NCBI GenBank assembly: GCA_025403435.1
Contig: CM046354.1
Coordinates: forward strand, 41,117,779-41,181,778
Origin: Artocarpus heterophyllus
Lineage: Eukaryota; Streptophyta; Magnoliopsida; Rosales; Moraceae
Reading direction: 5' to 3'
DNA length: 64,000 nucleotides
Positions 1 to 64,000 of this stretch are shown piece by piece. The notes below the pieces were generated by a model. It ran no database searches and had not been told where the DNA came from. It worked only from the letters and a program-made list of their open reading frames with translations. A program made the position numbers and the translations under genes. Numbering within the stretch: position 1 is the stretch's first letter; each line of letters begins with the position of its first letter.

Positions 1-365
1 AAAACATGAAGCCATATACAACTATGTCACATAACTTTATAAATTCCAACAAGCGCCTTCATGATATTAGGGGGAGTAAAAAAGAGGCTCATAAGGTGTT
101 TTAAGCAAAATGGGTAATGATATGATCTTGTTTAACTGGAACTAGCATTTAAAAAAAGAAACAAAAATACTATGATAAGGCCGCTAAAACACAAAGCCAG
201 TTGAATATTAAGTACCGTTCATAACCCGTGCCTTAAGTAAAGAAAAATTGAATGCATGCTGATATGTTAACTAAAGAGATTTTCAAAGGCATGTCATGTT
301 AGCTAAAATAGAGAAAAGCCTTATGCTGTAAAAGAAAAATCATACATATAGGAAGCCAAACTTAC

Positions 366-412
366 TGTGGCAGCTGCTTCTTCTCGCTTATCCCTTTCTT
401 CGCGGTTTGCCC
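366..412 (-). CDS. NUP1: NUP1-like exon 2 (47 nt, internal)
   Basis: A short minus-strand exon. The acceptor is a pyrimidine-rich tract ending in CAG at 415-413. The donor GTAAGT starts at 365. Its 47 nt plus the single base carried from exon 1 make 16 whole codons. The split codon reads Gly and is followed by a charged run (ANREERDKREEAAAT). The phase match and good splice signals support it. Intron 1 spans 413-1937 (1525 bp). Intron 2 starts at 365 and runs off the window. Confidence 0.65.
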
Positions 413-980
413 CTGGAAAATAAAAGAAATTTGCAGGACCAAAAATCAGTAATGGTAATTTAAACTCCTGAGAAGTACACACAAGTAATAAAAGGCAAAA
501 TCATTTATGAGTATCACTAACAAGTACTCTACAAAAGAAAACATTATTTTATGAGTATAACAAAACACCTAATCTATAATTAAATACTAGGATAAAAACT
601 GGAAAGTGGAAACCACCGTAAGCATACAACATTTATTATGCAGCTTAACCAGCTAAAGAACAAGAATTTGGAAAACAGGCAGAATATACTAGCACTTTTA
701 ATCTTATTTTCAAGACAGGGTATAACCATATGAAAGAAAACTACTCTGCCATTTCTAAATAAATTGATCTGGAGAAAGGTGAACATTTCTGTTAATTTCT
801 AGTAAGAGTGGGTGTTATCTTCATAAGTGACATGGAGAGAGGTGAAAAATCTTGTTACTTTTCAATAATAACGAGCATTATGTTCTAATAGTGGCTTGAC
901 TTAAGCATACACCACTATGTATTTTCTGACGTTTATGATTTCGGTCTTCAATCTTCATCACTACTTGTAATTCAAGATAA

Positions 981-1066
981 CGTATAAACTGACATAGTCA
1001 TCAAAGATTACCCGGATATGGATCGTATAAACTGACATAGTCATCAAAGATTACCCGGATATGGCT
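981..1066. repeat. 43-bp tandem duplication in NUP1 intron 1
   Basis: A block beginning CGTATAAACTGACATAG is present at 981 and again at 1024, with essentially identical sequence through CCCGGATATGG. The period is 43 bp. It lies in the large first intron. Confidence 0.9.
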
Positions 1067-1114
1067 TAAATGATTTCCCATAAATCACAAATCATCGCAA
1101 TGCGCTTCTTTTTT

Positions 1115-1116
1115 TG

Positions 1117-1157
<41 letters not shown>
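1115..1157. repeat. (TG)n microsatellite followed by a G-rich run
   Basis: An almost pure TG dinucleotide tract of about 21 units, interrupted once (TGCG), followed by a G/GGA-rich run to about 1175. It lies in intron 1 of the NUP1-like gene. Confidence 0.95.
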
Positions 1158-1160
<3 letters not shown>

Positions 1161-1937
1161 GGGGGAGGGGGGTGGACAACAGTTGAAGTTTGATTTCACA
1201 GAAATTCCAATTCTAACAAGCAGTTGACTGCCCTAAACACTTCCAATCATCCTTGGAAGTGAATTTGAGCCTCAATCATTAAAGGGGAAAAGAAAGCAAA
1301 TTCATATACGCTTGAAAGAAGTTTTTCAGATATAAATTGTATCAAGTTCCGCTAGTGCATGACGCAACAGAAAATGACAAAAAAAGAGAATCATAATTGA
1401 GTTTCAAGCTAGAGTTCCAAATGCCTCAGTACATGAATTCACGTAAAAATTACAGTGGAAACTTTCAAAAGAGAAAAGAATGGAAAATGAATCATATTTC
1501 TCTCACTTGTTATGCTTATCATTCCAAAGTGTTATCATGTTGGGCACAAGTAATAAGACGTGTCCCAACAAAACAAAAAACAAGAAAACAAAAAAACAAA
1601 AAACAAAAAGCAAAAGTAATGTAGTACGTAGAGCACAAAACCCTAGCCCTCTCCCAACATAAATAGACCTGTCTCAAACCTAAACTAAGATACTTCGGCA
1701 TCAAATAATTATACGACCAACACCAAGAACCCTGTTTCTTAGCTCAGGAACAAATTGTGTTTGTGTAAACATTGAAATTCCCTCGATTCCGTCTAAACCC
1801 TAACACCATGACCAATAAAATTCACCACGAAAAAAGAAACCCTAGATACAAATTCATAAAGACGAACAAAGCACTAGTGGTTCCAATAACAGAATAAAAA
1901 AGAATTGAAGAAATGAAAATAAAAATTGAGGAGGCAC

Positions 1938-2193
1938 CAGGCGATGGCGGCTGAGCCGGAGGGAGGCGTTTTCTGAAAACCGTGGAGAAGAGTCGGTGGG
2001 CACTGGAGGAGATGAGCCTCTGCGCAGGATCGACAAGCTTCGAGAGCCAACCGCCGTTAGGGTTCCGAAAAGCCGTCGGCGGGCGATCATACGGCGTCGT
2101 ATGGGGGGTCATCCTGAACGGTCTCTTCCGGAACTTCCCTCCCCCGCCGCCTTCGTATGAGTGCTGCTTTGTCTCCTCGCGCGCCGTCGCCAT
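1938..2193 (-). CDS. NUP1: Nucleoporin NUP1/NUP136-like, exon 1 (N-terminus)
   Basis: Start of a plant nuclear-basket nucleoporin (NUP1, also called NUP136), which anchors at the inner face of the nuclear pore and takes part in mRNA export and nuclear shape. The ATG at 2193-2191 opens 85 codons plus one base. A Gly-rich stretch is followed by KFRK, then TPYDRP, then GGWLSKLVDPAQRLI and SAHRLF..RKRL, which is the conserved N-terminal block I recognise from plant NUP1. A donor (CCTG|GTGCC) ends the exon at 1938 in phase 1. The open frame beyond it into the intron is not conserved-looking. The downstream exon at 366-412 restores the frame exactly. The rest of the gene, including any FG-repeat region, lies off the left edge. 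Identification rests on motif recognition, not on an alignment. Confidence 0.8.
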
Positions 2194-3060
2194 GGGAGAG
2201 GGAGAGAGGAGAGAGAGGAAAAGCGATGGCTGGCTCTTAGGGTTTGAGGTTGGAGGGGGTGGAGAAAGAAAACGGTGGAAGAGAAGATAAAAAAGTGCAG
2301 CAATAGCAAATTAGGGTTTTTAATTACAGCGAAAGAGACGAGAAAGAAAAGAGGGAATGTAATGTCGTTGAAATAAAAAAACAATACATGTGTGAGAGAG
2401 AGTGCGATTTTATTGAGGCGCATTTTTACGGGTTCTTTTTTTCCAAAAGGTTTTTTTTTTTTTTTTTAAGAGTGGCCTTTTTTTTTGTGTATATTTACTT
2501 GATAAATTTTGTGTGGGCCCCTTTTTGCGTATATTTAAGGATATCTCTTTTTAATGTATTTTCAGTATTTTTTTCTGTATTTTTGAAGAATATTGAGTAG
2601 AGTGATGTTTGACAAACTCAGTTCTAGTTCATTAGTTTCAACTCAAATAATGTTAAACTTTCACATGCTACAATGTAAAGCTCTTATATGTTATGATACT
2701 TCAGTTTTAACTTACTTTTCAAACACCCTGTAAATATTGTGCGCAAAAAATTATAATTTTTTTCCTTGATCAAAACTTTACTTTCTTCTTCATTAGGATA
2801 GGACACACGAGGGCACTTTTAAGGCATATTTTGTAAGAACATTGAACAAATATTGTCCCAAAAAAAATAAAATTTTTTCCTTTTTCTGAAATGTATACAT
2901 CATCAGAAGTCAATCCTAAAACATTGAGGTTGGGCGTTTCAAAAAAAAAAAAAAGGAAAGAAAACTAGGTTTAGAAACGTATTTCAAGTATTCTTTTTTG
3001 CAATCATAGGGGGATTTTGACATAATGTTGGCAGTGGTGTTGAAAAAAAAAAGGTGGACC
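2194..3060 (-). promoter_or_regulatory. NUP1 5' leader and presumed promoter
   Basis: Sequence between the NUP1 ATG and the GGACC target site of element E1. The leader side (about 2194-2330) is purine-rich on the plus strand and so CT-rich on the coding strand, as is common in plant 5' UTRs. Further out are long T and A runs near 2450-2470 and 2940-2955. No definite TATA box or start site could be fixed. E1 begins about 870 bp from the ATG, so the native promoter must be compact or the E1 LTR contributes. Confidence 0.4.
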
Positions 3061-5216
3061 TATCACGCCCCGCAGTACGAGAGGTGACGTGACGGTTTAT
3101 TTAGATTAATTAAACAAGAATTTAATCAAAACATGAGTTTAAAGGGTTTAAATTAAATATGAAAACGTGGAAAATCTAAAACTTTTTTTTTAAACAAGCA
3201 TTGTCGATAATTAAACAAACATGTTCATCAAACAAATAATAAGAAAATGGCAAAGACATATGATGAACGAGAATGGGTCCCCCCGACCCACAACTTGTGC
3301 ACACACATAGTACTGACAATATAGTAGTACAACCATAGTCTAAGTAAAAGGAAAAAAAAAGTTAAAATGTTACATGTCTTGATTTAATAATAGGAATAAT
3401 CTACTAAGTCTTCCTACTGCTCCTGAGTCCTGTCCCAAGAATCTTCCCTGAACCTAAGCGAAAATCCACCTAGAGGGGGAAAAGTTTGAAAACAAATAAA
3501 ACGTGAGCAAAAGGCTCAGTAGGACTATATTTAAGAAATAATAAATTAAAAGGAAGTATCCTTATTCAAGGAATCATTTAAGAAAAGACTTGAATAAATA
3601 AGTTTAAACAAAATCATTCTTACCCAAAAACAGTTTATTCGTCGACCAAAATAATCATCAATTTCTTTTCCTAGGCAAACCATATGAATTACACCACCGT
3701 AGTGGCCCAGCTGGGTTTCGAGACCTGCCCCCAAGGTCGATTGTTACACGACCTGATCTCTAATATGGCATCATTGTTAGATATGTATGCCCTAAGGAGT
3801 AAAAATGTAATACGTTTTTAGAGACATTTTTATCAATAAAGAATTTATTCATTTATTCATATACCAAATCTTGTCCTCTTTACGTTCATATTTGTTGAAT
3901 GTATGTTAAGCAAACAGTAGTCTAAGACTGTCGGTCTAAACCTTTAAGAATTGGGCATATGATGGACTGATTATGTGGAAGACACGATTCTTAAGGTGAC
4001 GGTCTAAAACATATGATCCGTAATCGAGGGAATAAAGTTGGGCGCTTTATTCATGTAAAGATTGTTATGTTGTCTATATCCCTATTGGGAGATGGTTTGT
4101 CTTGACCATCGAAGTTGGACTCTGTGAATAGAAACATTGGCACGTAGTCATAGGTGACGATGTGTTAGATCGGGACACAAAGTGAATTAATTTGGATTAA
4201 TAATTCTGTCTTGGCAAATCGATTCACTTTAGACAATCATTTGTATTGTATCTTAATCCTGAGATGGATAGTGGGCTCATTGTCTCGACTTGTGTCTTTT
4301 TATGTACTAACGGGTGACTCCCACATCTCAATAGTGGTATGCATGCCGGTACGTTGGAGGCATGACTCTTGATAGCGTAGACTTGTTATTCATAGATATG
4401 GAATCCATAGCTCCCCTTTAGGAGTAATGATATCCTCTTATATGCGTTATCTTGTAATTGGAAAACTGGAGCGCTCAATCATCTGGATACATAGGTGTAA
4501 CCGAATGGTATACTATCTTTGGATGGTAAGTTTTCTAATGGTGAGATAATGGAACGTAAGACAAAAATAATCGGGAAGGTAAGACAGAACTTGTCCTTAA
4601 GCCGATTATGGATTATCATATGGGGATATGATACACTTTGATATGTCATAGAGACTTAGCTATACGGGCTTTGTAATTCTATAAAGTTCGATAGTGCAGC
4701 TCAAAGCTTTTAGTGGAGTAGCGTTGGAGTTAATAATTGTGAAATGTATATCTGGGATATTGGGTTTCATAATTATCGAGAGCTTGAACTTTATAGGTCC
4801 ATTTTGGTCCCCTTTGCTAGCTCACAAAATCCTATAACGATACGGCATGCTTTTTCAATAATTAGTGACTTGTGTCAGATTTATCAAATTGGTTTAAAAT
4901 TTGAAAGAATCAAATAATTCATGTCTGTTTATTGGTTGAATTAATTTTGTAATAAAATTAATTTAAGATAAACTTGTTGAATTATTGGGATCGGATAATT
5001 CTTGTCTGTTTATCGGTTGATTTAATTGGATAAATTAAATCAAGATAAACTTGTAGAATTATTGTGAATTGATTTATTTTCTTAGAGATTATCTTGATAA
5101 AGTTTGTTTTGATCAGATAACTTCTCTATTGGGTTATTTGAATCAAAACTGAGACTTTATCCTATAGAATCTTGGGTAGAAAATAAAAGATTCACAAAGA
5201 TATGAACGCGGCAATT

Positions 5217-5290
5217 CGGCTTGCCGATCTACGTGTTCGACCTGCCGATGGGGCCTGTTCAGCTTGCCGATCAGGCTGTTCGGCCTGCCG
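5217..5290. repeat. Dyad array (4 units) in solo Copia LTR
   Basis: Units of the type TTCGGC-N2-GCCGAA, read here as CGGCYTGCCG, start at 5217, 5238, 5260 and 5281. The spacings are 21, 22 and 21 bp. The last base of the array lies 121 bp before the first base of the TATA box at 5411. Confidence 0.9.
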
Positions 5291-5410
5291 ATCAGCGAGA
5301 GATAAGATTACACGTTTTTACGCGGATCTTATTAGATATTGATCCGAACTTGATTTTGTTTTGAGTTTTTGAGACCTAATCTGATAAGGACTGACCCCAA
5401 GACCAATCGC

Positions 5411-5418
5411 TATATAAA
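5411..5418 (+). promoter_or_regulatory. TATA box of solo Copia LTR
   Basis: TATATAAA in the middle of the LTR, at the same position as in the other two well-preserved copies (44696 and 51317). It is followed by a conserved transcribed leader. Confidence 0.75.
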
Positions 5419-6293
5419 GGGAGTAAGTCTCATGAGTTACTCAGATCAATTGAGAGATTAAGAGTGATACTCTTCTGGTGAGCATCTGAAAACTCCCTGA
5501 GAGCTTTTGTTCACAAATCACGAACACTAGCTTTGGGTTCTCTCGATTGGTTGGAAGGAGAGTCACCGGTGGAAGAGCTGTACGTGTGAGCTCACACTCA
5601 CTCTGATCGTGGATAGAGAATAGCAAAGAAGACCAGTTGGTTGAGGCTTTTATGGAACGTTGCTTCTCTTTACGGGTTGCGGAGGTTCTTCTGCACACAA
5701 AGGTTAGTAAGATCTGTTTAATTTATACATATAGCATGACAAACTTGTGTTTTAGAAAATACTCTGATGTTAAAATTTTAAAATTCCCGCTGCGCACCTT
5801 ACATTGTTTTTTTTTTTTCCAACAATCATGCCCTTATATTCATTTTCATCATTATTCAAAACCCATTTACCAAGTGTTGTTATTTACATTCATTATGAAG
5901 TTCATCTCAGTCCAAGGTTCATAAAAACAACCGATAAAATTCCTTTTTTAATCAACCGTTGAAAACATTTTGATAAAAACCCTTTTCAAGGTCAAATCAT
6001 TTGAAACTGGGTTATCAAAGAAAGAGGGGTAGAAGTCCTACCTCGGTACTCGTGCCGGTGTCCTACACCGTAATCCCGGTCCGCTATATATTAGCTCCAC
6101 GGAACCACGAACGACCCTAAATACAAACTAGGTCGATCAATATCTAGTTTAAGATATTCTATGTTACTAAACCATTTCATGATGTCCTAGTATGCCATCT
6201 GTATCTTTAAATTCATTTTATAAAGTTGGGATTTCAATCGGGGTTCAAAACAATGAAAACGGATGAAAATCACAAAATATGCCCTTGTTCGAT

Positions 6294-6458
6294 CAGCCTA
6301 CCAGTCTCCCTGGTTCGGCTGGCTGAACTGTACAGTTCGGCCTGCCGGAGGACCAGGTCCATTCGGCCGAACATTCCTAGGTTCGGCCTGCCGGACGGAT
6401 GAATCCGGCCTGCCGATCCTATGAATCTGGCCTGCTGAACACAAAGTTCGGCCTGCTG
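6294..6458. repeat. Dyad array (8 units) in E1 3' LTR
   Basis: Degenerate CGGCCTGCCG cores start at 6294, 6316, 6338, 6364, 6384, 6406, 6428 and 6449. Spacings are 22, 22, 26, 20, 22, 22 and 21 bp. The unit at 6364 is a half-length CGGCCGAA form. Confidence 0.88.
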
Positions 6459-7321
6459 ATCTGAAAAATTTCCAGAAATTTAGGTCACGGGTTTTGAGTC
6501 TCCCAAAACCCAAATCTTGATTTCAACTTGTTTTTCTCAATTCTCAAACATGGAAAACACTCATAGATGATAGAAAAACACAATAGGACACTTTCGAACT
6601 CATTTAAAAAAGATTTGCACACAAAATCCAAGAAAATCTAAAAATAGAGAAAAAGAGAGAAAAATGAAAAATCTTGATTCGAATCCGTTTTTCTTCAAAC
6701 AAAGCTTAGATCCTAATTATTCTAAGTTCCTTTAACTAAAATCAAGAGTTTTCTAAGCTCGAATAAACTTAGATTTTAAAAAGGCATGAAAAATTGAAAA
6801 TTTGAAAAAGTTTAGAAATTTCAAAACTGACCTCAAATCCAAGCTTGAAATCACATTTTTGGTTGATCAATCACACTCCCGAGCCTTCAATACACCAAAA
6901 CCCAAAGCTTGAGCTTGATTGGAATTAAAATTTTGAAAGAAAAATTAGAGAGAAGGAGAGAGACCGAGAGAGAGAGTGAGATAAGCGTGGGAGAGAGAAA
7001 GAGAGTGAAAGTGAGTGAAAGAGAGAGTGAGGGAGAGATTAAATAGATAGGAATAATGGGCAGTTTTATTGTGCGAAAATCGTGTGTCGTCCATGGTTTT
7101 GTAAAACAAAACATATTTGACATTTGACACATAGTTTGTTTTAAAAACTCAAAATAACATTTTAAAACAATAAGAAATCCTTAGAAATCATTAAAATAAG
7201 AGAAACAACTTTAAACTCAAAATCTCACCAAATGATCGAATTAAGTTTAAAATATTCATTATGGCACATTAATCCATCATTTTATATTATAATATCATTA
7301 AATTAATTTCGAGGCGTCACA

Positions 7322-7333
7322 ACTCTCCACCCT
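7322..7333 (-). other. E1 polypurine tract
   Basis: On the element strand this reads AGGGTGGAGAGT immediately before the 3' LTR, matching the E3 tract at 26859-26871. It is the expected plus-strand DNA primer site. Confidence 0.8.
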
Positions 7334-7368
7334 TAAAGAAATTTCGCCCTCAAAATTTACATATCGAT

Positions 7369-10300
7369 TCAGAAACAAAACAGATGCGGATCTAGCTCCC
7401 GCATGCTTCGCTCTAATTCCCAAGTGGCTTCATCAACCCCGTGATGTTGCCACATGACCTTTACTAAGGGTATATCCTGATGGCGCAAACTAATCACTTT
7501 CCAATCGATAATTTGATTCTGCACTTCCTCGTACATCGTGTCTTCCTTAACCTACACATCGTGAAATGAAACTATCTTACCCTACTCAGGCAGACACTTC
7601 CTAAGCATCGACACGTGGAACACATCATGAACATGAGAAAGTTCAGGCGGAAGGTCGAGCCGATAAGCAACCACACCAACACGTTGAGTGATCTTGAACG
7701 GTCCAACATACCTCGGTGCAAGCTTTCCACTCACTCCGTACCACATAATACCTTTACTAGGCGATACTTTCAAGAGAACAAAATCTCCTACTGCAAATTC
7801 CAAGGGTCGACGTCTCCTATCCGTATAACTCTTCTGTCGACTCTAAGCCGCCCTCAATCGATCCTAAATTACGACAACTTTCTCGTTACTATCATGAATC
7901 TTATCTAGCCCAAGAATAACCCTGTCTTCCAGCTCTGTCCAACACACCGGTGACCTACACGGTCACCCATACAACGCCTCAAACGGTGCCATACCAATGC
8001 TTGCCTGATAGCTGTTGTTGTACGCGAATTCTGCCAGATGCAAATATTTCTTCCAATTCCCGTCGAAGTCTAACGCATAAGCATGCAACATGTCCTCGAG
8101 AATCTGAATAACCCGCTTAGACTGCCTATCGGTCTGAGGATGAAACGCCGTACTGAAGTTCAAATCTATAATTAAGGCCTCCTGAAAACTCCTCTAGTAC
8201 TTAGCATTAAACTTGGTGTCTCGATCAAATGTGATGGACAAAGGAACTCCGTGCAATCTCACTATATTCTGCAGATACAACTCCTCAAGAACTTTTCTCA
8301 AACACGTTGACCTAAATGGGATGAAATGCGTTGCTTTCATCAACATATCGACCATGACCCAAACTGCATCATGCCGCTGCTCTATCCTCGGCAAACTTGT
8401 GAGAAAATCCATCGTCACATGCTCCTATTTCCACCCTAGAATAGGAAGCGGCTGAAGCTGACCTGCAGGCTTCTGACGTTCGGCTTTCACCTGGAGACAC
8501 GTCGTACACCTGGCCACGTACTCTCGAACATCTTTCTTCATACCTCTCCACCAATATTGCCTCTTCAAATCACGATACATCTTTGTGCTCCCTGGATGAA
8601 TGGCGAACTGAGACCTATGGGCTTCGTCCATAATGGCTTTCATCACCTCTACGATTGTTGGAACTACAAGACACTCTCAAAAATACAACGATCCATCTAC
8701 ATGCACTCTCTATTCTTCAAATTGCTCCCTGTTCTGAATTCGTGTCGAAATCCCTCGTAGATGCTAGTCCTGCCACTGATTCTGTTTCACCATCTGAACA
8801 AGAGCTGGGGTCGCTTCCATATGGTACACTGAAACTCGATCATAGTCTTCATAATACTGTAGTCCATACTCGCTCATTGTCGCATCCCTGCTCTAGTCTT
8901 CAAGAGCCAAACAAGCGAGAATCCCTAAAGACTTCTTGCTAAGTGCATCCGTGACCACATTAGCTTTCCTAGGATGGTATTGCAACGCGAAATCATAATC
9001 CTCCATGTACTCCATCCATCTTCGCTATCTCAAATTAAGATCCCTCTGAGTGAATAGATACCTCAAAGTCTTATGATCAGAGAAGACCTGAAATGTCACC
9101 CCATACAAATAACATTTCTAAATCTTCAACGCATGAATCACCGCCACAATCTCCAAGTCGTGAGTAGGATAATTCTGCTCGTGAGGTCGTAGCTGTCTCA
9201 ATCCATACGCTACCACGCGTCCATGCTACATCAACACGCATCTAAGTCTGAGTCCTAAAGCATCTGTGTAAACCTCGTATAGCTCGTCACTGCTAGGAAT
9301 AACCAATACTGGGGCTGAAGTCAACCGATTCTTCAATTCCTAAAAAGCGAGCTCACATTCTTCATCCCACTCAAACCTGACGTTTTTCCTCATCAATCTT
9401 GTCAACGGCACTGCGATCTTCGAGAAATCCTTTACAAATTTCCTGTAATAACCTGCAAGACCCAAAAAGCTGTGGATTTCTGCTACATTCTTTGGTCGTT
9501 CCCATTCCACTATAGTTTCAATCTTGGACGAATCCATAGAAATACCATGCTCGGAGATGACATGACGACCTAGAAACTTAACTTCCATTAGCCAAAACTC
9601 GCACTTTTCTTTCTTGGCATACAACTGGTGCTCCCGCAGAGTCTGAAGTACGATTCTCAGATGTTGCTCATGCTCCTCCCAAGTTTTAGAATACACTAGA
9701 ATATCATCGATGAACATGATCCTCTTCCATACGAGGTCCTAAAAGCTGTCTTGGGAATATCCTCTTCCTTTATCCTAAGCTGATGGTACCCCGAGCACAA
9801 ATCAATCTTTGAGAAGTACTGCGGACCTCCCAACTGATCAAACAACTCATCGATCTTGGGCAAAGGATACTTATTCTTCACTATGACACGATTCAGCTGC
9901 CGATAATCTATACACAACTTGAGAGTCCCATCATGTTTCTTAGCAAACAAAACCGGTGCTCCCCACAGTGGCGTACTATTCTGAATATATCCCTTATCAG
10001 CAAGCTCCGAAAGTTGCTTTCTCAATTCTTTCATTTCTACCGACGCCATTCGATAAGGTGCTACTGAAATCAGTGCTGTACCTGGAAGTAGCTCAATACC
10101 AAACTCAATCTTTTGATGTGGTGGTAATCCTAGTAACTCGTCGAGGAAGACATCCCCATACTCATCAACCACTGGAATTGTTACATTTCTTTCCAAGGCA
10201 TAGGGCTCACCTCCTAGACTTGCAAGAAAAGCATGACAAACCAGATTCTGTCGCCCTCCAAGACATGACTTCATGAGACGCTCACTCATTAACCAATCAC

Positions 10301-11834
10301 CACCACCCTAGTAAGTGATCATCGTCCCCCTATCAAACACTAGGGTCACTTTTCTAAGCTAGTAGTCTACAACTGCATTGTATCTGGACAACCAGTCCAT
10401 CCTTAAGATTACATCATATGAGCTCATGGGGAGTACAATCAAATCACTTTTCAAAATCTCATCCCCAATCATTATTTTACAAGCTTTACATATACAATTT
10501 ACACATACCCGCCCCAAGGGAGAAGCTATAACTAGGGGTTCATTAAACTCTTCTATCTCTAGTCCTAAGGCATGTACAAAAGAGCTCAAATTGAGAGAAT
10601 GAGTGGCACCTGTATCAAATAATACGTGAGCTAGGGATTGGGAAACTAAGATCGTACCTTCGACAACCGCATTACTAGTCTGGGCATTTGAACCTCCTGT
10701 TGCCATCACATGAACCTGTACTAGTGCCTTTCCTTTTCCTCTACCAACATTGTTAGGTCCTAGATTATTCGACCGATACTGCTGTGACAAAGACGACTAC
10801 ACACTAGCTATACTCGATGCTCGATACTGAGGGACGTTACGCTAGAAGTTCTACGGCTGCTGCCCTTGCACTGAATATGATAGCTGTTGAGGAGAAAACT
10901 GAGGGAACTGCAACTGCAAACATTGCTGAGGTGGAGGTAGGGTCTAAGGCTAAGGCTATCGACTGGCACCTTCTTCGGTCTGACGTGTCCTGCTGTTGGC
11001 AATAATGACAATGAAAGCTGTAGGGATTGCTACGCCCACTGCTAGATGAACTGCTGCTACCACTGTTCACGCCATCCTGCTTGTTCTTTTCTAGAGTTGG
11101 ACGACTACTGTTGCTCTTCCTACCGCTCCTCTATGGCCCTCCTGATGCTTTTACTCGATCCTCACAATACAACGCATAATCATTTTTCACTGATATTGTT
11201 GACGACACAAGCTCTCCAAAACTCTTGAGTTGCAGAGCAACCACCTGTTGCCGAATAGGAGCCTTGAGCCCTTCTTGAAACTTTATACATTTTTCACGTT
11301 TCGATGTCACTACTGATGGAGAAAACCTGGCTAACTCATTAAACCTTTTCTTATACTCTCGAACTGACAAATCACCCTGCTGCAACCTATAGAACTTAGA
11401 TGCCTTTTGGTCCCTATACCCCTGCAGAAAATACCGGTCATAGAACAGCTCCTCGAACCTGTCCCAACTGATGTTATCATTGCGTTCCAAACGGTTAGCT
11501 TGCTTCCATCAAGTATTAGCGCCACCCTCGAACTTATATGCAGCAAATTTCACACGATACTCATCTGGCAAATTCCACACAATACTCATCCGGCACTCCA
11601 AGGGCATCCAAATGCTTCACAATCAAGTCTAGCCAATATTCTGCCAATTGCGAGTCCCCATTTCCATCAAAAGTCGGTATAGACACACGCCAAAATTCTT
11701 TACAATACGTATGCCGATGACTAACATCAGAATCCTCTGGTCTAGCCCTAGTTGCCATCTCCCGGAATGCAGCAAACATAGACCTCATCATTTCCAAACT
11801 CGGCGTCGGCTGTCAAACGACGTCTAGGTGTCAT
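7369..11834 (-). pseudogene. E1 gag-pol polyprotein, decayed
   Basis: The ATG at 11834 and the final stop at 7371-7369 correspond to the E3 polyprotein ends. In order: gag with the EYWLD..KHLD block (11797-11131), a poorly preserved Ser-rich/zinc-knuckle region (11080-10800), protease with FDTGATHS (around 10610), RT with YRMA and LCIDYRQLN (10289-9696), [11 protein letters not shown] and the RT thumb/RNase H start (9717-9340), RNase H remnants to about 8900, then integrase fragments: zinc-binding HRSQFAIHPGS and CTTCLQV (8646-8425), TMDF (8418), FHPQTDRQS (8163-7963), and the C-terminal SGKLAPRYVGPF (7803-7582). Many stops and frameshifts break it. The span is shorter than in E3 (4466 vs 4587 nt). 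It is not functional. Confidence 0.9.
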
Positions 11835-11924
11835 TCTCTCACTTCTGAAAACAAAATTTAGACTGTCAGTAGTATTTCATTGTCATACTTATGTGTGCAT
11901 AATTTCCAAGGTTCATAACCTTGA

Positions 11925-11936
11925 GCTCTGATACTA
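11925..11936 (-). other. E1 primer-binding site (initiator Met tRNA type)
   Basis: On the element strand TAGTATCAGAGC lies four bases from the 5' LTR end. It corresponds to the usual TGGTATCAGAGC with one G-to-A change. Confidence 0.8.
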
Positions 11937-11967
11937 TTCTGTCACGCCCCGCAGTACGGGAGGTGAC

Positions 11968-12078
11968 TGCAACGCCCCCTTACAGACGTCACAGATGTCG
12001 TTACATTCGTACATTACATACTTATTAGGAACTTTAATTGTAAACGTAGTTAAGGAAATCGTAACCAGGATCCATACA
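11968..12078 (-). repeat. E2 3' LTR remnant (terminal 111 bp)
   Basis: Matches the first 111 bp of the right-hand LTR at 14900 (TGCAACGCCCCCTTACAG...) and then passes directly into RT-coding sequence at about 12079. The junction looks like an internal deletion after insertion. Confidence 0.88.
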
Positions 12079-14686
12079 AATTTCGTGAGTGGGGCTGCTA
12101 TCTTGGAGAAGTCTTCTACGAATCTCTGATAATATCCTGCTAGACCCAAGAAGCTCCTTATTTCACTTGCATTCATCGGTTGCTTCCAGTTGAGAATAGC
12201 CTCTACTTTAACAGGATCAACCATAATCCTTTCCTTCGATATAACATGCCCCAAGAAAGACACTTATCAAGCCAGAACTCGCACTTGGAGAACTTTGTAT
12301 ATAGCTGTTGTCTTCTTAAAGTCTTCAGCATAATCCTTAAATGCTCCTCGTGTTCTTCTTGATTCTTTGAATAGACAAGAATATCATCGATAAACACAAC
12401 AACAAATTTATCGAGGAAATCCTTGAATACCTGATTCATCAAATCCATAAATGTCGCAGCTGCATTCGTTAGGCCGAAAGGCATAACCACAAATTCATAG
12501 TGACCATACCTCGATCTGAAGGCAGTTTTGGGGATATCTCCTTCTTTAATCTTCAGCTGGTGATAACTTGACCATAGATCAATCTTTGAAAACACAAATG
12601 CACCCTTGAGCTGATCAAACAAATCATCGATTCGAGGCAACGGGTACTTGTTCTTGATTGTCACATTGTTCAGCTCTCTGTAGTCAATGCAGAGTCTCAT
12701 AGATCCATCTTTCTTCTTAACAAATAGAATTGAAGCTCCCCATGGTGAGTAGCTCGGCCTGATGAAACCTTTGTCAAGTAGCTCCTTTAATTGCGTGTGA
12801 AGCTCTTTTAACTCTGCCGGGGCCATTCTGTAAGGTGCTTTTGAGATTGGGTCGGTGCTTGGAGCGAGCACAATCTTGAATTCAACTTCTCTTTCTGGCA
12901 GTAGACTTATCAGATCATCAGGAAACACTTCTGCATAATCATGAACTACAGACACATCTTCAATTCTTGTCTTTTCTTCTTAGCTTTTGTCTACAATGTT
13001 TGCCAGATAGCCCATGTAGCCACCTGCTAATAACTTCCTTGCTTTCATTGCAGATAAAAACATGTGAGGTTTCTTTCTGGACTCGCCAACATACACGAAC
13101 TTTTGATCACCTTAAGGATGGAAGATCACTCTTCGTTTTCGACATTCAATAGAAGCATTGTACTTGCTTAGGAAATTCATCCCAAGAATCATATCATAAT
13201 CATGCATGTTGATCACAATGAGGTCGACGAAAAGTTCCCTATCAAAAATCCATAGGGGTACTGTACATAGATAGTGCGTAGATAATATCACTTCCCCGGA
13301 AGGTAGTGTCGTAATGAATCCCTGTCTCATAGGCTCTAAACGAACCTCTAACTTTTTAACAAATGACGTGGATATAAAAGAATGAGTAGCACCCGTATCA
13401 AAGAGAACATAAGCATTATTAGATAAACTTGTTATCTGACCTGTGACCACATTGGAGGCTTTAGTAGCCACTTGTTCTTTCGTCATGGCATAGATTCAGG
13501 CATTCGTTAGTGGGGCTTCAAGTCTCCCTTGACTGATAAGTGGCCCTTCAAGGGAAGTTTGCATCTGATGGAGCTGGGCTTGAAGAGGAGCTCTTTGAGG
13601 GGCATTGGCATTCATCAGTTTGGGGCAGTTCTTGACAAAGTGGTCTTCACGCCAACAAATAAAGCATTGGTTTGTTCCCAAGCGACATTCCCCTGGATGC
13701 TTCTTTCCACATTTGACACATGGTTAAAACCGCCTGTTATTATTGTTGTGCTAACCATCATTATGCCTCTTGTTGTCTTGGCCCTACTGGTTTTAAGGAT
13801 TGCCTTTCCTCTTGTTATTCCTCCAGTTCTGGTTGCTGTTGTTGCTGTTGTTGTTCCTGTGTAGAGGATAGTTTTGATTGTTTGCATTATTGGCTTGTTG
13901 GCCCGATTGAGGCTGGTTCCTTCTTAGTTTGGACAAGTGGAATTCCACACTCTAGGCTCTCATGACAACCTGTTCTTGAGTCCTAGGTGGACTTGCCCCA
14001 TCAACGATAGCAGCAATTTCAGGCCTTCTGACCTTGATAAGCCTTCTGACCTTTTCATTTTCATCCATAACCATTCCTGGGCATAGGCGAGTAAGCTAGT
14101 CAAACTTCGTCACCACATCCGTAACAGACATATTTCCTTGGCGCAGATTTTTGAACTCCTCATAATATTTCCTTGTGATGTTCATGTGGAAGAACTTCGT
14201 GTTGAACTCATGAACAAAGTCTTCCCATGACATCTCTTCAACATTCTTGCTCTGTTCGATGCCATCCCACCAAATTCTAGCCTCCATGGTGAGGCAGTAT
14301 GAGGCACAGAGGACCTTCTCATTGTTTGTGAAATCCATGAGTCTTAAGGTGGCCTCAATTGTCTTCAACCATCCTTGTGTGACTAACGGGTCCTTAGAAC
14401 CCTCGAAGTCTGCTGGCTTAACCCTCTTCCATCTGACTAGAAGAGGTTCTTGATACGCCACTCTTGGTTCAGTAGCAGGCACTGGGACTTCATTAACTTG
14501 TGGCTGAGGAGGAGGAGGAGGAGGAGGCTCATCATTGCCTCGACGGTCGTCATTCTAGCCACGGGCCCTTAATTCTGCGATCTCTCTTCTTTGTTCCTCT
14601 AACTGCCTTTGCTGCTCAGCGATCATTGTCATAAGCCTTTTGTTGGTCTGGGGGCGCGTTTGCATTCTTCTGTGGCCGTCCATCAT
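12079..14686 (-). pseudogene. E2 gag-PR-RT, truncated polyprotein
   Basis: The ATG at 14686 opens a coiled-coil-like N-terminus, stopped by TAG at 14557-14555 and continuing in frame. Gag (14482-14096) has FEGSKDPLVTQGWL and the W-x2-F block, with another stop at 14098-14096. A zinc knuckle CFICWREDHFVKNC lies near 13675-13630, and protease FDTGATHSFIS near 13400. RT (12955-12203) holds [20 protein letters not shown] and [10 protein letters not shown], then a frameshift near 12262. The frame resumes as FLGHVIS...FLGLAGYY and ends at PLTK against the LTR fragment. RNase H and integrase are deleted. Confidence 0.88.
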
Positions 14687-14882
14687 TAATTCTCCTAAAA
14701 GAGTTAGGAACTTAGAAATAATCTTCTAATATGAGACAGGTTTTCACTACTAAAACATTAATCATTAAACAACTAAACCTCATTCTTATCCTTATACTTA
14801 CATCAAAACATCTAACTTTAAAACATACTTACTTGGAGGACTTGGACTAACGTGTGGCGATATGAATTGTAAACGGAAATTT

Positions 14883-14894
14883 GCTATGATACCA
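14883..14894 (-). other. E2 primer-binding site
   Basis: TGGTATCATAGC on the element strand, five bases inside the 5' LTR end. It is an initiator-Met-like PBS with one mismatch to TGGTATCAGAGC. Confidence 0.7.
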
Positions 14895-15186
14895 AAGCCT
14901 GCAACGCCCCCTTACAGACGTCACAGATGTCGTTACATTCGTATATTACATACTTATTAAAAACTTTAATTGTAAACGTAGTTAAGGAAATCGTAACTAG
15001 GATTCATACATACTTTTTTTTTATTATTATTATTTTTACAACATTCAATAATTTAATCCATACTATTAATAATTCAATTGAATATTAAATTGATCATAAA
15101 CATCCTTTAATAAAGTAAATATGCCAAATAGTAAAATCGTAACTTATGAAACATCACATCATTCAAAATTATTTGCTCTCATAGTT

Positions 15187-15374
15187 CGGCAGGCCGAATT
15201 GGAGTCTTCGGCAGGCCGAACATGATCGGCAGGCCGGAAATCGTCAACCGGCAGGCCGACAGAGGCTCTGTAAAATAGGGTTTGAAAACTTTCAAAGTTC
15301 GACAAGCCGAAAATGTGATCAGCAGGCTGAACATTCTTACATCGGCATGCTGACCAATGATGTTCGGTAGGCCG
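15187..15374. repeat. Dyad array (8 units) in E2 LTR, first array
   Basis: Cores start at 15187, 15209, 15227, 15249, then after a 51-bp gap at 15300, 15320, 15343 and 15365. The first four are perfect or near-perfect CGGCAGGCCG and the last four are degenerate. Local spacing is 18-23 bp. The plus strand reads the AG-spacer form, so the element sense reads CT. Confidence 0.88.
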
Positions 15375-17688
15375 ACAGAGCCAAAATCCTTTATTAAACT
15401 TAATTTGTAAAACAACTTCAACTTTCAAAATGCAGAAGAACAAATTCTTAAAATGATAAAATAGAATAATGAAACATAGTTCTTGGATTCTGTAAAACAC
15501 ATCATAAAAATAGGTTCAATAATTTAACCATAGTTTAAAACGTAAAACTTGCTTCATTGGCGTTCTTCCAGTTTACAATTCATCTTCCATATGCTCACAC
15601 GCCTTCCCATATCCTCCGCCTAATCCATGACTTTCTTACCCTTATCTGTAACATGGTATAAACTTGAATAAGCTAAAGCTTAGTAAGTACATATAATTCT
15701 CACAATTTAAAAACATTTCATAAACATCATCATCATCATTGTCATCATCATCATATCATAATAGTGCATTAAGCACATTTTCATCGAAACATATCTTTCA
15801 TTACATTGACCATATTAAAACTTATTCCATTTTATCTTAAGGGCCCAAGTGTTGCACCATAACATCATTGTAGGCACGCCGTCATGAGAAAAGAAGGGTA
15901 GCTAATCCTAAACCAAACATGACATCACATCATATCATAACATTGGTGTGCAACACTTATTAGGTGATACATATATACATAACTTTCATGCTTTGAAATT
16001 TGCCATAATCAAACATACATAACTTAAAATCATGAAAATCTTTCATAAGAAATCCTTTAAGGAAATCATCATAAAATCATTATAAATATCATCATGAACA
16101 TAACATCAATCCTTTTAAAACACATCATGCTGTAGGTGAGAATGTACTTACCTTAGAAGCTAGCTTACTTAACCTTATAAGAATTGGTGACGTCGCCGCG
16201 ATCTCGGTGTGCTCGTTCCTTTGTGTGTTCATGCCATTTATTTATTTAAAGATACAAAATAAAATTAATACTTATCATCACAAAATAAACATTCATTCAT
16301 ATAACATCACATATACATTCATCTCTTACAAACATGATTTATAACATGCATCCTTAACCAAGATCTTCAAAAACATAAAATCATCATTACATACACTTCA
16401 CTGACCTACATGGATCCAAGACTTAAAAACTTAACATTCACACATACTTTAGGCACCATACTTATCCAGGGTAAAGCCAATACATAAACATATTACCATG
16501 ATTTTTCTTTCGTCATAGAAATTACATTAAGTATCTAAAAACAAACCATGCATTTCAAACATGAAATCTGCTAACAATAATAAGGTAATGAGTAATCTTT
16601 TGAAAACATTTTCTAACAATTAAAACACATATATATTTTAATTTTAAAATTCATACTAACATCTTACTAATGTATATTTCAATATCATAAAATTTATTTC
16701 ATCATTAATAAAATCATTTAAACATATAAAACATTACATAAAACGAAAGTCAAAAAATTAACATTGTTAAAACAATTTCCTTGACCTAATCTCATATAAA
16801 TTCCATAACACATAATTCACTCATCAAAACATTACCAAACTTTGTAGTCCATAACATAACATATACATGAACATTCTTGCTAAATTTTGTAGCAAACAAA
16901 ACACATTTACTCCTTGAACAAAAATTACATTTTTCAAGCATCATAGCCAAACATCAATATTTTACTGTGAGTGGTAGAGGATAGAAAATTCATAACTTAA
17001 TTTAAAAAAGTCGAAATGACTTGAAACTTGGAGGAACATTGCATAACACATACATGGATAACATATAAAAAATTCAGAGTAAAACGAAATACCTAGAGAA
17101 AGTTATGGTAGTCGCATGTCTAGAGGGATTTCATTTCAAAATTAAACCAAAAACAAACCCTTACCTGAAAACGATTCTTCTCAAATTCCTTCAATTCTTC
17201 TAAAGAAAACTCAATATTTCTCAAATATTTGCAAGAGCATTTTCGAGAGAGAGGAGGAATAGAAAACGTGGAGAAGAGAAGAAGAAGAGAAGAATAAAAG
17301 AAACGTCTCAGAATGAGTGAGAGAGAGAAAGGAAAGACGTAAGAGAAAGAGAGAGAGAGCAATAATGTAAAAAAGAAAATTTCAATGCTCTCCATTATGT
17401 CCAAAATTTTCTGACTATCTGGACTAAAATTAAGGCTAGCTTCACATGGAAAGTGGAGAGGATTGAGGGAGAGTCGAATCAATTGGTCTCACTTACCATA
17501 TTTCACTTTTTTTTTAAATAGGAAACTATCTCAATTACATTCAATCAATGCCAAGTCAAACGTTTTATTTCCTTAAATGAGGAAATTAATCCATAATTAT
17601 ACCAATTAATCTAATTAAAACAAAATCAACGTAATTATCTCAGCCATAAATTTGGAGAGATTTCTGCTGACTGCTCGTCAGCTGTCAT

Positions 17689-17769
17689 CGGCCTGTTGAT
17701 TCTTCACTTCGGCCTACCAATTCCTCAAAGTTCGGCCTGCCGATTCTTGGCAGACTTTTTGGCCTACCA
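17689..17769. repeat. Dyad array (4 units) in E2 LTR, second array
   Basis: Cores CGGCCTGTTG, CGGCCTACCA, CGGCCTGCCG and TGGCCTACCA start at 17689, 17710, 17733 and 17760 (spacings 21, 23, 27). The orientation of the asymmetric spacer is opposite to the first array in the same LTR. Confidence 0.8.
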
Positions 17770-19188
17770 AACTGTCCTTAAAATACCATACATTATAACA
17801 TTTAAGTCATCATTTCATCATAAATAAACATACATTAAAATTAACATGAACACTTGAGTACATCGATTTCATGCGGTCGTCACCTGTCATAACACTTAAA
17901 ATAAATAGTTAGTAACATTAAGATCATAAATCATAACATATAACATAAATTGTTAAAAAAATTTACTTAACGTCGTTATTAACTTAACATGATCCGTTAC
18001 ATCAAAATTGGTGGGTGTTACAGTGACGTGATAATTTACTTAGATTAATTAAACAAGAATTTAATCAAAACATGAGTTTAAAGGGTTTAAATTAAATATG
18101 AAAACGTGAAAAATCCAAAACTTTTTTTTAAACAGGCATTTTTGATAATTAAACAAACATTTTCATCAAACAAATAATAAGAAAATGGCAAAGAAATAGG
18201 ATAAACGAGAATGGATCCCACCGACCCACAACTTGTACACACACATAGTACTGACAATATAGTAATACAACCATAGTCCAAGTAAAAGGAAAAAAAAAGT
18301 TAAAATGTTACATGCCTTGATTTAATAATAGGAATAACCTACTAAGTCTTCCTACTGCTCCTGAGTCCTGTCTGAGGAATCTGCTCTGAACCTAAGCAGA
18401 AATCCACCTAGAGGGGGAAAAGTTTGAAAATAAATAAAACGTGAGCGAAAGGCTCAGTAGGACTATATTCAAGAAATAATAAATTAAAAGGAAGTATCCT
18501 TATTCAAGGAATCATTTAAGAAAAGACTTGAATAAATAAGTTTAAACAAATCTGTTCTTACCCAAAAACTGTTTATTCATCGACCAGAAAGATCATCAAT
18601 TTCTTTTCCTAGGCAAACCATATGAATCACACCACCGTAGTGGCCCAGCTAGGTTTCAGGACCTGCCCTCAAGGTCGATCGCTACATGACCCGATCTCTA
18701 ATATGGCATCATGCCTTTATATTCATTTTCATCATTATTCAAAACCCATTTACCAAATGTTATCATTTACATTCATTATGAAGTTTATTATGGAGTTCAT
18801 CTTAGTCCACGGTTCATAAAAACAACCTATAAAATTCCTTTTTCAATCAACCGTTGAAAACATTTTGATAAAACCCTTTTCCAAGGCCAAATCATTTGAA
18901 ATTGGGTTATCAAAGAAAGAGGGGTAGAAGTCCTACCTCGGTACTCGTGCCGGTGTCCCACACCGTAATCCCGGTCCACTATACGTTAGCTCCGCAGAAC
19001 CACAAACGACCCTAAATATAAACTAGGTCGATCAATATCTAGTTTAAGATATTCTATGTTACTAAACCATTTCATGATGTCTTAGTGTGCCATCTGTATC
19101 TTTAAATTCATTTTATAAAGTTGGGAATTCAATCGGGGTTCAAAACAGTGAAAATGGATGAAAATCACAAAATCTACCCTTGTTCGGT

Positions 19189-19353
19189 CGGCCTACCGGT
19201 CTCCCTAGTTCGGCCGACCAAACTGCACAGTTTGGCTTGCCGGAGGACCAGGTCCTGTCGGCCAAACATTCCCAGGTTCGACCTACCGAACGGATGAATC
19301 CAGCCTGCCGATTCTATGAATCTGGCCTACCAAACACGAAGTTCGGCCTGTCG
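19189..19353. repeat. Dyad array (8 units) in E1 5' LTR
   Basis: Cores start at 19189, 19211, 19233, 19259, 19279, 19301, 19323 and 19344. The spacings (22, 22, 26, 20, 22, 22, 21) match the partner LTR array at 6294 unit for unit. Confidence 0.9.
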
Positions 19354-19950
19354 ATCTGGAAAATTTGTAGAAATTTTAGGCACAGGTTTTGGGTCTCCCA
19401 AAACCCAAATCTTGATTCAACTTGTTTTTCTCAATTCTTAGACATGGAAAACACTCATAGATGATAGAAAAACATAATAGGGCACTTTCGAACTCATTTA
19501 AACAAGATTTGCACACAAAATCCAAGAAAATCCAAAAATAGAGAAAAAGGGAGAAAAATGAAAAATCTTGATTCGAATCCATTTTTCTTCAAACAAAGCT
19601 TAGATCCTAGTTTTTCTAAGTTCCTTTAACTAAAATCAGGGTTTTCTAAGCTCGAATAAACTTAGATTTCAAAAAGGCATGAAAAATTGAAAATTTGAAA
19701 AAGTTTAGAAATTTCAAAACTAACCTCAAATCCAAGCTTTAAATCACATTTTTGGTTGATCAATCACACTCCCGAGCCTTCAATCCACCAAAACTCAAAG
19801 CTTGAGCTTGATTGGAATTAAAATTTTGAAAGAAAAATGAGAGAGAAGGAGAGAGACCGAGAGAGAGAGTGGGATGAGTGTGGGGAGAGAGAGAGAGAGT
19901 GAAAGTGAGAGCGAAAGAAAGAGTGAGGGAGAGATTAAATAGAGAGGAAT

Positions 19951-22131
19951 TGTAACGTCCCGAAATTTATTTAATGTTAATGTAATGTAAATGATGAATT
20001 AGTGTGCCATAATTAACGTTTTAACATTTATTAGACTATTTGGTTGGATTTTTGAATTTTTGGTTGTTTTGTTAAATTAATGAATTCGAAGGATTTCTTA
20101 TTGTTTTAAAATGATGTTTTGAGTTTTAAAACACCACAAATTGTAAAATGTTAAAAATACTCCGTTTTGCAAAACCGTGGGCGGCACATGGTTTTCGCAC
20201 AGTAAAACCGCCCACCGATTTTCTCTATTTATTTCCTTCCTTCCTCTCTCTATCCTCACTCTCCCGTGACATTCTCTCTCTCTCTCTCTCTCTCGGCAGC
20301 TCGCTCTCTCTCTCAATTCTCTCTCAAATTTTTGAACTCCATTTCGAATCCAAGCTTCGGGATAGCAAGGAGGAAGCTCGGGGACGTGATTCGGCAACCG
20401 AGAACGCGGATTGAAGCTTCGATTCGAGGTTAGATTCAAAATTTCTAAACTTTTTACAAAATTTTCAATTTTGTGTGTTTTTGAAATCTAAGTTTGTTTA
20501 AGCTTAAAAAACCTTGGATTTGTGTTAAATGAACTTAGAACAACTAGAATCTAAGTTTAGATTGAAGAAAAACGGATTGAATTCAAGATTTTTCATTTTT
20601 CTCCTCTTTTTCTCATTTTTGGATTTTTGAGGATTTTGAGTCAAAATCTTGTTTAAATGAGTCCAAACATGTTTTAGAATGTTTTTCTATCAAGTATAAT
20701 TGTTTTTCATGCCTGGGATTTGAGAAAAACAGGTTGGAATCAAGATTTGGATTTTGGGGATCGAGAAACCCGTGACTGGGATTTCTGGGTTTTCCCAGTT
20801 CGGCAGGCCGAAGTTCATGTTCGGCAGGCCGGAGTGATGATCGGCAGGCCGGTGTTCTTCCGACCGGTAGGCCGAATCTGGGGAAATGTTCGGCAGGCCG
20901 AACCTTGCTTCCGGCAGGCCGAACCTTGCTTCCGGCAGGCCGAACTGTGCAGTTCGGCAGGCCGAAGCAGAGCGTCCGGCAGGCCGACCGAGGCATGGAA
21001 AAGTTTGTGATTTTTACCCGTTTTCACTGTTTTGAACCCTGATTTAAATCCCAACCTTATAGGATGATTTTAAAGGTACAAATGGCACACTAGGACATCA
21101 TGAAATGATTTAGTAACATAGAATGTCTCAAACTAGATATTGATTGACTTAGTTAGTATCTAGGATTGTTCGTGGTTCCGTGGAGCTAACGTATAGCGGA
21201 CCGGGATTGCGGTGTGGGGTACCGGCACGAGTATTGAGGTAGGACTTCTATCCTATTTCTTTGGTAGCCTGGTTTTGAAATGATTTGGCTTTAAAAGGGA
21301 TTTCTATCAAAATGTTTTGAACGGTTGTCTGAAAATGGTTTTATCGGTTATATTTTATTATACCGTGATCTGAAATGAATTTCATAATAAATGTAATTGA
21401 CAACACTCGGTAATAGGGTTTTGAATGATAATGATAATAAACACATGGGCATGATGCCATATCAGAGATCGGGTCGTGTAGCGATCGACCTTGGGGGCAG
21501 GTCCCGAAACCCAGCTGGGCCACTACGGTGATGATATCATGGTTTGCCTAGGTAAAAGTAAATTGGTGTTTTGATTTGACAAGTAGACTGTTCTGTGTCA
21601 GGACGGTTCTACTCAAGTTGTTTATTCATTTATTTATTTAAGTTTCCTCTGAATAATTTCTAATGATGCTATGTTTCTTTGCATTAAACTATTTTATAAA
21701 ACATAGTCCTACTGAGCCTTTCGCTCACGTTTTATTGTTTTGAATTTCCCCCATCTAGGTGGTCTTCCATTTAGGTTTGGAGAAGATTCTTCGGACCGAA
21801 CTCAGGAGCAAAAGGAGAGTTTATTTATATTCTGTAGTATTAATCAAGGCATGTAAGACTTTAACTTTATTTGTACTTGGACTGTAATTGTATTAGTGAT
21901 ATTGTCAGAACCATGTGTGTGCACAAGTTGTGGGTTGTGGAACCCATATTCGCGGTTTTTATTCAATTATTGTTATTTGTTTAATGATTTTAAATTCTTT
22001 TTATAAAATGTGGTGGAAAATCTCTTTATCTCTTACTTAATTGGATTCTTAAACACTTAATTTTAATTAAATCTGCTTTTAATTAATCTAAATATTCCGC
22101 CATGTCACCTCCCGTACTCCGGGACGTGACA
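19951..22131 (+). repeat. E3 5' LTR (2181 bp)
   Basis: TGTAACGTCCCG...GGGACGTGACA. A possible TATA-like TATTTATTT near 20225 precedes a long CT repeat (20270-20320) that may be the transcribed leader. The dyad array follows at 20801-20986, then the conserved family block near 21475-21530 and the CTGAGCCTTTCGCTCACG motif near 21715. Confidence 0.95.
20801..20986. repeat. Dyad array (9 units) in E3 5' LTR
   Basis: CGGCAGGCCG cores (one CGGTAGGCCG) start at 20801, 20822, 20842, 20865, 20891, 20912, 20933, 20955 and 20977. Spacings are 21, 20, 23, 26, 21, 21, 22 and 22 bp. The best units extend to the 14-bp dyad TTCGGC-AG-GCCGAA. Confidence 0.95.
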
Positions 22132-22134
22132 GAA

Positions 22135-22146
22135 TGGTATCAGAGC
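22135..22146 (+). other. E3 primer-binding site
   Basis: TGGTATCAGAGC three bases after the 5' LTR, complementary to the 3' end of initiator methionine tRNA, the usual primer of this lineage. Confidence 0.9.
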
Positions 22147-22236
22147 TCAAGGTTATGAACCTTGGGAATTGTGCACACATAGGTTTGACAATGAAATACC
22201 TCTGACAGTCCAAATTTTGTTTTTAGAAGTGAGAGA

Positions 22237-25200
22237 ATGGCACCTAGACGTCGTTCGACTGCTGACGCCGAGTTTGGAAATGATGAGAGCATGATGAGGT
22301 CTATGTTTGCGGCTTTCCGGCAGATGGCAGCCAGGGCTAGACCGGAAGACTCCAGTGCTGGTAGTCGGCATGCTTTCTTTAAAGAATTCTGGCGGGCGTC
22401 TATTCTGACTTTTGATGGCAGCGGGGATCCGCGGTTAGCTGAATATTGGTTGGATTCGATCTTGAAGCATCTAGATACTCTTGGTGTGCCTGAGGAGTAT
22501 CGAGTGGAATTCACGGCGTATAAGCTCGAGGGTGGCGCTAACACCTGGTGGAAACAAACTAAGCGTCTGGAGCGCGGTGGCGATATCGGTTGGGACAAGT
22601 TCGAGGAGCTGTTCTATGATCGGTATTTTCTGCAGGGATATAGAGATCAGAAAGCAGCTGAGTTTTATAGATTACAGCAGGGTGATCTATCAGTTCAGGA
22701 GTATGAGGCAAAGTTTAACGAGTTGGCTAGGTTTGCTCCATCAGCGGTGGCATCGGAGCGTGAGAAATGTATTAAGTTTCAGGAAGGACTCAAGGCTCCT
22801 ATTCGACGGCAGTTGGTTGCTCTACGGCTTAGGAGTTTCGAAGAGCTTGTGTCATCGGCGATCTCCGTGGAGAATGATTACGTGCAATATTGTGAGGATC
22901 GAGCCAAAGCTTCAGGAGGACCGCAGAGGAGTGGCAGGAAGAGCACCAGTAGTCGTCCAGCTCCGGGGAAAGGCAAGCAAGGCGGTGCGACCAGTGGCAG
23001 TAGCAGTTCGTCTGGCAGCGGGCGCAGCAACCCCTACAGCTTTCATTGTCATTTCTGTCAGCAGCCCGGACACATCAAGAGGAATTGCCCGATCAGGAGT
23101 GCTCGTCTTGGATCGCAGACCGGGGAGGATGCCAGTCGTTCGTCTCAGCCTCAGCCTCAGACCCTACCTCCGCCTCCGCAGTACCCGCAGTTGCAGTATC
23201 CGCAGTTTTCTCCTCAGCAATTCTCATATCCGGCACGGGGGCAGCAGCCGCAGTATTTTCAACGCAGTGTTCCTCAGTATAGAGCTCCGAGCACAGGCAG
23301 TGTGCAATCATCTCCATCTCAGCAGCATCGGCCGAGTAATCCAGGACCCAGTAATGTCGGTAGAGGAAAAGGAAAGACGCCAGTGCAGGTTCATGCAATG
23401 GCATCTGGAGGGTTAGATTCTCAGACTGGTAACGCGGTTGTCGATGGTATGATTTTGGTTTCCAGATCTTTAGCTCGCGTTTTATTTGATACCGGTGCCT
23501 CTCATTCTCTCATTTCGAGTTCTTTTGTACATGCCTTGGGATTAGAAGTAGAAGAGTTTAATGAACCCCTAGTTATAACTTCTCCCTTGGGGCGGGTGTG
23601 TGTGAATTGTATGTGTAAATCTTGTAAAATAAAGATTGGGGATGAGATTTTGAAAAGTGATTTGATTGTACTCCCCATGAGTTCCTATGATGTAATTCTA
23701 GGGATGGACTGGTTGTCCAGGTATAGTGCAGTTGTGGACTGCCAACTTAGAAAAGTAACCCTAGTGTCTGATAAGGGGACGGTAATCACTTACCAGGGTG
23801 GTGGTGATTGGCTAATGAGTGAGCGTCTTATGAAGTCGTGTCTAGGAGGGCGAAGGAATCTAGGTTGTTGTGCTTTTCTTGCCAATCTAGATTGCGAGCC
23901 CTATGTTTCGAGTAGTAGTGTAGCGATTCCGGTGGTTGATGAGTTCGAGGATGTCTTCCCTGACGAGTTATCAGGGTTACCACCGCATCGGGAGATTGAG
24001 TTTGGTATCGAGTTGTTTCCAGGGACATCACCAATTTCTATGGCACCTTATCGGATGGCGCCAGCAGAAATGAAGGAATTGAGGAAGCAACTTCAGGAGC
24101 TTGCTGATAAAGGATATATTCGGAATAGCACATCTCCATGGGGAGCACCAGTTTTGTTTGCTAAGAAGCACGATGGGACTCTCAGGTTATGTGTGGATTA
24201 TCGGCAGCTGAATCGTGTTACAGTGAAGAACAAGTATCCCTTGCCTAGGATTGATGAGCTATTTGATCAGTTGGGAGGTTCGCGATACTTCTCGAAGATT
24301 GACTTGCGTTCAGGTTATCATCAGCTCAGGATCAAGGAAGAGGATATTCCCAAGACAGCATTTAGGACTCGGTATGGGCACTTCGAGTTTCTGGTTATGT
24401 CGTTTGGGTTGACGAATGCTCCGGCAGCTTTTATGGATCTGATGAACAGGATATTTAGGCCGTATCTGGATTAGTTTGTGATCGTGTTCATCGATGATAT
24501 TCTTGTGTATTCTAAGACTTGGAAGGAGCATGAGCAGCATCTTCGGATCGTGCTTCAGACTCTGCGGGAGCACCAATTGTATGCTAAGAGGGAAAAATGT
24601 GAGTTCTGGTTGACTGAGGTCAAATTTCTGGGTCATATCATCTCAGAGCCTGGTATTTCGGTGGATCCGTCCAAGATTGAAGCTATATTGGGTTGGGAAC
24701 GACCAAGGAATGTAGCGGAGATTCGCAGCTTCTTAGGTCTTGCCGGATATTACAGGAAATTTGTAAAGGACTTTTCGAAGATTGCAGCTCCGTTGACGAG
24801 ATTGATCAAGAAAAACGTCAGGTTTGAGTGGGATGAAGATTGTGAGCTTGCTTTTCAGGAATTGAAGAACCGGTTGACTTCAGCTCCAGTGTTGATTATT
24901 CCTAGCAGTAATGAGCCGTATGAGGTTTATGCGGATGCTTCAGGGCGCGGACTTGGATGCGTGTTGATGCAGCATGGTCGTGTGGTTGCGTACGGATCGA
25001 GACAGCTACGACCTCACGAGCGGAATTATCCTACTCACGATTTAGAGCTTGCAGCGGTGATCTACGCGCTGAAGATTTGGAGGTGTTATTTATATGGAGC
25101 ATCGTTTCAGGTCTTCTCCGATCACAAGAGTTTGAGATATTTGTTCACTCAGAGGGATCTCAACTTGAGGCAGCGCAGATGGGTGGAGTACATGGAGGAT

Positions 25201-26823
25201 TATGATTTGCAGTATCATCCCGGGAAGGCTAATGTAGTCGCGGATGCGCTTAGCAGGAAGTCTTCAGGGATTCTCGCTTGTTTGATTTTTGAGGACTGGA
25301 GCAGGGATGCGACAGTGAGTGAGTATCGGCTACTGTATCATGAAGATGGTGATCGAGTTTCGTTATATCATGTGGAAGCGACTCCAGCTCTTGTTCGGAT
25401 GGTGAAGCAAGGTCAGTGGCAGGATCGACATTTGTAGGGGATTTGGTCGCGGATTCAGAACGGGGAGCAGTTCAAGGAATGGAGCGTGCATGCAGATGGA
25501 TCGTTGTACTTTCGGGAGCGTCTTGCAGTTCCAGTTATCGCCGAGGTGATGAAAGCCGTTCTAGACGAAGCTCATAGGTCTCAGTTTGCTATTCATCCGG
25601 GGAGCACCAAGATGTATCGTGATTTGAAGAGGCAGTATTGGTGGAGAGGCATGAAGAAAGATGTTCGAGAGTACGTGGCCAAGTGTTCGACGTGTCTCCA
25701 GGTGAAAGCTGAGCATCAGAAGCCTGCAGGTCAGCTTCAGCCGCTTCCTATTCCAGGGTGAAAATGGGAGCATGTGACGATGGATTTTCTCACAGGTTTG
25801 CCGAGGACGGAGCAGCGGCATGATGCAGTTTGGGTTGTGGTCGACAGGTTGACGAAATCGACACATTTCATTCCGTTTAGGTCGACGTGTTCGAGGAAGA
25901 TTCTCGGGGAGTTGTATATGCAGAACATTGTGAGGTTGCATGGAGTTCCTTTGTCCATCACCTCTGATCGAGACACCAGGTTTAATGCTAAGTACTGGAG
26001 GAGTTTTCAGGAGGCTTTGGGTACGGATTTGAACTTCAGTACGACGTTTCATCCTCAGACTGATGGACAGTCTGAGCGGGTTATTCAGGTTCTCGAGGAT
26101 ATGTTGCGTGCTTGTGCGTTGGACTTCGGCGGCAATTGGAAGCAATGTTTGCATTTGGCGGAGTTCGCGTACAACAACAGTTATCAGGCGAGTATCGGCA
26201 TGGCACCATTTGAGACGTTGTATGGGCGACCGTGTCGGTCACCTGTGTGTTGGGCCGAGCCAGAAGATAGAGTTATTCTTGGGCCAGATGAGATTCGTGA
26301 CAGCAACGAGAAAGTCGTGGTGATCCGGGATCGGTTGAGAGCAGCTCAGAGTCGGCAGAAGAGCTACGCAGATAGGAGACGTAGACCCTTAGAGTTCGCG
26401 GTTGGAGATTTTGTTCTCTTGAGGGTATCGCCTCGTAAGGGAACTATGCGGTTCGGAGTGAGTGGGAAGCTCGCGCCGAGGTATATTGGGCCGTTCGAGA
26501 TCACTCAGCGTGTTGGTGTGGTCGCTTATCGGCTTAATCTTCCGCCCGAACTTTCTTACGTTCATGATGTATTTCATGTGTCGATGCTTAGGAAGTGTCC
26601 ACCTGAGCAGGGTAAGATAGTTTCGTTTCGTGATGTACAGGTTCGGGAAGATACGACGTACGAAGAAGTTCCGATTCAGATTATCGACCGGAAAGTGATT
26701 AGCTTGCGTCGTCGTGAGATACCGTTGGTAAAGGTCGTGTGGCAGCATCACGGGGTTGATGAAGCCACTTGGGAATTAGAGTCGAGTATGCGGGAGCTGT
26801 ATCCGCATTTGTTTTGTTTTTGA
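22237..26823 (+). pseudogene. E3 gag-pol polyprotein with three in-frame stops
   Basis: One uninterrupted reading frame of 1529 codons, with no frameshift, encoding the whole retrotransposon polyprotein. Gag has [12 protein letters not shown] and ends in a zinc knuckle C-x2-C-x4-H-x4-C (residues 271-284). Protease has DTGAS at 418-422. RT has [11 protein letters not shown] and LCVDYRQLN, with the catalytic FIDD at 751-754. RNase H has its first Asp in YADAS (900). Integrase has an HHCC zinc site, catalytic Asp1183, Asp1244 and Glu1280 (35 residues between the last two), and a C-terminal chromodomain-like tail (about 1470-1520). Stops are TAG at 24472, TAG at 25435 and TGA at 25759. The first falls just before the RT active site, so it is not a normal gag/pol recoding site. 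The copy is disabled but very recently so. Confidence 0.93.
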
Positions 26824-26858
26824 GATGAGTTGTAAATTTCGAGGACGAAATTCCTTTT

Positions 26859-26871
26859 AGGGGTGGAGAGT
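26859..26871 (+). other. E3 polypurine tract
   Basis: AGGGGTGGAGAGT directly before the 3' LTR at 26872; the plus-strand primer site for reverse transcription. Confidence 0.85.
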
Positions 26872-29010
26872 TGTAACGTCCCGAAATTTATTTAATGTTA
26901 ATGTAATGTAAATGATGAATTAGTGTGCCATAATTAACGTTTTAACATTTATTAGACTATTTGGTTGGATTTTTGAATTTTTGGTTGTTTTGTTAAATTA
27001 ATGAATTCGAAGGATTTCTTATTGTTTTAAAATGATATTTTGAGTTTTAAAACACCACAATTTGTAAAATGTTAAAAATACTCCGTTTTGCAAAACCGTG
27101 GGCGGCACATGGTTTTCGCACAGTAAAACCGCCCACCGATTTTCTCTATTTATTTCCTTCCTTCCTCTCTCTCTCCTCACTCTCCCGTGACATTCTCTCT
27201 CTCTCTCTCTCTCTCTCTCGGCAGCTCGCTCTCTCTCTCAATTCTCTCTCAAATTTTTGAACTCCATTTCGAATCCAAGCTTCGGGATAGCAAGGAGGAA
27301 GCTCGGGGACGTGATTCGGCAACCGAGAACGCGGATTGAAGCTTCGATTCGAGGTTAGATTCGAAATTTCTAAACTTTTTAAAAAATATTCAATTTTATG
27401 TGTTTTTGAAATCTAAGTTTGTTTAAGCTTAGAAAACCTTGGATTTGTGTTAAATGAACTTAGAACAACTAGAATCTAAGTTTAGATTGAAGAAAAACGG
27501 ATTGAATTCAAGATTTTTCATTTTTCTCCTCTTTTTCTCATTTTCGGATTTTTGAGGATTTTGAGTCAAAATCTTGTTTAAATGAGTCCAAACATGTTTT
27601 AGAATGTTTTTCTATCAAGTATAATTGTTTTTCATGCCTGGGATTTGAGAAAAACAGGTTGGAATCAAGATTTGGATTTTGGGGATCGAGAAACCCGTGA
27701 CTGGGATTTCTGGGTTTTCCCAGTTCGGCAGGCCGAAGTTCATGTTCGGCAGGCCGGAGTGATGATCGGCAGGCCGGTGTTCTTCTGACCGGCAGGCCGA
27801 ATCTGGGGAAATGTTCGGCAGGCCGAACCTTGCTTCCGGCAGGCCGAACTGTGCTTCGGCAGGCCGACCGAGGCATGGAAAAGTTTGTGATTTTCACCCG
27901 TTTTCACTGTTTTGAACCCTGATTTAAATCCCAACCTTATAGGATGATTTTAAAGGTACAAATGGCACACTAGGACATCATGAAATGATTTAGTAACATA
28001 GAATGTCTCAAACTAGATATTGATTGACTTAGTTAGTATCTAGGATTGTTCGTGGTTCCGTGGAGCTAACGTATAGCGGACCGGGATTGCGGTGTGGGGT
28101 ACCGGCACGAGTATTGAGGTAGGACTTCTATCCTATTTCTTTGGTAGCCTGGTTTTGAAATGATTTGGCTTTAAAAGGGATTTCTATCAAAATGTTTTCA
28201 ACGGTTGTTTGAAAATGGTTTTATCGGTTATATTTTATTATACCGTGATCTGAAATGAATTTCATAATAAATGTAATTGACAACACTCGGTAATAGGGTT
28301 TTGAATGATAATGATAATAAACACATGGGCATGATGCCATATCAGAGATCGGGTCGTGTAGCGATCGACCTTGGGGGCAGGTCCCGAAACCCAGCTGGGC
28401 CACTACGGTGATGATATCATGGTTTGCCTTGGTAAAAGTAAATTGGTGTTTTGATTTGACAAGTAGACTGTTCTGTGTCAGGACGGTTCTACTCAAGTTG
28501 TTTATTCATTTATTTATTTAAGTTTCCTCTGAATAATTTCTAATGATGCTATGTTTCTTTGCATTAAACTATTTTATAAAACATAGTCCTACTGAGCCTT
28601 TCGCTCACGTTTTATTGTTTTAAATTTCCCCCCTCTAGGTGGTCTTCCATTTAGGTTTGGAGAAGATTCTTCGGACCGAACTCAGGAGCAATAGGAGAAT
28701 TTATTTATATTCTGTAGTATTAATCAAGGCATGTAAGACTTTAACTTTATTTGTACTTGGACTGTAATTGTATTAGTGATATTGTCAGAACCATGTGTGT
28801 GCACAAGTTGTGGGTTGTGGAACCCATATTCGCGGTTTTTATTCAATTATTGTTATTTGTTTAATGATTTTAAATTCTTTTATAAAATGTGGTGGAAAAT
28901 CTCTTTATCTCTTACTTAATTGGATTCTTAAACACTTAATTTTAATTAAATCCGTTTTTAATTAATCTAAATATTCTGCCACGTCACCTCCCGTACTCCG
29001 GGGCGTGACA
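26872..29010 (+). repeat. E3 3' LTR (2139 bp)
   Basis: Nearly identical to the 5' LTR. It is 42 bp shorter, accounted for by two fewer dyad units (7 instead of 9) plus offsetting small indels. It is followed by TSD GGAAT. Confidence 0.95.
27726..27866. repeat. Dyad array (7 units) in E3 3' LTR
   Basis: CGGCAGGCCG cores start at 27726, 27747, 27767, 27790, 27816, 27837 and 27857 (spacings 21, 20, 23, 26, 21, 20). The first six positions match the 5' LTR. Two units present there are missing here. Confidence 0.95.
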
Positions 29011-29282
29011 GGAATAATGGACAGTTTTACTGTGTGAAAACCATGTGCCGCCTATGGTTTTGTAAAACAAAACATGTTTGACATTTGACACATAGTTTGT
29101 TTTAAAAACTCAAAATAACATTTTAAAACAATAAGAAATCCTTAGAAATAATTAGAATAAGAGAAACAACTTTAAACTCAAAATCTCACCAAATGATCAA
29201 ATTAAGTTTAAAATATTCATCATGGCACACTAATCCACCATTTTACATTCTAATATCATTAAATTAGTTTTTAAGCGTTACA

Positions 29283-30604
29283 GGACCACGTCTTGTGATA
29301 AATATATATGATCAAGTTCATTGTAATTTGTTGATTTTTGACCAAAATGAATAATGCCTTTTTTTTCTAGAATAATTAATAATGCATTTCAAAATTCCAG
29401 AATTTTCTCATAGAGGCTATGTAAAGTTATATGAAACATTTTTTGTGAAATTCAGGAAAAATATTTATATATATATGTATATAAATGACCCTTTTCTTTA
29501 AGGAACAATGATGAATTTTTGTGCTAAAAATTGAGTTGTTATATTAGTTTGTTTTTGGGTCAAAGTTATACTAGTTCAGAATCAATTAGACAGCAAGAGA
29601 ATCGTTGTCCCATGTCTGATGTAAAAGTGGAACAACATTTTGCCAGTCTCATAAGCCATAATACAGTTTTAGTTTGGGATAAAAATTATTAGGTGTTTGA
29701 TAGAGCGGTTGGAACTAGAAATGTTAGTTTGAAAATTGTAGTATGCGATAGCTTCATATTCTATCAACTTTTTACTATAGTTACTGACAGCTTTACACTA
29801 TTTATTGGTTGAAACTATTGCTTCGAACCGAGATAGTAAATAACCTATTACTCTCCTCGGGCTACTACATTTTTACATTTTATTTGCAATCTGATATAAA
29901 TAAACATATTGTTCTTTATTTTGCCTAAAAAAAATAACACATTTTTATGCTTTCCACTAAAAATAATAACAATAGTAGTAGTAGTAATAACTAACCATTT
30001 TCTTCAATAAAAAATTAATAATAACAACTTTTTGTAGTTGTTGCATGTCCATCCTCTTAGCAAGAAAGAGACCTACTCGCAATTATTAAAAAAAAACCAC
30101 CAAAAAAACAAATTAAAAAAAATACTTAGATTGAACAAAGTTAAAAAAGCTTGTGTCTTTTCCACTCTCCTTTTCTCTCTCTCTTTTGCATGTGAAACCT
30201 TGGAATATCTAAGTTTTCTTCCTTAGGGCCGAAGTCTAAGAGGCGACACTTGGTTGTCCTTTGGACTCCTAGCACTAGAGTGGGAGATTTGGGCTCAATA
30301 ATGATAGCGCTAGGGTGAGGTATGTTGTGAGATTAGAGGTTATGTTTGTTAACATGATGAAGGACGTTGATGGGCTTTTTGTTTGGCTACTCTAGGCATG
30401 CCAACTCCTAGAAAGAGTATTCGTATTGGTAGATGCCAGTGCATTGTAGCTATTAACTAACCCAGAGAGCATTGTAGGTATGCAACATAACTCGGGAGCA
30501 CATGGTTAATACCTACAATGTAATTATAACCATGAATATCTTCTCTTTTAGCAGGAAGGTAAATAACTTCTCTTTTGACCATTTACATGAATGTCTAAAC
30601 ATAG
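29283..30604. other. Intergenic sequence, no gene recognised
   Basis: Flanking DNA to the right of E1, continuous with 3060 before insertion. AT-rich, with poly-A and simple ATA/GTA runs near 29930-30120. No ORF looks coding and no repeat family was recognised. Confidence 0.6.
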
Positions 30605-32058
30605 TGTTGGGTTTTGTTGGATTTTGTGATTCAAATAAGCAGCGGAAAATCAAAATTAATTCCCACCAAACCCTCGCAGGATCCATGCAATTCGATTAGA
30701 CTGATAAGAAAAATCATAGAATCTTACTAGGACGACAAAAGAGGCAAGATTTCTAGAAGGAAGAGAGCGGGTTCACTCCGGTGACACCCTAACTTGAGCT
30801 TTTCGTATTCAGGATCGGATTTAGACATTGTTACCTAGAGCAATACCCTCTGTAGGTATCTACACAAACAAACTCTCTCAAAAACGAATTGGTGTGCTAG
30901 CACCCTCTCATTTGCGTTAAATGACTCTCTAATTTTTAAGGTTTTTAATGTTCTCGCCTTTTAGAATAATAGAACGCCTTCTTTCTTCTTAATTCGGCTA
31001 GAAACCTTAAGACAGATATACATATATCTATTGCCTTCGAGATAGAGTTAAATTTTAACTAGGGTAAACTGTAATTCGAATATGATTCAAAGAATCTAGA
31101 TAATATTTGTAATTTGAATATTATTCAAAGAATCTAGATAATATCTGTAATTCGAATATGATTCAAAGAATCTAGATAATGTCAGATTCAATAAACCTAG
31201 ACATATATAGTACATCGAATCTGAACATTATCAAGTTCATTGAACCTAGACACAGTAAACCCAAAATTCGTTTTTGGTCTGTTCTAAGTGTGTGACCCTA
31301 TAGGTTCACATAACATTAGTAATGGACTTGAAATTCTGTTTTTGGCCCACAAATCATAAGCGGCCTCTAGCAAGACATTATGATTACCCAAGTTCAATAA
31401 TCCGACACAACTTAATCCACAATAAGTATTATAGTCCTTTTGTCACTAGATACCTTGATTGAATATAAGGCATGGTTTATGTCAACCTTATATTTATTCA
31501 ATCATATTATTTTTCAATCTTAAGTAGACTGATATTGATAACCCTTATAAATTCATTCCAGCATGGCCATATATTTTTTCTTCAGTCTAACTTATCGAGG
31601 AGCCCATAGATATCTTTCTCACAATAAATGAGGGACAAATTCCTTCTTAATCACTCACATTCCTCATGTGATTCACTTTATATCCAACAACAATCCATTC
31701 CATCATCCTGTTAAAGATAATATTAGAATGTGTCAAAATATAGAACTTGTCATGTAGGAAACAATGGTGATTTCAAGTTAGAGGACTAGGATAATACTAT
31801 TGTAATGAGAATCACTTATGACAATTATCCATGCAGTATTCTCCTAGCGGGTCGATCCAATACATCATTTCTTAAATATGTATCTATGAGTTGACTTAGT
31901 ATCTCATACACACGATTAGTAAAACATAATCATCAGTCAAACTTCATACTAGTTTTCATTCATTATTATCCCAATAATAATGAATGACTGGGGATAATTT
32001 AGAATAGAATTCATTTTTTATCTAAAAGTTTTACTATTAAGTCACATACTTGATGACC

Positions 32059-34242
32059 TGTCACGCCCCGGAGTACGGGAGGTGACGTGGCGGAATATTT
32101 AGATTAATTAAAAGAGAATCTGATTGAAACCGATGGTTAAAGAATCAAATTAAATGAGAAATAAGAATATTTCCACCACATTTTTATAAAAGAATTTATA
32201 AATATTAAACGAGTAATAAAAATTAAATAAAAACCACGAGTATGGGTTCCACAACCCACAATTTGTGCACACACATGGTTCTGACAATATCATAAATACA
32301 ATCACAGTCCAGATACAGATAAAGTTAAGTCTTACATGCCTTGATTAAATAATACAAAATATAAATAATCCTCCTATTGCTCCTGAGTTCGGTCTGAAGA
32401 ATCCTCTCCAAACCCAAATGGGAAACCACCTAGAGGGGGGGAAATTTAAAACAGTAAAACGTGAGCGAAAGGCTCAGTAGGACTATGTTTTATAAAATGA
32501 TTTAATGCAAAGAAACATATCATTGTTAGGAGTACTCCAAAGAAAACTTTAAATAAATAAGTAAATAAATAAATAAATAAATAGATAATTTGAGTAGAGC
32601 CGTCCTGACACAGAACAGTCTACTCGTACAATTGAAAACACCATTTTCCTTTTACCTAGGCAAACCATGATATCACCACCGTAGTGGCCCAACTGGGTTT
32701 CGGGACCTGCCCCCAAGGTCGATCGCTACACGACCTGATCTCTAATATAGCATCATGCCTTTGTGTTTATTATCATTATCATTCAAAACCTAATTACCGA
32801 GTGTTGTCAATTACGTTCATTATGAAATTCATTTCATAATCACGGTATATTAAAATATAACCGATAAAACCATTTCCAAACAACCGTTGAAAACATTTTG
32901 ATAGAAATCCTTTTCAAAGCCAAATCATTTCAAAACCAGGCTACCAAGGAAATAGGATAGAAGTCCTACCTCAATACTCGTGCCGGTGCCCCACATCGTA
33001 ATCTCGGTCCGCTATACGTTAGCTCCATGAAACCACGAACGATCCTAGATACAAACTAAGTCGATTAATATCTAGTTCGAGACATTCTATGTTACTAAAC
33101 CATTTCATGATGTCCTAGTGTACCATTTGTACCTTTACAATCATTCTATAAGGTTGGGATTTAAATCAGGGTTCAAAACAGTGAAAACGGGTGAAAAATC
33201 ACAAAATTTTCCATGCCTCGGTCGGCCTGCTGGACTCCTTGCTTCGGCCGGCTGAACTGCACAGTTCGGCCTGCCGGAAGCAAAGTTTAGTCGGCCGAAC
33301 ACTTCCCCAGGTTCGGCCTGCCGGTCGAAAGAACACCGGCCTGCCGATCATCACTCCGGCCTATCGAACGCACAGTTCGGCCTGCCGAACTGGGAAAATC
33401 CAGAAATCCTAGCCATGGGTTTCTCGATCCCCAAAATCCAAATCTTGATTCTAACCTGTTTTTCTCAAATCCTAGGCATGAAAAACAATCATAGTTGATA
33501 GAAAAACATACTAGAACATGTTTGAACTCATTTAAACAAGATTTAAACTCGAAATCCTCAAAAATCCAAAAATGAGAAAATGAGGAGAAAAATGAAAAAT
33601 CTTGAATTCAATCCGTTTTTCTTAAATCTAAGCTTAGATTCAAGTTGTTCTAAGTTCATTTAACTCAAATCCACGGTTTTCTAAGCTTAAACAACCCTAG
33701 ATTTCTAAAATGCACAAAATTGAAAATTTTGGAAAAAGTTTAGAAATTTTAAAACTAACCTCGAATCGAAGCTTCAATCCATGTTCTCGGTTGCTAAATT
33801 ACGTCCCCGAGTCTCCTCCTTGCTATCCCGAAGCTTGGATTCGAAATTGGGTTTAAAAATTTGAGAGAGAGATATATAGAGAGAGAGAGTGCCGAGAGAG
33901 AGATCAAGAGGAAGAGAGAGAGAGATGCGTGAGAGTGAGGAGAGAGAGAGAGAGGAAGGAAATAAATAGAGAAAATTGGTGGGTGGTTTTACTGTGCGAA
34001 AACCATGTGCCGCCCACGGTTTTGCAAAACGGAGTATTTTTAACATTTTACAAATTGTTGTGTTTTAAAACTCAAAACATCATTTTAAAACAATAAGGAA
34101 TCCTTTGAATGCATCAATTTAACAAAACAACCAAAAACTAAAAATCCAACAAAGTAATCAAATTAATGTTAAAACGTTAATTATGGCACACTAATTCATC
34201 ATTTATATTACATTAACATTAAATAAATTTCGGGGCGTTACA
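32059..34242 (-). mobile_element. Solo LTR of the E1/E3 gypsy family, inside Copia family B
   Basis: 2184 bp ending TGTAACG on its 5' side (34242) and CGGGGCGTGACA at 32059. The flanks are TGACC (32054-32058) and TAACC (34243-34247), a TSD with one mismatch. It is closer to the E3 LTR than to E1. It contains an eight-unit dyad array and the same conserved LTR block (32690-32740). Confidence 0.88.
33223..33387. repeat. Dyad array (8 units) in gypsy solo LTR
   Basis: Cores start at 33223, 33245, 33267, 33292, 33314, 33337, 33357 and 33378 (spacings 22, 22, 25, 22, 23, 20, 21). Minus-strand orientation, consistent with the LTR. Confidence 0.9.
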
Positions 34243-34379
34243 TAACCTTAGGCAAAATTAACTATTCATAGAATTAGAATAAAAAACAATAATGAAAATG
34301 CCTCTTTATTAATAAAATACAAATGTAATGAAGTCAAAATGTTGTCAATACATAATTGGTCTAGGGCACATCACTAACA

Positions 34380-34900
34380 CATAGGACTATGAATCTAAAG
34401 GCTTCTTTGGGAAGAGTTTCTTTTAATTTGTTGGATCGAAAAGCTGCTTGTGTAAGTGTTTGGTCTTCGAATGATCTATCAAAAATATTTCTTTCTCCAG
34501 AAGTGCTTCTAGTCAAAGCCACAAAAGACATGTTTGGGAGGGCTTTTTAGAAGTAGCTTTTGGCTTCTTCAATCTAAAAGCTATTTCTAAAAAGTCAAAA
34601 AGCTGCTTCTGAAAGTGTTTGAATCATCTCTTAGAAGTATTGCCAGTCAAAACCATAAAATATAACTTCTTAAAAAAGTACTACTAAAATATACTTTGAA
34701 ACTTCTTCCAGAGTGTTAATAGTATATTATAAACTTAAATATAACATTTTTGTAACTTAATAAAAAATTTTAAAACCAATTTTGACATATTTAAGCTCTT
34801 TTAAAACTATGGACATTTACTAAAAAACTACAATTCTCTTCTCTTATTTCGCAGACTAAAAGCACAAGCAAAAAAGCTATGCCAAACGGGTCCAAAATGA
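34380..34900. mobile_element. Two diverged tandem MITE-like units
   Basis: Sequence rich in AAAAGCTGCTTCTGAAAGTG and AGAAGTGCTTC words occurs twice (about 34435-34525 and 34595-34660). Outer ends look inverted: TTTGGGAGGGCTTTTTAG near 34535 against the complement of GCTATGCCAAACGGGTCC near 34876-34893. This resembles small non-autonomous DNA transposons common near plant genes. TSDs were not resolved, and the family is unassigned. Confidence 0.4.
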
Positions 34901-35095
34901 GGCTTCTCAAAAAAAAAAAAAAAACACTTTTCAATAAGCTTTGAAACTTATAAGACCTTATAAAATTCAATATAACATTTTTGTTATTTATTAAAAATTT
35001 TAAAACTATTTTTACCCATTTAAGCCCTTTTTTAAATATGGTTCCAACATGTAGTGAAAAACCATAGTTTTTGCTCTTTTTTTTCCTACTAACTA

Positions 35096-36429
35096 AGGGT
35101 CCATTTGGGATAGCTTGTGCTTAAACTTTAAGCAGTAGAAGAAGATAAGCATAAGTTAAGGCTTTTTACTTAATGTTTAGACAATACATGGAAAAGTATT
35201 TTTTGATTTCAAAAAAGCTTTTAAACTTGTATGGTTAAAGAGCTTTTGAATATAACCTATTTAGTGATAAGTACATACTTTGTCATATTTTTGCATCATT
35301 TCTTTTTTTTTTCTTTTTTGCATTTATTCTCCATGTTTTTGAGAATTCTTATGTTTTAATTTTATTTTGTGATTTTAGATATTTTAATATTAAAGAATAA
35401 AAAGAAGGAGAAAAATAAAGATTTTTGGAGTTAAAAATATCAAGCATTCAATTTCGAGGCCAATGGAAGCGGATCACAAATTGGAGTTGAAATGGGCAAA
35501 AAAGGGCAAAAATAGTGCAAAATCGAAGCAACCCATATGCCAACACCAGCCCTTACCTGTGAGACCTCCCAGCTTGCCCCAGCAAGCCACCCGAGCTCCC
35601 ATGCACACATCGGCTCAACTACAGCCCTACATTGCGCCCTCGTGGCCCAACACATGGCCCACACCTCTAAATGCATTTTTGAGGATTTTTTGCCCCAAAA
35701 GCTCCTTTTTATTGTTCAAAACCCTACTAATATATAAGCATCATTAGGGAACACTAACCCAACATTTTTTGGCCTCAAAACTCAGAACAAACACTACAAA
35801 AAGGAGAGAAAAGAAAGAAAGGAGGAGATCCAAAGGCTTGCTACTTGAGGAGTTCTTGGAGATCTTCATAATCTCTACTTCTGGTTCATCTGTTTGATCT
35901 ATAATGTTGTTGATTTTTATAGTTTTGTTGTTAATTTTAATTATGTCTAGCTAAGTTTTTTGTGGTTAAAGGTGAATTCCATGCCTTAGACACATTTATG
36001 TAATTGATTGTATGAATTATTCTTAGAAATTCTTGTTGAAATTGCTTATGTTTCACCATGTTTACTGTTCATAGTTGATTTTTGTAGTGTCTCTTAGGTC
36101 GGAACTAGAGGCAATGAATATTGGAAGGTGCTTTCTTTTTTACAGAACTGTAAGAGAACCAACCATTGTCTTTGAAAAGCCAAGGTATGGCTTTCCAAAG
36201 CCACCAGGCATAAAAGGAACTGCTCTTGAACTAAATCCCCTCTCGTCCCTGAAAGAAGTGGTCCTACTCTAGATGCTTCAGATTTTGTCTAGTAGATGCG
36301 AATCATAGTCATAGCCCTAGTTGACTTTTCTTTCCCTTTGTAAAGCCAATGGACATAAGAACGAAGTCTTCATTTGCAATCATAGGTTTTGGGACTAATA
36401 TAATTATTTAAGAAAACAACAGGCAAATT
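35096..36429. other. Unassigned repeat-like region with leader-like sequence
   Basis: A segment starting TGATAAGTACATACTTTGTC near 35267 has a GC-richer middle (35460-35680), a TATATAAG at 35730, then an AG-rich leader and an ATGTCTAGCTAAG segment near 35943. This gross structure resembles the promoter and leader of some plant LTR elements, but I found no matching partner or pol. A 65-codon plus-strand ORF at 36075-36272 is not recognised. Confidence 0.3.
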
Positions 36430-39270
36430 TAAACTAATCATACTGCTAATATATAATCAAGTTAGATAGTGTCATACTCTATTGAAAACTAATATAAACA
36501 CTTAAGAAAGCAGCGAGCAAATTTAAGCTTTTCAAACATCTTGTAATTTACAAACATCCATGTGTCTATACTCTCAAAAGATGGGCCGACAATAAAATAT
36601 TTTCAATAATTTATATCTCAAAATGATGTGCCACCCAAACCATACTTATAGCAATATCATAATAATTACAAGTACCAAAAATATGAAGTTTTAACAAAAA
36701 TGTGCCCATGTAAGGTCAACAATGTCTATATACATAGAGTCACGAGAACAAAGAGCATGTCGATCGACCTCCAAAATCAACATTATGGAAATGTGTCCTC
36801 ATCTACATCACAAGAACAATATGAGCTAATACTCAGCAAGTAGAAGCTATGCAATTTAATGTACTGGTAGCATGTTAAGCTCATAAAATTTCCATCGTAC
36901 CAGCTGTTAGACATGTATGGCCTAAGGAGTAAAAATATAATATGTTTTGGAGACATTTTTATGAATAAGGAATTTATTTATCATTCATATACCAAATTAT
37001 TTTCCTCTTTACGTCCATATTTGTTGGATGTATGATAAGCAAACAAAAGTCTGAAACTATTGGTCTAAACCCCTAGAATCAGGCATATGATGGACAGATA
37101 TTTGGAAGACATGATTCTAAAGGTGATGCTCTAAATCACAAGATCTGCAATCGAGGGAATAAAGTTCGGTGCTTTATTTATGCAAAGATTGTTATGTTGT
37201 TTATATCACTAATAGGAAACGGTTTGATTTGGCTATTAGATGTGGACTCCTAGAATAGAAACATTAGTATGTTGTCATAAGTGATGATATATTAGATCGG
37301 GATATAAAGTGTAATTGATTTGGATTAATAATTCTATCTCTACAAATTGATTCACTTTAGACAATCATATGTGTTGTATCTTAATCTTGAGATGAATAGT
37401 GGTCCCGTTGTTTTGACTTAAGTCTTTTGATGTGCCAAAAAGTAACATCCACATTTTATGTTGGTACACATTCGGTACATTGGAGACATGACTCTTAATA
37501 GTATAGAACTTTTATTCATAAATACGGAATCCATAGCTCCTCTTTAGGAGTTGATGATATCCTCTTATATGTGTAATCTTATAATTAGAATATTAGAGTA
37601 TTCAATCATTTGGATACATAGGTGTGATTGAATGGTATACTGTCTTTAGATGGTAAGTTTTCTGATGGTAAGATAGTGGAATATAAGAGAAAAATAATCG
37701 AGAAAGTAAGACATAATTTATCCTTAAGCTGATCATGGATGTCCTATGGGAATATGATACATTATGATATGTCATGGATACTTAACTATTCGGGCTTCGT
37801 AATTTATTTAGTTCAAGAGTGTCACTCAAAGCTTTTAGTGGAGTAACATTAGAGTTGATAATTATGAAATACATATTTGGGATATTGGGTTTTATAATTA
37901 TCAGAAGCTTGAACTTATAGGTCCATCAAGTCTCCTTTGCTTGCTCATAATAAATCCTGTAACGATACAGTGTGCTTTTATAATAAATTGATGACTTATG
38001 TTAAATTATTAGATTGGCTAAAATTCAATAGGACCAGATAATTGATGTTTGTTTATTAGTTGAATTAATTTTGTATAAATTAGTTCAAAATAAATTTGTT
38101 GAATTATTAGGAATATTTATTTTCTTAAAGATTATCTAGATATGACTGTTTTAATTAGATAACTTCTCTATTGGGTTATTTGACTTAAAACTGAGGCTCT
38201 ATCTAAAGAATCTCAAGTGGGACATAGAAGATTCTCAGGGATCATTTATCATCAAATCGATAGGTCAATCTTTAGGTTTGGCCTACGATGGAGTAAACTA
38301 CTGAACGATAACCTGATCACGCGTTTTTACACGATTTTATCAGATATTAATCTAGATTCAAAATTTTGAGGCCTTATTTGATGATAACCAACGTAGGGAT
38401 GACCTCTACAAAAAGGGAGTGAGTACTCATAGTTATTTAGATTAGTTGAGAAATTAAAAGTGAGTATCCTAATATGAGAACTCTAAAAACTCCCGGAGAA
38501 CTATTGTTCAAAAATCACGAACCTTAGTTCTAGGTTTTCACAATTGTTTGGAAGAAGAGTCACCAACGAAGAGCTGTACGAGGTGTGCCCACGCACACTC
38601 TAATCATAGATAGAGAATAGCAAAGAAGACCAGCTGGTTGAGGCTCTTCTCGAACATTTTTCTCGTCATAGATAGTAGGAGCTCTTCGGCATAAAAGGTT
38701 AGTAAGATCTAGTTAATTTATTCATATAGCATGTCAAACTTGTGTTTTAGAAAATACTCTAATTAAAAATTTTAAAATTTCTACTGTGTACTATTTTTCC
38801 AACACTTGCCATATCATAAAAAGTTTAATGCGTGTATAGTTATTACACCATGAGTCACTCGCCCAAGCCTATTATAAAGCATGCATTCTAATAAACCTTC
38901 ATCAAGCAATAATGCCTCAATCTAACCTATGAGATACTGTAGTCCCCTAATCCTAAGAACTACAAATGGTCTAAATGGTCCCAATCTATGCCATGGAACT
39001 ATTCGAGTCCCAGCCTAACCCATGAAACTTAATTAAGGTCACTTACAAGCAAACTACATAGTGCACACACAAACAGTCTTTTTCTCATAGTACGATGATT
39101 TTCTTCAGAAAACTATACATGTGCCTTTATGCCATGAATGTAATTGATTTAGTAAATCATATAGTACAATAACAATCTTATGATGCAATTGAAATGAATT
39201 TCTACATACCTCGTATTAAGACAAATGATAACTAGTGGAAGGCGTTGGTGCCCTCGTCGAGCTAAATATA
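36430..39270 (-). repeat. Left arm of a diverged inverted repeat (LTR-like)
   Basis: With the Copia solo LTR at 36905-38804 removed, this segment matches the reverse complement of about 41460-42445 over most of its length. Shared blocks include the region around 36700-36730 against 42130-42180, and 38930-39100 against 41700-41850. Words such as a GATGTAGATGAGGG-type block near the 3' end suggest a gypsy LTR. Confidence 0.7.
36905..38804 (+). mobile_element. Old solo LTR, Copia family A
   Basis: About 1900 bp from TGTTAGACATGTATGGCC to TTTCCAACA, clearly the same family as 3775-5824 but much more diverged and with small deletions. The flanks CCAGC and CTTGC agree at three of five positions, as for a decayed TSD. 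The region equivalent to the dyad array (about 38270-38330) keeps only one degenerate unit. Confidence 0.85.
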
Positions 39271-41459
39271 CTAGTATACCTAAGATTATTGAAGATCATA
39301 GCCATAATTTTTAATTTCTTAAGATAAGAAATAGAAAGATAAAATAAGGTTTCATGGTTGTCTTATAAAAAATCATTAAAATATATATTGACTTCTTTTT
39401 GAGGCACTTGATATATACATAATAACTAGACAAAAAGAAAGAATTAAAAGAATTATAATAAATTAATTGATAGCTAGTTTGAGCTAATAATTACATAATC
39501 AAATGAGAAATCTATGTATAATACTCAACGTAATGATCACAATATATATAAACACACACAACCATGTTAAGAAAGACACATGCACTGAATTCAATAACAA
39601 TATACGTACTCACATATAAATAAACAAACCAACTAATCCATAAGAATGCTAAAGTAGAGAACATATACCATATATTTTCATAACATATATTGACATATAT
39701 ATAATATATACTATAACAAAGTTACAACTTCATTCCCACAGATTTAAAAAAATTAGTCAATCAAAAACTCATATATACAATTACACATATACTATAATTT
39801 ATATAACTAAAGAGTTACCTTTTTGAAAATTAAATGCAACAGAGTATTGAAAATAAACTCTAGCGCTTGAAAGGGCTTCCTTGCTTTCTTCACTCTCTAC
39901 TTGAGTTAAACAAATAGTCATAGAGATAATATAGATTGCTGAAAGTTGGAGAGGACTGAGGAAAGTTGTTAGTCGGTAGGAAATTGAAAGAAATTCTTTG
40001 TAGGCCTTTTACCACACGAACCCGATAACAGATATATATACACATATTATAATAAATAATCAAGGTAAATTTTAAATTCCCACTTGAGTCCTCGCAAGAT
40101 GGTTGCATTGGAGTTTGCTAAGTCATTCCACTAGGCCCAAGTCCACTACACCTATGGTGCCCAAAGTTCTCACCTACAAAGTTAGCCAATGATAACATGT
40201 TTGCCTTACATTATAATTATTACTAAGATGCCTAATTTTTATTAATTTGATTTTAAGTTATTTGGTGCAGTGTGGAAGCTTAGTTTTCTCAAGCTAAAAG
40301 CTCGATGTGCTAGACTAAACATCCTACAATTTTAATTGTTGAGTTATTGGTTGACATATAGTTTGAATTGTTTGACTATTTTATTTATTTTCTTTATGTT
40401 TTGGCATAATTATTTGATACATAGGTTTTTGTGATTATATAAATCTATATTATATATAATAAAATATAATAACAGAAAGTCGATTATGACATTTTGTTTA
40501 AATTCTTTTTACCATTATATATATATATATATTAATAGGCTCACTTTCTAAAACCACCAAATAAAATAGGTTGTTCCTTGTATAAACACTCTCCTCCGTA
40601 AGACTTGGTCTTCTATGTAGCTTTGATGAGCCACTTAGTTCATATAAGGAACAAAGGGGGCAACTTTTGGAGTTTTATAGGTAGGATATTATACCTTTTA
40701 TTTGAAACATTATGTTGAAAATTACTTAATAACTAATCGTTTTTTGTTTTATTTGTTTTTTTAGCTATTGTGCTTCTATTTATAGTTTATATTATGAATT
40801 AATTAGTATTGTTGGATTAAACTATGTAGCAAGAAAAGTGAATATAATATGTATTATATTGTCTTCTCTACATGTTAATATTATTTGTGATAAACAAAGT
40901 GAACTCTATATGTGATGATACATTAGAAAGGAATGAACTTTGATCTTTGGATATATATATATATATGTTGTTCTTTTTAACTGTATAGGAGCAATTATAA
41001 CTTAGTTCTATTAGTTATTACATTTGATTGACCTATATATGGAGCACTTTGAGGATATAAATTTATTATATGTTCTTAAGTTAACAAGAAGGAAACATGC
41101 TTAGAACTTCATTACAGCACATGACTATATATATATATATATAAATACACATTTGTGTATGTGTGTGTAAATGTGTAAGCAAGCTGATGAAGTGGGAATC
41201 ACTATTATTTTTGCATGTATATTACTTTTAATAAATAAATACAAGTACTCTATATAATTGTATGGCTATCTAATTCAATTATTCAAATTTGTTGGTTTAT
41301 ATATGTATGTACGTGTAAGTATATATGTATATATTTATGTATTTTTATATATTGCTTTGTTATGGACATAAGTCTATTTAGGAAACTTCATGGAGAATAT
41401 TGTTTTACTAGTATAAGAAGGTTTTACATTTTTTTTATTACATTAAGAATACTATAGCC
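39271..41459. other. AT-rich sequence between the inverted arms
   Basis: Very AT-rich, with (TA)n stretches near 39690, 40515-40530 and 41125. The left part continues the minus-oriented LTR-like repeat. From about 40143 a plus-oriented copy starts (TGGTGCCC...TTAGCCAATGATAACATG), matching the complement of 42667-42836. No coding sequence was recognised. Confidence 0.5.
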
Positions 41460-42445
41460 AAACTGTTCTATTCTTAATGTTTTATTATGAATAGGCATGT
41501 TAGCAAATCTAGCTTAAAGAGGACATTGATGCCTTTAACTTCTTGCTTTATATTTAGACACGAGGTAGTAGAAATTCATTTAACTACATCACAAGATTGT
41601 TACTGTAACAAATATGATTTCATATATCATTTGCATTCACGGCATAAAGGCACATATATAGTCTTCTGAAGAAAATCATTGTACTATGAGAAGGAAACTG
41701 TTTGTATATGTGATGTGTAGTTAGCTTGTAAGTGGACTTAATTAAGTTCCATGGGTAGCCTAGGACTCAAGTGGTTTCATGGGATAGCTTGGGACCATTT
41801 TCAGACCTTTTTGTAGTTCCTAGAATTGGGGGACTACAGTGTCTCATGGGATAGACTAATGCACTATTGCTCGGTAAAGGTTCATTAATATGCATGCATG
41901 CTTATAATATGCCTAGGTGGGCGACTCAGGGTGCACATAATTATGCGTGCAACAACCATTTTAATGATTTGATAGGTATGATGCAAAATTTTACGAGCCT
42001 ATATATGATGCCACTATATTGAATTGCATAGTTTCTACTTACTAGACAATAGCTGATATTTTTCTTGTGATGTAGATGAGGGTATATCTCAATAGTGTTG
42101 ATTTTAAGATTGATTGGCATGCTCTCCATTCTCGTGACTCTGCGTGTATGGACACTGTTGACCTTACATGGGCACACTTTTGCTTAAACTTCATATTTTG
42201 GTACTTGTAATTGCTATGGGATTATTTTAACTATAATTCGGGCGGCGTTTCATTTTGAGATGTAAATTATTGTAAATGTTTATTGCTAGCCCATCTTTTG
42301 TGAATATAGACGTGTGGTTGTTTTTAAATTACAAGATGTTAGAATAGTTCAATTTTACTCACTGTTTTCTTAAGTAATAATTTATAGTTTTCAATAAAAT
42401 ATGACGTCGTCAAGCTTGATTATATATTAGTAGTATGATTAAGTT
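41460..42445 (+). repeat. Right arm of the diverged inverted repeat (LTR-like)
   Basis: Reverse-complement partner of 36430-39270. With 40143-41459 it would form a plus-oriented LTR of about 2.3 kb that inserted into a minus-oriented LTR of the same family. Its exact ends and TSD were not found. Confidence 0.65.
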
Positions 42446-42836
42446 AGGTAGGCATCACAATACCCAATCTCATGTAATCACAATTGTATCCTAACCAATA
42501 ATCAACCAAACTCCAAAATTTCAAATTGCCAACAAACATCAATTCAAGTGGTACGCTAATCAATCAATAAAGTTATCACGTACATGGATTTCAACATAAA
42601 ATAAGGGAAAGAGCTATACCAAAATATTAGTCTATCCTTATACAACAATTTATTTATTTATTTAATTGCACATCAAGCTTCTTCTACAAGGACGCTGAGC
42701 CTTCACACTATATCAACTATCCCAAAATCAAATTAATAATAATTAGGTATCTCATTAATAATCATAATGCAATGTAAATGTATTATTATTGGCTAATTTT
42801 ATATGTGAGAATTTAAGGGCACCACAATTCTTTACA
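42446..42836 (-). repeat. Start of the minus-oriented old gypsy LTR
   Basis: In minus sense it begins at 42836 with TGTAAAG right after the stop of the gypsy pol remnant. It matches the plus strand at 40143-40311 at roughly three quarters identity by eye. It is probably the 5' end of the 3' LTR of the old gypsy element. Confidence 0.55.
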
Positions 42837-42849
42837 ACTTATAGAAATT

Positions 42850-43081
42850 TCATCTCCAAAATTTACTCACCAAATGCAATGGATATTTACTTCTCAGTTC
42901 ATCTTCCTTTTCGCAAGTTGCTTTCAACCGCATGATTTCCCTAAAGAACTTTAACTAATAGGATCTTCTTATTCCGCAATTCCTTTTCTTTTTTAACTAA
43001 AATTCGAATTAGTCTATCTTCATATGATAAATCTTTTTGAACCTCCAACTGATCATCACTCAAAACATACAAAGGATCTAG
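42850..43081 (-). pseudogene. Old gypsy integrase C-terminus/chromodomain remnant, part 2
   Basis: Minus-strand reading YEDRLIRILVKKEKELRNKKILLVKV, then a CEKEDELRSKYPLHL tail and a stop at 42852-42850, as expected for the chromodomain-type end of a Tekay-like polyprotein. It abuts the TCTAG target site of the Copia element. Its upstream half is at 51717-51945. Confidence 0.8.
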
Positions 43082-44522
43082 TGTTAGACATGTATGCCCT
43101 AAGAAGTAAAAATGTAATACATTTTTGGAGACATTTTTATCAATAAAGAATTTATTCATTTTTATATATACCAAATCTTGTCCTATTTATGTTCATATTT
43201 GTTGAATGTATGATAAGTAAACAGTAGTCTGAGACTGTAAGTCTAAACCTTAAGAATTGGGCATATGATGGACTGATTATGCGGAAGACACGATTCTTAA
43301 GGTGAGGGTCTAAAACATATGATCCGCAATCGAGGGAATAAAGTTGGGCGCTTTATTCATATAAAAATTGTTATGTTGTCTATATCCCTTTTGGGAGATG
43401 GTTTGTCTTAACCATTGGAGTTGGACTCCGTGAATAGAAACATTGGCACGTTGTCATAGGTGACAATGTGTTGGATCGGGACACAAAGTGAATTGATTTG
43501 GATTAATAATTCTGTCTCGGCAAATCGATTCACTTTAGACAGTCATTTGAATTCTATCTTAATCTTGAGATGAATAATGGGCCCGTTGTCTCAACTTGTG
43601 TCTTTTGATGTACCAATGGGTGACTCCCACATCTCTATAGTGGTATGCATGCCGGTACGTTGGAGGCATGACACTTGATAGCGTAGACTTGTTATTCATA
43701 GATATGGAATCCATAGCTCCTCTTTAGGAGTAATGATATCCACTTATATGCGTTGTCCTGTAATTGAAAAACTGGAGCGCTCAACCATTTGGATACATAG
43801 GTGTAACCGAATGGTATACTATCTTTGGATGGTAAGTTTTCTAATGGTGAGACAATGGAACTTAAGATAAAAATAATCGGGAAGGTAAGACAGAACTTGT
43901 CCTTAAGCCGATTATGGGCGATCATATGGGGATGCGATACACTATGATATGTCATGGAGACTTAGCTACACGAGCTTCGTAATTCTATAAAGTTCGAGAG
44001 TGCAGCTCCAAGCTTTTAGTGGAGTAGCGTTGGAGTTGATAATTGTGAAATGTATATCTGGGATATTGGGTTTCATAATTATCATGAGGTTGAACTTTAT
44101 AGGTCCATTTTGGTCCCCTTTGCTAGCTCACAAAATCCTGTAACGACATGGCGTGCTTTTCTAATAATTGGTGACTTATGTCGGATTTATCAAATTAGTT
44201 TAAAATTTGTAAGAATCAAATAATTCATGTCTGTTTATCGGTTGAATTAATTTTGTAAGAAATTAGTTCAAGATAAACTTGTTGAATTATTGCGATCAGA
44301 TAATTCTTGTCTGTTTATCAGTTAATTTAATTTTGGATAAATTAGATCAAGATAAACTTGTAGAATTATTGTGAATTGATTTATTTTCTTAGAGATTATC
44401 TTGATAAAGTTTGTTTTGATCAGATAACTTCTCTATTGGGTTATTTGAATCAAAACTGAGACTTTATCCTTTAGAATCTCGGGTGGAAAATAAAAGATTC
44501 GTGGAGTTTTTTCTCGGGAATT

Positions 44523-44575
44523 CGGCCTACCAAATGACGTGGTCGACTTGTCGAACTAGGCTGTTCGGCCTGCCG
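44523..44575. repeat. Dyad array (3 units) in Copia 5' LTR
   Basis: Cores start at 44523, 44544 and 44566 (spacings 21 and 22). The last base lies 121 bp before the TATA box at 44696. Confidence 0.85.
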
Positions 44576-44695
44576 ATCAGCGGTAGATAAGATTACGTGT
44601 TTTCATGCGGATCTTTTCAGATATTGATCCGAACTTGATTCTGTTTTGAGTTTTTGAGACCTAATTTGATACGGACTGACCCCAGGACCAATAGC

Positions 44696-44703
44696 TATAT
44701 AAA
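44696..44703 (+). promoter_or_regulatory. TATA box of Copia 5' LTR
   Basis: TATATAAA followed by GGGAGTGAGTCTCATGA, conserved in all three good LTR copies. Likely core promoter of the element. Confidence 0.75.
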
Positions 44704-45097
44704 GGGAGTGAGTCTCATGATTTACTCAGATCAATTTGAGAGATTAAGAGTGATACTCTTCTAGTGAGCATCTGAAAACTTCCGGAGAGCTTTTCTTCAC
44801 AAATCACAAGCACTAGCTTTGGGTTCTCTCTATTGGTTGGAAGGAGAGTCACCAGTGGAAAAGCTGTACGTGTGAGCCCACACTCACTTCGGTTGTGGAT
44901 AGAGAATAGCAAAGAAGGCCAGTTGGTTGAGGCTTTTCTGGAACGTTACTTCTCTACACAGGTTGCGGAAGTTCTTCGGCACACTGAGGTTAGTAAGATC
45001 TGTCTAATTTATACATATAACATGTCAAACTTGTGTTTTGGAAATTACTCTGATGAAAAATTTTTAAAATTCCGCTGCGCACTTTGTTTCCAACAAT

Positions 45098-45110
45098 TGG
45101 TATCAGAGCC
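45098..45110 (+). other. Copia A primer-binding site
   Basis: TGGTATCAGAGCC two bases after the 5' LTR, the initiator Met tRNA complement typical of Copia elements. Confidence 0.9.
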
Positions 45111-45989
45111 AAGATTTTTTACATAAATTTGCAAGTTTGTGATCATGTTATTTGCATAAATTTTGTGATCTTAATCTCTCCTACGCTTGAATTGAATTTT
45201 ATAGAGAGTTGGCACTCTAGGTTTCTATATAATATATATGTTGTCATGGATTATGTGGTGAATATTTATTAATTAATTATGGTTGATTAAATCGTTGTTT
45301 AATTATTTATTAATTAATTAATACCGGTTATGGTTCCTTAGAGGTTAGAATGTGTATCTACGTATTTCATGTAATTAGATGGCGGACTATCATCTCCGTC
45401 TAGGAATTGTTATTTAATTTTTAATTTGTAAGAATTTTGTAATTAAATAATTATTCGGAGAAGACGGATCTAGAAGACGGATCGAGAATTCAGATCTTAA
45501 AGATTGATGATGGCGCCTCCAGGTATTTCCCGAGTCTCTAATTTTATGTTTTTGAATTGTTGAAAATAAAATTGATGAATTGCATTAAAATTGTATTTTC
45601 TAGATTGAGGGTTTTTTGCTCGGTCGGCATGCCAGACCTCACAGTTCTGTAGGCCGAAGGTCACAGATCGGCAGGCCGGACGTGTGGTTCGGTAGGCCGA
45701 CAGTGGGGCAAAAAATTTGGTGCTCTACCGGCAGGCCGAAATTTCAGTTCGATAGGCCGAACCTGCATGGATCGGCAGGCCGATGTATTAGATTGGCAGG
45801 CTGATGAAGTAAGACCGGCAGGCCGATCACCTAGATCGGCCTGCCGACCGAGAGCTACCGGGTGTCCCGAAAAGGTGCAATTTTTCCGGTGTAGTTTTAA
45901 TTTTATTTTTGGGATGATTCTGAGAAACATTAAATTTGGATATGACCGGAAATATGAAGTATTCGATTCATATGGGATTGAAGACTTGA
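45111..45989 (+). other. Copia A leader region carrying a dyad array in place of gag N-terminus
   Basis: About 880 bp between PBS and the first recognisable gag sequence. No open frame resembles the N-terminal third of Copia gag. An in-frame TGA at 45987 closes the frame just upstream. A 10-unit dyad array occupies 45624-45846. Confidence 0.7.
45624..45846. repeat. Dyad array (10 units) in Copia leader
   Basis: Cores start at 45624, 45647, 45669, 45690, 45729, 45750, 45773, 45794, 45816 and 45837. Spacings are 23, 22, 21, 39, 21, 23, 21, 22 and 21 bp. The first nine read the AG-spacer form (CGGCAGGCCG and variants); the last reads CGGCCTGCCG, an inverted unit. Confidence 0.92.
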
Positions 45990-48900
45990 AGATGGATATT
46001 ACATGAAGAAGCAGATTTGGATAATCTTGAGGATATGTTCGGAGGCCAGGCCATAACGAAGCGGCAAGGGGTGCTTCGGAAACTCTTAAACTGTAGACAG
46101 AGACCAGGGACATCTGTAAAGGAGCACAAGATGTTGGTCATGGGTTACCTCGCTGAGGCTCAAACCAATGGAGCCGACATCGATGCTGAAACTCAGATGA
46201 CTATGGTCTTTGAGACTCTGTCTAAGGAATTTATTCCGTTTAGAGCTACTTTTAATTTAAGCAATAGACGAGATATGACCTTGACAGAACTGATGAAACA
46301 GTTACAGGAGTTTGAACTGCTGATCAGGGAGTCTCCTGCTGGTGGTGAGGCCAATGTGGTAGCTGCTTCTGGTTCCAATCCTAACTTTGGGAATGGAAAG
46401 AAGCAACGGGCCAAGAGTGGGAAGTCTTCTATTCCTGCTACTACCAAGAGCAAGAAGAAGAAGAAGAAGCCAAAGAAGCTTAAGTGCTTCTTCTGTGGTA
46501 AGGTCGGGCATATAAAGAAGCATTGCAAGGACTTCCTTTCCGAGGGAGGTAGGTGTGATCTTTTATATTTAGAAACTTGTTTGGTTGAGGAATCCAGTGA
46601 CATCTGGGTCATAGATTCCGGTGCAACTAATCATGTTTGTGTTTCTCTGCAGGGATTCAAAGAAACGAGAAGTCTACTACGTGAAGACTTAACGCTTCAG
46701 ATGGGCGATGGATCCTTGGTCTCAGCGGAAGCAGTGGGAGATGTCCATCTTTATTTTGATAATTATAGGAATTTAATTTTGCGAGATTGTTTTTATGTTG
46801 CTAAATTTAAAAGGAATTTAATTTCTGTATCTTCTTTATTTATAGACTCCTACGTGGTATCTTTTAATGAAAAAGTGGTGATTCGTAAAAACAAATCTTT
46901 TATCTGTTTTGGATGGATGCAAAATAATCTATATTTTATTAAACCTAAGATGGACTTATTACTTAATGCTGAGATAAATGATAGTAACTCTAAAAGACTT
47001 AAAACTTCTTACTCTAATAAGACTTATCTTTGGCATTTGCGCCTTGGCCATATTAACCTGAATAGGATTCAAAGGTTGGTAAGGGATGGACCTTTAAGTC
47101 ACTTAAAGGTGGAATCTATACCTCAATGTGAATCTTGTTTGGAGGGTAAAATGACCAAAAGACCATACGGGTCTAAAGGCAATAGGGCCGAAGGGGTTCT
47201 AGAACTTGTGCATAGTGATGTTTGCGGATCGATGAACATCCGAGCACGAGGAGGGTATGAGTACTTCGTCACTTTTATTGACAATTACTCAAGATATGGG
47301 AATGTGTACCTAATGCACCACAAAAGCGAAACTTATAAGTTCAGGGAGTTTCGGGCTGAAGTGGAAAAGCAATTGGGTAGACCTATAAAGGCACTTCAAT
47401 CTGATTGAGGTGGGGAATACCTTTCTGATGAGTTCTTGGGACACTTGTTAGAGAATGAGATTTTATCCCATTTGACTGCGCCGGGCACTCCGCAACAGAA
47501 TGGCGTAGCGGAGAGAAGGAATAGGACTTTGTTGGACATGATTCGGTCCATGATGAGTTATTCATCATTGCCTTTATCCTTTTGGGGATATGCACTACAA
47601 ACCGCATGTTATCTTTTGAACAATGTGCCTTCAAAATCGGTCCCTAAAACTCCTCACGAGTTGTGGACAAGACGAAAGACATCCTTAAACCATATTCGCA
47701 TATGGGGATGCCCGTTTCATGTCCTGTTTAAGGATCCGAATAAGTTAGAAGCACATTCGGAAGTTTGCGTGTTTGTAGGATATCCAAAAGGGACTAAAGG
47801 GGGTTATTTTTATAACCCTAAGGAAAATAAAGTCATGGTTTCAACTAATGCAACTTTCCTTGAGGAAAGTTATATGGACGACTTTAAACCTCGAAGCAAA
47901 GTGGTGCTTGAGGAGTTAAGGGGTGATTCGTTCACTCCGAAGGTTCTGAATGAAACCATTCCGATCGGTGTAGAAAAACCAAACAAACCTGAACAACAAT
48001 CTCAGGGGCTTCGGCGTAGTGGGAGGATCGGGCGTCAACCTGAGAGGTATATGTTCAATGGGGAGGTCTTTTTGGCTGAACTGGATGAACATGACAGGCA
48101 TCCTTATACTTACGTAGAAGCTATGGAGGATGTTGATTCAAGACTCTGGACAGAGGCCATGAACATAGAGATGAAGTCTATGGAGACTAATCGGGTCTGG
48201 GAGCTTGTGGATCTTCCCAAAGGGGTAAAACCCATAGGGTGTAAGTGGATCTACAAGAGGAAAAGAGGAGTGGATGGAAAGGTCGAAACCTTTAAGGTTA
48301 GATTAGTAGCTAAGGGTTATACGCAAAAGGAAGGAATCGATTATGAGGAAACCTTTTTGCCTGTAGCCATGCTTAAGTCCATCCGGATTCTCTTGTCCAT
48401 AGCTGCCGCTCTCAACTACGAGATTTGGCAGATGGATGTCAAGACGACTTTTCTGAATGGCTATCTTGATGAGTCCATTTATATGGAACAACCAAACGGG
48501 TTCAAGGTCACGGGTCAAGAGGGTAAGGTTTGTAAGCTGCTAAAGTCTATTTATGGACTTAAGCAGGCTTCTCGTTCTTGGAACATAAGATTTGATCAAG
48601 TGATCAAGACTTGTGGGTTCTCACAAAATGTGGATGAACCATGTGTTTACAAACACATTAAGGATGGGAAGGTGGTTTTTCTACTGTAATATGTAGATGA
48701 CATTCTGCTGATTGGCAATGACGTTGGGGCGTTGTCATCGGTCAAATTATGGTTGACCAAGCAGTTTGACATGAAGGACTTAGGTGAGGCTAATTTTGTT
48801 CTCGGTATCCAGATCTTTCAGGATAGGAAGAACAAAATGATAGCTTTGTCTTAGGCTGGCTACATAGATAAAATTCTCAGGAGGTTTGCAATGTAGGATT

Positions 48901-49679
48901 CCAAGAAAGGTGGGCAACCATCTAGGTCTGGAATTACTCTTTCTAAGAAAGACTCTCCAAAGTCTTATGAAGAAAGAGAATACATGAAGAAGGTGCCTTA
49001 TGCTTTGGCAGTGGGTAGTCTCATGTATGCCATGCTTTGCACACGACCAGATTTTAGCTATGCGGTCGGGATTGTAAGTCGATTTCCGGTGGATCCAGGA
49101 CCGAACCATTGGGTTGTGGTAAAGCATATTTTCAAGTACCTGAGAAGGACTCGAGGGTATATGCTTGTGTATTAGGGTGAGGATTTAACTCCTCTAGGAT
49201 ACACTGATTCAGATTTCCAATCCTGTCTGGATTCTAGGAAATCGACTTCGGGGTTTGTGTTTACTTTGGGTGGCGGTGCCATCAGTTGGAGAAGTGCGAA
49301 GCAAGATTGCACTTCGGATTCAACGATGGAGGCCGAGTATGTGGCGGCTAGTGATGCTTCGAAAGAAGCAGTGTGGCTCCGCAAGTTCCTTGGGGATCTT
49401 GAGGTAGTTCCTAGTATGGATAAAGTGGTATCACTGTACTGTGATAATAGTGCGGCGGTAGCTAATGCTAAGGAACCAAGATTTCACAAGAAGAGTAAGC
49501 ATATTGATCGGAAGTATCATGTGATAAAGGACTTCGTTGAGGGCGGGCATGTCATGGTGTGCAAGATCACGTCAGAGGACAATTTAGCTGATCCATTTAC
49601 AAAGACACTTACTGGGAGAGTCTTCGAGAGGCATGTGGAAGCTATGGGGATACGAAATTTGCTGTATTTACTCACTTAG
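45990..49679 (+). pseudogene. Copia A gag-pol polyprotein, N-truncated, five stops
   Basis: One reading frame throughout. Counting from Met at 46017: a partial gag with MFGGQ and the FELLI helix; a zinc knuckle C157-x2-C160-x4-H165-x4-C170; protease DSGATNH (Asp200); the GAG-pre-integrase block WHLRLGHIN..CESCLEGKM; integrase Asp401, Asp463 and Glu499 (35 residues between the last two); RT with KWIYKRK and the catalytic YVDD at 48690-48701; RNase H with EAEYVAAS and the closing LADPFTK. Stops: TGA 47406, TAA 48687 (just before YVDD), TAG 48852, TAG 48894 and TAG 49173. No frameshift was seen. The N-terminal third of gag is absent. Confidence 0.92.
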
Positions 49680-49682
49680 TGC

Positions 49683-49693
49683 AAGTGGGAGAT
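49683..49693 (+). other. Copia A polypurine tract
   Basis: AAGTGGGAGAT immediately before the 3' LTR at 49694. Confidence 0.85.
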
Positions 49694-51122
49694 TGTTAGA
49701 CATGTATGCCCTAAGGAGTAAAAATGTAATACTTTTTTGGAGACATTTTTATCAATAAAGAATTTATTCATTTATATATATACCAAATCTTGCCCTCTTT
49801 ACGTTCATATTTGTTGAATGTATGATAAGCAAACAGTAGTCTGAGACTGTCAGTCTAAACCTTAAGAATTAGGCATATGATGGACTGATTATGCAGAAGA
49901 CACGATTCTTAAGGTGATGGTCTAAAACATATGATCCGCAATCGAGGGAATAAAGTTGGGCGCTTTATTCATGTAAAGATTATTATGTTGTCTATATCCC
50001 TTTTGGGAGATGGTTTGTCTTAACCATTGGAGTTGGACTCCATGAATAGAAACATTGGCACGTTGTCATAGGTGACGATGTGTTGGATCGGGACATGAAG
50101 TGAATTGATTTGGATTAATAATTCTGTCTCGGCAAATCGATTCACTTTAGACAGTCATTTGTATTGTATCTTAATCTTGAGATGAATAATGGGCCCGTTG
50201 TCTTGACTTGTGTCTTTTGATGTACCAATAGGTGACTCCCACATCTCTATAGTGGTATGCATGCCGGTACGTTGGAGGCAGCGTAGACTTGTTATTCATA
50301 GATATGGAATCCATAGCTCCTCTTTAGGAGTAATGATATCCTCTTATATGCGTTGTCCTGTAATTGGAAAACTGGAGCACTCAACCATTTGGATACATAG
50401 GTGTAACCGAATGGTATACTATCTTTGGATGGTAAGTTTTCTAATGGTGAGACAATGGAACGTAAGATAAAAATAATCGGGAAGGTAAGACAGAACTTGT
50501 CCTTAAGCCGATTATGGATGATCATATGGGGATGCGATATACTATGATATGTCATGGAGACTTAGCTACACGAGCTTCGTAATTCTATAAAGTTCGAGAG
50601 TGCAGCTCCAAGCTGTTAGTGGAGTAGCGTTGGAGTTGATAATTGTGAAATGTATATTTGGGATATTGGGTTTCATAATTATCATGAGCTTGAACTTTAT
50701 AGGTCCATTTTGGTCCCCTTTGCTAGCTCACAAAATCCTGTAACGACACGGCGTGCTTTTCCAATAATTGGTGACTTATGTCGGATTTATCAGATTGGTT
50801 TAAAATTTGTGAGAAATAAATAATTCATGTCTGTTTATCGGTTGAATTAATTTTGTAAGAAATTAGTTCAAGATAAACTTGTTGAATTATTGCGATCAGA
50901 TAATTCTTGTCTGTTTATCGGTTGATTTAATTTTGGATAAATTAGATCAAGATAAACTTGTAGAATTATTGTGAATTGATTTATTTTCTTGGAGATTATC
51001 TTGATAAAGTTTGTTTTGATCAGATAACTTCTCTATTGGGTTATTTGAATCAAAATTGAGACTTTATCCTTTAGAATCTCGGGTGGAAAATAAAAGATTC
51101 GCGGAGATTTTTCTCCGGAGTT

Positions 51123-51196
51123 CGGCCTGCCGAATGACGTGGTTGGCCTGCCGAACTGGGCTGTTCGGCCTGTCGATCAGAATGTTTAACCTACCG
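51123..51196. repeat. Dyad array (4 units) in Copia 3' LTR
   Basis: Cores start at 51123, 51144, 51166 and 51187 (spacings 21, 22, 21). The last base lies 121 bp before the TATA box at 51317. Confidence 0.88.
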
Positions 51197-51316
51197 ATCA
51201 GCGGGAGATAAGATTACGCTTTTTCATGCAGATCTTGTCAGATATTGATCCGAACTTGATTCTGTTTCGAGTTTTTGAGACCTAATCTGATACGGACTGA
51301 CCCCAGGACCAATAGC

Positions 51317-51324
51317 TATATAAA
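51317..51324 (+). promoter_or_regulatory. TATA box of Copia 3' LTR
   Basis: TATATAAA equivalent to 44696-44703. In a 3' LTR it could drive outward transcription into the right flank. Confidence 0.7.
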
Positions 51325-51716
51325 GGGAGTGAGTCTCATGATTTACTCAGATCAATTTGAGAGATTAAGAGTGATACTCTTCTAGTGAGCATCTAAAAAC
51401 TCCCTGAGAGCTTTTGTTCACAAATCACGAGCACTAGCTTTGGGTTTTCTCTATTGGTTGGAAGGAGAGTCACTGGTGGAAGAGCTGTACGTGTGAACCC
51501 ACACTCACTCCGGTTGTGGATAGAGAATAGCAAAGAAGACCAGTTGGTTGAGGCGCTTCTGGAACGTTACTTCTCTACACAGGTTGCGGAGGTTCTTCGG
51601 CACACTGAGGTTAGTAAGATCTGTCTAATTTATACATATAACATGTCAAACTTGTGTTTTGGAAATTACTCTGATGAAAAATTTTTAAAATTCCGCTGCG
51701 CACTTTGTTTACAACA

Positions 51717-51945
51717 TCTAGCACATATTTTCTCAGCATAGAAACACAGAATACATCATGCACACCATACAATGGCAAAGGAAGAGCCAATTTGTAAGCC
51801 AAATCTCCAACTCTCTCTAAAATCTTAAATGGTCCAATGAACCATGGACTCAATTTTCCTTCTTATCCAAATTTCATTACCTCCTTGATCGGTGCAACTT
51901 TTAAAAACACGTCTCTAACAGAAAACTGTAGAATATTAAGCTTAT
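51717..51945 (-). pseudogene. Old gypsy integrase C-terminal remnant, part 1
   Basis: Minus-strand reading with LKVAPIKEVMKFG, a stop, then WFIGPFKILERVGDLAYKLALP and VHDVFCVSMLRKYV, the conserved C-terminal domain of gypsy integrase. It continues at 43081 once the Copia element is removed. Upstream (51946-52072) no further integrase is recognisable. It is too short to name a family. Confidence 0.82.
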
Positions 51946-53366
51946 TAGTTAGGATATCACCGTCTTCATTGCTTCAGTCCAACGTAGTAACTGCAAAGGT
52001 GCTTGAATAGGATCAAAGGATTGACAATTTTGGTGAGTTTGTTTTTTGGACTAGGAAATGAAAGAATATAGGTGTAATGACTGAGGAAATGTTATCAATG
52101 AAACCTAATATTTAATTGGGTTTAATTAATGAATTTATTCTTAAAAATGTGAAATTTTGTACAAATTGTAATTTTTGTAAAAATTACGATAAAGTAGGAA
52201 TAAACAACATTCATTGTAAATTTTATAGCAAATGTGATGCAATTGTGGATATTGTACAATACAAATTTTATGAGTTTGATGACTCAGAGATTTGTGCATA
52301 ATATCCATAAAATGAATTTTATGTCACAATTAATTGTGAAATTGTGATATAAACGAATAGATTATTAGAATGTAAATAGGACATAGAGGTTGTCCAAACC
52401 TTAACCGGGGGTAGAAAGGAGGCCAGAGCAGTATAAGAATACTGCTAAATGAAAATGTAGATGCGAAAAATGTTATGATTGGCCTCCAAAAGTAAACGAA
52501 AAGTAAGTCAAATATTTTTATATAGTCTAAGGATAGAAAGTACACCGATTTGACCATGGCAGTATAGGAAAAATACTGTGTGATAAAAAATTACACAGTA
52601 TAAATTTTTAATTCCACAAAGTGGACACTCCTTGGTTTTCTAATGGGCCACATGTCTAGAAAAGTGACCCAATCATCTTGTGACACCTAGTGGTATACTC
52701 ATGGGTTACCATGAGTCACCAAATGGATAAGGAAGCATTAATTACAAAGTTATCACAACTTTTCTTTTCCGTTCTTTTGCTCCAAGCTCCGGCAGCCATA
52801 ACCAAGACTTCTAAAAAAATTTCTCAGCCCCCAAACTTTGCAAAAATATCCCCAAACAAGTTTTATAAGCAAGTACAAGGATTTTACACAAGTTTTAAGG
52901 TAAAATCCTAAACTTTTTAATGAGTTTTCAAGGGATTTTTCATGGGTTGAAGAGAGAAATTTATCCATGGTATTTTTGTATGGAAAGGAAGCTTAGGAGG
53001 GAGTTCAAAGGGATTTTGAAGGCTTGAAACCAAAAGGGTGTTATTTTGGTAAGTTTAAAGTTTTAAAGTTTTGAAATTTTATGGATTTTATTTTGATTTC
53101 TATTCTTTCAAACCTATGTGGGTTCTTAAGCATGTATTTGTTGAAATTTCATGCATATGTGAAGTATGGCATGTTTGAGTTGTGAAATTTTGATTTATGG
53201 TGCAAAATGATAATTTTTGTAAAAAGTATTATTTTTGTAAATTTAATGTTAGTTTCAGTAAAAGTGATGTTTGAGCATGAGAATGTTTTGATTAAGGCAT
53301 GGAATGGTTTCTGCAAGGATAGAATTGCAAGTTTGACACGGATTTGTGTAAAAATGCCATAGCAAC

Positions 53367-54001
53367 TGTTGATGCTTACCGTTGTCTGGCATCAGATCAA
53401 CACCCATGTGTGGCTGCGCACGGTCTGACCTCTCCTTGGGCTCGCCTCTGCCCGAAAGTGCACACCTGCAAGAGGAGGGATGCTTCAGAAATGATAGAGG
53501 GGTTAGTCAATAGACAAGGGCTCTCCGATGCTCAAGGCAGGTATTGCTCGGCAGAGGTCGGCAGCTAGTTAGGTGTGTAGAAGGAGTCTCTCTCTAGAAT
53601 GCCATAAATGCATTCTATTTATAGGCTACCACTTGGATTGGGTGTAAGGTGGGTTTCGCCCACCACCCGGGTGTCACATTAAGGTGTGTCAGGCAGTAGG
53701 TAACAAGTGTCGCGCCCATCGCCCAATGGATTGGACTCTATCGGACGGCAATGTATCTGCCTTGTGTTGGCCTATAATGGCGAGTAGCAGCCTATTTATG
53801 AGTAATGTTGGTCCGACCTGAGCTACCGTACATCCCGAGGTGACAGCCTTCTTGGGGAGCGACCTTGGATGCCTGAGAGGCACCTCGGGAAGAAGTATAA
53901 AGCGTCGGGGGCTGATAGCAAGCTTCCTGGGGTCTGCTGAGCTTAATAGCCGACCACCAAAGTTAAGGTCCTCGGTGGTGGCGTCGAGCTTACCCTCAAC
54001 A
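53367..54001 (-). repeat. Tat-like element 3' LTR (635 bp)
   Basis: Near-identical to 60867-61501, with terminal inverted TGTTGA/TCAACA. Confidence 0.93.
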
Positions 54002-54016
54002 TTAGACCCCCAGTTC
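54002..54016 (-). other. Tat-like polypurine tract
   Basis: On the element strand GAACTGGGGGTCTAA directly before the 3' LTR. Confidence 0.65.
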
Positions 54017-56770
54017 ACTTGGTCGGTGTTCGGCCGGGTGGATTATGCTGAGTGGGTGAGGCCGGCTCAAAGGAGGAAGGTCAAACGACACTTCGAAGCG
54101 GGGTGAGGTGAAAAGACGCGTGGATCAGACGGGGGACGCGTGTCGCATCGCGGCCGTCTACGCGCCTGTCAGGCATATTAATTGTGCCTCCTGGGTTTTC
54201 GCGCTCGAGTTTCCCGCCCAAAATGGCTATAAATAGGGCCACCCTCTTTGTAATTTGCACTTCATTTTCAGAAATTTTACGCCCGAAGAGTTTTAGCTAC
54301 CGAGCTCAAGTTATATAGTCAAGGATTGTATCTCCCGAGCTACCGAGAACCTTAGCAGGTAATTTCCCTTGAGTGAAAATGAGTGATTTGTTCGATTCCC
54401 AGAACATAGAGGTTTCCTAGTCAGACAGTAGCACGAAGAGTAGTAACTCTTCTTCTACCTAGTCCGACGCCGAAGTAGCGTCCCCAAGACGGGACGGGGC
54501 CAGCCGGCTGGAGCAAATCCTGAGGCTCGATTCCCAGACGGTACCTGAACAGGAATTTTTAAACATGCTGGACAGGCGCAGGCTCATTAGGCAGTCCAGG
54601 GAGCAAGACCCTTATGTAGGGGCGGCTACAGTGGGCTCGTCTCGAGTTCTTCCAAGGGAGAGGGCCGAGCTTCGGGCCCACGAGGATGCTCCGAGCACCT
54701 CTGGTCGGAATGCTGGGGCCCCCGTCCAAGTCGCAGGGGTTGTCACGGTTGACGTCTCCGATGAGGAGCATGCAGCCGAGGAGGCAGAGGCAGAGCAGCC
54801 GAAGATAGAGCAGGAGGTCCAGGTCACCCACGTTCGGGGTGTGACGGCATATCGGGTAAGCCGACCCGGGCAAACCTCGGCGACAGGCTATACGAGTGCT
54901 ATCACGGAGTCACGGTTAGAGAACCTACGCGCCGAGTATGGCATCTTAGACGATGTGATTCTCACCGTCCCCGGTGAGGGAGATTCACCCATAGACGCGC
55001 CGGAGGGATTCATCATGCTCTATGCCGAGTTCTTTAGGGCTGGGCTGCGTCTACCGTTGCACCGCTTTCTCCGCCGGGCACTCAACGACTTCAACATGTG
55101 CCTGGCCCAATTGAAGCCGAACAGCTATAGGTCGCTGATCGGGATGTACATTCTATGGAAGTACCATCGGAGTACCGAGATGCCGCTGGAGTCCTTCAAA
55201 CAAGTATTCAAGATGAAGAAGCTTCCTCGGTAGTCTGGCTGGTACTACTTCACCGGCTTCCGGAAGGATTTATCTTGGGCAACCCCGACTCAGACAAATT
55301 ATGGAAGTACGAGTGGTTCTACGCAGGGGGAACTTTCTAGCCCGAGCCGGTGAGGCCGTCCCCGAGGATCAGCAAGTGTCGAGGTCGTTCGAGCAGGGGC
55401 ACGTTTGGACCAAGCGTCCTTGGGCACCGACCCACATAATCAGGACAGTGGACGAGCTGTTCGAGAAGCCAAAATCGACCAGACAACAGTCCTTCCTTCT
55501 GAGGAAGGACACCTTATCCAGTTACGGCTGGTTTGGGGAGTCCAGTAGTCTTCCCCAAGCTATCCGTCCTACTCGGGCGGCCGGGCAGGTTACAATTGCT
55601 CGTCCGAGTGCCGCAGACATTCCGGGGCCAAGCACTTAACGGTCTGGTGGCCAATGAGGGAGCCTTCTACGTCCAGTGGCTCCTTCAATGCAGGGCCACC
55701 TGTAGCCGATGAGGACCTCGAGGACGTGATTAGGTTCCTATACCCATCTCGCCAACTCCGGATCGGAGGTCAGCCCAAAATTTTATTTTTAATGTCATCT
55801 TTTTTTATCCCGACCTCGCTTTGACTTTGCATTTCCTTGTGCAAAAATGACGGCACCGACCTCCCACGCCGACAGACACACCCAGATGGCAAGTTTAAGG
55901 AAGCAGAAGGGTAAGGCAGTCGACACCGGGAAAAAGCATAAGCGGACGCCGAGGCCCGAGTTTCCAACCCATACCGGGCAGGTCTCCACTTCAGTCCATG
56001 TCCCGCCACCTCCACCACAACCGACCAGAGCCTCTCTAGAGGGCACTCCAGCAGGCGAGGCTGCCAGAGGCTCGTTTGAGGACGTGCAGAGAAGGCGTCT
56101 GAACTACAGTGGCATAGTTCTGGAGCGCCTCGGAGATGCGGTTCCTCAAGATGATTTCTTCATGAACATCTGGGGGGAGGACTTCCAGAGTCTCTAGAAC
56201 ACGGCCTTCCAAGCCGCCGCCTTTGTAAGTATCCGAGCTTACCAATAGTTGGATTTCTTTTATCATGTTGCCGAGGACTGACTCCTTTTCTTGCAGGTGA
56301 GCACCGTTCTGCACATGGTGCACTCCACCGGGATTAGGGAGGTCCACAAGGAGAAGGAGATGCACAAGAAGACCTTCCTCTGGATGCAAGATTCCGATAA
56401 GAAGCTCAATGATAAGAGCATTGAGCTGGATCGAGCGAAGGAATCCCTCTCACGAGCCAAGGAGGAAGCCTGGAAGGCTAAGGTCGAGGCCCAGGAGGCA
56501 GCGAGGAGAGGCGGAGGATAAAGCTGCACGGCTTGAGGGGCAGCTCACAACCCTGCAAACGGAGCACCAGCACCTTGTTACCGAGCTCCTTGGTCGCCTG
56601 GCCGGTGCGGTCGAAGAATTTAAAACATCCCCAGAGTATGCCGATCTCTACTACCACGGCATGACAGACCTCCACGAGTACCTGATCGAGAAGCACCCCG
56701 AGGCAGCGGGATTCAACTGGTCGATCATCGTTGAGCCTGACTAAGACGATGCCGAGCAACACCGGGGTGA

Positions 56771-58917
56771 TGTAACGTCCTGAAATTTATTTAATATTAA
56801 TGTACTATAAATGATGAATTAGTGTGTCATAATTAACGTTTTAACATTAATTAGATTATTTGGTTGGATTTTGAATTTTTGGTTGTTTTGTTAAATTGAT
56901 GTGTTCAAAAGATTTCTTATTGTTTTAAAATGATGTTTTGAGTTTTAAAACACAACAATTTGTAAAATGTTAAAAATACTCTGTTTTGCAAAACCGTGGG
57001 CGGCACATAGTTTTCGCACAGTAAAACCGCCCACCGATTTTCTCTATTTATTTCCCTCTTCTCTCTCTCTCTCCTCACTCTCCCGCAACCTCTCTCTCTC
57101 TTCCTCTTGATATCTCTCGGCAGCTCTCTCTCTCTACATCTCTCTCTCAAATTTTGAAACCACATTCGAATCCAAGCTTCGGGTTAGCGAGGAGGAAGCT
57201 CGGGGACGTGATTCGGCAACCAAGAACGCGGATTGAAGCTTCGATTCGAGGTTAGATTCGAAATTTCTAAACTTTTTACAAAATTTCAATTTTGCGCATT
57301 TTTGAAATCTAGGTTTGTTTAAACTTAGAAAACCTTGTATTTGAGTTAAATGAGCTTAGAACAACTAGAATCTAAGCTTAGATTGAAGAAAAACGGATTG
57401 AATTCAAGATTTTTCATTTTTCCCCTCATTTTCTCATTTTCAGGTTTTTGAGGATTTTGAGTCAAAATCTTGTTTAAATGAGTCCAAACATGTTTTAGTA
57501 TGTTTTTCTATCAAGTATAATTGTTTGTCATGCCTGGGATTTGAGAAAAACAGGTTAGAACCAAGATTTGGATTTTGGGGATCGAGAAACCCGTGGCTGG
57601 GATTTCTAGATTTTCCCAGTTCGGCAGGCCGGAGTGATGATCGGCAGGCCGGTGTTCTTCCGACCGGCAGGCCAAACCTGGGAAATTGTTCGGCCGACAG
57701 AACTTTGCTTCCGGCAGGCCGAACTGTGCAGTTCGGCAGGCCGAAGCAGGACGTCCGGCAGGCCGACCGAGGCATAGAAAATTTTGTGATTTTTACCCGT
57801 TTTCACTGTTTTGAACCCTGATTTAAACCCCAACCTTATAGGATGATTTTAATGATACAAATGGCACACTAGGACATCATGAAATGGTTCTGTAACATAG
57901 AATGTCTCAAACTAGATATTGATCGACTTAGTTTGTATCTAGGATCGTTCGTGGTTCCGCGGAGCTAACGTATAGCGGGCCGGGATTACGGTGCGGGGCA
58001 CCGGCACGAGTATTGAGGTAGGACTTCTATTCTATTTCCTTGGTAGCCTGGTTTTGAAATGATTTGGCTTTGAAAAGGGTTTCTATCAAAATGTTTTCAA
58101 CGGTTGTTTGGAAATGGTTTTATCGGTTATATTTTATTATACCGTGATCTGAAATGAATTTCATAATAAATGTAATTGACAACACTCGGTAATTGGGTTT
58201 TGAATGATAATGATAATAAACACATGGGCATGATGCCATATCAGAGATCGGGTCGTGTAGCGATCGACATTGGGGGCAGGTCCCGAAACCCAGCTGGGCC
58301 ACTACGGTGTTGATGTCATGGTTTGCCTAGGTAAAAGTAAAATGGTGTTTTGATTTGACGAGTGGACTGTTCTGTGACAGAACGGTTCTACTCAAATTAT
58401 TTATTTATTTATTTATTTATTCAAGTTTCCTTTTGAATAACTTCTAATAATGTTATTTTTCTTTACATTAAACTATTTTATAAAACATAGTCCTATTGAG
58501 CCTTTCGCTCACGTTTTATTGTTTTAAATTTTCCCCCCCCTCTAGGTGGTTTCCCATTTAGGTTTGGAGAAGATTCTTCGAACCGAACTCCGGAGCAATA
58601 GGAGAATTTACTTATACTCTGTATTATTAATCAAGGCATGTAAGACTTTAACTTCATTTGTACCTGGACTGTAATTGTATTTATGATATTGTCAGAACCA
58701 TGTGTGTGCACAAGTTGTGGGTTGTGGAACCCATACTCGCGGTTTTTATTTAATTTTTATTACCTGCTTAATATTTATAAATCCTTTTATAAAATGTGGT
58801 GGAAAAACTCCTTATTTTTCATGTAATTTGAATCTTAAACCCTTAATTTCAATTAAATCCTCTTTTAATCAATCTAAATATTCTGCCACGTCACCTCCCG
58901 TACTCCGGGGCGTGACA
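56771..58917 (+). mobile_element. Solo LTR of the E1/E3 gypsy family inside the antisense ORF
   Basis: 2147 bp, TGTAACGTCCTG...GGGGCGTGACA, with perfect TSD GGTGA (56766-56770 and 58918-58922). It is close to the E3 LTR. It contains a seven-unit dyad array and the conserved block at 58250-58310. Confidence 0.95.
57622..57765. repeat. Dyad array (7 units) in gypsy solo LTR
   Basis: Cores start at 57622, 57642, 57665, 57691, 57712, 57734 and 57756 (spacings 20, 23, 26, 21, 22, 22). The unit at 57691 is a half form (CGGCCGACAG). Confidence 0.92.
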
Positions 58918-59028
58918 GGTGAAGAGGACGAGGTCATCATGGTAGACGGTGATGACGACGAGGATGAGCAGAGCACCGTAAGAGGCGGAGGCGAGGACGC
59001 GGCTGGGGGCGAGATCCAGGCTGATTGA

Positions 59029-59593
59029 ACTTTGTATATATATATATATATTTTTTTTTTATATTCGGGCTCGGGAGGTGCCTGGTTTCCTTGTACCTCC
59101 CCGATAAATAAAGACTTCCCGTTTTGCTCTTATTGGATTCTTGCGTGTAGTTTTGTTTTACTTTACATCCCACATAATTTTCCAAGTGCGAGAGTCCTCG
59201 AGTTAACAGTCTTAGCTTTAGGTGCACCTCGATGCAAGGCATTCCTTGGACATCCAGTTACTGTCATCTAGTGTCAAGTAACCATTATTGTCCAAGTTAG
59301 GTGCTTCTCGGGGAGGATCCCAGGTTGGGAACTAGCTATCTCAACAGCCATAGAGTTAGCTCGACTTTGCCTTGCCTGCTCAGTTAATCCGAGCATGTAA
59401 GTTTCAATCTCGGCTCGGTGTCGAGTTGTCCGAGTAGAGGTGAATAGCACCTCTGTTCTCAGTTAATCCGAGTAGTTATCCTTCTCTGCTTGGTTGATTA
59501 ATCCAAGCAGGTTTAGGTTTCTAATATCGGTTAGGTAGAGCATAGCGTGTATGACCACCCTTACCTTGTTGCCCCCTTAGACTTGCTTAAGCT
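59029..59593. other. Tat-like internal spacer
   Basis: A TA repeat and T run at 59035-59060, then moderately GC-rich sequence with recurring CGAGTAG/CCGAGCA words. It lies between the two convergent ORFs. No pol sequence is detectable. Confidence 0.5.
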
Positions 59594-60800
59594 TTAAAGA
59601 AGCTTTACAAGTGTAGGACTCGTCGGGCACAGAACTGTGCCAAGCAACTTAAAGGGTTTTCTGTACGGCGACAGACCTATGGTCGGTATACGGACTAGCC
59701 CCCTAGCCCGGTTTAATAAGGATGACTCTCCCTTGGTGGGAGTTATTGTCTTGTCCTCCGAGCTAGAGTTGTGGCATCTTGGATTTCTCTTTCTTCTACT
59801 TCTTGGCAAGCTCGGTGCTACTGTGTTCCGGTGCCTTTTTCTGCTTCTTATCCTTCTTTGTTTCGCTCAGGCCAGCCTCTTCCCGACGGCTTTTCATGTA
59901 TTCGGTAGCGTCCGCGTGTCTCTGGGCATACCCGAGCATTTGGGAAAACGTGCTCGGTTGCTCAAAGGCTAAGGACCAGGTCAGCTTTTCGTCTCGAAGA
60001 CCCCCTACAAAAATGTGCTTTAGGGTCTCGTCTTTGACGTGCTTGACCTCAAGAGCTGCCCGGGTGAACCGGTTAATGTAATCCCTGACGCTGCCGTCTC
60101 CCTGCTTAACAACATATAGGCATGTTATCTCTTTCCTCCGCATTTTGGTGGTGGAAAATGCCAAAGAGAAGGCGTCGGCCAGATGCCAAAAAGAATAAAT
60201 TGATCCGGGCTCAAGTCGTCGAAACCACTACCGAGCAGGGCCCGTAAGAGTGAGTGAGATGGCTTTGTACATCATCGCGTCGTTGGCGTTCTACAGTAGG
60301 GTACTCTACCCTCAACACGGCCTCCAGCTCTAGCATGGCGGTTTCTGTTTACTCCCTGAGACCCAAGCCGGTCAAATACCGAGGCTCGAGAACCTTGTGG
60401 TGAGGGGGCACGGCCGCTTGGCGCCCAAGACGGCGTTCCTGAACTATCCTATTATCAGCTGGGATTCCTCTAGTGGATCCTACAGACTACTCGGATTAGG
60501 CTTCTTCAAGGTTGGCTGCACTTCGCTCTATCCGACCCCCAGCCTGGTCAACCTGGGCTGGGGGCGGCAGGGCTGGTGCGGCTTGACGTTGAACCTGCTG
60601 CGCGAGCTGTTGAGTCAAGATCCGGACCACGTCTGTAAGTTCCCGGATCAGATCTTGGGCGGCTGGGGCATCCACCGGCTCTGCCCTCGCTATCCTTCCT
60701 TGCCCTTAGGCCGGCCTGTGGCTGGTTACCTATTTCTCGCATCGCCCGACCCCTCCTATCGGGCTGTGTCATCTCTGGTGTTACCTCGAGTCGTCATCTC
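59594..60800 (-). pseudogene. Tat-like gag, decayed
   Basis: The best segment (60164-59796) reads VKQGDGSVRDYINRFTRAAL, then LKHIFVGGLR and a Lys-rich tail, a typical Retrotrans_gag core. N-terminal fragments lie in other frames toward 60800 (a Gln/Ala/Pro-rich stretch) and C-terminal fragments near 59800-59600. Several stops and shifts break it. Confidence 0.75.
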
Positions 60801-60844
60801 GGGAGTCAGAGGTAATGTAGCTGAAGTTTGGATGAAGGCGTAGG

Positions 60845-60866
60845 GGCCCTCCTTCTAGCACCAAAA
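60845..60866 (-). other. Tat-like primer-binding site
   Basis: On the element strand TTTTGGTGCTAGAAGGAGGG begins right at the 5' LTR boundary. The tRNA it matches was not determined. Confidence 0.6.
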
Positions 60867-61501
60867 TGTTGATGCTTACCATTGTCTGGCATCGGATCAA
60901 CACCCACATGCGGCTGCGCACGGTCTGACCTCTCCTTGGGCTCGCCTCTGCCTGAAAGTACACACCTGCAAGAGGAGGGATGCTTCAAAAATGATAGAGG
61001 GGTTAGTCAATAGACAAGGGCTCTCCGATGCTCAAGGCAGGTATTGCTCGGCAGAGGTCGGCAGCTAGTTAGGTGTGTAGAAGAAGTCTCTCTCTAGAAT
61101 GCCATAAATGCATCCTATTTATAGGCCACCACTTGTATCGGGTGTAAGGTGGGTTTTGCCCACCACCCGAGTGTCACATCAAGGTGTGTTAGGCAGTAGG
61201 TAACAAGTGTCGCGTCCATCGCCCAATGGATTGGACTCTATTGGACGACAATGTATCTGCCTTGTGTTGGCCTATAATGGCGAGTAGCAGCCTATTTATG
61301 AGTAATGTTGGTCCAACCTGAGCTACCGTACATCCCGAGGTGGCAGCCTTCTTGGGGCGCGGCCTTGGATGCCTGAGAGGCACCTCGGGAAGAAGTATAA
61401 AGCGTCGGGGGCTGATAGCAAGCTTCCTGGGGTCTGCCGAGCTTAATAGCCGACCATCAAAGTTAAGGTCCTCGGTGGTGGCACCGAGCTTACCCTCAAC
61501 A
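60867..61501 (-). repeat. Tat-like element 5' LTR (635 bp)
   Basis: TGTTGATGCTTACC...CCTCAACA on the plus strand. It differs from 53367-54001 by a modest number of substitutions and no length change. Confidence 0.93.
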
Positions 61502-63337
61502 GGGACTAAATTGAAAGAAAAAGATTTCTCTCGGTAGAATTAAAAAATGGCCAAAAACACCCTTGTACAGTGAGATTTTGGGAAAAGTTAAAACACGAAA
61601 GTTGTAGATCTCGACGAAACTGTTAGGCAATACAAACGGTTTGTCGAAAAACTTAGTGGTTTGTGAGATTTTGATTTTTCAAAGAATTTACAAAAATTGT
61701 GAAAAATTTTAAAAAGGGCAAAAACGTCATTTCCCAAAGGATTTTGAATATGGTACTTTGAGTAAAAATGATCCTTGAGAAAAATAGGAAATTTTGATGC
61801 AAAAAAGTAAATTTTAGTCCCGGGGGCAAACTCATCAAAATTTTTAGTTCAGGGACTAAACCGCAAAGTTTTATGAAAATGGGGCATAATTGAGAAATAA
61901 AGAGATTTGACCCACTAGGGTGTTATTTTGAAATTAGTATGAGGTTATTTTCATAAGAATAACGAAATCAAGCTTGGGTAGGTTAGTGGACCCACGAAGG
62001 GCAAAATCATCATTTTTGTCCAAATAACCCGAACTGCTTTGAAATGTTTCCAATGGGATAAGAAAATGACTAGAAAGGTTCCTGTCCTTCGTTAGAAACG
62101 ATAGGGTAAAGTTAGATAGAAATAAGAAAAACCAGTGGTTTTTAGAGTTGTACATAGTAATGCAACTCAATTTATTAACTAACGGATGTTTCGTATCGAA
62201 ACATAGTGAAATTTGGCTAATGGCTTTGTAATTGGCCAACAGGATCCTAGGAGTCTAAGAGAAGGGAAATCGAGGTTAAGTTACCTGACATTCGCATCAA
62301 GTAAGTACCCTTCCCACCTACACTGTGAAATGTAGGTTTAGAAAGAAATGTATGTATATGTATACTTGTGCGTATAATGAAGTGTAAACTTGTACGTTTG
62401 CCATGAATTGAATACCTAGGGGTATAGTCATGTATGAATAACTATGAGTATGCGAAGGGATACCTATGTATATTTTATGTTAAGTACCTGTGAGTACATT
62501 ATGCTATATGCCTTTGCATATATTAATGTGTACCAGTGTGTATATAAAGTATGTACCTATGTGTACAATAATGAAAATGAGCATGTGTACCATGATTTCG
62601 TACTTGTGTGTACAATGATAAATACTTGAGTATGATAAAGTAGGTATTCGTATGTACTATGCTATGCAAGAGAATTTATGTTTCAAGGATAATATGTGAT
62701 TATCACTTCATGCATGGTATGTCAACCATAATAAATGGACTGGTAAATGTAACACCAAAAAGTAAAAAGAGTGTCGTACCGACTCCTAACTCAAGGGGAG
62801 TTTAAAGGATATGTTATGGTCACTGTGTTACGTAGACCTAAATGAAATTACGCAACGGTACGAACACTCAGGCCCTAGTAAAAATAAGAAATGATGAGGA
62901 TAAGGAAAGTTTATAAGAAAGCATAATTGATTCATGCATTTAATTGAATATCCATGTGGGATTTATGGGATTTACTGGGCATTAGCTCATTAAGTATTTC
63001 ATGGTGTAGGTATTCCGACGAAAAGGTCAGAATAAGTTCAAATGGTGAGCGGGCGGAGGGGTGGATGATGTGCAGATTGGGTATGGAGTCCGCTGCTGTA
63101 ATGTTTTCCACTATGTATGTTTAAAGTTATTTTGATATGAAATGTTTAAAAGAAAGATGTTATGAAAGTAAAAGTATTAATTATGTAAATACAAGTATGT
63201 GAAAGTATTTTGAAAGTTACCAAAGTTAATGTAAGTAAATTATTTATTTCCGTTTTAAAAAAAAAATCTTCCTAAATTTTTGCCCTTAAGAACGTAAGAA
63301 AGAGTTTTATCATAGCCCGAAAAGGCGGGTTGTGACA

Positions 63338-64000
63338 ATAGGGATGGTAATGCATTGGATCTTATCGACTGAAAGAAATATTTATAGTTTATCGGGTTGA
63401 AGAGATAACTACTTCTAAAAATTCATTTGCTTTCCCTCGAAGGCAAGATTCACATAGGCCAATTTGGTAATGGGTAACATTGGATTGAGATTAGTTGACC
63501 TTCAGCAGCAATAGCAATGAAGTCAAGGGATTAGAGTTCATTGGCTTCCCTTTTTTGATGATTACGTGCGTGAAATCTATAAGGCCCCTTGTCTTCTTCT
63601 ATAGACACTTATGTTAATTTAATATTAGAATGTGATATTTTAGTGCTATTATTATTTATGTTAAGTAAATTAACTTTTTAATTAGTAACGTCGCAAGTGA
63701 CAGTCACATGGGATCGATGTGATTGGGATGTTCATGTCAAAAATGATGATAAGTATAAAGTATTTATTGTTCCTTTTAAGAGTTTCAACTTGGTCTAAAT
63801 TTATAATCTTTATAGTACTCTAGAGTTATGTATGCCCTAGCGCTATATTTTTATGATAACATAAATTTTGTTGCATATTTTCTTATTTTATAATATTAAT
63901 GATGTCATAATAATTATATATGTAACATTTTTTTATTTATGGCGTTAAGAAACTAAATAATATAAAGTGTGCAAAAGAATAATGTGAAAATTAATATTTT
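63338..64000. other. Unassigned right-edge sequence
   Basis: AT-rich sequence after the ATAGG TSD of the long solo LTR, continuous with 52072 before that insertion. No ORF, repeat or RNA was recognised. Confidence 0.6.

Follow-up and report, generated by a model that had tools for sequence, protein, structure and literature searches.

Arrays of one CGG-CCG dyad in two Ty3/gypsy families and a Copia family as candidate sites for a dimeric host factor

This study found that one version of a 14-bp dyad, with the unit consensus (G)WYCGGC-AG-GCCGRA(C), forms arrays in three retrotransposon families, two gypsy and one Copia, within a single 64-kb window, the whole stretch of DNA that was analysed. 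The arrays are real and well above chance, and chance is excluded as their source. Judged from the sequence, they are probably enhancer-like DNA arrays that control retrotransposon transcription through a putative dimeric host factor.

Dyads with at most 3 mismatches were present at all 12 array positions named beforehand in the original prediction (5217, 6294, 15187, 17689, 19189, 20801, 27726, 33223, 44523, 45624, 51123 and 57622). In the window, TTCGGCNNGCCGAA had 10, 28, 54 and 84 matches at up to 0, 1, 2 and 3 mismatches, versus means of 0, 0.075, 1.07 and 12.1 and maxima of 0, 2, 5 and 22 in 200 dinucleotide-preserving shuffles inside 500-bp blocks. All twelve arrays exist, but they are not twelve events, because aligned copies reduce the number to five loci in three families: the LTR A array (6 aligned copies), the LTR B array (3), the B 5' UTR (1), and two arrays in LTR C (Table 1).

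Table 1. Elements and dyad arrays in the window
Feature	Position	Strand	Description
Element A, young copy, Ty3/gypsy	19951..29010	+	self-comparison, ends read, Pfam
Element A LTRs	A1 19951-22131, A2 26872-29010	+	96.5% identity, TSD GGAAT
Old A-family element	3061..29282	-	TSD GGACC at 3056-3060 and 29283-29287
Array, LTR copy A1	20799..20988	+	9 dyads, AG in element sense
Array, LTR copy A2	27724..27868	+	7 dyads, aligned copy of A1 array
Array, A-family LTR copy A3 (56766-58920)	57620..57767	+	7 dyads, aligned copy
Array, A-family LTR copy A4 (32055-34242)	33221..33389	-	8 dyads, aligned copy
Array, LTR copy A5, old element	6292..6460	-	8 dyads; register of one end unit corrected, matrix scan
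Array, LTR copy A6, old element	19187..19355	-	8 dyads; aligned copy and matrix scan
Element B, Copia, not Sirevirus-like	43082..51716	+	LTRs 43082-45095 and 49694-51716, 94.5% identity; TSD TCTAG
Array, B 5' LTR	44521..44577	-	3 dyads, CT in element sense
Array, B 3' LTR	51121..51198	-	4 dyads, the fourth (51185) weak; copy of B 5' LTR array
Array, B-family LTR copy (3774-5800)	5215..5292	-	4 dyads; copy of B LTR array
Second array of element B, PBS to gag ORF (5' UTR)	45623..45848	+	10 dyads; AG in sense except for a final CT unit
Element C, gypsy	11968..18022	-	inserted in LTR A6; TSD GTGAC 11963-11967 / 18023-18027
Array near LTR C start (U3)	17687..17771	-	4 dyads, AG in element sense
Array near LTR C end (C 3')	15185..15376	+	8 dyads, CT in element sense

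Protein domains and self-comparison agreed with the predicted carriers, two of them gypsy and one Copia; RVT_2 was found in B only, and RVT_1 in A and C. These element types suggest a plant host genome. Element A has an iMet-type PBS at 22135 and Pfam domains for gag, protease, RT, RNase H and integrase, including Ty3_capsid and SH3_Tf2-1. The C-terminus of its integrase is chromodomain-like, with a sub-threshold Chromo match (13.0 bits; cut-off 25.1), and we take the element to belong to the Ty3/gypsy clade with this type of integrase end. The GGACC duplications identify A5 and A6 as the LTR pair of a single nested element, not separate copies. This old element is interrupted by the B LTR copy (about 3774-5824), element C and the young element A; A5 (3061-7321) is split, and A6 comprises 18023-19950 and 29011-29282, with a further short end ahead of 11968. 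Collinearity and the duplications point to a nested order of insertions. Element C has a 5' LTR at 14900-18022, a 3' LTR reduced to its last ~117 bp (11968-12083), and an RT ORF at 12203-12979, and its RT region is 66-68% identical to A DNA. A and C carry no Ty1/copia pol and so fall outside the Sirevirus genus. Element B has a PPT-like AGTGGGAG at 49684 and 14 nt between the pol stop and the 3' LTR; the Sirevirus PPT AGGGGGAG, expected in that genus as 3-5 copies within a linker of 0.5-4 kb, is absent from element B. By these features, B is a Copia element without the Sirevirus hallmarks tested. Self-comparison within the window detected no flank homology between LTRs of different families, in line with the claim that the carriers' LTRs share no ancestry.

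Each of the five loci has a consensus with a CGG-N4-CCG core, a dyad-symmetric repeat with the CGG-CCG core of the Sirevirus 'repeated motif' (RM) type. The spacer, written as N2 in the prediction, is not free: AG (CT on the opposite strand) occupies it in 65 of 80 units (62/79 before two end units were shifted into register and a weak one was included), and in 29 of the 35 units of five representative arrays. AG is the commonest spacer at every locus, tying with AA in the four-unit copy B3. Both spacer orientations do occur, as claimed, but orientation is set per array, and the sole CT unit inside an AG array is 45835. In a matrix scan, 10 of 79 units scored higher on the opposite strand, two of them mis-registered. 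Variation within the dyad is symmetric (Y2/R13; position 1 is never C and position 14 never G), and the flanks mirror this symmetry, with G before the unit in 25/35 and C after it in 16/35.

Such palindromes could also act in RNA, where array hairpins would package RNA or feed small-RNA silencing, as has been proposed for the maize Sirevirus palindromes. The three arrays that were folded did so far more strongly than dinucleotide shuffles (z -6.5, -6.45 and -5.9), and small RNAs over maize LTR palindromes are reported in passages of PMC10760457 and PMC5311732. However, every array of palindromes folds well, so folding cannot tell the readings apart. Changes at the 2/13 pair are never compensated (C-G 0/80, C-A 20, T-G 17), which argues against an RNA stem, and those at 1/14 are likewise uncompensated. 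Moreover, both orientations are found, and the B 5' LTR array lies 119-175 bp upstream of the TATA-like box TATATAAAG at 44696, a box present downstream of the LTR array in all three B copies. With strong folding but uncompensated variation, the hairpin is not preferred as the selected form, and we consider an RNA-level element unlikely.

The position of the arrays is varied. Those in A, the B 5' UTR and C 3' are not at the classic upstream position; the A array lies ~550 bp past the apparent leader (judged by eye), and TATA[AT]A[AT] had no match within 500 bp downstream of any array in A and C. Element B has only 3-4 dyads per LTR. Each element carries at least 8 dyads, the copy number used for the RM type (A 9+7, B 3+10+4, C 4+8).

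The claimed unit spacing of 20-23 bp was borne out in 25 of 30 distances, taken from one representative array per locus at five loci. Helical phase at 10.5 bp is maintained along the B LTR, B 5' UTR and C 3' arrays (R 0.96, 0.79 and 0.71) but not along the A array (R 0.36; A5 and A6 0.14), and it is unclear in the C U3 array (R 0.61, P 0.23). The claim that dyads lie on the same DNA face thus holds only locally, and a strict same-face cooperative array was rejected for family A, the largest family.

A regular GC-rich repeat of 21-22 bp might instead be a neutral minisatellite, produced by slippage in each LTR and without function. Consistent with this, single units are gained or lost between copies (9, 7, 7 and 8 in A1-A4; B1 is one short of the other B LTR copies), orientation is fixed array by array, and the C U3 linker resembles the core (5/7 bases in the single usable linker pair; core 72%). 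Since unit number differs even between the two LTRs of one element (9 and 7), arrays do grow and shrink by single units. Yet slippage moves the linker together with the dyad, whereas within the four other arrays identity is 32-48% among linkers but 80-98% among cores, so that the whole-unit homogeneity of a neutral minisatellite is lacking; C U3, with its one linker pair, is uninformative on this point. Between loci, identity is 84.1% in the 10-bp core, 77.2% in the dyad and 33.1% in linkers, the last near the shuffled level of 30.9% (sd 0.9; ~2.4 sd above it), which upholds the claim that linkers differ between families while the dyad is kept. One 10-bp core at five loci and the before/after contrast described below would also be left unexplained, and a functionless minisatellite is thus quite improbable. 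The prediction of a binding array rather than a neutral minisatellite is therefore supported, given a dyad common to non-homologous LTRs, linkers near shuffle level, the selection signature in A, and varied position and orientation, but without strict same-face cooperativity in A. In a binding array, slippage or recombination would make the arrays grow and shrink while selection holds the dyad.

The two LTRs of the old family A element were identical at insertion; a base altered in just one LTR therefore changed after insertion, and a base that both share against A1-A4 already differed before it. The sample is one old element compared with four LTRs from three insertions. Dyads, with 106 usable columns, had 6 changes before insertion and 19 after it, whereas the other 1004 LTR columns had 184 before and 46 after (Fisher p 2.9e-8). 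With unit 20889 excluded, the before:after ratios were 2:17 versus 82:37 at G/C sites (p 1.7e-6) and 1:8 versus 15:9 at CpG sites (p 0.017). Shifting the dyad mask to 766 overlapping placements gave an after/before ratio of at most 1.46, versus the observed 3.0. Early changes in A dyads occurred at a low rate (0.057), although some shifted placements went lower (minimum 0.041, median 0.194), and 4 of the 6 early dyad changes are at positions 1 or 13, left free by the motif. The contrast of dyads with linkers was weak (p 0.05, 43 columns). After insertion, 18 of the 19 dyad changes were C-to-T or G-to-A. Family A dyads were thus kept during replication and changed fast after insertion, which indicates purifying selection followed by C-to-T decay; some of the apparent conservation could instead reflect homogenisation of units. 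In family B, divergence is higher in dyads than elsewhere in the LTR in 3/3 comparisons (0.143, 0.238 and 0.232 vs 0.036, 0.077 and 0.073), and B alone thus gives no conservation signal.

The decay would fit dense CG/CHG methylation in silenced copies. Strong decay of this kind would also fit arrays that are recognised by a host silencing factor, with no service to the element. A harmful site should vanish from replicating lineages, yet the dyads are kept, and a unit that has decayed in A3-A6 survives intact in the young A1/A2; we therefore hold a silencing target to be improbable.

Under the preferred reading, an enhancer-like array, each unit would be a candidate double-stranded DNA site whose inverted CGG...CCG triplets are read by a symmetric or dimeric host protein. 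Several units at ~21-22 bp pitch could load dimers side by side and raise element transcription; the reader would be activating, and selection would act via transcription. The placement of the B LTR array ahead of its TATA-like box favours this reading. LBD/LOB-type zinc-finger dimers were considered as readers because of the inverted CGG/CCG triplets, but a literature search by listing yielded no usable support. ARF- and DREB-type sites were compared and dropped, and no known plant factor matched the unit.

As to origin, a regulatory module that arose once may have moved from gypsy to Copia elements or the reverse, through recombination or template switching, its linkers diverging afterwards. 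This concerns origin only and is compatible with binding-array function. It would account for the shared preference for AG, and when linkers were shuffled, 4 of 17 between-locus pairings were significant at 5% (matched by 8-15 of 300 shuffles); three of the four involve the B 5' UTR array. With unit order permuted, A4 versus C 3' was reached by 1/300, and C 3' versus B 5' UTR by 13/300. The remaining pairings are ordinary, however, and the linker and flank comparisons above show little trace of a common source; repeated origin with a protein-read spacer accounts for the same facts. Linker order gives weak hints only of common descent, and a single origin is possible but rather doubtful.

Pattern matches in viral_contigs (two cores 8-15 bp apart, 50 stretches) are probably due to chance; their GC was 0.46-0.72 (45/50 at least 0.50), and none held a row of over 4 dyads spaced 18-27 bp apart. 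For the proteins of A and B, viral_contigs yielded no confirmed relative. Four 10-mers of the motif, searched as strings in the literature, gave no plant retrotransposon paper by title among the matches listed.

LTR arrays or inverted repeats bound by host factors are known from the tandem activator boxes of Tnt1/Tto1 and from the ONSEN heat element. To our knowledge these boxes are family-restricted, and their sequences are unlike the present dyad. Tnt1 box I is treated in PMC2829016, and ONSEN in PMC12786077. Closer are the Sirevirus RM, described in passages of PMC2829016 as palindromes with a CGG-CCG core in 12/13, many per LTR and upstream of TATA, with divergent flanks and further copies inside env-bearing members. 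To call the present module undescribed was therefore too strong: the description of these motifs dates from 2010 (Bousios et al.) and includes the near-identical Citrus version AATCCGGCTWRCCGGATT, whose half-sites and two-base spacer equal TCCGGC-N2-GCCGGA when R is G. As there, CGG-CCG palindromes are repeated in the LTR; an array precedes a TATA-like box in B, with no such match in A and C within the 500 bp scanned. In the same passages, however, RM palindromes were reported to be Sirevirus-specific, missing from the classic Copia elements studied and without a common reader identified, and internal copies stood before env, whereas the present arrays share a single motif version and sit in two Ty3/gypsy families plus a Copia lacking the Sirevirus hallmarks tested, the internal one being placed in the 5' UTR. 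The maize Sirevirus palindrome CACCGGACNNNGTCCGGTG clusters in the LTR cis-region, and structured regions of maize Helitrons have it as their most frequent motif too, a precedent for sharing across superfamilies; its sequence differs from the present dyad, and the passages concerned do not mention sharing with gypsy LTRs (PMC10760457, PMC5311732).

In sum, what is new is that two gypsy families share one dyad version with a Copia that is not a Sirevirus, together with the selection test. Tentatively, one host factor could be a common entry key for unrelated superfamilies of the same genome, which would have built the identical 14-bp dyad with its read AG spacer independently or exchanged it. 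If so, several retrotransposon families could be turned on together by one protein. One fixed version across gypsy and non-Sirevirus Copia, with evidence for selection on the dyad, suggests a retrotransposon control code wider than the Sireviruses, and the 14-bp site with its fixed spacer would be a precise bait for finding the host factor.

The dyad is a 14-bp palindrome of two 6-bp half-sites and a 2-bp spacer, and its arrays in this window are real: dyads were present at all 12 of the predicted positions, well above shuffled sequence. As separate cases, the twelve did not stand, since on alignment the six family A arrays proved to be a single array, and those in the three B LTRs another. 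This leaves five loci: the A LTR, the B LTR, the B 5'UTR, the C LTR start and the C LTR end. Their hosts are, as predicted, two gypsy families and one Copia family according to Pfam.

The window (39% GC) consists of nested LTR retrotransposons, among which self-comparison, LTR ends and Pfam placed the array carriers in three families. LTR copies A5 and A6 are the LTR pair of the old A element, which is interrupted by a B LTR, element C and the young A element, forming a three-level nest; the beginning that the old element's 5' LTR lacks is found in a 276-bp piece past 29010. The 3' LTR of element C is almost entirely absent. A fourth repeat pair (95.5% identical, ends TG...CA) encloses a Transposase_28 ORF (54463-55233) and the inserted copy A3; a matrix scan of the window found no dyad array in this family.

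Retrotransposon features in the window
Feature	Position	Strand	Details
Young A element, Ty3/gypsy	19951-29010		TSD GGAAT; LTRs A1 2181 bp, A2 2139 bp
A3, family A LTR copy	56766-58920		
A4, family A LTR copy	32055-34242		
Old A element	3061-29282	minus	TSD GGACC at both ends (3056-3060, 29283-29287)
Element B, Copia	43082-51716		TSD TCTAG
B3, further B-family LTR copy	3774-5800		
B-like relative	36905-38808		identity 74%
Element C, second gypsy family	11968-18022	minus	inside LTR A6; TSD GTGAC
Element C, 5' LTR	14900-18022		
Fourth repeat pair, probably LTRs	53364-54001, 60864-61501		638 bp each
B LTR duplication	4914-5064, 44215-44371, 50820-50971		77-80 bp

The unit consensus is WYCGGCAGGCCGRA. 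AG was the spacer in 65 of 80 units, a set that includes a weak unit at 51185; in one representative array from each locus (35 units), G preceded the unit in 25 and C followed it in 16. Outside the arrays, the matrix scan gave a single match above 12.4 bits (12465, within the C RT ORF), and the diverged B-like LTR holds a decayed trace alone (38256, 7.6 bits).

The claim that linkers differ while the dyad is kept was borne out: between loci, the 10-bp dyad core agreed at 84.1% and the linkers at 33.1%, slightly above shuffled linkers (30.9%, sd 0.9). Part of this excess may reflect the preferred G ahead of each dyad. When arrays were aligned against shuffled-linker versions, between-locus z ranged from -0.4 to 2.2 and reached the 5% level in 4/17 pairings; within family A, z was 5.8 (A1 vs A5) and 7.1 (A1 vs A6). 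With unit order permuted, the top between-locus z was 2.5 (A4 vs C end, 1/300 permutations). Outside the arrays, no homology was found between the C LTR and A or B (E 1e-3), nor between the A and B LTRs (E 1e-10, at least 100 bp).

Selection on the LTRs was tested in a single old element. Because A5 and A6 were identical at insertion, a base changed in either alone is a post-insertion change; a base common to both but unlike the A1-A4 majority was scored as an earlier difference. Dyad columns carried 6 earlier differences in 106, vs 184 in 1004 for the remaining LTR, and 19 vs 46 post-insertion changes in the same columns; the 43 linker columns had 7 earlier and 4 post-insertion. Columns that had gaps or lacked a three-copy majority were excluded: 20 in dyads, 21 in linkers and 992 in the rest. 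Many of these losses arise because the comparison used an A5 stretch (5825-7321) that spans only part of the LTR. The before/after contrast persists at G/C sites alone and at CpG sites alone. C-to-T or G-to-A accounts for 18 of the 19 post-insertion dyad changes, and four of the six earlier ones affect position 1 or 13, both left free by the motif. The low early-change rate of the A dyads was not lower than every shifted mask placement. The two LTRs of element B (B1-B2: dyads 6/42, rest 70/1932) point in the same direction, as does A1-A2 (2/98 vs 23/1995), with numbers too small to weigh; dyad conservation was not seen in B1-B3 (10/42) or B2-B3 (13/56), both of which exceed the rest of the LTR. 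Unit homogenisation could contribute to the apparent conservation, though linkers should then be homogenised too. The fifth A unit (20889-20902) is perfect in A1/A2 and half-degraded in A3-A6, which suggests that it was regained through such homogenisation.

The predicted 20-23 bp pitch held for 25 of 30 distances in five representative arrays (median 22). Placement on the same DNA face held at three loci, with a 10.5-bp phase in the B LTR (R 0.96, P against uniform 0.008), the B 5'UTR (R 0.79, P 0.0005) and the C end (R 0.71, P 0.011), persisting partly over 39- and 51-bp gaps. It did not hold along the A array (R 0.36, P 0.33), where a 24-26 bp step sets two halves on different faces, and was unclear in the C start array (R 0.61, P 0.23). 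Close packing of ~21-bp sites explains the regular pitch as well as same-face contact does.

The B LTR array lies 119-175 bp upstream of a TATA-like box, TATATAAAG, present in all three B copies, and the second B array occupies the PBS-gag interval. Upstream of the B LTR array, these LTRs also carry a second, unrelated tandem duplication. The A array lies within the LTR, ~550 bp past a CT-rich leader recognised by eye, and the C arrays lie near the LTR start and end in opposite orientations. An enhancer-type DNA element would permit such freedom of position and orientation. For an element acting in RNA, compensation in the stem would be expected; it is missing, although the three arrays that were folded gave strong structures. 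By eye, splice-donor-like CAG/GTAAG-type sites were noted in LTRs A (20425-21240) and C (15480-17165), as were hairpin-like stretches that resemble each other, TACTGAGCCTTTCGCTCACG in LTR A and TACTAAGCTTTAGCTT in LTR C. Introns may be present in these LTRs, and the A array would then lie within one.

Taken together, the dyad arrays are probably functional. The original label of an undescribed module is too strong for them: they are of a known kind in new carriers. For 13 Sireviruses, Bousios et al. 2010 (PMC2829016) report palindromic repeated motifs in the LTR, upstream of TATA; every motif except one has a CGG-CCG core. They term these motifs Sirevirus-specific, could name no common binding factor and call for reporter tests. 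In maize, Sirevirus palindromes are described as small-RNA hotspots that also occur in Helitrons (PMC10760457, PMC5311732). Among the matches listed from the open-licence literature, none described arrays of this type in the LTRs of gypsy elements. The Citrus Sirevirus motif (PMC2829016) has the half-sites of the A, B and C dyads and a two-base spacer. Unlike Sireviruses, A and C are gypsy elements by Pfam, and element B lacks the Sirevirus hallmarks tested. What this study adds to the Sirevirus case is new carriers, one common version of the motif, and a selection test.
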